In this document: positions 1 through 44,123 of the stretch, piece after piece
Layout of the letters: each line of letters opens with the position of its first letter
Numbering within the stretch: position 1 is the first letter of the stretch
Virus record (IMG/VR): IMGVR_UViG_3300048091_000096
Span: 1 to 44,123 of that record
DNA length: 44,123 nt
From: a virus
Direction: 5' to 3' (one strand)
Translations under genes and position numbers: made by a program
Notes under the pieces: generated by a model
Databases searched by the model: none
The model's input: the letters and a program-made list of their open reading frames with translations, nothing else
Told to the model about the DNA's origin: nothing

Positions 1-36
1 TGCGCCTCGAACCCCCCGCTCGCCCCTCGTCCGTGC

Positions 37-68
37 CGGACGAGGATTCGACTCCCTGCGGTCGTCCA
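37..68 (+). other. tRNA-like 3'-end remnant facing attL
   Basis: This short stretch reads like the tail of a tRNA-like RNA: it holds GGACGAGG, a TTCGA T-loop motif, TCCCT, and ends in CCA at 66-68. It is clearly similar to the tmRNA tail at the right end of the window but in the opposite orientation. Only three of five T-stem pairs form, so a working tRNA is unlikely. It is preceded by a perfect 9-bp inverted repeat (25-33 with 37-45). It may be a decayed copy of a tmRNA tail left by an earlier insertion, or part of a convergent host RNA gene cut off by the window edge. Confidence 0.3.
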
Positions 69-127
69 GTATTCAAAAACAAAGCCCCACCGGCTTGCGC
101 CGGCGGGGCTTTATTTTTGAATACTGG
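66..127. terminator. Bidirectional hairpin terminator, probably the original ssrA terminator
   Basis: Arms at 66-94 and 99-127 pair over 29 bp with two mismatches around a 4-nt loop (ttgc). The GC-rich core AAAGCCCC/GGGGCTTT is flanked by A-rich and T-rich tracts, so either strand gives a GC hairpin followed by a U-rich run. On the minus strand it starts immediately after the CCA of the attL copy of the tmRNA tail. It therefore looks like the terminator that followed ssrA before the prophage inserted and moved the gene body 43.9 kb away. Confidence 0.8.
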
Positions 128-149
128 TGGAGACGGAGGGAATCGAACC
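125..149. other. attL, duplicated ssrA 3' end
   Basis: This is a 25-bp exact copy of the sequence at 43997-44021. Read on the minus strand it is GGTTCGATTCCCTCCG followed by TCTCCACCA, the T-loop and acceptor end of tmRNA. The match stops at 150, where the T-stem 5' half is lost, so this copy cannot be a functional tmRNA. It marks the left junction between host DNA (1-124) and prophage. Positions 150-202, between attL and the first ORF, show nothing recognisable. Confidence 0.9.
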
Positions 150-202
150 TGCGGCATTTGAGCAGCCATGCGGGTTTCAGGCGGCATGTTGGCAAAAAGC
201 TG

Positions 203-364
203 TCAATTCGACGGCTTTTTCAATTCCTCCACAGGGGCGCTCAACTTGCCAATCTGGTCAAGTTGCCGGTGCGGCGCCACCGGCGGGATGATCTCCATCG
301 CCCCATCGACCACGCGCACCAGCAGCTCGGGCGGCCGGCCCGGGATGATGGCGTGGTAGTCCAT
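203..364 (-). CDS. Small lysis-cassette protein of unknown function (53 aa)
   Basis: The ORF encodes 53 residues. Its ATG overlaps the TGA of the Rz gene in an ATGA arrangement, which supports translational coupling and a real gene. The protein has no membrane segment. It begins MDYHAIIPGRPPELLVRVVD and ends in a charged tail, EELKKPSN. It is the last gene before attL on the late transcript. Function is unknown. Small ORFs at the end of lysis cassettes are common in prophages. Confidence 0.6.
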   Translation of the reverse strand: MDYHAIIPGRPPELLVRVVDGAMEIIPPVAPHRQLDQIGKLSAPVEELKKPSN

Positions 365-852
365 CACGGCACCATGCCCTCGTCTTGCAGCACGCGCTGG
401 CAGGCGCGGCCGGTGGCCAGATCTTCCTCGACAGCCAGCTTCAGCGCGACAAGATCTCGCTCAACGTCCGCTCGAACCAGCCGGCCGGGTGGATCGGCTT
501 CGTGGCCACTGCCGGTGCCTTCCGCTTCGGCGGCGCCGGTAGGTCGGTCGCCACATACTGCGGAACCGATGTGCACGCGCTGAGTAACAATGCGCTCGCG
601 AACAGGCTGAAGTTCTTCATGCTTTTCCTCTGTGATGGTTGCGTTACTGGTGGCCTGGTGGGTGGCCGCCGCTTTGTTGTCGTCGAGGCGCTTGGCCACG
701 GCAGCGGCATCGGCCTGCGCGCGCACGGCCACCGCGGCGGCATAGCCGGCTTGGTACTGCGCAGCGCCGTAGTGCCGCAGGCCCAGCGACCCGAAAAATG
801 CAAGCATGCAGAGGGCGGCGGCGCCGGCCACGAGTCGCTGGAGCGCGCTCAC
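364..852 (-). CDS. Rz-like inner-membrane spanin subunit
   Basis: The likely product is the inner-membrane (i-spanin) half of the spanin complex, which joins inner and outer membranes at the end of lysis. The 162-aa protein starts with GTG, which overlaps the endolysin stop as GTGA. Residues about 5-24 form one hydrophobic segment (LVAGAAALCMLAFFGSLGL). A long Ala/Gln/Glu-rich, probably coiled-coil stretch follows, as expected for the periplasmic part. The Rz1 reading frame lies wholly inside it. The call rests on topology and position because Rz sequences diverge quickly. Confidence 0.8.
   Translation of the reverse strand: MSALQRLVAGAAALCMLAFFGSLGLRHYGAAQYQAGYAAAVAVRAQADAAAVAKRLDDNKAAATHQATSNATITEEKHEELQPVRERIVTQRVHIGSAVCGDRPTGAAEAEGTGSGHEADPPGRLVRADVERDLVALKLAVEEDLATGRACQRVLQDEGMVP
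441..620 (-). CDS. Rz1-like outer-membrane spanin lipoprotein, embedded in Rz
   Basis: This 59-aa ORF in another frame inside Rz begins MKNFSLFASALLLSACTS. That is a signal peptide ending in a lipobox (LLSAC), so the mature protein should be lipidated on the Cys at residue 16 and sorted to the outer membrane. The mature part is short and Pro-rich (LPAPPKRKAPAV), as in Rz1 proteins, where it meets Rz in the periplasm. Nested Rz/Rz1 coding is the classic lambda arrangement. The ATG at 618-620 sits behind a purine-rich GAGGAAAAGC. Confidence 0.85.
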   Translation of the reverse strand: MKNFSLFASALLLSACTSVPQYVATDLPAPPKRKAPAVATKPIHPAGWFERTLSEILSR

Positions 853-1304
853 GCCGGCACCTGGTCGTAGAAGGCGAGGTTGCGCGTCCGGATGATGTCC
901 TGCAGCTTCTTCGCGTAATCCGGATCGGTCGCATATCCTGCCGCCTGCAGTGCGCGCGCCCAGCCGGCGCCGGTGATCTCCTTGAAGCATGCCGCGTAGC
1001 GCGGGTTCTTCAGCAGGAACTGGCCGTGGTCGACCATGCTTTCCGCGTAGCTGGCGTAGGCGCGGAATCTGTCTGTGAGCTTCACGTCCTTGCCGCCCAG
1101 GTGCTCGGTCGTCCGGAAGTCGACGGTCGGCCCGGTCCAGCTGCGGTCAGCCTTGATGCCGAACAGGTTGTTGCCGAGTGCGCGCGCGCCCCAGCCGGAC
1201 TCAAGGGCGGCCTGGGCCAGAGTGATGGAGGCCGGGATGCCGGTCTTGCGCTGGCAGTCCTGCGCCGCCTGGGCCAGCATGCCGATGAATGCGCTAGGCG
1301 GCAT
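849..1304 (-). CDS. Endolysin, glucosaminidase (GH73, FlgJ-like)
   Basis: This 151-aa enzyme probably cleaves the glycan strands of peptidoglycan. It carries the GH73 signature: SITLAQAALESGWG with the likely catalytic Glu35, then NNLFGIKAD, FRAYASYAESMVDH and a C-terminal TDPDYAKKL segment. No signal peptide is seen, so release needs the holin encoded just upstream. The start at 1304 was chosen because AAAGGAGACGACC precedes it. A longer frame upstream lacks family similarity. It overlaps the holin 3' end by 11 bases and is overlapped by Rz by 4 bases. Confidence 0.9.
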   Translation of the reverse strand: MPPSAFIGMLAQAAQDCQRKTGIPASITLAQAALESGWGARALGNNLFGIKADRSWTGPTVDFRTTEHLGGKDVKLTDRFRAYASYAESMVDHGQFLLKNPRYAACFKEITGAGWARALQAAGYATDPDYAKKLQDIIRTRNLAFYDQVPA

Positions 1305-1677
1305 GGTCGTCTCCTTTCGTCGGCTGAGCTGGGTCGGCCGGCAGGTTGAACTTGGCATTCAGCACGGTCTCCAGCTTGAACAGCGCGCGCGAACCCATGT
1401 GGGCGGCGATGCCGACCAAGGCGTATTTCAGCGACGCCGGGCAGGCCACGTTCGCCGGCAGTGAGTCGCAGAGATTTGCCACCAGCACGCCCGTGAAACC
1501 AGCGATGACCAGCTCGCCGACCAGCTCGGTGATGTTCCACGCGCGTACGTGACCTTCCTTCATCTTGCGCACGAACGAAGCGAAGCCGCCCCAAAGGGAC
1601 AGGCCGATCAGTAGAACCCAGCTTAGGATTGCATCGAGGTCAAAGCTGGTCGGGGTATAAGGTGGTTTTTCGAACAT
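1294..1677 (-). CDS. Phage holin
   Basis: This 127-aa protein has three likely membrane segments, at about residues 16-36 (ILSWVLLIGLSLWGGFASF), 51-70 and 84-98. A charged hydrophilic C-terminus follows (AQPTKGDDHAA). That topology, and the place directly upstream of the endolysin, fit a holin that forms inner-membrane holes and times lysis. It resembles the LydA-like or class I three-helix holins, but the exact family could not be settled by eye. It is the first gene of the lysis cassette and follows the tail fibre by 9 bases. Confidence 0.85.
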   Translation of the reverse strand: MFEKPPYTPTSFDLDAILSWVLLIGLSLWGGFASFVRKMKEGHVRAWNITELVGELVIAGFTGVLVANLCDSLPANVACPASLKYALVGIAAHMGSRALFKLETVLNAKFNLPADPAQPTKGDDHAA

Positions 1678-1686
1678 GGCTCTCTT

Positions 1687-3666
1687 TCAGTTTTTGAACT
1701 GCACTGCAAACCGGACGGATGCAGTCCCGGCAACCCCGAACACCTTCACGTCGCCGTTCGTGTCGATGCGCACGCGGCCGATGCCGGTGTCACTGATGAC
1801 GGTGCCCCAGGCAATCTTGGCCGGGCGGAACCCATTGGGCAGGTTGAACACGGTGGTGCCGTCGGCATAAGCGCCGCCGGTCACCGCGCCCTGGACGACG
1901 ACGGCGCCTTCCAGCGTCAGGTAGAAGCTCGCCGGCTGCTCCGCTGCCGACAGCGCGCCACCGTTGAGCAGCGCCGGGCTGTTGAGCACGCCCATCCACA
2001 GCCCGGTGCCATTGTTGAAGCCCAGGCGCGCCGCGATGCCGTAGCCGTTGGTCGCGCCATACAGCGGCGTGCACAGCTCCAGGAAGGCCGAGTCCGCCTG
2101 CTTCATGGCCCAGTAGATCCCGTCGTAGGGCGCGCCGGCGCCAGTGCGCGCCATCGTGATGCCGTCGAAGTAGGTGAACGGCGCGTCGGCATCGTTGTGG
2201 GTGACCGTGGCGGCCGAGTAGTTGTAGACGCCGTTGTTCTGCCAGTCGGCGCCGTAGTTCGGCAGGGCCAGGTCGGCCACTATGCCCCAGATGTGCTCCT
2301 GCATCACGTCGAGCGGGTGGATGGCCTGGCCGTTGTCGTTGTCCATCCACCGGCCGGCGCCGTCGTGACTGTTTTGGCACAGGCTGTAGACGTCGATGAA
2401 GGCGCACTGGAAGTCGCGCGCCAGCTGCTTGTAGCCCTCGATGACGCGCTCGATCCGGCCAGCGGTCCGGTTGTGGATCACGTCCGTCATCGTGGTCGGC
2501 GTGCGCAGGATGATCGACAGCTGTGTCACATCCTTCGCGGCCCGGATCGTGGTGAGCGCCTCGCGGTACTTGGCCAGCAGCTGCGCCTCGGTGTAGCCCT
2601 GGCCGAAATCGTTATCACCCCAGCCGAGGATGAGCAGGTCGGGATTCAGGGCAAGGTCGCCAGCCAGGAAGCCGTCCGACACCCATTCATGCGTCGACTT
2701 GCCGGACTGGCCACGGTTGATCACCTGGATGTTCTTGTAGCCGCGGCGCGCCGCCAGGATGGTCAGGATGTTCGCCGGCACGCCGGTCGTGTTGTTGTAG
2801 CCGAAGGTGACCGAGTCGCCCGATACCATCAGCTTTTTCACGAGGCCGCCGCCTGAGTTCACGGTATCGCTGTTCTGTGCGAACAGGCTAAACCAGTGCT
2901 GTAACACCTGCACGTCGAACATCTGCATGTAGCGGTGCTGGCTCGGGTTGTACACGCGCTTCGTGGCCTTGTGCTCGGCGATGCCGCCCAGGGTCACGTG
3001 TTGGCCGAATGGGTTGGCGAAGCCGGTCACAGCATAGGACTTGAGTGTCGGGGCGGCGGCCAGTGCACTGGTCACGGCGGCCGTGTCGTCGGTGGCGCCG
3101 TCGGCCTTGGCTCCGAAGTCGGTGGCGCCGAAGGCTTCGCGCAGCTTCGTCAGGATGGTACGCGGCACTGCGCCCGCGCCGGACTGAATGAAGCCGACCG
3201 CATTGGAGCCGGTCGAACCCGCAACGGAGTCGATGAAGGAAAGGATTTTTGTAATCTGCGCAGAGCCCCCCACGTTCAGGCCGAGGCCAACACGCGCAGC
3301 CACCTGTTGCAGCTGAATGGTGATGCGATCGAGCGCGTTGGAGATCGCCTTGGGATAGAAGCCGCCCTGGTTGGTCAGGTCCAGTGTCTGCGTAATGGGA
3401 ATGTTGCTGGTTGCGGCCAATGTCGTGCCGACCGGAAGCGGATTGGTCGTTGTTATTACGCCACCTGGATTGGTGTCTTGGTCCGTATTGATGGCGACGG
3501 TGTAGTCGGCATCCAGCGTGAGGGTCGTTTCAACCGCGGTAGAGGTATCGGTGATCGCGACAAGCACGTCCTCGCGATTGAACACCTTGTAAGTGAAAGG
3601 AAAATTCTTGGCAACGCCGTTGCCGGCAAACGGCCCGGCGGTTCTTGCGGTATTGCTAATGGTCAT
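1687..3666 (-). CDS. Tail fibre or tailspike with SGNH hydrolase domain
   Basis: This 659-aa protein probably binds, and may deacetylate, host surface polysaccharide. Four regions are visible. The N-terminus (1-110, NFPFTYKVFNREDVLVAI) is of the podoviral tail-attachment type. Residues 182-200 hold DFGAKADGATDDTAA, the start motif of pectate-lyase-like tailspikes. Residues 281-460 form an SGNH/GDSL esterase, with GDSVTFGY (nucleophile Ser285), GWGDND (350-353 region) and AIHPLD (His450). A Gly-rich C-terminal receptor-binding part follows. The start at 3666 has GGAG ten bases upstream, and the alternative at 3696 lacks a clear Shine-Dalgarno. It follows the 1888-aa gene across a short regulatory gap. 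Confidence 0.85.
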   Translation of the reverse strand: MTISNTARTAGPFAGNGVAKNFPFTYKVFNREDVLVAITDTSTAVETTLTLDADYTVAINTDQDTNPGGVITTTNPLPVGTTLAATSNIPITQTLDLTNQGGFYPKAISNALDRITIQLQQVAARVGLGLNVGGSAQITKILSFIDSVAGSTGSNAVGFIQSGAGAVPRTILTKLREAFGATDFGAKADGATDDTAAVTSALAAAPTLKSYAVTGFANPFGQHVTLGGIAEHKATKRVYNPSQHRYMQMFDVQVLQHWFSLFAQNSDTVNSGGGLVKKLMVSGDSVTFGYNNTTGVPANILTILAARRGYKNIQVINRGQSGKSTHEWVSDGFLAGDLALNPDLLILGWGDNDFGQGYTEAQLLAKYREALTTIRAAKDVTQLSIILRTPTTMTDVIHNRTAGRIERVIEGYKQLARDFQCAFIDVYSLCQNSHDGAGRWMDNDNGQAIHPLDVMQEHIWGIVADLALPNYGADWQNNGVYNYSAATVTHNDADAPFTYFDGITMARTGAGAPYDGIYWAMKQADSAFLELCTPLYGATNGYGIAARLGFNNGTGLWMGVLNSPALLNGGALSAAEQPASFYLTLEGAVVVQGAVTGGAYADGTTVFNLPNGFRPAKIAWGTVISDTGIGRVRIDTNGDVKVFGVAGTASVRFAVQFKN

Positions 3667-3669
3667 GGT

Positions 3670-3729
3670 AGGGGCGCTCCACTGGGAAAGCTGCATTCTC
3701 AGTAGTAGCGCCCCTGGTACGTATACGCG
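3670..3729 (-). promoter_or_regulatory. Late-gene motif GTATACGTACC, copy A, with abutting inverted repeat
   Basis: In transcription direction, the stop codon of the ejection-protein gene is followed at once by CGCGTATACGTACC (3716-3729). Next to it come the perfect 9-bp arms AGGGGCGCT and AGCGCCCCT (3707-3715 and 3670-3678), and then the tail-fibre ATG. The 14-bp motif is identical to copy C at 18173-18186. No good sigma-70 hexamers were seen. It may be a phage-specific promoter element, a processing site or a protein-binding site. Confidence 0.5.
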
Positions 3730-6700
3730 CTATCGGCCCTTGCTGGCCGGGCTGGAGGCGCCGGTGATGACTCCGCGCGCCACGTCGACCGGGCCTGTTG
3801 GCTTGGCTTTGTCGGTCGCCACGTCGGTGAGGTAGGCCGCCGGGCGCGCCACCGCGCTGGCCGGAACGCCGACGGTCAGCGAGATTAGACTGGCCACGTC
3901 GCGCACAGTCTTCGTCGCCGAGCCTTTGCCGGCCGCGAGCTTGTAGACGTCCGACGGCACGCTGACCGCACTTTCGATCATGCTGATGGCTGGGCTGGTG
4001 CTGATCCGGTCATCGTACGGCTTGCCGTTGAAAGTGTTGGCAGTCGCGTTAATGGTTTGACCGATCACCGGCACCATGGCCGTTCCGGCGCGCAGCGTGC
4101 CCCAGCCGAACACCTGCGCGATCCAGTCGTCCAGGTAGCTGCCGTTCTTGTCGTCATCGTCCGGCCCACCCCGGAACGCCAGGGCGATGGCCTGCGCTAC
4201 CCAGGCCGGCGCGAAGAAGCCGAACAGCAGGATATAGAAGCCGCGGCCGGCTCCTTTGCGCAGGCCAGTATCCCGCGCCACCTTGGCGAACTCGGTACCC
4301 AGGATGTTGGCCTGCATGTTGAAGTAGCCGGCAAACTGGGTGAACATCCGGACGAAGGCGTTGCCGGTCTCGATGCGGCTGATGTCCTCGGGCAGGGTGC
4401 TGCCTTGGGTCTCGCGCACCGCAGAGTCAGCCAGGCGCCGGGCGTATAGCTGCACCTCTTCCTCGGTCATGCCGGCCGGCGCCGTCTCCATCGCCTGGTT
4501 GTAGGCCCCGTGCCAGATGATCGGGCCCATCACATTGTCGACCGCCGACTGCAGGAAATAGGTGTGCTTTTGGGTCCAGGCTACCGCGCGCTGGTACACG
4601 TTCGGACTCAGCAGGATGGCGTTGATGGCGTCAGTCATGGCTCCGACCTCGTTTTCCATCCGGTTGGCCATGTACGGCGAGGCCTCGGCCACGAAGTTGG
4701 CCATCTCCCTGGGCGACCGGATGAAGTCTACGGCGGCGCTGGCCAGGTAGGACGGCTTCACCTTCAGCGCAGCGATCGAGAAGCCGGTGATCTGCTGGGC
4801 CGTGTTCGACACGTTGGCGAACATCGCCGCCATCCCGGCGCGCGAGCGCACTACCGAGAAGAAGCGCATCAGGCCATTGGAGCCCGAGACTTGGGTCTCA
4901 ACTTGCTGGCGCGACGCCCGGTTCAGCCATGGAATCAACAGCCCATCGTAGGCTGCCGGGTCGACCCTGTGGAGTGGTGTGGCCACCTCGCTGCTGCCGA
5001 GGATGCGGCGCACGTCACGCACAGGGCCCTCCAGATGCGAAAACAGCAGCACCTTGTCGATGTGCTGGGACAGCAGGCGCAGGTCCAGCAGCAGCGGGCG
5101 GTTGTACTCGACGCGCGCCTTGGTGAAGCCCTTGCTCGTGCTGGGCAGGGCGTTCATCAGGGTTGCGTTCTCGTCTTCCATGATGCCGCGGGTGCGCGCG
5201 TCGGTCACGATGCGTGCGTCGGTGATGGCCGGCACGTAGCCGCCAGCGTAGCGCCCCCACGGGGTGTCGAAGGCATCGGCCGTGACCTCGTCGAAGTAGC
5301 GGCCGAACACCTCGCGGTGCGCCTTCTGCGCCGCCGGTTTCATCTCCTCGAGGAGGTTCCAGACACCCTGCGCGAAGTCAAAGTCGGCCTTGGTCAGGGT
5401 GCCCTCGTTGATCATGCGGTTGACGAAGGCATCCCAACGGCCGGTGTCCAGCTCGCCATTCTCCATCACCTGGCCCCAGCCGCGGCCCAGCAGCAGCTTC
5501 TTCTTGTTGCCGGCGTTCCCGGTGTGCAGGATGGCGTGCAGCAGCTCGACCTTGCCCATGCCGCCCTGGTCAAAGCCGAAGGTGTAGCCGAGCTCGGGTG
5601 CGGCGATCTTCACTGGCTTGAGGGTCGGCGCGATCGCGTCGAGCAGGTCGCGGTATTTTTTCAGGTACTTCGCTTTCTCGGCGCGGTAGGCGTCGGCCGG
5701 ATCCTTGATCGTGTTCCAGATGAACCGGCGGAACGGGCCCATCTTCGTGCCGGCGCCGTCCTTCGCATCGGCCCAGGCCTCGACGCGGCGCAGCGCGGCG
5801 CGCAGGGATTGCAGCTTCGACAGGTTCACTTCGCTAGGCGTGATGGCGCGACCCTCGCCGGGCGCCGTCTCGGGGATGCCGATTTCCTCCAGTCGCGCGC
5901 GCAGCTGGTCCTGGATGTCTTGCCGGTCGAGCAGGTCGCCGTCGACCTCCATCTGGCGGGAACGCCGCGCCAGGTACCAGAGCGATTCGACCTCGTCGCG
6001 CAGGCCACGGAGTTGCTCGACCGTCATTTCCTTATATGGGCGCGCGTTCTCGGTAGCCGCGTCGATGCGCTCGCGCAGTACCGCTGCCATGGCCGGGTCA
6101 TGGGCCTGCACCTTCTCGAGGTATTCGGTGGCGGCAGCACCGCGCGTGCCGATGCCGAACTCGGCCAGGATGGCGCGGATGGCCATGACCATGTCCAGGT
6201 CGCGCGTCTTCGCCACCTTCTCGTTGTTGCCGCGCCCCATGGCGGCGAAGTGGCCTATGGTTTTCTCGATCTCGGTGCGCGCGTCGAGCGCAGCCTTGGC
6301 GGCGTACGTGTTAATCAGCTGCGTCTGCTTTTCGGCCGCAGCGGTCTGGATGTCGCCCTTCTTGAAAGCGGCGTCAGCGGCGCGGCCGGCGCGCGCGGCA
6401 GCGCGGGTGTACTGGTCCGGGCGCAGCTGGTTCACTGGTGTGCGCGCCACGATCTGCTCGGCGTACATCTTGGCGGCCTTGGCCAGCACGGCCGGTTTGC
6501 CCGCGGCCTTGGCCAGCGCGTTCATCTCGGTGGCCACGAAGCGCGCGTGCGCATTCGAATAGACGGCCTCGTCGACAGCGCGCGCCAGCGCCTTCTCGTC
6601 CACCAGGTCACCGTACCGCTCCAGCATTCGCTGGTCGGTCAGCCGCTCGATCTCGTCGGTCGACTTCTCGGCCGCCAGCAGCTCGCGCACCAGCTGGTCG

Positions 6701-9396
6701 CCCGAATCGAAGCCGAAGAGCTCGGCAACCACATCAGGCGTCAAGCCGCCTTCGGCCGTGACCAGTCCGCGCTGGCCCGTCGGCAGGTATCGCCAGGGCG
6801 CGGCCGGGCCCTCACCGTACATCTCCTTCAGGGTGTCCAGGTTCAGCTTCGTTCCGCTCATGCCCGCGTCTTCCAGGATGCGGCGCTGCGAGCGGTTGCG
6901 GTCGGCGTCTGGCAGTTCGCCGTGGGAAAGGAAGCGGCGCGCCAGGTTGACAGGCTGGGCCATCACCTCGGCCGTGACCTCTTCACGTATTGCCTTGCGC
7001 TTCGCTGCCGCGTTGCCCTGCAGGCGGGCCAGTTCCTTGGCCTTGGCGTTCGACAGCCACTTCATATCGTGCAGCGCGCGCGTCTCCAGTTCGTGCGTAG
7101 CCTTCTCGGCCGCATTGATGCTCAAGGCTCGGTAGGCCGTCCATTCCTCGTCGGTCATGAATTCTGGCTTGGTGCCGAACATGCCCGCGAAACCAGCTTC
7201 GCGTTCGGCCTGCGCGATGGCCTCGCTGGATGCCAGCATCCGGTCGAACACTTCGCGCATCTCGGGCGATACCTCGACGTTGAGCTGGGCCAGGGTCCGG
7301 TACACGTTGACCAGCCAGCTACGCACGCGGGAGAAGAACTTCTGCAGCTCGCCGGTCGGCGCCTTGCCTTCGAACAGATACGCCTCGAAGCCGCGCGCAA
7401 AGGTTTCATGGTGCTCACGCTTCTGATCGATGTCGTAGCCGTTCCAAGTGGCCAGATCCGGCACGCCGAACCACGCCAGTGTCTTCGCCATATCGTCCTT
7501 GACGACCTGCGGCGCATCGGCGCGGCCGGCGAGATCGCTCATCACTTCCAGGAAGAAGTGGCCGGATTCGTGCAGGAATGTCGACAGGTCGGCATGCTGC
7601 AGCAGGGTGATGATGCTCGGCGCCTGCGTGATGTCGTCGCCCAGCGTGATCGAGCCGCGCTGGCCCTTGGGATCGGATTGCGTGTCTCGCGGCTGGTCGA
7701 GCGTGCGGCCGCCGGCCAGCCGGTCGGCGCGCACCTGCAGAGGATATCGCTGCGCCATTTCCTCTGGCGATACGCCCAGACGCGCCGCCTGCACGGCATA
7801 GAAGTTGCCGACCATCGAGGCGTAGACTTTATTCACCTCGGGCGTAAAACGCCCGGTGGCCTGCAACTGGTCCAGCATCCCGGTCGTGACCACCTCGCGG
7901 GAGGCGACGAAGGCGTCATCGTGCTTCTTCGCCTCGAGCGCGCGCGCCACCTCGTCGGCCAGCTCCTGCGCTGCGCCGCTCTGCAGGTATTCGGCGGCCG
8001 TCGTTTGGGTGAACCCGCCGGGCTCGTCCGACAGGTGGGGGATGATCGACTGGGCCAGCTCGGGTCCGGCCATGTTCGCCATCAGGTCGGCCACCGGGAT
8101 CCGGATGTCGGCGCCCGTGTTCGCGGCCTGCTCGAGCTGGGCGGCGACACCCGGCAGCGCCTGCGCCACCTGGTCGAGCATGCCGGACTCGGCCAGCGCT
8201 TTCGGGGTGATCCACACGTTGTCGCGACCATCCTGCATCAGCGACTGGAAGAAGGCCTGCGCCGTGCCAGTGTCACGCTCGCGCACCTTCGACGCCTCGG
8301 CCAGGGTGTTGAACTGGTCCAGGGCCTGGGCGAAGTCGGTGGCGTGCTGCGCTTCCTGGGACCGGCCTTGCACGCGCGCCAGCGCGGCATTGCCGCCTTC
8401 CATGATCGCCGCTTGGGTGACGGTTGCCACCAGGGTCTGGTAGGCGGCGTTCGGGCGCTCGGCGAGGTATTCGGCCCAGGTCTTGTCGGGGTTCGCGATG
8501 GCGGTGTCGATCGCGTCCTGCACTACGGTGGCGATCTGTTCACCCGGCACTTCACGCGCCAGCAGGCCGGTGAGAAAGTGGCCGGCGCCCACCTTGCCCA
8601 GGTTGTTCACCAGGAATTTCATAGGAAGCAGCTCGGTGCCCACCTCGACCGCTGCTTCGGCGGTGCCGCCGACCAGGGCCGCTCCTGGCGTCGCGCCGCG
8701 GGTGCGGTACTTGCCGTAGGCGTCAGCCTCGGTCTGCACGCCGATGGTGGCCAGCAGCGGCGCCGGGCTGCGGGTGGCGATCGATGCCGCCAGGCCGGGC
8801 AACGAGCGCACGGTGCTGGTCAGGCCGCCGTAGACTGCCCGTGCGGTCCCGCCCTGGAATGCGGGGGTATCAACTTCCTGCTCGAGCGACAGCTGCGCGT
8901 ACTTGCTGCGGGCGTCGGCGGCCACCTTGTCGAAGCCGAACAGGTCGGCCAGCTGCATGCGGATACCCTGGCGCGCCATGTCGGCGCCGGTCGGCAGGGA
9001 CTTGAGCAGGCCGGATGCCACGCTGAAGAACGACGGCTTCGGCCCGACGATGGGACCGATGGTCGCCTCGGTGCTGGACAGGTTCTGCACGTCGTCGTGC
9101 GCGATGCGCGCGTTTTCAGGGTCAGCCAGGAACTTCGTGGTGGTCGGGAAGCGCGCGGCCAGGTCCTCGTAGTCGTGCCGTTGGATCGCGGCTTGCCGCT
9201 TCACGTCCTCCGGATAGGCGCGCGCCGATTCGAGCGGGACCCCGGTTCTGGCGCTGGCGCGGCGCAGCTCGGCTTCGAAGTCCGGGTTGGCGTCGACGGC
9301 CACCGACATGGAGGCCTGCGCGGCGCGCGCCGGCTGCTGGTCGCCCAGGTAGGCGGCAACGGCGCCGGCGGTGTCTTGCTGGAGATCGTCAGGCAT
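3730..9396 (-). CDS. Giant internal virion or DNA-ejection protein with zincin-like motif
   Basis: At 1888 aa this is the largest gene of the phage. It lies where podoviruses keep the ejection (gp16-like) protein, next to a transglycosylase internal protein and a small core protein. A zinc-protease-like HESGH motif (HExxH) occurs at 609-613 in TFLHESGHFFLEVM. Ala/Glu-rich, probably helical stretches fill most of the rest. A hydrophobic segment near residue 1720 (FYILLFGFFAPAWVAQAIAL) could insert into the inner membrane during DNA entry. Similar large phage proteins are often labelled large polyvalent proteins. Start: AAAGGAAAG precedes the ATG. Whether the motif is catalytic is unknown. The long plus-strand frame antisense to it is a codon-bias shadow. 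Confidence 0.8.
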   Translation of the reverse strand: MPDDLQQDTAGAVAAYLGDQQPARAAQASMSVAVDANPDFEAELRRASARTGVPLESARAYPEDVKRQAAIQRHDYEDLAARFPTTTKFLADPENARIAHDDVQNLSSTEATIGPIVGPKPSFFSVASGLLKSLPTGADMARQGIRMQLADLFGFDKVAADARSKYAQLSLEQEVDTPAFQGGTARAVYGGLTSTVRSLPGLAASIATRSPAPLLATIGVQTEADAYGKYRTRGATPGAALVGGTAEAAVEVGTELLPMKFLVNNLGKVGAGHFLTGLLAREVPGEQIATVVQDAIDTAIANPDKTWAEYLAERPNAAYQTLVATVTQAAIMEGGNAALARVQGRSQEAQHATDFAQALDQFNTLAEASKVRERDTGTAQAFFQSLMQDGRDNVWITPKALAESGMLDQVAQALPGVAAQLEQAANTGADIRIPVADLMANMAGPELAQSIIPHLSDEPGGFTQTTAAEYLQSGAAQELADEVARALEAKKHDDAFVASREVVTTGMLDQLQATGRFTPEVNKVYASMVGNFYAVQAARLGVSPEEMAQRYPLQVRADRLAGGRTLDQPRDTQSDPKGQRGSITLGDDITQAPSIITLLQHADLSTFLHESGHFFLEVMSDLAGRADAPQVVKDDMAKTLAWFGVPDLATWNGYDIDQKREHHETFARGFEAYLFEGKAPTGELQKFFSRVRSWLVNVYRTLAQLNVEVSPEMREVFDRMLASSEAIAQAEREAGFAGMFGTKPEFMTDEEWTAYRALSINAAEKATHELETRALHDMKWLSNAKAKELARLQGNAAAKRKAIREEVTAEVMAQPVNLARRFLSHGELPDADRNRSQRRILEDAGMSGTKLNLDTLKEMYGEGPAAPWRYLPTGQRGLVTAEGGLTPDVVAELFGFDSGDQLVRELLAAEKSTDEIERLTDQRMLERYGDLVDEKALARAVDEAVYSNAHARFVATEMNALAKAAGKPAVLAKAAKMYAEQIVARTPVNQLRPDQYTRAAARAGRAADAAFKKGDIQTAAAEKQTQLINTYAAKAALDARTEIEKTIGHFAAMGRGNNEKVAKTRDLDMVMAIRAILAEFGIGTRGAAATEYLEKVQAHDPAMAAVLRERIDAATENARPYKEMTVEQLRGLRDEVESLWYLARRSRQMEVDGDLLDRQDIQDQLRARLEEIGIPETAPGEGRAITPSEVNLSKLQSLRAALRRVEAWADAKDGAGTKMGPFRRFIWNTIKDPADAYRAEKAKYLKKYRDLLDAIAPTLKPVKIAAPELGYTFGFDQGGMGKVELLHAILHTGNAGNKKKLLLGRGWGQVMENGELDTGRWDAFVNRMINEGTLTKADFDFAQGVWNLLEEMKPAAQKAHREVFGRYFDEVTADAFDTPWGRYAGGYVPAITDARIVTDARTRGIMEDENATLMNALPSTSKGFTKARVEYNRPLLLDLRLLSQHIDKVLLFSHLEGPVRDVRRILGSSEVATPLHRVDPAAYDGLLIPWLNRASRQQVETQVSGSNGLMRFFSVVRSRAGMAAMFANVSNTAQQITGFSIAALKVKPSYLASAAVDFIRSPREMANFVAEASPYMANRMENEVGAMTDAINAILLSPNVYQRAVAWTQKHTYFLQSAVDNVMGPIIWHGAYNQAMETAPAGMTEEEVQLYARRLADSAVRETQGSTLPEDISRIETGNAFVRMFTQFAGYFNMQANILGTEFAKVARDTGLRKGAGRGFYILLFGFFAPAWVAQAIALAFRGGPDDDDKNGSYLDDWIAQVFGWGTLRAGTAMVPVIGQTINATANTFNGKPYDDRISTSPAISMIESAVSVPSDVYKLAAGKGSATKTVRDVASLISLTVGVPASAVARPAAYLTDVATDKAKPTGPVDVARGVITGASSPASKGR

Positions 9397-9407
9397 TTAC
9401 TTTCCTT

Positions 9408-11585
9408 TCATTGGATGATTTTCCCGGCCTTGGCCTGGGCGGTCTGGCGGAACGGTGCAGGGCGCGGCGCCAGGCTCTTCAGGCGGAAGTAGGCGCCCAG
9501 CAGGTCGCCTTCGGCCGGGCTGGAGATGCCGGCGCGCTGGAAGTCCTTGATCAGGGCGTCGCGCGTCTCGCCCGGGATGTCGCTCGCCTTCATGCTCAGC
9601 AGACGCTGGCTGGTCTTGCCGGTGTCCACGCCCAGGAAGGAGGAGCGGAAGCTGACCGATTTGGCGAACAGGCCGTCGATGTGCTTCTCGACCTCGGCGT
9701 CGGTCATCTGCTTGCCGGTGGTCTTTTGCTGCGCCAGCATGCTGTCGGTGACGAACTTCTTGATGGCGCCCACACGCACGGCCTCGTCGCTGCCATCCTT
9801 CGGCGTCGGATCCATGCCCAGGCTCTGGAAGCGGTCGCGCAGCGCGGTGTTCATCGCCGACATGTTCACCTCCTCGATCTTGTTGGTGCTCTTGTCGAGC
9901 GCGGCCGCGCGCTGGGTGCTGAAGTGCTTGAAGTCGGATTCCGACAGCTCGGCGCGCAGCTGGAAGAATTCGTTGTCCGACAGGCGACGCAGCACGGCCG
10001 GGTCGCTCAGCTTCTGGTAGACGGCCGGGTTGGTGATGTCGTCACCCTTGGCCACCTTCTGGGCGAACTGCAGCACATTGTCGATCTTGTCGGCTGGAAT
10101 GGTCGAGCGCACCTCGTAGGGCAGGGCCGAGAAGCGCCCGCCGTTCTGCATCAGTGCCTGCATGGCGGTGGAGACGCGCTGGTCCTCGTCCGCCTTGATG
10201 GCCCTGCTCAGGTCTTCGAACTGCTGGGTGGCACTGGCCAAGGCCAGCTTCAGCACGCCGGCCGGCGGCGTCGGGCCGAACTTTGCCTCGACCTGGGCGC
10301 GCACCTGGTCGTGCACCTGCTGCAGGGTCGGCTTCACCGCGCCGGCACCGGTCGACAGGGCGGCCATGTTCTTGGCCACGTAGTCCTGCGTTTCCTGGGG
10401 GGCGTGCGCCAGCCAGCCGGCGCCGTGCTCCTTGATCGCGGCATCGACCTTGGCGGGGCCCCAGTTGTACGCGGCCCATGCCTTCGCAGGGTCGCCGGCG
10501 TAGTTCTTGACCAGCGCCTGCAGGTAGTCGCGTCCGACACGCGCGCGCTCTTCCTTGCTGTCGTCCTTCGCCGGGGCGACACCGAAGCCGGGGGCGATGT
10601 TGGTGGCATCCATCACCTGCATCAGGCCCTTGGCCGCGCCCTGGCCCGGCACGTCGCGGCCGACGGCGTTGGGGTTGCCGCTGCTTTCGCTGCCGATCGT
10701 GATGGCCACCATGCGGCCGAGGTCCGACGGCGCGGCCTGCGCGCGTGCACCGGTAACCACGTTGGTGGCGATGCCGTCGGCAACCCGCTGGTTGACGTCC
10801 TTGGTGATGACGCCGCGCACCTTCAGCACGTCGTCGGCGGTCATCTCGTCCTTGAATCGTTCCAGATAGCCCATCGCGTACTCCGGGTTGTTCTGTTGCA
10901 GGGCCGTGTCGATGACGCTGGTGTGCACGCCGCTGGTCACCTCACGCATGCGTGCCGTGGTCTCGTTGCCGGACCAGCCCTGCAGCGTGCCGGTGCGCAC
11001 CACGGCCGCGCGCACGCTGTCCAGCGACATCTTGATCTTGTCCGGGTCTTGCCAGTTCCGCTTCGCTTCTTCGGCGCCCAGCTTGATCGTGCCGTCCTGC
11101 GTCGAGAGGGAGAATTTCTTGAACTCATCCAACGTGTGCTGCTGCACGCCACTGCGGAACTGGGTCAGCAGGTCGTTCGCCTGCAGCGAGAAGGCGCGGC
11201 GCTGCGCATCGTTGCCGAGGCCGCCGGTCACTTCCTTGATGGACGAATCGAGCTTGCCGCCGTATTCATCGGCCAGCATCCGTCCGTCTGGTCGGGTCAG
11301 CGCGGCGTCACCGGTCAGCGACTTGTAGCCGCCCTCAGGGTCGTAGGTCAGATTCAGGATCTTCTGGCGCACCTTGTTCAGGGCATCGTCCACGCGCACC
11401 TGGTTGGCCTGCTGCTGGATGTCGATGGCAATGCTTGTGGCGGCCTGGCCGGCGTGCATGGTGGCCTCGCCGGTCTGTTGGATTTGCTGCGGCGCCATGT
11501 TCTGGACCGGGGCATCAGTAAAGCGCGCGCCAGAGGATGACGAGGGTGCGGCCTGCGGGCCGCCGTAGCTCGGGACGGTCGGCAT
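9408..11585 (-). CDS. Internal virion protein with lytic transglycosylase (SLT) domain
   Basis: This 725-aa protein probably travels with the DNA and opens peptidoglycan during entry. A soluble-lytic-transglycosylase domain spans about residues 290-400: ITIGSESSGNPNAVG with the likely catalytic Glu300, AKGLMQVM, and AYNWGPAKVDAAI. The flanking regions are long, Gln/Ala-rich and helical, with a low-complexity N-terminus (APSSSSGA). It sits between the giant ejection protein (12-bp gap) and the small core protein, as in T7-like ejection modules. The Glu and the GLMQV motif make the domain call firm. The virion location is inferred from context. Confidence 0.88.
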   Translation of the reverse strand: MPTVPSYGGPQAAPSSSSGARFTDAPVQNMAPQQIQQTGEATMHAGQAATSIAIDIQQQANQVRVDDALNKVRQKILNLTYDPEGGYKSLTGDAALTRPDGRMLADEYGGKLDSSIKEVTGGLGNDAQRRAFSLQANDLLTQFRSGVQQHTLDEFKKFSLSTQDGTIKLGAEEAKRNWQDPDKIKMSLDSVRAAVVRTGTLQGWSGNETTARMREVTSGVHTSVIDTALQQNNPEYAMGYLERFKDEMTADDVLKVRGVITKDVNQRVADGIATNVVTGARAQAAPSDLGRMVAITIGSESSGNPNAVGRDVPGQGAAKGLMQVMDATNIAPGFGVAPAKDDSKEERARVGRDYLQALVKNYAGDPAKAWAAYNWGPAKVDAAIKEHGAGWLAHAPQETQDYVAKNMAALSTGAGAVKPTLQQVHDQVRAQVEAKFGPTPPAGVLKLALASATQQFEDLSRAIKADEDQRVSTAMQALMQNGGRFSALPYEVRSTIPADKIDNVLQFAQKVAKGDDITNPAVYQKLSDPAVLRRLSDNEFFQLRAELSESDFKHFSTQRAAALDKSTNKIEEVNMSAMNTALRDRFQSLGMDPTPKDGSDEAVRVGAIKKFVTDSMLAQQKTTGKQMTDAEVEKHIDGLFAKSVSFRSSFLGVDTGKTSQRLLSMKASDIPGETRDALIKDFQRAGISSPAEGDLLGAYFRLKSLAPRPAPFRQTAQAKAGKIIQ

Positions 11586-11586
11586 C

Positions 11587-12102
11587 TTATTTCGCTCCCG
11601 TCTTGTTCAGGCTGTACCAGCTGCTGGCGATAGATCCGGCGCTGCCCAGCAGGGATGAATTGGCCGCCATGAATGGGCTGATGGACTCTACGCCGGCCCG
11701 TTTCGCATTGGCGTCGTTGGACATGTTCGTCGCTTCAGCGCGCAGGCCCCAGGCCGCACGCACGGCATTGGTCGTGATGGTGTTGACGTCGTTTTCCTTC
11801 GCCAGATCGGTCGACGTCAGGACCTCGGCAAGGCTGCCACCGCCACTCAGGTCAACCCCGTTGGCCGCCATCGAAACCCGCTGTTTGCTTTTGAGCTGGC
11901 CGGCGCGGGCGGTCACCGCCGCCACCTCGGCATTGCCCTTGGCCAGCTCCTGCTGTGCCGCCCGCTCGGCCAGGTCGGCGTTCAGGTCCTGGATCTCGGC
12001 GCTGCCCAGCATGTTGATCTTCTGCGCCTTGGCGCCGTAATAGCCGCCGATGGCGGAATCCAATGCTCCACCGGCTTGCATTGCCATTCCTGCATATCCC
12101 AT
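11587..12102 (-). CDS. Small internal core protein (T7 gp14-like)
   Basis: This 171-aa protein begins MGYAGMAMQAGGALDSAIGGYYGAKAQ. That Gly/Ala-rich, weakly hydrophobic start is typical of podoviral internal protein A. A helical Gln/Ala/Glu region follows (LAERAAQQELAKGNAEVAAV), then a conserved-looking RVSMAANGVDLSGGGSLAEVL. The start at 12102 is supported by AAGGAGAG seven bases upstream. A longer frame from 12123 is less likely. It precedes the transglycosylase gene by one base, completing a three-gene ejection set. Confidence 0.75.
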   Translation of the reverse strand: MGYAGMAMQAGGALDSAIGGYYGAKAQKINMLGSAEIQDLNADLAERAAQQELAKGNAEVAAVTARAGQLKSKQRVSMAANGVDLSGGGSLAEVLTSTDLAKENDVNTITTNAVRAAWGLRAEATNMSNDANAKRAGVESISPFMAANSSLLGSAGSIASSWYSLNKTGAK

Positions 12103-12112
12103 GGTTCTCTCC

Positions 12113-14173
12113 TTAGTTTGCAATAGAAACTTCCACGGTCATGGAAGTGATGGTGATGGGTAACGGGTCGGACTGCCTGACCACGATGGCGGCGTCGCTG
12201 CCCCAGTCCGGCCGCACGTCGATCTCGATTTCGTCGGTGCGCAGCGCCGGTGCCGTACCGTATGGCTCGGTCGTGCGCTGTTTGAACTGCACCAGGCGGT
12301 CGGTAGACGGGCCGGCGAAGATGCCGCTGGAATTCACCACGCGCATCCATACCTTGTTGACGTTCTTGACCCGGCCCTGGCCGTAGCCGTTGTCCACCTG
12401 CGCCGCCAGCGGCAGCGTCTTGGCGTCAGCGGTGATCGGCAGGCCGACCTGCACCACGCTGGCCGGGTTGTCGAGCGTGATCGCCCCGCCGGTGACCACG
12501 CGCTGCGGGTGCACGGCGCCGTCCGCCAGGATGCTGACCGTCTTTCCTTCAAGCCAGTGCAGATTGCTGAGCGTGGTGGTGGTGATGCCGCGGTAGGTGG
12601 CGCCGCTGTCGACGAAGAAAGCGTCGGCCAGGCTGGCGAAGCGGCGGCTGGCCATGCGCTCGATGTAGCGGCGGGACACGCCGTCGATCTCGCGGCGCAC
12701 GATCACGTACAGCACGTCCTCACTGCCCTCGGCGACCACAGAGCAGGATTCGAACACGCCGTCGGTGTCGTGCCGGTGCCAGGCGCCGACCTGCTGCTCG
12801 GGCACGTAGGTCAAGCCCAGCAGCTTGCCCGAGGTGCTGACGGCCCAGACGATCGGCAGCGGCGCCTTGGCGTAGGCCATGTCCACGATCTCGTAGTCGT
12901 CGAACAGGTGGATCGAGCGCAGCGACAGGTCCCCCGAAGTGTAGCCGCCGGCGTCGCGCGAATAGGCCATCTCGCGCACGTGGCCGCCGCGGGCCGCGCC
13001 ATACAAAAGGTTGCTGTTGATGATGCAGGGCTGCACGTTGCTCGCGCCGATGTAGGACTGCGGCTTCACCGAGATGCTGCTGGGCGTGAGCGCGTCCGTG
13101 TTCACCGATGTGATGCGGATCTCGGCGGAACTGGTCAGGACCAGCAGGTCGGACAGGGGTACCACGTGGCGGATCGTGTTAGCCTGCAGCGCGGCGATGC
13201 GGAAGGCGATCCGATCGTCGTCCTTCGTCGGCAGGGAATAGGACATGTCGTTCTCGGTGCCTGATCGCGTCAACCACAGCTTCTGGGGAGTGGCCAGCGT
13301 GCCGGCGAACACGCGGCGCTGCTCGTAGTAGCTCGTCGCCGCCGGGTACTCGCCATCCGCCTGAAACACCGGGTCATATGTCGGCGGGGTGTACGCCATG
13401 TCGGGCGCGATGTTGTCGTCGACCAGGGTGGTGTCGGTCGTGCGGCCGATGTAGCCGTAGGTGCCGCCCACCAGCTTGTAGACGGCGTACTGGGTTTTGC
13501 CCGCGACGGCATCGTCGGGCGCCGTCCAGGCGATCGTGTTCTTGGCGCCGGTGACAAAGATGTTGTTCTGGCAGGTGGCGGGCGCGCTGGCCGCCGACTG
13601 GGTCATCAGGTCGTCCGCAAACCGCGTCACCACGTACGAATAGTCGTACTCGGTGCCGGCGCCACTGGACGTCGCTGTGACGCCGCCGGGCGGCTGCACC
13701 TGGGGCGCGAACGGGATCGGCGTAAGCGTCCAGCTCGCGGCACCGAGGCGGCGCAGCTCCATGGGCGGGTAGTTCGGGTGCACCAGGGTGAGCACGTCGC
13801 CCGACTGGGTGGTATGGATATCGAACAGGTCGGCTTCGGCGTACGGGTTGCCGATCTCGTAGGGCGCATCGCCGCTCAGCAGCGTGGCGCCCATGGTGTA
13901 GAAGCGGAAGTAGCCGGCGCCCAGCTCCAGGATCATGGTCTGCGTGGTCGAGAAGGTGAACGGCAGCAGGCGCGTGCGCTTGCCCGAGTTCTTCACCTCG
14001 CGCACGAATGCGAAGCCGGCGCGGTTCTCGATCGGGCCCTGCGGCTTGACCACGAAGTTGCGGCACAGGGCCAGGCCGGTCTGGAACTTGGCGTCGCCGA
14101 TCTGGCCGAAGAATTCAGGCGTGAGCTCGCCGCCGTTGAAGCTGGCCTTGTAGGTGCGGATGTTGGCGCCCAT
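12113..14173 (-). CDS. Tail tubular protein B-like (phage nozzle, gp12-like)
   Basis: This 686-aa protein probably forms the nozzle of the short tail. The N-terminus (IRTYKASFNGGELTPEFFGQ, then CRNFVVKPQGPIENRAGFAF) is the widely shared opening of these nozzle or stabilisation proteins in BPP-1- and T7-like podoviruses. Beta-rich repeats and Tyr/Asp-rich loops follow. The start at 14173 directly follows the stop of the tail tubular A gene and has TGGAG upstream. The longer frame from 14242 overlaps that gene and lacks similarity. Confidence 0.88.
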   Translation of the reverse strand: MGANIRTYKASFNGGELTPEFFGQIGDAKFQTGLALCRNFVVKPQGPIENRAGFAFVREVKNSGKRTRLLPFTFSTTQTMILELGAGYFRFYTMGATLLSGDAPYEIGNPYAEADLFDIHTTQSGDVLTLVHPNYPPMELRRLGAASWTLTPIPFAPQVQPPGGVTATSSGAGTEYDYSYVVTRFADDLMTQSAASAPATCQNNIFVTGAKNTIAWTAPDDAVAGKTQYAVYKLVGGTYGYIGRTTDTTLVDDNIAPDMAYTPPTYDPVFQADGEYPAATSYYEQRRVFAGTLATPQKLWLTRSGTENDMSYSLPTKDDDRIAFRIAALQANTIRHVVPLSDLLVLTSSAEIRITSVNTDALTPSSISVKPQSYIGASNVQPCIINSNLLYGAARGGHVREMAYSRDAGGYTSGDLSLRSIHLFDDYEIVDMAYAKAPLPIVWAVSTSGKLLGLTYVPEQQVGAWHRHDTDGVFESCSVVAEGSEDVLYVIVRREIDGVSRRYIERMASRRFASLADAFFVDSGATYRGITTTTLSNLHWLEGKTVSILADGAVHPQRVVTGGAITLDNPASVVQVGLPITADAKTLPLAAQVDNGYGQGRVKNVNKVWMRVVNSSGIFAGPSTDRLVQFKQRTTEPYGTAPALRTDEIEIDVRPDWGSDAAIVVRQSDPLPITITSMTVEVSIAN

Positions 14174-14174
14174 G

Positions 14175-14810
14175 TCAGCGGCTCCAGGGGAAGGTCTGCA
14201 CGTGCCGCGCAGCGCCCTGGTTTGCGCTTGATACGGCCGCATGACTCAACATCTGCATGGCGATCTGCAGCTGTGCCTGCCCGACCTGAATGCCGGTCTC
14301 GCCCTTGAGCACCGGCCCGGCCAAGTAGTGCGCCAGGTAGCGCGCGAGCGCCGCGGTGAACAGTGGCGAAAACTTGCTGGTGTCGGTGACCAGCCTGGTG
14401 TAGCGCACCAGCGCGTTGCCTTGGTTGGCGAGGATGATCTGGTTGCCGGTGGTGTAGTCGGTCTCGGTGGTGAATCCCTCCGGATCCTGGTAGAACTGAA
14501 AGCCGGATTGCGGCGCTCGCACGTCGCTGGTTGCGTCGGCGAGCAGGACCGCCAGCACCTTGAGGCAGTCGGCCGGGCGCGCATACGCGTGGCCCCACTG
14601 CGGGAACGGGTTGACGAGCTCGGCCAGCAGGGTGCGCGTGGTGGCGAAGTTCCATTCCCCCAGCTCGAGCAGCGCGTTACGTGCGACCGGGTACCAGCGC
14701 GCGCAGTGTTCGGCCTGGGCCGAACCTTCCGGCGGATCGATGCTGGCGACAGTCGCGCTGTCGCCCAGGTGGGCCAGCGCTAGGTTACAAATTTCAACTT
14801 CAGATGACAT
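14175..14810 (-). CDS. Tail tubular protein A-like (adaptor, gp11-like)
   Basis: This 211-aa protein probably forms the ring between portal and nozzle. The signature is clear: EICNLALAHLGDS near the N-terminus, then ALLELGEWNFATTRTLLAEL, PFPQWGHAYARPADCLKVL, and a C-terminal helical region (LYRAR-type positions occupied by ARYLAHYLAGPVLKG). These elements are shared by T7 gp11-like and P22 gp4-related adaptor families. GGAG precedes the ATG. The gene starts just after a rho-independent terminator, so it needs its own promoter or read-through. Confidence 0.88.
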   Translation of the reverse strand: MSSEVEICNLALAHLGDSATVASIDPPEGSAQAEHCARWYPVARNALLELGEWNFATTRTLLAELVNPFPQWGHAYARPADCLKVLAVLLADATSDVRAPQSGFQFYQDPEGFTTETDYTTGNQIILANQGNALVRYTRLVTDTSKFSPLFTAALARYLAHYLAGPVLKGETGIQVGQAQLQIAMQMLSHAAVSSANQGAARHVQTFPWSR

Positions 14811-14827
14811 GCGGTTCTCCAGAATGG

Positions 14828-14857
14828 AAAAAGGGCGACCCCGAGAGATCGCCCTTT
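14828..14857 (-). terminator. Rho-independent terminator between head and tail genes
   Basis: On the minus strand, AAAGGGCGA (49-57 side) pairs perfectly with TCGCCCTTT around a 10-nt loop, and the hairpin ends in five T's. Arms are 14830-14838 and 14849-14857, and the T-run is 14828-14832. It sits between the 179-aa head-side gene and tail tubular A, and probably lowers transcription from the capsid block into the tail block. Confidence 0.8.
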
Positions 14858-14888
14858 GTCATGGTCGGGGTACTGGCGAAGGGCCGGA

Positions 14889-15428
14889 TCAGCCCTTGGC
14901 TTTGCCGGCAGCCTTCTCGACGGGCTCGGCCGGTGCGGCCGGCGCTGCCTGCGCCTGGGTCAGGGCGGCGGCCAGGGTGGCCATGTTCTTCGCTGCCTCG
15001 GCCAGCTGGGTGGCCGATTCCTGCTGCAGGGCCAGCATCTTGCTCATCTGGGCGGCGTGCTCGGCGCGCTCTTCGGCCAGGACCCTCGCGAAATCGGCAG
15101 CGAACTTGGCCGGGTCGCCGACGGCGCTTTCCTTGTTGTCGCTGATCATCTTGGAGATGCGAGCGCGGTTCGACTCGGCGTACTCGGCGGCGCGCTTGCG
15201 GCCTTCGTCGCACATCGGCTCCAGGTTCTCGGACGGCAGACCGGCATAGCTGACCACGGCGCCAGCTTCGTGCAGGTCGTTACCGATCAGGGACTTCTCC
15301 TTGACGCGATACTTGACCGGTGCGCGCGGCGCGCCGACTTCGCTGGCGCCGGCGGCTTCGATCATGGTGGTGGCGGCCAAGCCCAGGGCGATCATGGCCA
15401 GGCGGGAGGTGCGGATATGGCGGTTCAT
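14889..15428 (-). CDS. Head-module protein of unknown function with signal-like N-terminus
   Basis: The 179-aa product is not recognised with certainty. Residues 1-29 (basic start, then LAMIALGLAATTMIEAAGA) look like a signal peptide or membrane segment. Residues 38-75 (KYRVKEKSLIG, YAGLPSENLEP) match a short motif common in small phage structural proteins. The rest is an Ala/Glu/Gln-rich helix, probably coiled coil, with an Ala/Pro/Lys-rich tail. It lies between the cement protein and a terminator. GGAG precedes the ATG. A minor virion role is the best guess. Confidence 0.55.
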   Translation of the reverse strand: MNRHIRTSRLAMIALGLAATTMIEAAGASEVGAPRAPVKYRVKEKSLIGNDLHEAGAVVSYAGLPSENLEPMCDEGRKRAAEYAESNRARISKMISDNKESAVGDPAKFAADFARVLAEERAEHAAQMSKMLALQQESATQLAEAAKNMATLAAALTQAQAAPAAPAEPVEKAAGKAKG

Positions 15429-15456
15429 GTGGTTCTCCGAATGAGGTAAATGGGAA

Positions 15457-15472
15457 CGGGGCCGAAGCCCCG
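15457..15472 (-). other. UUCG-tetraloop RNA hairpin downstream of the cement gene
   Basis: On the minus strand CGGGGC-TTCG-GCCCCG forms a perfect 6-bp stem with a cUUCGg tetraloop, an unusually stable RNA hairpin. It lies 10 bases past the cement-protein stop and 29 bases before the next ATG. No T-run follows, so it is more likely to protect the 3' end of the capsid messenger or to attenuate transcription partially than to terminate it fully. Confidence 0.55.
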
Positions 15473-15482
15473 CGCCGGTTTA

Positions 15483-15968
15483 TCAGGCGATGGTGTAGCC
15501 CGACTTGAAGCTGGTGCCCTTGCCCTGGACATCCTTGACCACCGCGGCGGCGATCGAGCAGGTGGCGATGGCGCCCACGTTGATGTAGCGGGTGCCGACG
15601 TAACGCTTGGCGGCGCCCGGGGCCGGGTTGATGGCCAGCTTGATGACGGTACCGACCGGCAGTTTCGCGATCGGCACGGCATCGGTCGAGCTCAGTACTT
15701 CCACGTTGGTGGTCAGCGCCGCGTCGTCGGCATGGATCACCTGGAACTGCACGCTGGTGCCGCCGGTCGGCGCGGACAGGACCGAGAAGGCAACGTTCAG
15801 GTCTTCGCCGGCGCCGATGTCGCCTGGCTGGTTGCTGCCCAGCGACAGCGGCGCCACGTCGATGGTGTTGGCCGACAGGATGGTGCCGGCGCCGTTCACG
15901 GCCTGGCCGGTCAGCTGGTTGGTTGCCGACACCGAGCCCGAGAGGAGCAATGCTGCATCGAGGTACAT
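15483..15968 (-). CDS. Capsid cement (decoration) protein, Bbp16-like
   Basis: This 161-aa protein should bind the outside of the capsid and stabilise it. It opens MYLDAALLLSGSVSATNQLTGQAV. It contains GEDLNVAFSVLSAPTGGTSVQFQV and ends in RYVGTRYINVGAIATCSIAAAVVKD, the layout of the Bbp16 cement family of BPP-1. The sequence is beta-rich with few charged residues. It is encoded directly downstream of the major capsid protein, the usual place. AAGGAA precedes the ATG. Confidence 0.85.
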   Translation of the reverse strand: MYLDAALLLSGSVSATNQLTGQAVNGAGTILSANTIDVAPLSLGSNQPGDIGAGEDLNVAFSVLSAPTGGTSVQFQVIHADDAALTTNVEVLSSTDAVPIAKLPVGTVIKLAINPAPGAAKRYVGTRYINVGAIATCSIAAAVVKDVQGKGTSFKSGYTIA

Positions 15969-16001
15969 GGTTATTCCTTTAAGTCTGGAAAGGCGCCGCC
16001 G

Positions 16002-17021
16002 TTACACGACGCGCGATTCGGTGTTGAGCAGCTGGTCGACCTTGCGCAGCGGGATGCCGAAGAAGGTCGTCATCTTGTACGCGTTGCCGAACTGGTTGGT
16101 TGCAGCCTCGATCGCCAGGGCGCTCGACGACTTGTTCATCGCAGCCACGCGCAGCATCGAATACACGGTGCGGTTCGCGTAGAACACCGGGCGGCCCATC
16201 GCCAGGTTCGGGATCTTGTCCATGGCGCGGATCATCAGGTTGATGATCTGGGTTGCAGCCGACGCGGCCTGGGTTGCCGACTGGCCGACCAGGTCCGACA
16301 CGTTGATGTTGGCGATACGCACGACATAGCGCCAGTCTTTCACGGCCAGGCCGTTTTCCCACGAATACAGAGCCTTCACGGCGCGGAACATGTTGCCGTT
16401 GGCGTCCGCCACGTCGTCCTCGCCCAGGTCGCGGTGCTGCAGGCCAGCCTTCGAACCTTTCGGGAACGGGCAGAACACGGTGTTTTCGCCCCACACCACC
16501 AGGTAGATCGAGGTGTTGTTCGTGCCGGTGCCGCCCGCGTCCATGACGTTGGCGCCGTTGCCAGCGGTCAGCGAGCTGTAGCGGGTTTGCAGGCCGGCGA
16601 ACTGGCGCGGGTCGGTGCCCGGGTTACCGTAGAACATGCAGCCGCTCATGGTCTGGTTCATCGCCTCGATGAACGCTTCGTCTTCCGACAAGCGGAAGGC
16701 GGCCGAATTGTTGTTCAGGGCCAGCAGCTTCAGGTCGATGTGCGAGCGCGCTTCCAGCATGCCGCAGGCTTCATCGATCTGGGCGGTGGTCGACTTGGAA
16801 GCCGGGACGCCCTGGTTGATCATGCGATAAAAGACCTGCGGCAGGCCGGTACGGATGTTGAGGCGGTGGCCAGTCGGCAGGTTGCCTTCGGCGAAGACCG
16901 CGTCTTCCAGGATGTCGTTAGTCTGGGACAGAAGTTCTGCCACCTTCGGCACCTGGCCGTCGGGATCCAGACGCTTTGCCCAGTCGGCGAGGGTGAGGGC
17001 GCCAGCTGCGAGAAGTGCCAT
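16002..17021 (-). CDS. Major capsid protein (Bbp17-like)
   Basis: This 339-aa protein is the shell subunit. It begins MALLAAGALTLADWAKRLDPDG and contains NDILEDAVFAEGNLPTGHR, a clear signature of this podoviral capsid family. Other signatures are CMFYGNPGTDPRQFAGL, YSWENGLAVKDWRYVVRIANI and the C-terminal TTFFGIPLRKVDQLLN. The fold should be HK97-like. GGAG lies upstream of the ATG, inside a 101-bp gap that also holds the copy B palindrome. The scaffold gene lies upstream and the cement gene downstream. Confidence 0.95.
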   Translation of the reverse strand: MALLAAGALTLADWAKRLDPDGQVPKVAELLSQTNDILEDAVFAEGNLPTGHRLNIRTGLPQVFYRMINQGVPASKSTTAQIDEACGMLEARSHIDLKLLALNNNSAAFRLSEDEAFIEAMNQTMSGCMFYGNPGTDPRQFAGLQTRYSSLTAGNGANVMDAGGTGTNNTSIYLVVWGENTVFCPFPKGSKAGLQHRDLGEDDVADANGNMFRAVKALYSWENGLAVKDWRYVVRIANINVSDLVGQSATQAASAATQIINLMIRAMDKIPNLAMGRPVFYANRTVYSMLRVAAMNKSSSALAIEAATNQFGNAYKMTTFFGIPLRKVDQLLNTESRVV

Positions 17022-17090
17022 ATTTGCTTACTCCAGTGTGTGGGTTAAAAACCGATATCTGTTCGGTGAGACTGAAGCGTAGAGAAGGCG

Positions 17091-17114
17091 CGCGGCGGTA
17101 CGTATACCGCCGCG
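17091..17114 (-). promoter_or_regulatory. Late-gene motif GTATACGTACC, copy B, within a perfect palindrome
   Basis: Arms CGCGGCGGTA (17091-17100) and TACCGCCGCG (17105-17114) pair perfectly around CGTA, so the GGTACGTATACC motif is the centre of a 10-bp stem. It lies 8 bases past the scaffold stop and 69 bases before the capsid ATG. It shares the 11-base core with copies A, C and D. It could be a binding site, a processing hairpin or a promoter element feeding the capsid gene. Confidence 0.5.
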
Positions 17115-17122
17115 GTGGGGGA

Positions 17123-17842
17123 TTACTTCTTGTCGCCGCCGTACAGCACCTCGGCGGCCGAGCGGTTCGCGCTAGCCGGTGCACCGCCCATGACGATCTT
17201 GTCTTCGCTGATGGCCTTGCCGGCACGGACCATGAAGCGCACCAGCTCGGGGTGGTTGCCCAGGCCGGTCTCGTTCAGGATGGTCTTCAGCTCGGGGGTG
17301 GCGAAGGTGTCCAGCGCCTTGCGCGCGTAGCCCAGGTTCTCGGGCAGCTTGTCGCCGCCGAACTCCTTGTCAGCGCTCGACTGCTCCTTCCAGTCGGCGC
17401 GCAGCTGTTCCATCTGCTGGGCGTGCTGCTGGGCCATCACCGGGGCCATCTGGTCGATCAGCTGCTGCGCCTTATCCTGCGGGAGGTTCAGCGCGCGCGC
17501 GGTCTCTTCGAACTTGGTGGCGATGGCCGGATCCAGCGCCGTGCCCTCGGGGGCCTTGAACGGCTCGTATTTCTCGGGTGCGCCGGCCTTGGCTGCAGCG
17601 GCTTCCTCGGCGGCGCGGGCCGCGGCCTCGTCGGCGGCGATCTGCTCCGGGGTCTTGGCGCCGGCTTCGCCGCCTTCGCCAGCTTTTTCGCCCGTGGTTG
17701 ACGAGGATTGCGCGGTCTCGCCAGTGGTCTCGCCAGTTGCTGTGGTGGTCGACGTCGTGGCCGTGGTGCTGGCGGTGGCCTCCGTTGCCGTCGTCGCGGT
17801 CGCGGTCGTGGCGCCGTCGGTGATCAGGGTTTCTCCGGGCAT
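17123..17842 (-). CDS. Capsid scaffolding or assembly protein
   Basis: This 239-aa protein should guide capsid assembly. The first 55 residues are low-complexity Thr/Ala repeats, followed by an Ala/Glu-rich helical region. The second half has a conserved-looking core: EKYEPFKAPEGTALD, LPQDKAQQLIDQMAPVM, LRADWKEQSSADKEFGG, NHPELVRFMVRAGKAISED. It is acidic and sits directly upstream of the capsid gene, as scaffolds do. The start at 17842 overlaps the preceding gene by 19 bases and has GGAGC upstream. Its C-terminus, SAAEVLYGGDKK, is nearly the same as that of the 108-aa protein at 21353. Confidence 0.85.
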   Translation of the reverse strand: MPGETLITDGATTATATTATEATASTTATTSTTTATGETTGETAQSSSTTGEKAGEGGEAGAKTPEQIAADEAAARAAEEAAAAKAGAPEKYEPFKAPEGTALDPAIATKFEETARALNLPQDKAQQLIDQMAPVMAQQHAQQMEQLRADWKEQSSADKEFGGDKLPENLGYARKALDTFATPELKTILNETGLGNHPELVRFMVRAGKAISEDKIVMGGAPASANRSAAEVLYGGDKK

Positions 17843-18168
17843 TGCGTTTGCTCCTTCATCATGGTTGCGTAGAGGTCGGGGCAGCGCTCCATCACCTGCG
17901 CGAGCAGGCGCAGGCCTTCGGAGCGGCGGCCCTCGTTGAAAGCCATGGTCATGGCGGTGGGGTCGAAACTGGACTGGAAGACGCCGGCGGCGCCCAACTG
18001 GCGCCAGACGATGCGCCGGCCGCGCGGGTCGGCCATCATCCACAGGAAGTCGGCGATTTCCTGCTGGCGAGCCAGCTCCTGACGCTGGGCCTGGGCCTCG
18101 CGATCGGCGTCCTGCTGGTCAGTATTGAGGGGGTCGAAATCCATGGCCGCCACTGTATGGGCGGCCAT
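17824..18168 (-). CDS. Bbp19-like small head protein
   Basis: The 114-aa product contains EIADFLWMMADPRGRRIVWRQL, then GVFQSSFDPTAMTMAFNEGRRSEGLRLL. This is the signature of the Bbp19-like domain found beside podoviral scaffold genes. Function is unknown; a role in head assembly is inferred from position. Two starts are possible, 18168 and 18144 (MDFDPLN). Neither has a strong Shine-Dalgarno, and both ATGs lie in opposite arms of an 11-bp inverted repeat (18141-18151 and 18160-18170). Confidence 0.8.
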   Translation of the reverse strand: MAAHTVAAMDFDPLNTDQQDADREAQAQRQELARQQEIADFLWMMADPRGRRIVWRQLGAAGVFQSSFDPTAMTMAFNEGRRSEGLRLLAQVMERCPDLYATMMKEQTQCPEKP

Positions 18169-18172
18169 GGGC

Positions 18173-18186
18173 GGTACGTATACGCG
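18173..18186 (-). promoter_or_regulatory. Late-gene motif GTATACGTACC, copy C
   Basis: CGCGTATACGTACC follows directly after the TAA of the LamG-like gene, in the same position relative to a stop codon as copy A and with the same 14 bases. Two bases further on starts an 11-bp inverted repeat (18141-18151 with 18160-18170, 8-nt loop) that includes the next gene's start codons. Confidence 0.5.
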
Positions 18187-19392
18187 TTAGCGCCGGCGGC
18201 GGCGGATGAAGGCGGGCAGCATGCTGGCGATGATCGCGCCGGCGGCGCCGGCAGCGCTGACGGCGTGACCAGCCAGAGACAGGCCGCCGGACACCAGGCG
18301 CGTGCAGGTGCGCGCGACATTGGCGGATCCGCGCAGGGCGATCGACAACAGCGGAGTGACGACAAGCGATTTCACTGTTCGGACGAAGCCGACCGAAGCA
18401 CTACCGCTGAATACTGTCCCACCAGCCGCCGAGCGAACAGCTGCGCGTTGGGCCGGCGCCGCGCCCCCCAGCAGTATGCCGCTCGACGCAACCGGAGTTC
18501 TGCCGCGCGATCGTGGTGCGGTGCCGGACAACGTCAGGCCGCCGACCGGCGCCGACGAGGCGCCGCGCAAGCGTTCTGCAGATCCAGAAAGCACGAAGCC
18601 GCCCACTGCAGTGTAGTTGAAGGACAGCGGGCCGCTCGGGGCAGCGCTGGCCAGGCGTGCCAAGTCGGCGTCATCGCTCGATGCGGCGAAAATCTGCCAG
18701 GGGTTCGCCTGCAGCGAGCGGATCTCATCATCCGACAGCGTGCGCGACCAGCCAGCCACCAAGTCCAGGCGCCCGTGGAGATAGGCGCTCGGGTCCTGAA
18801 TGTCATAGGCGATGCTGCGCACCATCCCGGCGTTCGTCATCGTGGGCGGCGAGTTATACGCGGTGTATATTCCCGTCACCATCCCGATCGAATTTTCGTG
18901 GTTGACAGCGCCGCAGTACGCCTTGTGAATGTTGTTGTTCTTCGTCGCGGCGAATATCCGAACCACGCCTGAAAAGGCGTTCGTGCCAGGCGCGGCAAGC
19001 TGGTTCAAAGAACCGCCGTCGTTCCGGTAGGTGAATTGCGACCCGCCCGAATACGATTCAAGTTTGTAAATGTCGTTACCGCTGCTGGGGCGCTCGCAAT
19101 AGAGCGAGGCCTGCTTGAGGGCGATGCCAATGGCGACAATGGTGGAGTTGTTCAGCGGACCGAGCAACGGGGCACCGGTGCCCACCTGGACCCCGGCGTT
19201 GGTGCCGGCAAAGTTGAGGATAGTGCCGCCGCGCACCTCGGGTCGCCCGTTGCCCTGAAACGACGCGCGCGGGCTCTTGCCGGTGGCATCCGTCAAGGTG
19301 CCGGGGAGATACGCGAATTCCAGCCCCTGAGTGATCGGATTGGCCCAATTGATCCTGGCGCGCGAGGCCGGCTGGCGCCGCATCGGGATCAT
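18187..19392 (-). CDS. LamG-like phage structural protein with C-terminal repeats
   Basis: This 401-aa protein has a probable LamG/concanavalin-like jelly-roll domain at about 20-240. It is recognised by GLEFAYLPG near the start and by LVAGWSRTLSDDEIRSLQANPWQIF at its end, a motif typical of phage-borne LamG proteins. Residues 250-385 hold about six degenerate 20-24-residue repeats built on GG-x-hydrophobic-x-LSGSA-x-RxR. The last residues are very basic (FIRRRRR). It may decorate the head or neck and bind glycans. It starts immediately after the previous stop (TAAATG). The virion role is inferred from position among head genes. Confidence 0.7.
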   Translation of the reverse strand: MIPMRRQPASRARINWANPITQGLEFAYLPGTLTDATGKSPRASFQGNGRPEVRGGTILNFAGTNAGVQVGTGAPLLGPLNNSTIVAIGIALKQASLYCERPSSGNDIYKLESYSGGSQFTYRNDGGSLNQLAAPGTNAFSGVVRIFAATKNNNIHKAYCGAVNHENSIGMVTGIYTAYNSPPTMTNAGMVRSIAYDIQDPSAYLHGRLDLVAGWSRTLSDDEIRSLQANPWQIFAASSDDADLARLASAAPSGPLSFNYTAVGGFVLSGSAERLRGASSAPVGGLTLSGTAPRSRGRTPVASSGILLGGAAPAQRAAVRSAAGGTVFSGSASVGFVRTVKSLVVTPLLSIALRGSANVARTCTRLVSGGLSLAGHAVSAAGAAGAIIASMLPAFIRRRRR

Positions 19393-19764
19393 TTACAGCC
19401 CCGTCACATGGGTAAATTGGCCGTCGACGGTCACGGCGTTGACGGTGTTCCCGAACGCGATGGCGCGCAGGTACTTCACCCCTTTGTCGACCGGGATGGA
19501 CGCAGTGCCGCCGCTGCCTGCGGCGCTGTCGCCGAGCATCTGGTCGTAGAAGGTCCAGAGGACGTTATCCGGCGATGCCTGGATCTCGATGGTGCCGCCA
19601 GCCGTCGGCGGGCTGGCCCCGTTGGTGATCTTGGCGTGGGCCACGCCGCCATAGCCGATCGACAGGTCAATCACGTTGCCGATGACTGGCGATGCGCGCG
19701 TGGTGCCGGCCGGGACGTTCGTGCCAGCGGGGAACAGGAGGGAAGGGCTTTTAGTGGCTGACAT
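19393..19764 (-). CDS. Small beta-rich structural protein of unknown function
   Basis: The 123-aa protein is not recognised. It is rich in Gly, Ala, Thr and Ser, with alternating hydrophobic residues (GGTIEIQASPDNVLWTFYDQML, then GVKYLRAIAFGNT), which suggests a beta sandwich. That general pattern, a difference-to-standard value with SPDN and YLR, also occurs in the 115-aa protein at 20996, so the two may be related domains. It shares one base with the upstream gene (TAATG), pointing to coupled translation in the head operon. Confidence 0.6.
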   Translation of the reverse strand: MSATKSPSLLFPAGTNVPAGTTRASPVIGNVIDLSIGYGGVAHAKITNGASPPTAGGTIEIQASPDNVLWTFYDQMLGDSAAGSGGTASIPVDKGVKYLRAIAFGNTVNAVTVDGQFTHVTGL

Positions 19765-20186
19765 TACTTGAGACTCCCGTCGTCGTTAAACATTGCATCG
19801 GCGATGTCCAGGCGCGACACGTATACGGGGCACAGTGGCGCGAGTGCACGGAGGTCTTCAGCCTCGTCAACCGTGAAATCGAGCGCTGGCGCCATCTCGT
19901 CGATGCTCGCGAGCGTGCTATCCGCGCCGAAGTCGAGCCCTTTGCCGTTCAGGGCGTTCCAGGCAACCTCGACGATCGCATCGACCGCGGCGCCGGCTTT
20001 CAGCTTGCGAAGGATCGATTTGCCATGCGTGCAACGGTTGATGATGCCGAGTGCGTCGACCCAGCATTCGCCGCGCGCGAACTCGGGTTGCTCGTTCAGC
20101 CCGGCCGCCAGCGCCTCGGTGTCGCGACGACTCATGGCCTCGGCCAGGTCAGCGCGTGCGAGGATGCGTTCTTTAATCGTCGCCAT
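19764..20186 (-). CDS. Hypothetical protein in head operon (140 aa)
   Basis: This 140-aa protein is soluble and mixed alpha/beta, and acidic in its second half. Visible features are an N-terminal helix (IKERILARADLAEAMSRRDTEAL), CWVDALGIINRCTHGKSILRKLKAG, and an acidic C-terminus ending FNDDGSLK. No family was recognised. It lies between two beta-rich structural genes with one-base and one-codon spacings. It could be a chaperone or a minor virion part. Confidence 0.6.
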   Translation of the reverse strand: MATIKERILARADLAEAMSRRDTEALAAGLNEQPEFARGECWVDALGIINRCTHGKSILRKLKAGAAVDAIVEVAWNALNGKGLDFGADSTLASIDEMAPALDFTVDEAEDLRALAPLCPVYVSRLDIADAMFNDDGSLK

Positions 20187-20187
20187 G

Positions 20188-20589
20188 TCAATCCGCCGTA
20201 ATCGTAGGGGTCAGTTTGATGTTGTCGCCGCTCGCGGCGGGCGTGAACGACGTGAAGGTCTCCGCCAGCACCAGGTCACCGCTGGTCGCGCGCGTCGCGA
20301 AGTAGCCGTAGATCGTCGTGTTGCCGGTCAGCGGGCCGGTGAAGGTGGTGGTCTGCTGGGCGTAGGTCGCGGTCGATGGCGCACCGCCGCTCACGGCCCA
20401 GTTGGCGCCGGCCAGGTTCATGGCCGCGTAGCCGCCGCCCGCCGCCTCGGTGTAAGTGGCTGCCGTGTCGGTCTCGCTCGGGGTGATGTTGTTCGTGAAG
20501 AAGCGGTACACCAGGTTCTCGGGCGTGGCCTTGTTCACCAGGTATGACAGGGCGATCACTTCGCCGCTGTTGGGGACCATGATCGTCAT
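20188..20589 (-). CDS. Beta-rich phage structural protein (133 aa)
   Basis: This 133-aa protein has a pattern seen in many small phage structural proteins: VIALSYLVNKATPENLVYRFFTNNITPSETD, GGYAAMNLAG, and a closing GYFATRATSGDLVLAETF. Gly, Thr and Ala dominate and no membrane segment is present. Related proteins are often encoded near head-fibre or decoration genes. The ATG overlaps the upstream stop as ATGA, so the two are probably translated together. Confidence 0.65.
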   Translation of the reverse strand: MTIMVPNSGEVIALSYLVNKATPENLVYRFFTNNITPSETDTAATYTEAAGGGYAAMNLAGANWAVSGGAPSTATYAQQTTTFTGPLTGNTTIYGYFATRATSGDLVLAETFTSFTPAASGDNIKLTPTITAD

Positions 20590-20993
20590 GCTGCTTCCTC
20601 CTGGCCGATGTAGCCGAACTCGCGCAGGTGCGCTTCGCCTTCATGGCGCGAGGCCGGGACCTCTTCGATGTAGGCGGCGCGCAGGCTGCTCAAGTCGGCG
20701 TGGCGCGTAGCCGGCACCGCGTTGTCGCTGGCGTCGAGCTCCATCAGCGTGGTGCCGTCGGCCTTCTGCAGCGTGACGGTGGCCACGCCATCGGCGCCGC
20801 AGCCGGTCAGGATGCCCAGTTGACCATCGTGCACGACCCACATGCCGATGCGTGCGCCAGCGGTCTCCAGCGCCTGCTGGTTCACGTAGGGCCGGGGCGG
20901 GACGATGAATTCAGCGGGCGCGGCGGTCGGCTCGGGAGGAGTCGGGGCCGGGCCCGGCTCGGCGCCAAAGAGGCGCTCGATCAGTTTCTTCAT
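20586..20993 (-). CDS. Hypothetical head-operon protein (135 aa)
   Basis: The 135-aa protein begins MKKLIERLFGAEPGPAPTPPEP, a basic amphipathic helix followed by a Pro/Ala linker. The centre (RIGMWVVHDGQLGILTGCGADGVATVTLQ) looks like a small SH3-like barrel that ends in VDA-type strands. The acidic C-terminus ends HLREFGYIGQEEAA. Function is unknown. The short helix plus linker could anchor it to another head component. It lies 3 bases after the 115-aa gene. Confidence 0.6.
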   Translation of the reverse strand: MKKLIERLFGAEPGPAPTPPEPTAAPAEFIVPPRPYVNQQALETAGARIGMWVVHDGQLGILTGCGADGVATVTLQKADGTTLMELDASDNAVPATRHADLSSLRAAYIEEVPASRHEGEAHLREFGYIGQEEAA

Positions 20994-20995
20994 GG

Positions 20996-21343
20996 TTATT
21001 CCTTCAACAGGATAGTGACGGTGATGTTGGTGGTGCCGTCGCCGCTGGTGACCACGGGCTTGATGTAGCGCGTGGCTTCGGCCACGAACTTAATCGACGC
21101 GGCCGAGATGTTCAGGGCGGCGCCTTGCGGGTCGGTGAGCACGTTCCAGTTGGCGCCGTCGTTACTGCCCTGCAGCTGCAGGTTGCCATTGGCGCCGAAG
21201 GCCCCGGACACCTGGACGCTCTTGTCGGCGTATTGCGCCTGGTCAAGCGGGGCGCCGTCGGCACCGTTGGTCAGGCCGACCCAGGTGGCGACACAGGCCT
21301 TACTGGTCTTCGTGGGCGTGGTCACGTAGGAGATGGTGGGCAT
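20996..21343 (-). CDS. Small beta-sandwich structural protein (115 aa)
   Basis: This 115-aa protein contains VATWVGLTNGADGAPL, then SVQVSGAFGANGNLQLQGSNDGANWNVLTDPQG, and ends RYIKPVVTSGDGTTNITVTILLKE. This is a recognisable layout of small phage proteins that measure like a discoidin or decoration beta sandwich. It is acidic and without membrane segments. It is encoded between the capsid staple-like gene and a 135-aa unknown. A head-decoration role is likely but unproven. Confidence 0.65.
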   Translation of the reverse strand: MPTISYVTTPTKTSKACVATWVGLTNGADGAPLDQAQYADKSVQVSGAFGANGNLQLQGSNDGANWNVLTDPQGAALNISAASIKFVAEATRYIKPVVTSGDGTTNITVTILLKE

Positions 21344-21352
21344 GACGTTTCC

Positions 21353-21679
21353 TTACTTCTGGCCGTACAGCACATCGGCGGCCGACTTGCTGGGTAAGTT
21401 GATATCCATGTCGGTGATCTGCAGGTCGACGCACGTGCGCATCTCTTCGCCTGCCTTGCTGGACTGGGTGGCGCGCTGGCTGGTGCCAGTGACCATGACG
21501 GTGATCGTCGCCGGCATCGAGGTGCCGACCTTCGGCAGATCGGTGATGCCCAGCTTCTTCAGGGTGTCGTCGTCCAGGTACAGGGTCAGGCCGTAGGGGT
21601 ATTTCGGCAGGCTGTCGTCGCTGGGCTCGACGCCGTACTCGCTTTTCGCCTCTTCCTTGCTCAATGCCAGATTGGTCAT
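21353..21679 (-). CDS. Capsid staple-like protein
   Basis: The 108-aa product has LPKYPYGLTLYLDDDTLKKLGI followed by LPKVGTSMPATITVMVTG, the signature of proteins annotated as capsid staple in podoviruses. These proteins bridge capsomers. The C-terminus reads SAADVLYGQK, almost the same as the scaffold's SAAEVLYGGDKK, although the two proteins are otherwise unrelated. It is encoded directly after the portal gene (21-bp gap). The family call comes from memory of the YPYGL and LG(I/V)..LP(K/E)VG pattern. Confidence 0.75.
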   Translation of the reverse strand: MTNLALSKEEAKSEYGVEPSDDSLPKYPYGLTLYLDDDTLKKLGITDLPKVGTSMPATITVMVTGTSQRATQSSKAGEEMRTCVDLQITDMDINLPSKSAADVLYGQK

Positions 21680-21700
21680 GGCGGGGTCCTCTCGGTGGGG

Positions 21701-23380
21701 TTATTGGCCGAAGCCCTGGGCGAACATGCCCATGACGTCGGAAGCGGCGTTGCCGCCGGTGGTCGGCGTGGCGCCGAGGTTGCGTGCCGCTGCCGATGCC
21801 TGCTCTGCCGCCTGGAGCTGGGCGGCCTGCTGCTGGGCCTGCGCACGCTGCTGGCGGATGATGGCCACCTTGTCCGAAGGCGTGATCAGGCTCGGCGGCA
21901 CGCCAAGCATGTCGCTGTAGGCGTCCACCCACTGGTCGGCGTCGAACTTATCCAGTACATCGGGCTTCATCTGGGCGATCACACCGAGGTTTCCCGTAAA
22001 GCGGTCGACGCCGTTGGTGGCCACCGCGCGCTGGGCCTGAGCCAGGACGGACGTGTACTTGACGTCCAGCTGCTGGCCGTGCAGCTCGGGCGGCGGCGGC
22101 GGCAGGGCATTGGCCGCCAGCAGCAGGTCGAAGGCGTTATCGACCAGCGGGCTCAGCGCTTCGTTGTCCAGGCGCTCGATCACCGGCCCCAGCATCAGCA
22201 GCTTCTCCTCGTGGCGCTCGGCCACCTCGGTGGCGGTCATGCCCGACTTGTCCAGATTCGACAGCATGAGGAACAGGTCGGTGTAGAAGGACTGGTTGAT
22301 GCGCTGGCGCACTTCGCCCATGTCTTCGCGCAGGTGGTCCAGGTTCAGATTCACTTGCCAGGCCGACTGGATCGCGCCTTTGCCGGAGTTCGTGGTCGGG
22401 TCGTAGTAGCTGATCCCGCCCGGCAGGGTGTCCAGCGGCTGGTTCTTCATGGTGATGGGCACCTGCAGCGGCGGCTTCGTCTGGTAGTCGATGGCCTGGC
22501 CCTTGCGCAGATTCTGGTGTTGGAGCTGCTTGATGTCGCCCAGCGCTTCCATGCCCGGGCCGTTGCCGTAAATGTCGCCGCCGGCCACCTCCCAGCGAGG
22601 GCAGATCGCTGGGAAGCGCTTGAAGCCGGATTCGCGCAGGTAGCGATCCTCGTTCACGCCCTGCTCGAAGTAGACGCTGGACCAAGCCATGTTCTGCGGA
22701 TCCAGCTTCGACGCGTCGCGATCGGCGCGCGGCTCGATCGCGTGGATGACGGTCACCCAGCTGTCCAGGTCGCCACGGTCGTACAGCGCCTTCACTGCCG
22801 GGCTGACCTTCTCGATGCCGAACTCCTTCACCAGGCCGCCCACGGTGGTCTGGAATTCGCGGTACAGGGTGCAGACCCCGCCCCGGAAATCGGTGGTCAG
22901 GCAGTACTCGCCGGTGGTCAGCGGGTAGTGGTGCAGCACGTTGCGGAAGTCGGGCACAATCAGGCTGGCGCCGGTGCCGAAGCCGCCCATTTCGTTGTAG
23001 AGGGAATGCAGCGCACGGTACGTGTTGGACTTCTGGAACACGGCCAGGATGAGGCCGGTCACGTCGTCCAGCCACTGCTTGACGGCCTGCGACTTCATCA
23101 TGTCCACGTCCTTGACCTTCAGGCGGAACCAGGGCCGCGCCGGCGAGGTGGCGCCGCCCATCAGGCCAGCCGACAGGATGCGCAGCGCGCGCGTGCCGGT
23201 CGAATCGTAGATGGCGTTGTGGCGCCGCTCGCCGCGATTGCGGTCCTCGATGAAGAAGCGCCCCTGGCGGGGCAGCAGGTTCTTGGAGATTTCCTGCCAG
23301 TGCGAGAACCAGCTGGCGCGCTCGCGCTTGAGCATGCCCCAGCGGTTCAGGAACTGGTTGCGGGTGATCGGTGGTGCCAT
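21701..23380 (-). CDS. Portal (head-tail connector) protein
   Basis: This 559-aa protein should form the dodecameric portal. It shows the T7 gp8/BPP-1 connector pattern: an N-terminal LKRERASWFSHWQEISKNLLPRQGRF, RALRILSAGLMGGATSPARPWFRL, FGTGASLIVPDF, GNGPGMEALGDIKQLQHQNLRKGQAIDY and SFYTDLFLML-NLDKSGMTATEV. A Gln/Ala-rich C-terminal helix follows (about 500-540), probably the barrel. The start at 23380 overlaps the upstream stop as ATGA. The long frame upstream of it has no similarity. Confidence 0.95.
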   Translation of the reverse strand: MAPPITRNQFLNRWGMLKRERASWFSHWQEISKNLLPRQGRFFIEDRNRGERRHNAIYDSTGTRALRILSAGLMGGATSPARPWFRLKVKDVDMMKSQAVKQWLDDVTGLILAVFQKSNTYRALHSLYNEMGGFGTGASLIVPDFRNVLHHYPLTTGEYCLTTDFRGGVCTLYREFQTTVGGLVKEFGIEKVSPAVKALYDRGDLDSWVTVIHAIEPRADRDASKLDPQNMAWSSVYFEQGVNEDRYLRESGFKRFPAICPRWEVAGGDIYGNGPGMEALGDIKQLQHQNLRKGQAIDYQTKPPLQVPITMKNQPLDTLPGGISYYDPTTNSGKGAIQSAWQVNLNLDHLREDMGEVRQRINQSFYTDLFLMLSNLDKSGMTATEVAERHEEKLLMLGPVIERLDNEALSPLVDNAFDLLLAANALPPPPPELHGQQLDVKYTSVLAQAQRAVATNGVDRFTGNLGVIAQMKPDVLDKFDADQWVDAYSDMLGVPPSLITPSDKVAIIRQQRAQAQQQAAQLQAAEQASAAARNLGATPTTGGNAASDVMGMFAQGFGQ

Positions 23381-23733
23381 CAGCCGCCCCCGCCGCCGAG
23401 CAGGGTGGTCTTGCCAAGCAGGAGCGCGCTCGGGTCGATGCCGGCCGGGCCGGTCAGCATCGTGCCTGCTGCGCCGCCCTTGTTGGACGACAGCAGAGCG
23501 GCCGTGTCCGGCTTCTTCTGATTGGCGCGGTTGGTGGCCTGCTGAGCCTGGTCGGCGGTTGCCTTCGCCGCAGCCGTGGCCTGATCGGTCGCCTTCTGCT
23601 GCAGGTCGTTGGCCTTCTTCCCTTGCTTGTACGACATGTACGTCGGCCCGCCCAGCACCATGCCGACGGCATCGTTGGAGACGAACGGCCCGACCAGTAG
23701 GCCGCCCACGGCGTTGTTGCTTGAGATACCCAT
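23380..23733 (-). CDS. Small portal-adjacent virion protein (117 aa)
   Basis: The 117-aa product has a Gly-rich hydrophobic N-terminus (NNAVGGLLVGPFVSNDAVGMVLGG), a charged helical middle full of Gln/Ala/Lys (LQQKATDQATAAAKATADQAQ), and a C-terminal GTMLTGPAGIDPSALLLGKTTLLG. That C-terminal pattern (G-x-L-TGP-G-DP-x2-LxLGxxTLLG) is conserved in small proteins next to podoviral portals. Function is unknown; an internal or membrane-interacting virion protein is plausible. Its stop overlaps the portal start. Confidence 0.65.
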   Translation of the reverse strand: MGISSNNAVGGLLVGPFVSNDAVGMVLGGPTYMSYKQGKKANDLQQKATDQATAAAKATADQAQQATNRANQKKPDTAALLSSNKGGAAGTMLTGPAGIDPSALLLGKTTLLGGGGG

Positions 23734-23736
23734 CGG

Positions 23737-24177
23737 TTAGATTCCCTTCATGACAGTGACATCGGCGGGCTGGTAGCCGCGCCGTTCCAGTGTTGCGGCC
23801 AGAGGCGTGCCCGCCCGCGTGTGCCACAGCATTCGATTTGCGCCCCTCGCCTTGGCGGCCTGCTCGGTGGCAGCGATCAGGCGCGCGCCGGCGCTGGTCT
23901 TGCGCCAGGCCGGCAGGACGAAGAGGGCGCTGCTCTCGCAGGTGAGGATGTCCGGGTTGAACACGTGCGGGCCGAGCACCGCCGAGGAATAGCCGACCAG
24001 CTGCTCGCCGTCGAAGGCGACCAGCACGAACATGACACCGCGCTGCTGGAGCAGCCGCACCAGGTCGACGTTCGGCCGCAGCTCGAAGTCGAACCCGGTT
24101 TCGGCCCAGTTCTCGCGCAGCATGTCCATCACGCCGTCGATGTGATCGGCCGCCTCGATTTCACGTATGACCAACAT
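23737..24177 (-). CDS. GNAT-family acetyltransferase
   Basis: The 146-aa protein has the GNAT fold: N-terminal IREIEAADHIDGVMDML, MFVLVAFDGEQLVGYSSAVLG, ESSALFVLPAWRKTSAGARLIAATEQAAKARG (acetyl-CoA binding loop near R-K-T-S-A-G), and a C-terminal ATLERRGYQPADVTVMKGI. It should move an acetyl group to an amine, target unknown. GNAT genes between terminase and portal recur in this phage group, suggesting a virion- or assembly-linked role. AGGAGGGG precedes the ATG. Copy D of the late motif lies just upstream. Confidence 0.85.
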   Translation of the reverse strand: MLVIREIEAADHIDGVMDMLRENWAETGFDFELRPNVDLVRLLQQRGVMFVLVAFDGEQLVGYSSAVLGPHVFNPDILTCESSALFVLPAWRKTSAGARLIAATEQAAKARGANRMLWHTRAGTPLAATLERRGYQPADVTVMKGI

Positions 24178-24219
24178 GCACCCCTCCTATGGGCATGCAT
24201 GCTATGAGGGGGGCTGGTG

Positions 24220-24230
24220 GGTACGTATAC
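24220..24230 (-). promoter_or_regulatory. Late-gene motif GTATACGTACC, copy D
   Basis: The 11-base core follows the terminase large-subunit TGA after three bases (CCG), the same placement as copies A and C. The 42 bases between it and the GNAT ATG hold an imperfect inverted repeat (CCCCTC-ATA against TATAGGAGGGG-like sequence, around 24181-24212) around GCATGCATGC. Confidence 0.45.
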
Positions 24231-24233
24231 CGG

Positions 24234-25721
24234 TCAGGCGTACGGGTCGTAGTCCTTCGGGCGGTTGCCGGCCAGGCCCAGACGCTCGAGCGGGGATTTC
24301 TTGGCCACCGGGTAGGCGAAGGACAGGGCCAGGGCGTCGCCGCGGCCCGGGGAGGGCAGGCCGCGCGCCTTCATGTCCTTCTTCGACTCCAGCTGGATCT
24401 TGCCGTCCGGCCGCCCGATGGTTTCTGGTCCGATCAAGTCGTTGTAGAGCACCTGGTCAGCCTTCTCGATGGCGCCACCGTCCTTTAGCCAGTCGCGCAT
24501 CAGCTTCCAGATCTCGGCGCGCTTGTTCAGGCAGCCCGGGTCGGACGACGCGCCGCCGAACCAGACCAGCTGCCAAGTGCGCCCCATGGTGCGGCCAGCG
24601 CTGACGATCCCTGTACCGTAGCCGGCGTCGATGAACACGGCATCGGCTTCGTGCTGGTCCTCGAGGTTGGCGAGGATCGACGCCACCACCAGGTCGTTGT
24701 CGTTCTTCTCGATCGTGCGCAGCACGCGGAACGACAGGCCCTGGCGCAGGCCGATCACCAGCTCGTCGTCGCCTTCCCAGGCCGGGTCACAGGTCAGGAT
24801 CTTCGGCGCGAACTCGTACTGCTCCGGGCGCAGGGCGCGCGCGATCGCTGCGTCGACGTCGTCGGTACCGATGAACTGCTTGGTGCTGGCCTTCGGGAAC
24901 ATGCCGCGCACGCGCACCTTCACGAAGTCGCTGTCTTCGCCGTAGTCGGCCACCCACTTTTCGATTTGGCCCTTGTTCGCGATCCGGACGGTGCGGCTGT
25001 CCACCTGGCGGCAGGACCAGCGATGACGGAACCGGCGGAAGCACTCGCGGAAGCGCCCGGTGTTCTGGGTCGGGTTCCCGAACGCCACCCAGATGATCTC
25101 GGTGTTGTCGTCGGTCAGTGCGCCTTCGGTCACCTCCCAGATGTCGTCATGAATGGCCGAGGCCTCATCGAACACGATCAGAATCCGCTTGCCCTGGTTG
25201 TGCAGGCCGGCGAACGCCTCAGTGTTCGATACCGACCAGGGGATCATGTCGATGCGCCAGGTCTTCTCGTGCTCGGGGTCGGTGCTGAAGATGCTGGTGG
25301 CGGTCAGCTTGAACCAATGCTTGCAGATGCACAGGCGATACCACTTGCTGACCTCGGCCCAGGTCTTGGTGCGCAGCTGGTTGTCCGTGTTCGCGGTGAC
25401 CACGCCCTTCGTGTCTTCGAACGTGGCAATGGCCCAGATGATCAGCCAGGCCACCAGCGCGGACTTGCCGATGCCGTGGCCGCTGGCGGTGGCCATCTGG
25501 ATGACCTCGTGCAGGCCGGTGATGGCGCCGCTGCGCAGCTTCTGGCCGATCTCGCCCAGCACCTCGCGTGCCCAGTCGTCGGGGCCGTGCGCGAACTTCT
25601 CGAGCTCGCCGTTTCCCCAGTCGAAGGCGTACAGCACAAAGCCCAGCGGGTCGTGGGTGAACCCGGCGATGTCTTCGCACAGCTGGTCTTCCAGCTGCTG
25701 CTCGCTGTTGTGGGCGGTCAT
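24234..25721 (-). CDS. terL: Terminase large subunit
   Basis: This 495-aa motor cuts and packages DNA. The ATPase has Walker A GHGIGKS at 81-87 and Walker B LIVFDE at 181-186. The RNase H-like nuclease has acidic residues Asp312 (TCDPAWEGDD), Asp365 (VFIDAGYGTG) and Asp462 (GRGDALALSF). Length and order are standard. It overlaps the small subunit gene by 4 bases. The type suggests P22/Sf6-like headful packaging, but that cannot be settled by eye. Confidence 0.95.
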   Translation of the reverse strand: MTAHNSEQQLEDQLCEDIAGFTHDPLGFVLYAFDWGNGELEKFAHGPDDWAREVLGEIGQKLRSGAITGLHEVIQMATASGHGIGKSALVAWLIIWAIATFEDTKGVVTANTDNQLRTKTWAEVSKWYRLCICKHWFKLTATSIFSTDPEHEKTWRIDMIPWSVSNTEAFAGLHNQGKRILIVFDEASAIHDDIWEVTEGALTDDNTEIIWVAFGNPTQNTGRFRECFRRFRHRWSCRQVDSRTVRIANKGQIEKWVADYGEDSDFVKVRVRGMFPKASTKQFIGTDDVDAAIARALRPEQYEFAPKILTCDPAWEGDDELVIGLRQGLSFRVLRTIEKNDNDLVVASILANLEDQHEADAVFIDAGYGTGIVSAGRTMGRTWQLVWFGGASSDPGCLNKRAEIWKLMRDWLKDGGAIEKADQVLYNDLIGPETIGRPDGKIQLESKKDMKARGLPSPGRGDALALSFAYPVAKKSPLERLGLAGNRPKDYDPYA

Positions 25722-26188
25722 TCGGCGCCCGTGGTGGGCGCGCCGGCCACGGCGACAACTTCCTCATCCGGAAGCTCGCCACGCGACTTGGCCAGCGCGC
25801 GGGTGCGGGCCTTTTGCATGCGCTGGGAGAGGGTCGTGTTGTTGGTGATGATGACTTCTTGCTGCACGCGATCGCCGAATTCCTTGGGCAGCACGCGGGC
25901 GGCTTCCCACTTGATCGCGTCCATCATCAGCCTGGCGCGCGCCGGGTCGATCTTCGGGTTCTTCGCGATGTCGTGCATGTCCTGCACGCGGGACCGCACG
26001 TACTCTTCGCGCGCGTGCGCGTGGAGCTTCTTTAACTCGGGGCTTTCCCCTATGCGGCGGATCACATTCGCGTATGCGCGCTTGGACTTCTTGCAACTTT
26101 GTTTCAGGGTGAGCCCGTCCGCCAGGCGCTCTATGATCTCGACGATGTCCTGATCGGTCAGCGCAACAGCACCGGCGGTACGGACCAC
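25718..26188 (-). CDS. terS: Terminase small subunit
   Basis: This 156-aa protein should recognise the packaging site and feed DNA to the large subunit. An N-terminal helix-turn-helix (DIVEIIERLADGLTLKQSCK) is followed by HAREEYVRSRVQDMHDIAKN and ARLMMDAIKWEAARVLPKEFGDR, the pattern of Sf6-type small terminases. The start is GTG, two bases past the preceding stop. A charged C-terminal tail would contact the motor. It is encoded just upstream of terL with a 4-base overlap. Confidence 0.88.
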   Translation of the reverse strand: MVRTAGAVALTDQDIVEIIERLADGLTLKQSCKKSKRAYANVIRRIGESPELKKLHAHAREEYVRSRVQDMHDIAKNPKIDPARARLMMDAIKWEAARVLPKEFGDRVQQEVIITNNTTLSQRMQKARTRALAKSRGELPDEEVVAVAGAPTTGAE

Positions 26189-26191
26189 AGT

Positions 26192-26479
26192 TCAGCCCCT
26201 CGGCGAGCAGGCGATGACGCGCAGCGCGGTCTCGGTCATCGGGGGTATGCCACCCGTGATCTTGCCGGCCGCCTTCAGGAACTTCTTCTTCCGCTGCTGC
26301 ACATCGCGCGAGCGGGCCATCTCAGCCAGCATGAACTCGGCCGCATACAGGTCGGCGCGCAGGGTCGGCAGGCAGCTCTTCAGCATGGTGGCGTAGTCGC
26401 CTTTATCGATGACGGCCTGGGCAGCCAGCTGGCCAGGGGTGAGGGTGGGCTGCACGGTGGGCGCTTCGAGCATGGTCAT
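26192..26479 (-). CDS. Hypothetical protein upstream of terS (95 aa)
   Basis: This 95-aa protein is not recognised. It is helical, with DLYAAEFMLAEMARSRDVQQRKKKFLKAAG giving a charged amphipathic stretch, and it begins with a Pro/Thr-rich segment. The ATG overlaps the stop of the upstream HTH gene (ATGA). A second start at 26473 (MLEAP) would also work. It may be part of the packaging module, given the tight spacing to terS. Confidence 0.6.
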   Translation of the reverse strand: MTMLEAPTVQPTLTPGQLAAQAVIDKGDYATMLKSCLPTLRADLYAAEFMLAEMARSRDVQQRKKKFLKAAGKITGGIPPMTETALRVIACSPRG

Positions 26480-26805
26480 GCCTCCAGGGAGTTGGTGAGG
26501 GAAATCGGGACGTGCAGCAGCAGCACCTTCCAGCGCGCGATCGTCGAGGCGCGGCGCTCGTAGGTGCAGATCTTGGCAACGGTGATCTTGGGGATGTCGA
26601 AGCGCTCGGCCAGGCGGTCGTAGCTCCAGCCGTCGCGCTCGCGTAGGTCGCGCATCTCGTCGACCTGCGCATCGGTCAGCTTTGCGTTGGGGTGGGTCTC
26701 GCCGATGCGCAACCCGTTTTCGTCTACCGCAATGAACACCTTGCGGCTGGTGGTCGGCACGACCTGGTCGATGTCTTCGACCTGAAGCGGGATTCTTGAG
26801 CCCAT
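26476..26805 (-). CDS. Helix-turn-helix DNA-binding protein, first gene of the late block
   Basis: The 109-aa product carries a helix-turn-helix at about 43-80: AKLTDAQVDEMRDLRERDGW, then DRLAERFDIPKITVAKICTYERR. This resembles the HTH of sigma-like or resolvase-type DNA binders and HNH-associated phage proteins. It is the first gene after an AT-rich gap with two palindromes, ahead of the terminase genes. It could be a late-gene regulator or packaging accessory. Which one is unclear. Confidence 0.65.
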   Translation of the reverse strand: MGSRIPLQVEDIDQVVPTTSRKVFIAVDENGLRIGETHPNAKLTDAQVDEMRDLRERDGWSYDRLAERFDIPKITVAKICTYERRASTIARWKVLLLHVPISLTNSLEA

Positions 26806-26951
26806 CGGAAAATTCCCATAGTCATTGGATTATGGAAATTTTACAGCTTGATTGGTGGAAATTGTGATAGTTACTGCCGAATTTTGAACAAAATGTGGCA
26901 GATTGATGCAAATTGCGTAGAGCGGGCACCAGGCGATGCCCGATGTCTCGG
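26806..26951 (-). promoter_or_regulatory. AT-rich gap with two palindromes, probable late promoter region
   Basis: This 146-bp gap between RusA and the late block is AT-rich for this genome. It holds an imperfect inverted repeat at 26809-26820/26831-26842 (AAAATTCCCATA against TATGGAAATTTT, 11 of 12) and another at 26874-26901 (CTGCC..ATTTTG centre). A CGGGCA-N8-TGCCCG hairpin near 26928-26950 follows the RusA stop. No clear -35/-10 pair could be fixed. The site is where the switch from early to late transcription would be expected. Confidence 0.5.
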
Positions 26952-27422
26952 TCAGGCGGCTTCTCCCAGCAGGCTGGCCTGCAGCTGCACCACCGGCATG
27001 GCCGTGATCGTGACCACCACGCGCGCCTCGCCGTCCGGCTCCATGCGTTCGCTGACGATGCGCCGCACCCACTTGTCGTCCTCGATCGCCACGTCCTTGA
27101 GCGCGTCGAGCAGCACCTTGTTGGCGTTGTCCAGGTCCAGGCACTGCACGCCGTCGTCCCAGGCCGCGCCCAGCTTTCGCTGGCGGGTTTGCCAGTCGAG
27201 CGGGCGGTGCGGGTACAGCTTCACGTCGAGCTGCACGCGGCCGACCAGCGGCCCGCGGATGCCGGCGGCGGCGCAGATGGTCTCGACGGTCGACTTGTAC
27301 GCTTTCGCCTCGGGCGTCACGTAAGTCATCGCCATGGCCTTGCGCGCGCCCTTGGCTGGAACGGTGCGCGTGGCCCAGTAGCGGTTCGCGCTGATCGGGT
27401 AGGGGAGGGTGAGGGTGATCAT
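26952..27422 (-). CDS. rusA: RusA-like Holliday junction resolvase
   Basis: This 156-aa endonuclease should resolve branched DNA before packaging. It has the RusA layout: ITLTLPYPISANRYW at the start, then CLDLDNANKVLLDALKDVAIEDDKWV at 94-119 with the acidic residues Asp96, Asp98, Asp106 and Asp115/116. A Lys-rich segment is typical of the family. It is the last gene of the leftward replication operon. Its ATG overlaps the stop of a 43-aa membrane protein gene. Confidence 0.92.
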   Translation of the reverse strand: MITLTLPYPISANRYWATRTVPAKGARKAMAMTYVTPEAKAYKSTVETICAAAGIRGPLVGRVQLDVKLYPHRPLDWQTRQRKLGAAWDDGVQCLDLDNANKVLLDALKDVAIEDDKWVRRIVSERMEPDGEARVVVTITAMPVVQLQASLLGEAA

Positions 27423-27550
27423 GACTTGAGCACTTTCGCCAGCACTGCGCCAATCCCCAGCCAGAACACCAGCTGGGCCAGTTTGCCGGCGAGGAACCGC
27501 TGGAACCGGCGGTGCCCGACCTTGCTCACTTCGGTATCGAAATCTTCCAT
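27419..27550 (-). CDS. Small membrane protein (43 aa) coupled to rusA
   Basis: This 43-aa ORF was found by its Shine-Dalgarno (AAGGAG, 9 bases before the ATG) and by the ATGA overlap of its stop with the rusA start. The first 20 residues are charged and basic (VSKVGHRRFQRFLAG). Residues about 23-38 form one membrane segment (LAQLVFWLGIGAVLAKVL). Function is unknown. The gap on its upstream side (27551-27612) holds a GC-rich hairpin with arms 27580-27587 and 27593-27600. Confidence 0.6.
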   Translation of the reverse strand: MEDFDTEVSKVGHRRFQRFLAGKLAQLVFWLGIGAVLAKVLKS

Positions 27551-27612
27551 CGTTCAGGTTCTCCTTGTCGTTGTCGTAGCCGCCCGGGCTGGCCGGGCGG
27601 GGTGGTGCTGGG

Positions 27613-28239
27613 TCAGATCGAAACGTCTTTCTCCCACAGTGCCTGCTTCAGGGCATAACCCATCAACGGCCACAGCTCAGCGCGGGAGTTGTCGACGGCA
27701 ACCTTCTCGCCGATCGCGGCGTCGTCGTTCGCGGGCGAGACGGCCACGGAGGGCTTGCCGACGACAGCGAAACCGTTCTTCGTGGTCATGACGGCCCAGC
27801 GCAGCACCTGGCCGGTCAGCGAAACGTGCTTCACAATCTCGGTGTGCACGATGTTCGCGTCCAGATCGGCGGGCGACAGGCGCGGCGCAGTCAGACCCTT
27901 GGCCTGAATCTCGCGCTCAATCGCGGCTTCGCTGGCGTCGCCGGTGACCAGCTGCGGGCGCTCAGCCCGGTCCGGCTCGCTGGCGTGCTTCTCGGCCTGC
28001 TGCTTCTGGTACGGCATCCAGTCCCAGGACGGTAGGCAGCCGGGTTCCTGCTCGGGATCCGCATGCGTGACCGTCTGCTTGAAGCAGCAGTCGCCATCGC
28101 CGGCGCTCAACGGGAACACGTACAGGTCGGCGCTGAACAGGCCGTAGCCTTTCACGACGATGGCCGGGCGAACCTCACCGTCGCTGCCGCGGTACCAGAC
28201 GATGCGGCCAGGAGTAGGGGTGATGAAGGTTGTGCTCAT
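27613..28239 (-). CDS. Gp49-like protein (N4 gp49 / Sf6 gp66 family)
   Basis: This 208-aa protein ends in the Gp49/gp66 phage domain: IEREIQAKGLTAPRLSPADLDANIV, TTKNGFAVVGKPSVAVSPANDDAAIGEKVAVDNSRAELWPLMGYALKQ. The N-terminal 80 residues are an extra beta-rich region (GRIVWYRGSDGEVRPAIVVKGYG) with two cysteines near 52. The biochemical role of the family is not known. It is common among early genes of podoviruses. Encoded in the replication operon between the helicase side and RusA. Confidence 0.85.
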   Translation of the reverse strand: MSTTFITPTPGRIVWYRGSDGEVRPAIVVKGYGLFSADLYVFPLSAGDGDCCFKQTVTHADPEQEPGCLPSWDWMPYQKQQAEKHASEPDRAERPQLVTGDASEAAIEREIQAKGLTAPRLSPADLDANIVHTEIVKHVSLTGQVLRWAVMTTKNGFAVVGKPSVAVSPANDDAAIGEKVAVDNSRAELWPLMGYALKQALWEKDVSI

Positions 28240-28296
28240 GTTGTTGCCCTTTCAGGTTTTGCTGCGGTTGGTGCGCTCGCGCGCGAAATGGTCTCG

Positions 28297-28449
28297 TCAG
28301 GCCTGCTGCTGCTCCGCTTCCCTGGCCATGCTCCGCAGCACAAGCAGGTCCATCTGCAGGCGCAGCTCAGCCTCCCGCTGTGCATGCGCTGCGATCAGCG
28401 CGGTCTCCTGCGGGGTGCGTGGTTCGATGTGGTCGTGGTGGTGGTTCAT
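28297..28449 (-). CDS. Small His-rich/helical protein (50 aa)
   Basis: The ORF encodes 50 residues: MNHHHDHIEPRTPQETALIA, then a charged helix ending AREAEQQQA. AGGAG seven bases before the ATG and a 9-base spacing from the helicase stop make it credible. It could bind metal through the N-terminal histidines, or simply be a helical adaptor. Function unknown. The 57 bases between it and the Gp49-like start hold nothing notable. Confidence 0.5.
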   Translation of the reverse strand: MNHHHDHIEPRTPQETALIAAHAQREAELRLQMDLLVLRSMAREAEQQQA

Positions 28450-28458
28450 CGTGGTCTC

Positions 28459-29373
28459 CTATGCCGGCAACGCAGCCTGCTTGGCCGCCTTGAGGTTGTA
28501 GCGAATGGGCTGCGCGTCGATGCGCTCCAGGTACTGCTGCGATGCCTCGTCGAACCAGAACCCCAGCTTTCCTTCCCATTCGCCGTGCCGCTGCTTCTCG
28601 CACGAGATCAGGGCGGTGGGCTCGCCGTTGTTCTCGGCCGCGGCGCGCTTGTTGCGCCAGACGATGAAGACGTTGTCGACCAGGTCGGTGATCGAGCTGG
28701 CGCCGCGGATGTCGAACTTGCCCGGCGCTTTGTGCTCGCTCTCACCCTTGCGGACGTGGTGCACCAGGTGGACGTGGATCTTGCTGGCCTGGGCGAAGCT
28801 GCACAGGTCGTTCACGAAGTCCTTCTGGCCGTTGTAGTCGTCCTCACCCCGTACGCACTTCATGAGGCTGTCGACCACGAACTGGGTGATGCCGAAGTTC
28901 TTCTGCGCGTAGCGGAGCACGGCCATCAGGCGCTTCCAGTCGATGGCGCCCATGTGGTCGTAGATCCACAGGCGGTTGTCGGTCCAGCGGTGCAGCTCGG
29001 ACATGAACGGGATGCTCGGGCGTTCACCGGCGTACGCCTGTCGGCACATGCGCTGCATCTGGCGCGGTGCCGTCATCTCGAACGAGGCGTTCATGACGCG
29101 CTCGCCCTGGTGGCACAGGTCCAGCCCGACCTGGGACAGGAACATGGACTTGCCGTGGCCGTTCACGCCGGCCCACAGCGAGACCTCGCCCGGGCGAAAC
29201 TCCACCTTGTCCTTGGCCTTGTCCCACAGCATGGTCGGGAACTTCGGCAGGTCCGCCGGCGGATAGAACAGCGCGGTCACTTCGTCGAGGAAGGCGGACG
29301 CCGGGATGATGCGGTGCTGCTCGGGTTCCTCCATGTACGCGGAGAAGTCGATGTTGTCAGGAATGAGATTCAT
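28459..29373 (-). CDS. DnaB-like replicative helicase (helicase domain only)
   Basis: This 304-aa RecA-fold ATPase is related to DnaB/T7 gp4 helicases. Walker A is GVNGHGKS at 69-76. Walker B is QFVVDSL at 164-170. DIRGASSITDLVDNVFIVWRNK (221-242) is the conserved motif before the arginine finger region. There is no primase or N-terminal DnaB domain, so the host primase or a host helicase loader may be used. It lies downstream of the DUF1376 initiator in the leftward operon and overlaps the 146-aa gene by 17 bases. Confidence 0.88.
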   Translation of the reverse strand: MNLIPDNIDFSAYMEEPEQHRIIPASAFLDEVTALFYPPADLPKFPTMLWDKAKDKVEFRPGEVSLWAGVNGHGKSMFLSQVGLDLCHQGERVMNASFEMTAPRQMQRMCRQAYAGERPSIPFMSELHRWTDNRLWIYDHMGAIDWKRLMAVLRYAQKNFGITQFVVDSLMKCVRGEDDYNGQKDFVNDLCSFAQASKIHVHLVHHVRKGESEHKAPGKFDIRGASSITDLVDNVFIVWRNKRAAAENNGEPTALISCEKQRHGEWEGKLGFWFDEASQQYLERIDAQPIRYNLKAAKQAALPA

Positions 29374-29797
29374 GGGGCATGCCGTTCACGTCACGTTCGT
29401 AGGTGCGGCCTTCGATGAAGTCGCGGTTCTGGAAGTCGAGCCATTCGAGGAAGTCGAGCTCGTAGGTCCACAGCTGCACGGGCTTGCGGATGTCGTCGGC
29501 GGTCGGGATCACGTACACCCTGGCGCCCCAGTGCTGGGTCTCGTGCCAGATGCACAGGTAGTCCGGGCGCTGCAGCGCGATGGCCTTCACGATCGGCGCC
29601 CAGTTCGGCGCGTTGTCGATGCACACGCACACGTCCAAGCCTCGCACCCACCGCCAGTCGTAAGCCTCGTCGGGCTTGGCGTAGACGGTCTGGTTCGGGC
29701 TGGTGATGCGACCGATCAGCGAGACCATGACCATCTCGTCGGGTCGGAAGCCGCGCAGGCGAGCTGCCAGGATGGGCTGGGCGTTTTGGGCAATCAT
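29357..29797 (-). CDS. Hypothetical protein of the replication operon (146 aa)
   Basis: The 146-aa product is not assigned. Visible features are an N-terminal AARLRGFRPDEMVMVSLIG, a Trp-rich centre (YDWRWVRGLDVCVCID), and a charged C-terminal segment (LDFLEWLDFQNRDFIEGR). It seems soluble and alpha/beta. It lies between initiator (ATGA overlap) and helicase (17-base overlap), which suggests it works with them. Confidence 0.6.
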   Translation of the reverse strand: MIAQNAQPILAARLRGFRPDEMVMVSLIGRITSPNQTVYAKPDEAYDWRWVRGLDVCVCIDNAPNWAPIVKAIALQRPDYLCIWHETQHWGARVYVIPTADDIRKPVQLWTYELDFLEWLDFQNRDFIEGRTYERDVNGMPHESHS

Positions 29798-30675
29798 TCG
29801 TAGTCCTTTCCTTGGACGAGTTTCTGGCCCTCAGCGGCTTCGGCCTCGGCCAGCAGCTCGGCAATGATCGGGTTCAGGTAGGCAGGCGCGAACTTGGGCT
29901 TGCTCCGTTTGGCGCGTGTGATCGCCTCACGCAGCAGGTCGTCGGTGATCCTGGGATTGGTCGGCCAGTCGAGCGGCTTGATGGCGTCCGGACCGATGTT
30001 GAGGCCAGCGCGGCGCAGCAGGATGCAGATTTGCCCGATCCGCGTAGACGGTGCGGAGACGCCGTCTACTACTATCCCTTTTACTTCTACTTCTTTACCA
30101 ATCTCTACATCGTCTACAGCAGACGTAACGGCGTCTACATGTGTAGACGTTTCAGCGTCTACACCTCCGTCTACAGTGTGTGATGCGATGAGGCCCTGCA
30201 GTGTCTTGAGTGAGGCGCCACGTGGAGGCGTCACACCCATCTCGCGCAGCTGTGCAGCGAGCTGCTTGCATTGGTCACGCCAGCGCTGTTGACGGTCGTT
30301 CTTGCTGCCTTCCTTGTCGCGGAAGTCGGAGCGCTTTTCCCAAGCATCCAGGGCTGCCTCGGCAATGACGGGGTGGTAAAGGCGCCCGTCTTCGCACAGA
30401 ACCCAGCCGCGCAGGGCCATGTCGCGGACCCTCTTCCAGTTCTTGGAGCGCGACAGGAAATCGAGCATGCGCTCGTCGTTGGGCAGGCTCGCGGCCGGAA
30501 CTTCCATCCAGCTCGCGCACCAGAGGGCGAAGGCAGCCTTGAACTCGTCGCCGGTGGTGAGTCCGAAGGTTTCGGACTGCAGCACCTGGGCGACCTTCAT
30601 TGGCATGTAGGGCATGCCGCGCAGGTTGCAGTCGGTAGGCGTCAACGGCGCTGGCAGTTGGTCGGGTGCATTCAT
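29794..30675 (-). CDS. Replication initiator, DUF1376-type N-terminus
   Basis: This 293-aa protein should start phage replication. Residues about 20-140 follow the DUF1376/YdaU layout: FGLTTGDEFKAAFALWCASW, EVPAASLPNDERMLDFLSR, MALRGWVLCEDGRLYHPV, with the basic KNDRQQRWRDQCKQL after it. The middle (165-215) is a low-complexity Val/Asp stretch whose DNA holds seven CGTCTAC/GTAGACG heptamers, listed separately as the likely origin. The C-terminus (DDLLREAITRAKRSKPKFAPAYLNPIIAELL) is the domain found at the end of many phage initiators. The layout copies that of lambda O, where the origin lies in the initiator gene. Confidence 0.8.
   Translation of the reverse strand: MNAPDQLPAPLTPTDCNLRGMPYMPMKVAQVLQSETFGLTTGDEFKAAFALWCASWMEVPAASLPNDERMLDFLSRSKNWKRVRDMALRGWVLCEDGRLYHPVIAEAALDAWEKRSDFRDKEGSKNDRQQRWRDQCKQLAAQLREMGVTPPRGASLKTLQGLIASHTVDGGVDAETSTHVDAVTSAVDDVEIGKEVEVKGIVVDGVSAPSTRIGQICILLRRAGLNIGPDAIKPLDWPTNPRITDDLLREAITRAKRSKPKFAPAYLNPIIAELLAEAEAAEGQKLVQGKDYE
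30044..30174. other. Candidate replication origin (iterons) inside the initiator gene
   Basis: CGTCTAC occurs at 30063, 30111, 30132, 30156 and 30168, and its complement GTAGACG at 30044 and 30143. A one-base variant lies at 30119. Two of them form the perfect 18-bp palindrome 30132-30149. Between 30070 and 30110 lies a pyrimidine- and AT-rich stretch, unusual in this GC-rich phage, that could unwind. The codons read as Val-Asp repeats, but codon choice is uniform, as if the DNA were under selection. Confidence 0.6.
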
Positions 30676-30803
30676 CGCACCCTCCCTTGAATCCAGATCA
30701 ACCCCAACCCCGCAGCCGCATCAAACTCAACGGCGCTGGCCGGCGCAGAATCAATGCTGGGGGATCGCATGCCCGGCCTTCCGGGCGAAAAAAAAGTGGT
30801 CAC
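30672..30803 (-). CDS. GTG-start microprotein (43 aa) between early genes
   Basis: This 43-residue ORF is linked on both sides by 4-base overlaps: GTGA with the 74-aa gene and ATGA with the initiator gene. It begins VTTFFSPGRP and continues into an Ala-rich, weakly hydrophobic part (AAAGLGLIWIQGRVR). Codons 3-6 contain a run of eight T's, followed by the perfect GCCCGG-AAGG-CCGGGC hairpin. No family is recognised. The double coupling makes it likely to be translated. Confidence 0.5.
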   Translation of the reverse strand: MTTFFSPGRPGMRSPSIDSAPASAVEFDAAAGLGLIWIQGRVR

Positions 30804-31024
30804 GCTGCGGCCCTCCCGAGCGCCTGGGCCAGCTGGTCGGTGGCCCACTCGCGGTCCTGCTGCTGTTCCAGGCGCGCGACCTCGCACTGGTCCCACTCGT
30901 CCTGCCAGTCGGCGATCGCCGGCGAACCTTCGTTCATGCCGTGATCCTCACGGCCGGCGCCACGCTTGAACGCGCGGCGGGCCTTGGCGCGGATGGCGTC
31001 GCGCGAGATGATCGGTTGATCCAT
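30800..31024 (-). CDS. Hypothetical early protein (74 aa) after cro
   Basis: The 74-aa product has a basic N-terminal helix (IRAKARRAFKRGAG) and an acidic Trp/Glu/Gln-rich C-terminal part (WQDEWDQCEVARLEQQQDREW). That opposite charge pattern fits a small nucleic-acid-binding or regulatory protein, for instance in the position where other phages keep cII. No clear HTH is seen. The start at 31024 is favoured over 31075 because the extra residues look random. A terminator hairpin lies between it and cro, so read-through or antitermination is implied. Confidence 0.55.
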   Translation of the reverse strand: MDQPIISRDAIRAKARRAFKRGAGREDHGMNEGSPAIADWQDEWDQCEVARLEQQQDREWATDQLAQALGRAAA

Positions 31025-31101
31025 TTCGGTCTCTACTTGTTGGTTTCGTGTCACGGTGCAATCGCCAAAGGGCAACTGCCTGCGTGCAACTTTTCGGGCG
31101 C

Positions 31102-31126
31102 AAAAAAACCGCAGTTGTTACTGCGG
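31102..31126 (-). terminator. Rho-independent terminator overlapping the cro stop
   Basis: On the minus strand CCGCAGT-AACA-ACTGCGG (31126-31109) is followed by seven T's (31108-31102). The cro TAA (31118-31120) lies inside the loop side of the hairpin. It would stop the early leftward transcript right after cro, so replication genes need antitermination or partial read-through, as at lambda tR1. Confidence 0.85.
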
Positions 31127-31318
31127 CTGAGATTCGGAGGAGGACTTTTGAGCGTCCACCTGCTCAAACACGTCGGGGCGTGCGAGGCGTAGATACTTCA
31201 GGCGTGCCTTGGGGATGCCGTTGGTGTGCCACTGGGAGACGGCTTGCGCAGTCACCTCGCACAAGGCTGCTGTCTTCGTGACGCCGCCAAGGCGTTCGAT
31301 GATTTCGGTAGCGTTCAT
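31118..31318 (-). CDS. cro: Cro-like repressor
   Basis: This 66-aa DNA-binding protein has a helix-turn-helix in LGGVTKTAALCEVTAQAVSQWHTNGIP, the pattern of Cro/YdaS-type regulators. It is divergent from cI and should bind the same palindromes to favour lytic growth. ATG at 31318 fits best, with GAGAG five bases upstream. A TTG start four codons earlier is possible. The Gln/Ser-rich tail (SSSESQPQ) is disordered. Confidence 0.88.
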   Translation of the reverse strand: MNATEIIERLGGVTKTAALCEVTAQAVSQWHTNGIPKARLKYLRLARPDVFEQVDAQKSSSESQPQ

Positions 31319-31326
31319 ATCGACTC

Positions 31327-31387
31327 TCAAGTTGACTTGAAAATAATCGTAAGCTCTCTTGCTTAAACTGTCAAGCCAGCTTGATAA
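31327..31387. promoter_or_regulatory. cI/cro switch: operators and promoters
   Basis: Two perfect 14-bp palindromes, TCAAGT-TG-ACTTGA (31327-31340) and TCAAGC-CA-GCTTGA (31371-31384), flank a third related repeat, TAAGC-N6-GCTTA (31350-31365). On the minus strand a strong promoter for cro reads TTGACA (31374-31369), 17 bases, TACGAT (31351-31346), so one operator covers the -35 box and another lies just past the -10. A weaker rightward promoter for cI could use TTGCTT (31359-31364) and TTGATA (31381-31386). Confidence 0.8.
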
Positions 31388-31408
31388 GCCGTTTGTTAAG
31401 CTATCTTT

Positions 31409-32173
31409 ATGAATTTATTGTCAGAAAGACTTCGCTGGGCCATCAGTGAAGAGGAAAAGCGCCTCGGAAAGCCGATCAAGAACGCTGAGCTGGCGCGCGC
31501 AGCGAAGACGTCATCAACGTCGGTCGGCTTTTGGCTAGATGGCTCAAACGGGATAAGTGCGACGAAGGCTCGCTTGCTGGGGGAGTTCCTGCACGTCGAC
31601 CCGCTGTGGCTCGAAACCGGCGAAGGCACCCCGGGGGCAACGGGGCCTCAAGAAGCCCACGTCAACGAGAGCGCCGATGCGCTTCGCAAGAATTGGCGGT
31701 CGCGGCCATCGGTTGCGGCCTTTCACCCAGATGATGATTTGCCGGACGACATAGTGCTAGTGCCCGAATCGCGTATTGAATTCTCAGGCGGAAACGGCCG
31801 CATCAACTACGAACTGGTCGAGGATCAGGAGCCAGCCACATACCGGCGCAGCTGGTTCCAGAAATATGGCATTAACCCGGAGCGCGTCCGACGCTTCCGT
31901 GTGGCCGGCGACAGTATGGAGCCACTTCTTTATGCCCGCGATACGATCCTGGTTAACCTGGATGAAACGCAGGTAGTCGATGGGCGTCTTTATGCACTTC
32001 GGTATGGCGACCAATTACGCGTCAAATACCTAAGCAGGCGACTTGATGGCACTCTGATACTGCGCAGCGTGAACCCGTCCTATAAAGACGAAGAGGTTTC
32101 CTCCGAATTGGCGAACGAGCATATCACCGTTATCGGGCGAGTTCGCGACCGAAGTGGAACTGGCGGGCTTTGA
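31409..32173 (+). CDS. cI: CI-type prophage repressor (HTH plus S24 peptidase domain)
   Basis: The 254-aa repressor keeps the prophage silent. An N-terminal helix-turn-helix spans about 20-65 (KNAELARAAKTSSTSVGFWL, then ATKARLLGEFLHV). A LexA-like S24 domain follows from about 140, with VAGDSMEP (nucleophile Ser169) and LRVKYLSRR (base Lys206). DNA damage would trigger self-cleavage through RecA, as in lambda, but no clear Ala-Gly bond is seen in the linker. No Shine-Dalgarno precedes the ATG, so translation may be leaderless. It heads a three-gene lysogeny transcript. Confidence 0.92.
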   Translation: MNLLSERLRWAISEEEKRLGKPIKNAELARAAKTSSTSVGFWLDGSNGISATKARLLGEFLHVDPLWLETGEGTPGATGPQEAHVNESADALRKNWRSRPSVAAFHPDDDLPDDIVLVPESRIEFSGGNGRINYELVEDQEPATYRRSWFQKYGINPERVRRFRVAGDSMEPLLYARDTILVNLDETQVVDGRLYALRYGDQLRVKYLSRRLDGTLILRSVNPSYKDEEVSSELANEHITVIGRVRDRSGTGGL

Positions 32174-32190
32174 TGTTAGGAAGAGATTCT

Positions 32191-32454
32191 ATGAAATACG
32201 ACACAACCACTGCCGAGCGACTCAAGAGCGTGTGTTCGCTGATACGTGTGAATTGGTTCCGTATCGGCCTCGTTCTCTGGCTTGCTTGGTTTTCTGTTGC
32301 GCAAAATCGAAACCGAGAGGAAATCGAGCAGTTATCGAGTGAGGTATCTCAATTGTCATCCATGGTTGAGTCAAGCGAAATTGGCGAAATCAAAGATTCT
32401 GTTGATGAAACGAAAAAGGCAGTAGATAACTTGTCGAGTCGCATTCGTTATTAA
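32191..32454 (+). CDS. Single-span membrane protein with coiled coil, co-transcribed with cI
   Basis: The 87-aa protein has one membrane segment at about 20-36 (FRIGLVLWLAWFSVA). A Glu/Ser/Lys-rich coiled coil follows (REEIEQLSSEVSQLSSMVE, DSVDETKKAVDNLSSRI). GGAAGAG five bases before the ATG at 32191 decides the start. An ATG at 32173 overlapping the cI stop is possible. Base composition is clearly less GC-rich than in neighbouring phage genes. Being on the cI transcript, it should be made in the lysogen, perhaps for exclusion of other phages. That role is inference. Confidence 0.65.
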   Translation: MKYDTTTAERLKSVCSLIRVNWFRIGLVLWLAWFSVAQNRNREEIEQLSSEVSQLSSMVESSEIGEIKDSVDETKKAVDNLSSRIRY

Positions 32455-32516
32455 TTGGAGCCCGATTAAGATTGAAAGGCGAAACGGCACGCTACCATGC
32501 CGAACCAGGAGGGGAA

Positions 32517-32846
32517 ATGAAAAATATTTTGGCCGCGATACTGCTGATTGTCGCAGCACCAACGTTCGCCCAAGTGCATGTAAACGGTTACACGAAAAAA
32601 GATGGCACCTATGTTCAGCCGCATGAGCGTACCGCGCCGAACAGCACAAATATGGATAACTACAGCACAAAGGGCAATGTGAACCCGTACACGGGTCAGT
32701 TGGGCACGAAGGAGCCGGACGGGTACGGTTATCAAGGCGGCCAGCACCGCCAGGGCACGCAGCCGAGCCAGTTGAACACCGGAACCCAGCAGCCATCCAG
32801 CCTTCAGCCATTGAAAATTGAGCCCATCAAGCCGCTGAAGTTCTAA
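32517..32846 (+). CDS. Exported protein of the lysogeny operon (109 aa)
   Basis: This 109-aa protein has a signal peptide of 18-19 residues (MKNILAAILLIVAAPTFA, cleavage near AFA-QV). The mature part is a short polar chain, HVNGYTKKDGTYVQPHERTA, NMDNYSTKGNVNPYTGQ, typical of a small family of exported proteins found in many beta- and gammaproteobacteria and prophages. It probably ends up in the periplasm. GGAGGGG precedes the ATG. It is followed by a strong terminator. A lysogenic-conversion gene is plausible. The molecular function is unknown. Confidence 0.75.
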   Translation: MKNILAAILLIVAAPTFAQVHVNGYTKKDGTYVQPHERTAPNSTNMDNYSTKGNVNPYTGQLGTKEPDGYGYQGGQHRQGTQPSQLNTGTQQPSSLQPLKIEPIKPLKF

Positions 32847-32870
32847 ACCCACTCCTCAAGAATTGCCCCT

Positions 32871-32894
32871 GCCCGCCGCGCGCGGGCTTTTTTT
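32871..32894 (+). terminator. Terminator of the cI operon
   Basis: GCCCGC (32871-32876) pairs with GCGGGC (32882-32887) and is followed by seven T's (32888-32894). It closes the rightward lysogeny transcript before the next operator cluster. Confidence 0.9.
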
Positions 32895-32923
32895 CGTCCA
32901 AGGCAAGCAACCTCCGCCATCAA

Positions 32924-32986
32924 TCAAGCTTGCTTGAATATTTTCTTCAAGCGTGCTTGACACTAACATCAAGTTAGCTTTAAGAT
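32924..32986 (+). promoter_or_regulatory. Early rightward promoter with three CI-type operators
   Basis: TCAAGC-TT-GCTTGA (32924-32937) and TCAAGC-GT-GCTTGA (32947-32960) are perfect palindromes of the type seen at the cI/cro switch. TCAAGT-TA-GCTTTA (32969-32982) is a weaker third. TTGACA (32957-32962) overlaps operator two, and a -10 TAAGAT (32981-32986) overlaps operator three. Binding of CI would block the promoter for the recombination and integration genes from 33039 on. Confidence 0.8.
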
Positions 32987-33038
32987 TTCTCCATCGAAGC
33001 GAGCTCAGCACCCGCCGAGCCGCGAACTGGAGAGCACG

Positions 33039-33383
33039 ATGGATACCTACCAAGCAGTCTATGACGCTGTGCGCAGCAGGATCAGCATCGGTGATGTCGG
33101 CGTCGCCGTCGAGAACGCGATTCGCGGCGAGAACATCGGCCACTTCATGCAAATGGCCGCCGAGAGCGTGCGGCAAGCTGCCTCCGCGTACGAGAGCCCG
33201 GCCGCGATCTATCGCCCGGCACTGAGCATCGACGGCAACCAGTGGTGCGCGCTGTACGGTGCGAATCTGCAGGACGGCGTGGCCGGTTTCGGTGATAGCC
33301 CCGCGCTGGCGATGGCGGACTTCGATCGCAACTGGTTCGCGAAGCTGCCGGCCCGCGTCGCCCTGGCCGCCGCCGGAGTCTGA
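33039..33383 (+). CDS. First gene of the rightward early operon (114 aa, unknown)
   Basis: The 114-aa product starts MDTYQAVYDAVRSRISIGDVGVAVENAI. It then has helices around FMQMAAESVRQAASAYESPA and a C-terminal beta/loop part (LSIDGNQWCALYGANLQDGVAGFGDSPALAMADFDRNW). The pattern of the last part is seen in small proteins of many betaproteobacterial prophages, function unknown. It lies 53 bases downstream of the -10 box and so is the first product after induction. Anti-host or regulatory roles are possible. Confidence 0.65.
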   Translation: MDTYQAVYDAVRSRISIGDVGVAVENAIRGENIGHFMQMAAESVRQAASAYESPAAIYRPALSIDGNQWCALYGANLQDGVAGFGDSPALAMADFDRNWFAKLPARVALAAAGV

Positions 33384-33385
33384 CC

Positions 33386-33565
33386 ATGGCCGCCGACCGC
33401 TTCCTGGTTTCGCCCGACGGCATGCTGGCCGACTGGTTCGTCACGCCGAATGCGCCCGCCGACTGGTTCGACTGCACCGACATGGACGCCGAGCAACTGC
33501 AGCGCTTCGTGGCCGAGCGTCAGGCGGTGCGCCCGTACGTGGTCGGCGTCGCGCTGGGAGCCTGA
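33386..33565 (+). CDS. Small unknown early protein (59 aa)
   Basis: This ORF starts two bases after the previous stop and ends two bases before the next start, both in a TGACCATG arrangement, which speaks for a real gene. The 59-aa product holds a twice-repeated ADWF motif (residues 15-18 and 25-28) and an amphipathic helix (AEQLQRFVAERQAVR). No family recognised. Confidence 0.65.
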   Translation: MAADRFLVSPDGMLADWFVTPNAPADWFDCTDMDAEQLQRFVAERQAVRPYVVGVALGA

Positions 33566-33567
33566 CC

Positions 33568-33924
33568 ATGGACCGCCACCAATTCGACGCCGAAGACCGC
33601 GAAGCCCTGATCGCCGAGCTGACCGCGCAGCGCGTGCGCAGCTGGTGCCTGCTGCTGCAGGCCGGCGACAAGCGCGCTACCAACGACCTCCAGAACACGA
33701 TGCTCGACCGGCTGAGCGAGGCCGATGCGAAGGCGCTGTTCGTCCGTGCCGTGACCGATCCGGACTATGCCGGCGTGCAGTTCGCCCAGCTGGTGGTGAA
33801 GGTCATGCGCGACGCCTGTGCGGCGGAAGCCGAGAACGCGGTCGGCGCGCTGGAGAAGCGCCGGCAGGAATCCCACGAAGAGAACCGCATCGACCAGGCC
33901 GCGTGGGCCCGGGCTGTGCACTGA
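33568..33924 (+). CDS. Helical hypothetical early protein (118 aa)
   Basis: The 118-aa protein is almost fully helical and charged: FDAEDREALIAELTAQRVRSWCLLLQAGDKRATNDLQNTML, then a Glu/Arg-rich C-terminus (EKRRQESHEENRIDQAAWARAVH). The ATG is two bases past the previous stop. It is likely to be a small adaptor or DNA-associated protein, but no family is clear. Confidence 0.6.
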   Translation: MDRHQFDAEDREALIAELTAQRVRSWCLLLQAGDKRATNDLQNTMLDRLSEADAKALFVRAVTDPDYAGVQFAQLVVKVMRDACAAEAENAVGALEKRRQESHEENRIDQAAWARAVH

Positions 33925-33949
33925 TACCACCCACCTACCAGAGGCCAAC

Positions 33950-35035
33950 GTGAACGCCATTACCAACTTTTTCGCCGGTTCCCGCTCGTACGAACTGCCC
34001 ATCGCCCGCACCTACGTGCGCCACTGGGGCATGGCCGAAGCGGTGCGCGAGATCATCCAGAACGCGATCGACAGCGACTCGCCCTTCGAATACGAGTTCG
34101 CCGGCAGCACGCTGACCGTGCGCTCGCGCTTCGCCACGTTGCCGACGTCGACCCTGCTGCTGGGCGCCACGTCCAAGGCCGACGCCACCGACAAGATCGG
34201 CAGCTTCGGCGAGGGCTACAAGATCGCGCTGCTGGTGCTGACCCGGGCCGGCTACCAGGTGCGCGTGCTGAATGGCGAACGGGTGTGGACGCCGTCGTTC
34301 CAGCACTCGCGCCAGTTCGACGCCGAGGTGCTGTGCATCGAGGACACCGCGGCGCCGGCCAAGAATGAGGGAATCACGTTCGAGATCGCAGGCCTGTCGC
34401 CGGACGACATTGCGCAGGTCCGCGAATCCTGCCTGCACATGCAGAACGACCTGGGCGAGGTCATGACCACCAGCTATGGCCGGATCCTGCGCGCGCGCCC
34501 GGGTCGGCTGTACGTCGGCGGCCTGTTCGTGTGCAAGACCGAGCTGAAGTTCGGCTACGACATGAAGCCGGAGCACCTGACCCTCGAGCGCGACCGCCAG
34601 ACCGTGAGCAGCTTCGACCTGCTGTGGCTCGCGAAGAACATGTGGTTCGAGACGGAGCGCTGGGACGAGATCGCGGACCTGATCGGCCAGGAGGTGAAGG
34701 ACATGGAGTACGCCGAGCACGGCGCGCCGGAGCTGGTCAAAGAGGCCTGCTACCGCGCCTTCCGTGCGAAGCACCCGGGCTCTGTAGTGGCGCGCGACCA
34801 GGCCGAGCTCGACCGCCTGGTGAAAAGCGGCATGACCCAGGTGGTGATCCATCGCGAATACGCGCCACTGGTGCAGTCCTCGAAGTCGTACCGCGCCGAG
34901 GTGGTGGTGGCCGTCGAGCGGCCGGCCGATGTGCTGGCCAAGTTCTTCCGCGCGCACCGCGGCGAGATGCGCACCGGCGCGATCGTCGCCTTCAAGGAAG
35001 TGCTGGAGCAGGCGCAGAACTGGAGGCTGCAGTGA
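33950..35035 (+). CDS. GHKL-type ATPase (Hsp90/MutL-like ATP-binding fold)
   Basis: The 361-aa protein carries the Bergerat ATP-binding fold. The N box is EIIQNAIDS at 34-42 (catalytic Glu34, Asn38). The G boxes are KIGSFGEGYKIALLV at 82-96 (FGEG). A beta-rich region follows and then a helical C-terminal half with LTLERDRQTVSSFDLLWLAKNMW. It should bind and hydrolyse ATP. The biological role is unknown. No kinase or topoisomerase partner domain is seen. The start is GTG behind AGAGGCCAAC. The encoded Ala-Gly-Ser N-terminus fits phage GHKL proteins. It lies just upstream of RecT, which suggests a link to DNA metabolism. Confidence 0.8.
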   Translation: MNAITNFFAGSRSYELPIARTYVRHWGMAEAVREIIQNAIDSDSPFEYEFAGSTLTVRSRFATLPTSTLLLGATSKADATDKIGSFGEGYKIALLVLTRAGYQVRVLNGERVWTPSFQHSRQFDAEVLCIEDTAAPAKNEGITFEIAGLSPDDIAQVRESCLHMQNDLGEVMTTSYGRILRARPGRLYVGGLFVCKTELKFGYDMKPEHLTLERDRQTVSSFDLLWLAKNMWFETERWDEIADLIGQEVKDMEYAEHGAPELVKEACYRAFRAKHPGSVVARDQAELDRLVKSGMTQVVIHREYAPLVQSSKSYRAEVVVAVERPADVLAKFFRAHRGEMRTGAIVAFKEVLEQAQNWRLQ

Positions 35036-35151
35036 TGGACTTCCTCCTCTTCTACCGCATGGACTGGTGCGAGCAGCACCCGGGCGCGATGTTCGCCGCG
35101 ATCGGCGCGCTGATCCTGCTGGAAGCCGTGTTCGAGCAGGTGCTGTCGTGA
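35035..35151 (+). CDS. Tiny membrane protein (38 aa)
   Basis: The ATG shares one base with the GHKL stop (TGATG). The 38-aa product has a polar head (MDWCEQHPGAM) and one membrane segment (FAAIGALILLEAVFEQVL). Its stop overlaps the next GTG. Linked overlaps suggest translation. Function unknown. Confidence 0.5.
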   Translation: MDFLLFYRMDWCEQHPGAMFAAIGALILLEAVFEQVLS

Positions 35152-35252
35152 TCCGCTTCCTCCGCCACCAATACCGCCACGGCTGCCGCGCAGGTTTCGG
35201 CAGGCGCCGGGCGATCACCCGCGCGATCAGCGCATACAAAAACGGTTTTTAA
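35148..35252 (+). CDS. Basic micropeptide (34 aa)
   Basis: GTG overlaps the previous TGA as GTGA. The 34-aa product is very basic (RHQYRHGCRAGFGRRRAITRAI), so nucleic-acid binding is possible. It is followed 20 bases later by recT with its own AAGGAAG site. The short length makes this call tentative. Confidence 0.4.
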   Translation: MIRFLRHQYRHGCRAGFGRRRAITRAISAYKNGF

Positions 35253-35272
35253 CCAGAGAAGGAAGCCAAGAG

Positions 35273-36238
35273 ATGAACAATCAAGTAGCGGTCAGCCCAG
35301 CCAAGACGCTGAACGATTTCATGGACAAGTACAAAGGCCAGATCGCGCTGGCCCTGCCAAAGCACATCACGGCCGACCGCATGGTGCGGCTGGCGATGAC
35401 CGCCTTCAGCCAGAACGCGACGCTGCAAAAGTGCGATATGCACAGCATCTTCGCCTCGGTCATCGTCGCCGCGCAGCTGGGCCTTGAAATCGGCGTGGGC
35501 GGCCAAGGCTACCTGGTGCCGTACAAGGGCAAGGCTACCTTTGTCCCCGGCTGGCAAGGCCTGGTCGACCTGGTGTCGCGCGCCGGCCGCGCCACGGTGT
35601 GGACCGGCGCCGTCTACCGCGGTGACGAATTCGATTGGGCGCTGGGTGATCGGCCGTTCGTGAAACACCGCCCGGCCGGCGACGGAGATAGCTGGAAGGA
35701 CATCACCCACGTGTATGCGATCGGCCGCGTCAACGGCAGCGAACAGGCGGTGATCGAGGTCTGGACCATGGACCGGGTCGTGCGCCACCTGAACAAATAC
35801 AACAAGGTCGGCGGCATGCACTACGCGCTCAAGGACGGCGGCCAGAACATGGAAATGTATGCCCGCAAGGTGGCGCTGCTGCAGGTGCTCAAGTACATGC
35901 CGAAGTCGGTCGAGGTGCAGCGCGCGGTCGACGTGGCCAGCGTCGCCGACACCGGCAAGAGCTTCACCTTCGACGGCGAAGTGGTGACCGTGAAGGATAT
36001 CGAAGACCAAGGCGGCGCCGATGGTGTGGACCAGGCCACGGGTGAAGTCGGCGGCTCGGCCGGCGCACTGCCGATGTGCTCCCCCGAGGAATTTACGAAG
36101 AACACGGCCGCTTGGCGCAAGCAGATCGTCGACAAAAAGAAGACCGTCGCCGAGCTGATCGCCTTCATCCAAACCCGCGCGCTGCTGAACGAAGAGCAAA
36201 AGCTCACGATCGACAGCTGGTCCCACGAACAAGAATAA
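35273..36238 (+). CDS. recT: RecT single-strand annealing recombinase
   Basis: The 321-aa annealing protein joins complementary single strands made by the exonuclease encoded next. The family pattern is clear: HITADRMVRLAMTAFSQN, FASVIVAAQLGLEIGVGGQGYLVPYKGKATFVPGWQGLVDLVSRAG, VYAIGRVNGSEQAVIEVWT, and YARKVALLQVLKYMPKS. The C-terminal 80 residues are an acidic linker plus a helical tail. AAGGAAG precedes the ATG. Together with the following YqaJ-type nuclease it forms a Red/RecET-like module. Confidence 0.94.
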   Translation: MNNQVAVSPAKTLNDFMDKYKGQIALALPKHITADRMVRLAMTAFSQNATLQKCDMHSIFASVIVAAQLGLEIGVGGQGYLVPYKGKATFVPGWQGLVDLVSRAGRATVWTGAVYRGDEFDWALGDRPFVKHRPAGDGDSWKDITHVYAIGRVNGSEQAVIEVWTMDRVVRHLNKYNKVGGMHYALKDGGQNMEMYARKVALLQVLKYMPKSVEVQRAVDVASVADTGKSFTFDGEVVTVKDIEDQGGADGVDQATGEVGGSAGALPMCSPEEFTKNTAAWRKQIVDKKKTVAELIAFIQTRALLNEEQKLTIDSWSHEQE

Positions 36239-36247
36239 GGAGCCGTC

Positions 36248-37852
36248 ATGCAGATCCACAATCTCAAGCAAGGAACACCCGAATGGCACGCCTACCGCGC
36301 GCAGCACTTCAACGCCAGCGACGCGCCGGCGATGCTGGGCTGTTCGCCATACCGGAAGCGTAGCGAGCTGCTGCAGGAGCGCGCCACCGGCCTGGCAAAG
36401 GAAGTGGACGCTGGCACCCAGGTGCTGTTCGATGATGGCCACCGCTTCGAGCGCCTTGCCCGCGCCGTGGCCGAAAGCATCGTCGAAGCGGACCTGTACC
36501 CGGTCACCGGATCGCTCGGCGAGTTTTCCGCCTCGTTCGACGGCGTCACGATGGCCGGCGACGTCGTGTGGGAGCACAAAACCCTCAACAAGGAGATCCG
36601 CGCGGCCGAGTCGGCCGACCAGCTGGGCAAGCACTACCGTGTGCAGATGGAGCAACAGCTGATGATCTCCGGCGCCGAACGCTGCTTGTTCCTCGCCACG
36701 AAGTGGGACAACAACGACCAGCTGGTCGAGGAAAAGCACTTCTGGTACGAGTCAAGCGAGTCGCTGCGCAGCGAGATTATCGCTGGCTGGGGCCAGTTCA
36801 AGGCCGACCTGGCGTCGTACGCCCCGGCAGAGCATGCCGCCAAGACGGCCGCCGAACCGATCATGCAGCTGCCTGCGCTGGCGATCCAGATCAAGGGCGA
36901 AGTCACGGTCAGCAACCTGCCGCAGTTCAAGGCCAAGGCCGATTTGTTCATCGCCAGCATCAAGACCGACTTGCTGACCGACGAGGACTTCGCTAACGCC
37001 GAGGCCACCATCAAGTTCTGCGACACCGCCGAGAAGAACCTCGAACTGGCGAAGGCCGCCGCGATCGCGCAGACGGCGTCTATCGATGAGCTGATGCGCA
37101 CGGTCGACCACATCAGCGCCCAGCTGCGCGACAAGCGGCTGCTGCTCACCCGCACGGTGAAGGACAAGAAGGAGCTGCTCAAGGCCAGCATCCTGAACCA
37201 GGTGAAGCAAGCCTTCGCAGACCACGTTGCCGTGCTCGAGAAGGAAATCGCACCGCTGCGCTTGGTCTTCCAAACCCGCGACTTCGCCGGCGCCATGAAG
37301 AACAAGCGCACGCTGGCCACGCTGCAGGATGCCGTCGACACCGAGCTGGCCAGCGCGAAGATCGCCGTCGACGCGCTCGCCCAGGCCGTGCGCGGCCGCC
37401 TCACCTGGTACCGCGAGCACGCCAAGGGCTTCGAGTTCCTGTTTGCCGACCTGCAGACCGTCATCCAGAAGGCGGATGAGGACTTCCAGCTGGCCGTGCG
37501 CACGCGCATCGATGCCCACAAGGCCAAGGAAGAAGAGAAGAAGCAGGCCGCCACCAGCACCACGCCCGCGCCGAGCCTCGCCGCCGAGGGTTCGTCGGCG
37601 GCGCCGGCCCAGGTGACGCGGATCGCCGCGGCCCGCCCGGCGGCCGCCAGCAGTACGCCGCCGAGCCTGCGGCTGGGTCAGATCGCCGAACGCCTGGGCT
37701 TCGCCCTGACCGCCGAGTTCCTGAATTCCCTCGGCTTCGCCGCCGCCGGCCGCGATCGTGCCGCGGTGCTGTATCACGAGACCGACTTCCCGGCGATGTG
37801 CGCGGCGCTGATCCGCCACATCGGGATGGCCCAAGCCAAGCAGGCCGCCTAA
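36248..37852 (+). CDS. YqaJ-type exonuclease fused to DUF1351-like coiled coil and C-terminal domain
   Basis: The 534-aa protein starts with a YqaJ/lambda-exonuclease-like nuclease (1-195): TPEWHAYRAQHFNASDAPAMLG, then Asp98, Glu109 and Lys111 in FDGV..VWEHKT as the metal-binding D-ExK set. Residues about 200-440 form long charged helices like DUF1351 (ELMRTVDHISAQLRDKRLLLTR). After an Ala/Pro/Ser linker, residues 475-534 (LGQIAERLGFALTAEFLNSLGF) form a small domain common to phage proteins with KilA-C or ORF6-type ends. The nuclease should resect DNA ends for RecT. The three-part fusion is unusual in length for YqaJ, which is about 200 aa. Confidence 0.85.
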   Translation: MQIHNLKQGTPEWHAYRAQHFNASDAPAMLGCSPYRKRSELLQERATGLAKEVDAGTQVLFDDGHRFERLARAVAESIVEADLYPVTGSLGEFSASFDGVTMAGDVVWEHKTLNKEIRAAESADQLGKHYRVQMEQQLMISGAERCLFLATKWDNNDQLVEEKHFWYESSESLRSEIIAGWGQFKADLASYAPAEHAAKTAAEPIMQLPALAIQIKGEVTVSNLPQFKAKADLFIASIKTDLLTDEDFANAEATIKFCDTAEKNLELAKAAAIAQTASIDELMRTVDHISAQLRDKRLLLTRTVKDKKELLKASILNQVKQAFADHVAVLEKEIAPLRLVFQTRDFAGAMKNKRTLATLQDAVDTELASAKIAVDALAQAVRGRLTWYREHAKGFEFLFADLQTVIQKADEDFQLAVRTRIDAHKAKEEEKKQAATSTTPAPSLAAEGSSAAPAQVTRIAAARPAAASSTPPSLRLGQIAERLGFALTAEFLNSLGFAAAGRDRAAVLYHETDFPAMCAALIRHIGMAQAKQAA

Positions 37853-37879
37853 GTTCACCCACCACCACGAAAGAAGAAG

Positions 37880-38530
37880 ATGAAGAAAATCCTGTTCTAC
37901 GACACCGAAACCAGTGGCCTGCCTCTCTGGAACCTGCCCAGCGAGCACCCCGACCAGCCACGCGTGGTCCAGCTGGCTGCCGAGCTGTGCAATGAAGAGA
38001 CCGGCGACACCCTGCAGCAGATGAACATGATCATCCGGCCCGAAGGCTGGACTATTCCGGATGAAGTGGCAGCCGTGCACGGTATCACCACCGAGCGTGC
38101 TATGGCCGAAGGCGTCGCCGCCGACCAGGTGGTGGCCAACTTCATCGAAATGTGGAAGGAAGCGAACCTGCGCGCCGGCCACAACGAGAGCTTCGACATG
38201 CGGATGCTGCGCATCGAGATCATGCGCCACGCGACCCTGAGCATGGAAACCGTCGGCCCAGGCGATGGTCCCGAGGTGCCGTTCGCCGATTACTGGAAGA
38301 CCGCGCCGGCCTACTGTACCCAAGGCAACAGCGTGAAGATCCTGAACCTGCCGCCGACTCCGAAGATGGTGGCCGCACGCCGCAAGGGCCCGAAGTCGCC
38401 GAACCTGGCCGAGGCTTACAAGCACTTCACCGGTCAGGACCTGGAAGGTGCGCACGATGCCATGGTCGACGTCCGTGCCTGCAAGGCGGTCTATTACGGC
38501 ATCAAGAACCACCTCAAGGCAGCCGCCTAA
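37880..38530 (+). CDS. DnaQ-like 3'-5' exonuclease (DEDDh)
   Basis: The 216-aa protein has all DEDDh motifs: ExoI YDTETSGL (Asp8, Glu10), ExoII AGHNESFD (Asp106) and ExoIII HDAMVDV (His192, Asp197). It resembles the proofreading epsilon subunit and phage exonucleases of the ExoX group. It should degrade single-stranded DNA from 3' ends or process replication intermediates. It follows the YqaJ gene by 27 bases with its own AAGAAGAAG site. Confidence 0.92.
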   Translation: MKKILFYDTETSGLPLWNLPSEHPDQPRVVQLAAELCNEETGDTLQQMNMIIRPEGWTIPDEVAAVHGITTERAMAEGVAADQVVANFIEMWKEANLRAGHNESFDMRMLRIEIMRHATLSMETVGPGDGPEVPFADYWKTAPAYCTQGNSVKILNLPPTPKMVAARRKGPKSPNLAEAYKHFTGQDLEGAHDAMVDVRACKAVYYGIKNHLKAAA

Positions 38531-38773
38531 ATGTCGGGCCTGCGCCCGTGTCTTTGGACCGTCCTGCAATGCCGCGAGCAGGACTTCCAGCGCTTCCTCG
38601 GCGTCGACGGTGAAGCCGCCGCAGCGCGCCGGGTGAAGGAGCTGTGCGAAGTCGGCTCCCGCGCGGAGCTCGACAGGGACTCCGGGGCGCAGCGGCGCTG
38701 GAACGACCGAATCCGTTTGCCGTACCTGCAGTTCCAGCAAGCCCCACAAAACCAAACCATCCAGGAGAAATGA
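38531..38773 (+). CDS. Small hypothetical protein (80 aa)
   Basis: ATG directly follows the exonuclease TAA. The 80-aa product has a helical centre (DFQRFLGVDGEAAAARRVKELCEVGSRAELD) and Gln-rich end. The motif FLGVDGEAAAARRVKELC with a VGSRAELD segment is seen in small phage proteins near nucleases. Function unknown. It shares its last bases with the next gene's possible first ATG. Confidence 0.6.
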   Translation: MSGLRPCLWTVLQCREQDFQRFLGVDGEAAAARRVKELCEVGSRAELDRDSGAQRRWNDRIRLPYLQFQQAPQNQTIQEK

Positions 38774-39306
38774 TGTTCGAACTCATGCAGCAAGTCCGCC
38801 TCGCCAACCTCAACCTGCGCGCGGAGAAGCACGGCGATGAAACGAAACCGGCGCTCGACCTCAAGATCGAGGCCACTGTCCCCAGCACCACGCTGATCCA
38901 CTTCCACTCGGAGCTGCGCCAGCACCTGTTCATGAAGGACCCGAATCCCGACCTGGTCGACCAGGTGGTCGAAGGCGAGGGCCTGACGCTGCTGCGCTAC
39001 CCGAAGATGGGTCCCATCAAGTGGGACTGGGAAGGTACCGGCTACCAGGGCGTGGTCGATTACGGCCTGGGTGACGAGGAAAGCAACATTGACCTGGGCG
39101 ACGACCTGAAGCTGGACCACTTCGTGATCGAGCCGCTGAACGGCGGTTCGGTGAACATCAGCTTCCGCGTGATCGCGCACCCGGACTCCGACGACATCGG
39201 CAAGCTGTCGGAATTCATCCAGCGCGACATCGAACTGAAGCTGACGCCGCCCGAGGCGAAGACGGCGGACGACCTGTTCCCGGACAACATGCGGAAGGCG
39301 GCCTGA
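38773..39306 (+). CDS. Acidic protein of the recombination operon (177 aa)
   Basis: The 177-aa product is acidic and beta-rich: MQQVRLANLNLRAEKHG, KPALDLKIEATVPSTTLIHFH, WEGTGYQGVVDYGLG, and a C-terminal part with LKLTPPEAKTADDLFPDN. No family was recognised. The lack of any visible single-strand-binding protein gene makes this a candidate for an SSB-like role, but no OB-fold signature can be shown. AGGAG is spaced 2 bases from ATG 38770 and 5 from 38773, so the second ATG is preferred. Confidence 0.6.
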   Translation: MFELMQQVRLANLNLRAEKHGDETKPALDLKIEATVPSTTLIHFHSELRQHLFMKDPNPDLVDQVVEGEGLTLLRYPKMGPIKWDWEGTGYQGVVDYGLGDEESNIDLGDDLKLDHFVIEPLNGGSVNISFRVIAHPDSDDIGKLSEFIQRDIELKLTPPEAKTADDLFPDNMRKAA

Positions 39307-39308
39307 TC

Positions 39309-39695
39309 ATGGCGGCGCGCAACCCCACCACCCCGAAAGGCGGCCTCTCCAACGCCGAGAAGGTCCGGATCCGCGACGAAGCGATCGACAAGATCCGCCC
39401 GCTGCTGGCCGAGAAGCGCATGTGCGTCGCGGACATCGCCTCGCACCTGGGCTTGGCCGAGGGCACCACGTACGGCTACCTGCGCTTCATGGCCGAGCTG
39501 GGGGAAGCGCGCCGCTCGGGCGAGATTGACGAGGGAAACCGGCACCTGTGGGAGCTCGGGCGCGAGGAGTTCGATGGCGAAGACCCGGATCCGCAACGTC
39601 ATGGCGCGTGGATTGCACCTGCGCGCCAGATGGGCATGTGGCGGGACCCGCTGGTGGCGGCGCTGTTCGGGCCGGCGCGGGGAGTGGCAGCATGA
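39309..39695 (+). CDS. Winged-helix/HTH DNA-binding protein (128 aa)
   Basis: The 128-aa product has an HTH-like region at 15-65: EKVRIRDEAIDKIRPLLAEKR, then VADIASHLGLAEGTTYGYLRFMAELGE, which reads as a winged helix of the MarR/ArsR-like kind. A short C-terminal MWRDPLVAALFGPA motif recurs at the end of several phage DNA-binding proteins. It may regulate the following PP-loop gene, which it overlaps by ATGA. Confidence 0.75.
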   Translation: MAARNPTTPKGGLSNAEKVRIRDEAIDKIRPLLAEKRMCVADIASHLGLAEGTTYGYLRFMAELGEARRSGEIDEGNRHLWELGREEFDGEDPDPQRHGAWIAPARQMGMWRDPLVAALFGPARGVAA

Positions 39696-40924
39696 ACCAG
39701 ATCGACATCTTCGGCGCCGGCGCGCGCCGTCTGCAGATGACGGAATCGATCGAGTTGACGATTCAGTCGTTGCAGGCCTACGGCGCAGAGCACGAACACT
39801 GGGGGCTGGCCTGGTCGGGCGGCAAGGACAGCTCGGCCACGCTGACCCTGATCATGTACTTGCTGGATGAGGGCAAGATCCCGCGCCCGAAGTCGCTGAC
39901 GGTCTTCTACGCCGACACGCGCCAGGAGCTGCCGCCGCTGGCCATCGCCGCACGCCACATCATGGACGAGCTCGAAGAGCGCGGGATCCGCGTCGAGGTA
40001 GTGACCGCGCCGATGGATAAGCGCTTCATGGTCTACATCCTGGGGCGCGGCGTGCCGCCGCCGAACAACAACACCCTGCGGTGGTGCACGCGCCAAATCA
40101 AGATCGACCCGATGGAGCAGGCGCTGCGCGACCGCCTCGACCAGCTCGACGGCCAGATCCTGATGATCACCGGCGTGCGCCAGGGCGAGAGCGCAATCCG
40201 CGACCGCCGCATCGAGATGAGTTGCGGGAAGGATGGCGCCGAGTGCGGCCAGGGCTGGTATCAGCAGGTGCTGCCGAACGCCAAGGGCCTGCGCGGCCGG
40301 CTGGCCACTCTGGCGCCACTGCTGCACTGGCGCGTCTGCCACGTGTGGGAATGGCTGAAGCACTGGGCGCCGACGGCGGAATTCGGTGACTGGAGCACGG
40401 CCATGATCGCGGACGCCTACGGCGGCGACGAGGCCGAGGAGATCAACGCCCGCACCGGCTGCATCGGCTGTGCACTTGCCCAGGAAGACAAGGCGCTCGA
40501 TAGCGTGCTGCTGCTGCTGCCGGCCTGGTCGTACCTAGCGCCGTTGAAAGGCCTGCGCCCGCTGTGGCGCGAGCTGCGCGAGCCGCAGCACCGCCTGCGC
40601 AAGGCCGGCGCCGAGCACCTGAAGGACGGCAGCATTGCGAAGAATCCGCAGCGGATGGGTCCGCTCACGCTGGAGGCGCGCTTGATGGGCTTAGAGCGCG
40701 TGCTGGGTATCCAGACCGAGATCAACGCTTCGGCGCGCACCCTGGGGCGGCCAGAGATCGACCTGATCAACGCCGAAGAGGAGGCGCGCATCCGTGGACT
40801 GATCGCGGTCGGCACCTGGCCGCAGGGCTGGGAGGGCGACGAGCCGATCGCGACGACCGTCATGGACGTGGTGTACCAGAACGGCGCTGTGCAGCCGCGC
40901 CTGTTTTCCGAAGCCGAGCTGTAG
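39692..40924 (+). CDS. DndC/PAPS-reductase-like PP-loop protein
   Basis: The 410-aa protein has an ATP-pyrophosphatase PP-loop, SGGKDSS (42-48). PAPS-reductase-type motifs follow: FYADTRQELPP, LRWCTRQIKIDP (Cys132), GVRQGESAIRDRR (161-173), and NARTGCIGCALAQEDKALD (Cys257, Cys260). The Cys spacing and the G-C-x2-C-x5-DK motif are close to DndC, the Fe-S sulfurtransferase of DNA phosphorothioation. No other dnd gene is near, so the target may be DNA, RNA or a nucleotide. It sits between a winged-helix gene and an ASCH-like gene. PAPS reduction itself is less likely because the length and Cys set differ. Confidence 0.82.
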   Translation: MNQIDIFGAGARRLQMTESIELTIQSLQAYGAEHEHWGLAWSGGKDSSATLTLIMYLLDEGKIPRPKSLTVFYADTRQELPPLAIAARHIMDELEERGIRVEVVTAPMDKRFMVYILGRGVPPPNNNTLRWCTRQIKIDPMEQALRDRLDQLDGQILMITGVRQGESAIRDRRIEMSCGKDGAECGQGWYQQVLPNAKGLRGRLATLAPLLHWRVCHVWEWLKHWAPTAEFGDWSTAMIADAYGGDEAEEINARTGCIGCALAQEDKALDSVLLLLPAWSYLAPLKGLRPLWRELREPQHRLRKAGAEHLKDGSIAKNPQRMGPLTLEARLMGLERVLGIQTEINASARTLGRPEIDLINAEEEARIRGLIAVGTWPQGWEGDEPIATTVMDVVYQNGAVQPRLFSEAEL

Positions 40925-40949
40925 CAAATAAACCACAAGGAAAAGAGAC

Positions 40950-41078
40950 ATGGACAACAAAATCGACACCACCTGCGAGCACACTAAAATCCGCCTCATC
41001 GCGGCAGCGATCGGCCACCAGCAGTGCACGGCGACGGCCGCGAACGTGATCCCTATCCCGGGCGGCCACCATGACTGA
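40950..41078 (+). CDS. Microprotein between PP-loop and ASCH genes (42 aa)
   Basis: AAGGAAAAGAG precedes the ATG and the stop overlaps the next start by 8 bases. The 42-aa product has two Cys (residues 9 and 26) and several His (11, 23, 40, 41), with a C-terminal PIPGGHHD. Metal binding is possible. Function unknown. Confidence 0.45.
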   Translation: MDNKIDTTCEHTKIRLIAAAIGHQQCTATAANVIPIPGGHHD

Positions 41079-41760
41079 GCGCGGCATCCTGTTCAGCGGG
41101 GCAATGGTGCGCGCGCTGCTCGACGGCACAAAGACGCAGACGCGGCGCGCCTGCAAGCCAATGAATCAGTGGGTGGACCAGGGATGCCGTGAGGTGCGCA
41201 TGGTAGACGGCGCGCCGCACCACTTCCTCAAGGGTGCGGCCTCGCCGATCGAAAAGCTGCGCAGCCCCTACGGCCAGCCTGGCGACCGCCTATGGGTGCG
41301 CGAGACCTTCTTCGCCTTCGGGCGCTGGGAGACGCGCTTCAGCGAGAAAAAGAAGCGCGACGAGTGGCACTTCATCGACATGACCGTCGAGTGCGACCGC
41401 GCCTACCAGTACGCCGCCAGCAATCCCGAGGTGCCGCTGGCGAAGGGGCGCGGAGGGATGCCCGGTTGGTGGACGCGGCCGGCGATCCACATGCCGCGCG
41501 CTGCCAGCCGCATCCTGCTGGAGATCACCGGCGTGCGCGTCGAGCGGCTGCAGGACATCAGCGAGGCGGATGCGGCGGCCGAGGGCTGGTCGCGTCGCCC
41601 TGAGGTCTCGAATGATCCGCAGGTTCATGCTGATGCGGCGCGCGACTGGTACATGGACCTGTGGGAGCAGATCAACGGCGTCGGCAGCTGGTCCGCCAAT
41701 CCGTGGGTGTGGGTGGTCGAGTTTAAGCGGGTGACTGAGCCCGCGAAAGGAGATAAGTGA
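41071..41760 (+). CDS. ASCH-like phage protein
   Basis: The 229-aa product has the layout of phage ASCH-related proteins: ILFSGAMVRALLDGTKTQTRR at the start, PYGQPGDRLWVRETFF, RPAIHMPRAASRILLEITGVRVERLQDISEADAAAEG, and NPWVWVVEFKRV at the end. The ASCH fold is a PUA-like beta barrel that binds RNA or acts on modified nucleosides. A known bacterial member removes acetyl from N4-acetylcytidine. Whether this one is an enzyme is unknown. It follows the PP-loop gene and precedes a zinc-knuckle microprotein. Confidence 0.85.
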   Translation: MTERGILFSGAMVRALLDGTKTQTRRACKPMNQWVDQGCREVRMVDGAPHHFLKGAASPIEKLRSPYGQPGDRLWVRETFFAFGRWETRFSEKKKRDEWHFIDMTVECDRAYQYAASNPEVPLAKGRGGMPGWWTRPAIHMPRAASRILLEITGVRVERLQDISEADAAAEGWSRRPEVSNDPQVHADAARDWYMDLWEQINGVGSWSANPWVWVVEFKRVTEPAKGDK

Positions 41761-41933
41761 TGCGCCTCTATACCATCATGGACCTAGGGGCCCGCATCGC
41801 GCTCGACCTGTGGTGGTCCAGCTGGCAAGCTTGGCTGCCGCAGGCCCAGTGCACCAGGTGCGGCGGCCAGCACCCGCTGAGCCAGTGCAAGTGGCCGGTG
41901 GCGAAGGAGCATGGCGATGCCGATCAAGCCTGA
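41760..41933 (+). CDS. Zinc-knuckle-like microprotein (57 aa)
   Basis: The ATG shares one base with the ASCH stop (TGATG). The 57-aa product starts with a Trp-rich amphipathic helix (IALDLWWSSWQAWLPQ) and then has Cys31-x2-Cys34-x3-His38-x4-Cys43, close to the CCHC zinc knuckle of nucleic-acid-binding proteins. A charged tail follows. It overlaps the HNH gene by 17 bases. Function is inferred only from the metal motif. Confidence 0.65.
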   Translation: MRLYTIMDLGARIALDLWWSSWQAWLPQAQCTRCGGQHPLSQCKWPVAKEHGDADQA

Positions 41934-42348
41934 GAACCGCGGCCGCTACCCAGCCAACTGGAACGAGATCCGCGCGGCCATCCTGGCGCGTGCCGGGAAC
42001 TGCTGCGAGAAGTGCAAGGTCGCGAATGGCGCCCGCATCGCGCGCGGTGATGACCGGTTCGCCGACACGTACATGACGGCTGATGCCGAGGTGTACAGCG
42101 CGGAAACCGGCGAGAGCTTGGGCCTGGTTCGCATGGATGAATACCAGGTCAAGAACATGGTCGACATCGTGCTCACGATCGCGCACCTGGACCATGTGCC
42201 GGAGAACTGCGCGCCGGAAAACCTACGGGCTTGGTGCCAGCGCTGCCACCTGCGCTACGACGCCGCGCACCATGCCGAGACGGCGCGCGCGACGCGGCAC
42301 AGCCGCAAGGCGATGGCGGATTTATTTGAAGGGGAAAGTAATGCTTGA
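41917..42348 (+). CDS. HNH endonuclease-like protein
   Basis: The 143-aa product has an HNH/zinc layout: Cys30 and Cys33 near the N-terminus (GNCCEKCK), AHLDHVPENCAPENL with His90, His93 and Asn102, and WCQRCHLRYD with Cys107, Cys110 and His111. The two Cys pairs would hold zinc and the AHLDH His the catalytic metal. The likely activity is DNA nicking or cutting. ATG 41917 is preferred because AAGGAG lies 7 bases before it. HNH proteins often assist phage packaging or recombination, and the position here fits the latter. Confidence 0.85.
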   Translation: MPIKPENRGRYPANWNEIRAAILARAGNCCEKCKVANGARIARGDDRFADTYMTADAEVYSAETGESLGLVRMDEYQVKNMVDIVLTIAHLDHVPENCAPENLRAWCQRCHLRYDAAHHAETARATRHSRKAMADLFEGESNA

Positions 42349-42538
42349 ACGCGGGCAAGACCGGCGCCAGGGGCAGAGGCTGTTCTACGACGCGATCAGC
42401 GATCGCCGCCGACTGGACTACGACCGGCGCGGACGTGCGACACCGCTGCTGCGCGTGCGCGGGACAATTCGCCCGGGTGCCGATGAGGTGCCGCCGCGCG
42501 AGGAGCGCCGCCGGGTGCCGGAATCGGGGATGGAGTAG
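42341..42538 (+). CDS. Arg-rich hypothetical protein (65 aa)
   Basis: The 65-aa product is very Arg-rich (RGQDRRQGQRLFYDAISDRRRLDYDRRGR, about a quarter of residues). AAGGGGAAAG precedes the ATG. A role in binding nucleic acid is plausible. It overlaps the HNH gene end by 8 bases and leads into the excisionase gene after 10 bases. No family recognised. Confidence 0.55.
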   Translation: MLERGQDRRQGQRLFYDAISDRRRLDYDRRGRATPLLRVRGTIRPGADEVPPREERRRVPESGME

Positions 42539-42548
42539 AGGGGGTGGA

Positions 42549-42827
42549 ATGCTGCGCTATGTGACAATTTCGAAATTTTCGGCTGAGTCCGGATACACCG
42601 AGGACGCCGTGCGCACGAAGATCCGCGACGGCATCTGGCCCGAGAACAAGGTGTGGAAGAAGGCACCCGACGGGCGAATTTTGATCAACACGGAAGGGTA
42701 TGACGAATGGGTCGAGACGGGCGGGGTGTTAAAGCTGCATCGGAAAGCAGCATCGAAATCAGCTTCATGTATCGAGGCGTCCGCTGCCGGGAAAGGGTCC
42801 CTCTCAAGCCCACGGCCGCTAACCTGA
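42549..42827 (+). CDS. xis: Probable excisionase
   Basis: The 92-aa product begins MLRYVTISKFSAESGYTEDAVRTKIRDGIWPENKVWKKAPDGR-type sequence: a winged-helix of the excisionase (Xis) kind, with the first helix at TISKFSAESGYTEDAV and the basic turn at KIRDG. It should bend att DNA and direct the integrase towards excision. It lies next to the integrase and overlaps its start by 121 bases in another frame. The last 35 residues, which lie in the overlap, are Ser/Ala/Lys-rich and of low complexity. Confidence 0.8.
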   Translation: MLRYVTISKFSAESGYTEDAVRTKIRDGIWPENKVWKKAPDGRILINTEGYDEWVETGGVLKLHRKAASKSASCIEASAAGKGSLSSPRPLT

Positions 42828-43894
42828 AGCGGGCAGAGCAGCACCGGGCCGCGATCCTGCACGCGATCTCCAGCGGCACCTTCGATTACCGGGCCACGTT
42901 CCCGGAATCGAAGATCGCAGCGCGGTTTGAGGAAGCGGCTGCGACGCCGGGCGACAAGATCACGGTGGGCGAATATCTGGATACCTGGCTGAACCGCCAG
43001 AAGCTGGAATGCAAGGCCAGCACCTACGACAACTACCGGAAGATCGTGATCGGCAAGCTCGACCCGTGGTTTGGCAAACTGAAGCTGCCCGAGCTGAAGC
43101 GCAAGCACGTGCGCGAGCGCCTGGCCGGCCATATGGTCGGCAACAAGACCCTCGGGAACATTCAGAGCGTGCTGCGCACGGCGCTGGACGCGGCCGTCGA
43201 GGACGAGCTGATCGATGTCAACCCGCTGGCCGGCTACACCTACAAGAAGAAGGCGGCGCCGAAGGATGATGACGAGATCGACCCGTTCGACCGCGACGAG
43301 CAGGCTGCCATCCTGGCCGCGCTGGAAGGGCAGGGCCGCAACCTGGTGCAGTTCGCGTTCTGGACGGGGCTGCGCACGTCCGAGCTGGTGGCACTGGACT
43401 GGGGCGACATCGACTTCCTGCGCGGGGTCGTGCGGGTGGTGCGCGTGGTGACTCAGCACTCCGACGAGCCCGAGGACACGAAGACGGCGGCGGGTCGGCG
43501 CGAGGTGAAGCTGTTGCAGCCGGCGCTGGAGGCGCTGACCGCGCAGAAGGCGCACACGTATCTGGCCGGCAACGAAGTATTCCAGAACCCGCAAACCTTG
43601 GAGCGCTGGACTGGTGATCAGCCGATCCGGAAGACGCTGTGGCAATGGGCGCTCAAGCGCGCTGGCGTACGCTACCGCTACCCATACCAGACGCGCCACA
43701 CCTACGCCAGTATGATGCTGTCGTCGGGCGAGCATCCGATGTGGGTTGCCCAGCAGATGGGGCATGCGGACTGGTCCATGATCATCCGTCGTTACGGTCG
43801 CTGGATGCCGGACGCCGACAGCCAGGCCGGCAGTCGGGCGGAAGCGGTCTACGGAAATAAAAAGGACGCCGCGAAGGTATCCGGGGCGTCCTGA
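42707..43894 (+). CDS. int: Tyrosine recombinase (phage integrase)
   Basis: The 395-aa integrase recombines attP with the ssrA 3' end. The N-terminus (VKAASESSIEISFMYRGVRCRERVPL) is an arm-binding domain of the DUF3596 kind. A core-binding domain follows at about 85-170. The catalytic set is Arg223 (TGLRTSELVAL), Lys259 (EDTKT), Arg330 (YPYQTRHTYAS), His353 (QQMGHADW) and Tyr363 (RRYGRWM). The usual box II His is Tyr327, as in related integrases. GGAAGGG lies 8 bases before the ATG. It is next to attR, the usual place. Confidence 0.94.
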   Translation: MGRDGRGVKAASESSIEISFMYRGVRCRERVPLKPTAANLKRAEQHRAAILHAISSGTFDYRATFPESKIAARFEEAAATPGDKITVGEYLDTWLNRQKLECKASTYDNYRKIVIGKLDPWFGKLKLPELKRKHVRERLAGHMVGNKTLGNIQSVLRTALDAAVEDELIDVNPLAGYTYKKKAAPKDDDEIDPFDRDEQAAILAALEGQGRNLVQFAFWTGLRTSELVALDWGDIDFLRGVVRVVRVVTQHSDEPEDTKTAAGRREVKLLQPALEALTAQKAHTYLAGNEVFQNPQTLERWTGDQPIRKTLWQWALKRAGVRYRYPYQTRHTYASMMLSSGEHPMWVAQQMGHADWSMIIRRYGRWMPDADSQAGSRAEAVYGNKKDAAKVSGAS

Positions 43895-43962
43895 TCATGC
43901 TGTCATTTTGTTGGCATTACCGAGCTAATTCAGCCCCAAACAGCCCCAACTTATGACAGCTT

Positions 43963-43980
43963 CAAACACCTAAGTGTTTG
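43963..43980. terminator. Candidate terminator shared by int and ssrA
   Basis: CAAACAC (43963-43969) pairs with GTGTTTG (43974-43980) around CTAA, and ATTTTAAAG follows on the plus strand. It lies between the int stop and the tmRNA 3' end, which converge. The T-run is short on both sides, so efficiency is doubtful. Upstream of it (43895-43962) lie two copies of CAGCCCCAA (43931-43950), which may be integrase arm sites, and an inverted repeat AGGACGCC/GGCGTCCT at the end of int. Confidence 0.5.
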
Positions 43981-43996
43981 ATTTTAAAGAAACTGG

Positions 43997-44021
43997 TGGT
44001 GGAGACGGAGGGAATCGAACC
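43997..44021. other. attR, ssrA 3' end with intact gene body beyond
   Basis: This 25-bp copy is identical to attL at 125-149. It is followed on the right by the rest of the tRNA-like domain, so recombination in this segment keeps tmRNA functional. The int gene ends 103 bases to its left. Confidence 0.9.
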
Positions 44022-44123
44022 CTCGTCCGCAAGCACTCTACAGACAGTTCTACATACTTAGCACTATCTTTTAATTTAACTTGGACAACGGGGATGTGCA
44101 CCCTTTGTACAAGCGAGTTACCT
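43997..44123 (-). ncRNA. ssrA: tmRNA (3' part), gene cut by window edge
   Basis: Read on the minus strand, the segment ends in GTTCGATTCCCTCCG followed by TCTCCACCA, with the T-stem GAGGG/CCCTC intact and CCA encoded. Upstream, GTAGAACTGTCTGTAGAG and TGCTTGCGGAC are the well-known conserved 3' half of bacterial tmRNA. tmRNA rescues stalled ribosomes. The 5' part, with the alanyl acceptor 5' arm and tag reading frame, lies beyond the window, so the tag cannot be given. The prophage has supplied its last 25 bases. Confidence 0.9.

Follow-up and report, generated by a model that had tools for sequence, protein, structure and literature searches.

The 11-mer GTATACGTACC, repeated in the late region of a podovirus, very probably makes up the upstream half of a late promoter of the phage, where it takes the place of the usual −35 sequence. 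The best explanation of the whole pattern, and one that we regard as likely, is a late promoter with a sigma70-type −10 at which an HTH protein would read the element and activate the late genes. This reading is based on the fixed −10 spacing, the single orientation, conservation in the same gaps, substitute sequences at unchanged spacing, and co-variation with one HTH protein. RNA start at the elements, HTH binding, and activation are the parts that we infer from sequence, and the setting of late-gene dosage, suggested in an earlier note on this DNA, is a plausible candidate role.

The window, which is the whole 44,123-nt stretch analysed (IMG/VR virus record IMGVR_UViG_3300048091_000096), is of the BPP-1/epsilon15 podovirus type and carries an integrase and a CI-like repressor. 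A close relative of the window phage is a prophage in Massilia sp. PDC64. A gene at 39548–40924 matches phage phosphoadenosine phosphosulfate reductase families and is probable cargo.

Four exact copies of the 11-mer are present at 24230–24220, 18183–18173, 17107–17097, and 3726–3716 (copies 1–4), all on the minus (late-gene) strand, and there is no further exact copy on either strand. The earlier note had placed the four copies in gaps only and on this strand, which was confirmed; a first-order Markov model predicts about 0.0009 exact copies on both strands. As upstream elements, copies 1 (24220–24231) and 3 (17097–17108) read GGTATACGTACC, and copies 2 (18173–18184) and 4 (3716–3727) read CGTATACGTACC. 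Copy 1 lies 3 bases past the stop codon of the terminase large subunit, copy 2 the same distance past that of a 401-aa protein, copy 3 15 bases past the protease stop, and copy 4 3 bases past the stop of an 1888-aa protein. Of the distances given previously (0, 3, and about 15 bases), 3 and 15 hold for the 11-mer, and 0 holds only for the 14-mer CGCGTATACGTACC, which the copies at 3716 and 18173 share as described. The downstream genes, all on the minus strand, are also as claimed: copy 1 precedes a GNAT acetyltransferase gene (23737–24177) and then portal (21701–23827), copy 2 a Bbp19-like gene (Pfam PF25181; corrected to 17824–18144) and then protease (17123–18043), copy 3 the major capsid gene (16002–17021), and copy 4 the tail-fibre gene (corrected to 1687–3666).

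Each copy is followed exactly 15 bases downstream by nAnnnT, in the form TAnnnT at three of the four. The minus-strand hexamers are TAGCAT (24199–24204, 17 nt past the 10-mer GGTATACGTA), TACAGT (18152–18157, with the probable Bbp19 ATG at 18144, 7 nt on), TACGCT (17076–17081, followed by a leader of ~54 nt with GGAG and the capsid ATG at 17021), and GAGAAT (3695–3700, before the tail-fibre gene). GAGAAT is kept before the tail-fibre gene in G002, G003, G005, G006, and G007. Against minus-strand backgrounds of 3% of positions for nAnnnT and 0.17% for TAnnnT, the one-spacing coincidence has p values of 7e-7 (4/4) and 2e-8 (3/4), respectively. A sigma70-consensus promoter (TTGACA-like −35 and TATAAT-like −10, 16–18 nt apart) was not found at window positions 16000–27000; at the elements, only its −10 half is present. 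In its 10-mer form, (G/C)GTATACGTA, the element lies at about −39 to −30, the place of the −35 box, and 17 bases separate it from the −10 hexamer. The arrangement is that of an activator-type sigma70 promoter, a −10 with a conserved box at a fixed upstream distance. An imperfect copy at 19816–19826 was rejected as accidental, as the earlier note had suspected, because it lies inside a gene and the fixed distance leads to CGATGC, which does not qualify as a −10 hexamer.

Relatives were taken from IMG/VR as capsid homologues. The expectation that related phages carry the motif in the same gaps held for G001–G007, which have the 11-mer or one-base variants, always in one orientation and with an unchanged distance to the hexamer; it failed for most others, in which the 11-mer is absent and a different repeated word occupies those gaps. 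One variant, GTACACGT, is found at every site of G005, which indicates concerted change. The repeated word is GGTGCGCGTG in G010, G011, and G017, GGTGTGCGTG in G012, GGTGCGCGTA in G013 and G015, and GGTACCCGTA in DC33 and MW202722. BPP-1 has three copies of GGTGCCCGTG, with TACTGT, TAGAGT, and TAGCCT. The consensus across relatives is GGTRYNCGTR-N17-TAnnnT. Within phages, 73 of 382 pairs of gap regions share a 10-mer followed by N17 and a −10-like hexamer, compared with 3 pairs when one region was reverse-complemented. Element cores in 31 phages number 138 sense and 10 antisense, and TAnnnT follows at a spacing of 17 in 71 sense sites, of 18 in 2, and at no antisense site, counts that are not fully independent since the element words were partly found by requiring the hexamer in the region-pair search. 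Of the 76 TAnnnT hexamers within 10–23 nt of cores in these phages, 71 are at spacing 17. Wherever sites occur, the 10-mer spans about −39 to −30, and none of the 31 phages has an element that looks like TTGACA. No clear element at Bbp19 was found in 29 of 68 loci of a later-fetched set. A scan of viral contigs for an exact element plus TAnnnT returned >118 stretches, of which ~5 contigs are known relatives and many are expected chance matches.

Additional element-hexamer sites were observed at the HTH/terS junction (L023:4399, L038:4384, L221:1972, G020:5187, and BPP-1 near 26294) and ~4.5–5.5 kb downstream of the capsid start (L023, L038, L073, MW202722, and others). The extra site of MW202722 precedes the gene after a 'phage stabilization' gene. 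The window lacks sites at the HTH/terS junction and at ~5 kb past the capsid start. In L001, L014, and L029, the capsid-site element is within the protease gene, and the −10 overlaps protease Leu-Tyr-Pro codons. Compared with these, the protease stop codon comes earlier in the window, and the former coding end (17071–17110) serves as promoter.

The Bbp19 start codon is 5–10 bases past the hexamer at 29/29 sites, mostly 6–7, and the same range is found at six GNAT and four tail-fibre sites. Bbp19 starts lie at this distance in 39 further loci, for which the site search itself included the 5–10 base range as a criterion. Clear Bbp19 elements were not found in G014, L227, and L033. Because the start codon coincides with the expected transcription start, late Bbp19 mRNA is predicted to be leaderless wherever the site is clear. 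This placement also sets the window Bbp19 start at 18144, not 18168.

The probable reader of the element is a 109-aa HTH protein encoded on the minus strand at about 26479–26805, a Bbp27 homologue with a recognition helix at ~residues 73–80 and lysine at residue 78. Its gene is followed by one small ORF and then by the terminase genes; in BPP-1, bbp27 directly precedes bbp26 terS. Bbp27, annotated "endonuclease," is 53% identical to the window protein over the HTH region and has the same gene position, and a homologue is present in 18/18 near-complete records. Searches of 37 family members against Pfam, PHROGs, and NCBIfam gave generic HTH matches only and no known Ltr family; one member matched phrog_836 weakly. 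The AlphaFold model is confident for a core of three helices and poor elsewhere (mean pLDDT 66.9). A PDB fold search with this model gave no significant match, and the nearest were DeoR-type and sigma region 4 HTH domains. The family alignment is too diverse for scanning sequence collections. Distances between HTH proteins correlate with distances between elements (Mantel test, r 0.59; 0.57 given capsid and 0.52 given TerL).

In the proposed mechanism, the 10-mer element would take the −35 place and host sigma70 region 2 would read the TAnnnT or nAnnnT −10. Host polymerase alone would start poorly at these promoters because they have no consensus −35. The HTH protein would bind the element by its recognition helix, recruit or stabilise sigma70 polymerase, and in this way turn on four units at once: GNAT/portal, Bbp19/protease, capsid, and tail fibre. 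Transcription would begin at the start codon of Bbp19, and in some relatives likewise at that of GNAT or tail fibre. An HTH protein bound over the −35 region could also block polymerase, many phage HTH proteins are repressors, and co-variation points to the probable reader of the element and not to the sign of its effect. The promoters would then be real and the HTH protein a repressor or timing switch; we consider this unlikely, since an element unlike TTGACA in all 31 phages leaves little to repress without help, and the HTH gene heads the late block as do known late activators (RinA/Ltr, PMC13123087).

One residue of the recognition helix predicts one element base. At residue 78, A, D, G, or S goes with G at element base 6, and E, H, K, M, N, or R with A or C there. 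The rule was spotted by eye in the alignment before testing, with the two residue classes drawn post hoc, and fits 31/31 phages in which it was first seen. Among 1213 variable columns of the HTH, portal, capsid, TerL, and Bbp19 proteins, residue 78 is the sole column that splits G from A/C at base 6 without error. A ranking of columns by z-scored mutual information was set aside because clade-specific columns of low variation dominated it. In a held-out set of 16 phages, 11 have both a residue that belongs to one of the classes and a clear element, and all 11 agree; two with Tyr at residue 78, outside the rule, have A at base 6. A second test used 227 new loci, with the rule fixed first and elements chosen without bases 4–6. 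Here 27/28 distinct helix-element combinations agree (19/19 and 8/9), and the miss is L331. On the portal tree, base class changes ~11 times and 80/81 tips match, in a tally that puts Tyr and Gln in the non-G class. L340 has late-region stretches up to 95–98% identical to BPP-1 and an HTH protein of a different type (D at residue 78, K in BPP-1), and its elements are GGTGCGCGTA where those of BPP-1 are GGTGCCCGTG. Relative to L339 (BPP-1), L340 has other elements before both GNAT and Bbp19, which amounts to a natural exchange of regulator together with sites.

Slightly less probable than a repressor role is that another factor (a host regulator, an alternative sigma, or another phage protein) reads the element and that the HTH protein co-varies through shared ancestry only. 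Element distance follows portal protein distance as closely as it follows HTH distance, and the HTH-element partial correlation given portal is 0.31 (p 0.0006), falling after dereplication to r 0.17 (p 0.09). Shared ancestry fits poorly with a recognition-helix column that alone separates the base classes without error, with matched changes across the portal tree, and with the joint change of HTH type and elements in L340; capsid and TerL distances also add little once HTH is included. With the HTH protein as reader and activator, a wider system can be put forward tentatively, as possible rather than probable. BPP-1-like phages may share one late system in which an ~80–110-aa single-HTH protein alone replaces sigma70 −35 recognition. 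Protein and ~10-bp box would co-diversify into many versions, with residue 78 setting one base, to give mutually distinct promoter codes, and Bbp19 would always be leaderless.

Inverted repeats at the copies, also described in the earlier note, are real; for the most part they are distinct from the promoter that they overlap, with arms on either side of the −10. Copy 3 sits, as claimed, in the middle of an inverted repeat with perfect 10-bp arms (CGCGGCGGTA-TACG-TACCGCCGCG, 17091–17114). Three further repeats lie on the minus strand around the −10 hexamers of copies 1, 2, and 4. At 24181–24211, CCCCTC...GAGGGG has a 3′ arm that overlaps the GNAT Shine-Dalgarno AGGAGGGG (ATG at 24177); it has p 0.14 in the window alone and is significant in G001, G002, G004, G005, and G007. 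At 18141–18170, a perfect 11-bp inverted repeat, CCATGGCCGCC-loop-GGCGGCCATGG, holds the −10 in its loop and the start codon in its 3′ arm. At 3670–3715, a strong hairpin, AGGGGCGC...GCGCCCCT (z −6.2), holds the tail-fibre ribosome-site GGAG in its 3′ arm, and the probable start is ATG 3666, not 3696. The hairpin is strongest at the tail fibre, where the window clade, BPP-1, G015, and G018 have the same layout in unrelated sequences (z down to −7.5). Among 30 leadered sites, 16 have significant complementarity (p<0.05) between the stretch from element through hexamer and the leader. The ribosome site is predicted to be more open in promoter-initiated than in read-through RNA at 27 of the 30. 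Where the 5′ arm precedes the start point, as at several sites other than the predicted leaderless ones, only read-through RNA would have its ribosome site masked by the hairpin. The hairpin is an accessory feature since it is absent in several phages. In BPP-1 (L264), the tail-fibre site (6126–6186) has a long perfect stem with the −10 in its loop, formable only by read-through RNA. An inverted repeat near the left end of the window (66–127; 29-nt arms, 93% complementary, 4-nt loop) is possibly a two-way terminator.

The earlier note had offered a promoter, an antiterminator, or a processing element. The promoter is strongly supported, and neither antitermination nor RNA processing gained support. 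Put/qut-like antitermination or RNA-processing elements on a read-through late mRNA would suit elements that follow stop codons, three of them in or beside inverted repeats, and the terminator-like BPP-1 tail-fibre stem followed by TTTTT. Such elements are improbable given a DNA-level −10 spacing fixed at 17 despite diverse elements, and hairpins that are absent or different at many sites where the element-hexamer pair persists. Least credible are boundary sequences for modular recombination between phages, which would fit identical words at gene borders and gene exchange nearby among relatives and would predict neither a one-sided hexamer at fixed distance, nor genome-wide phage-specific versions, nor recognition-helix co-variation.

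With the late-promoter reading, the recurring 11-mer becomes part of a transcription circuit that can be tested across a large podovirus group, one that includes BPP-1, the model phage for diversity-generating retroelements. It singles out bbp27 as the candidate regulator, casts doubt on the "endonuclease" annotation of its product, and yields a residue-to-base rule for which nature supplies many variants. Should binding be confirmed, these phages would provide a ready set of related activator-promoter pairs for regulator/site co-evolution. In the literature within reach, which left out most subscription papers, nothing direct was found on Bbp27, BPP-1 late promoters, or Rauchvirus promoters, and no paper was found that tests Bbp27 or its three GGTGCCCGTG sites. 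In phiV10 (L271), the gaps 2924–3356 and 20801–20995 share other words, ACCTGAAAGGTAATA and CATATGTGGTT..GGTAATA, and the gene for p55, a small 'transcriptional regulator,' is found upstream of terS; the system may be analogous. In BcepC6B (L270), the gaps 2743–2830 and 18982–19039 share AACGCAC(T/G)AT(C/T)CTGCG, and a small regulator, gp01, lies upstream of terS.

The system is set apart from known types of phage activator. RinA/Ltr genes (ArpU-type, in phages of Gram-positive bacteria) are at the head of the late block (PMC13123087), and the window HTH gene is alike in position. In contrast to RinA/Ltr, the sites here are many and dispersed rather than one late promoter, and the element is in the −35 region rather than in upstream direct repeats. 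At T4 middle promoters, a MotA box centred near −30 replaces the −35 while sigma70 still reads the −10 (PMC6755090). The element here also replaces the −35, with its centre at ~−34.5. Homology of the HTH family, the one family searched, was not found to MotA/AsiA, nor to RinA/Ltr apart from the phrog_836 match, so the system is not filed as a member of either type. Longer transcripts of T4 gene e hide the ribosome site in a helix, and local late-promoter transcripts lack its 5′ arm (PMC3014915). The predicted hairpins at portal/GNAT and tail-fibre genes, at about half of the tested sites, are similar, whereas sigma here is predicted to be host-supplied. Lambda cI mRNA from PRM, a phage promoter, is leaderless and begins at the start codon. 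Bbp19, in contrast, is a late virion-block gene, and its predicted leaderless arrangement is kept in all examined phages with a clear site.
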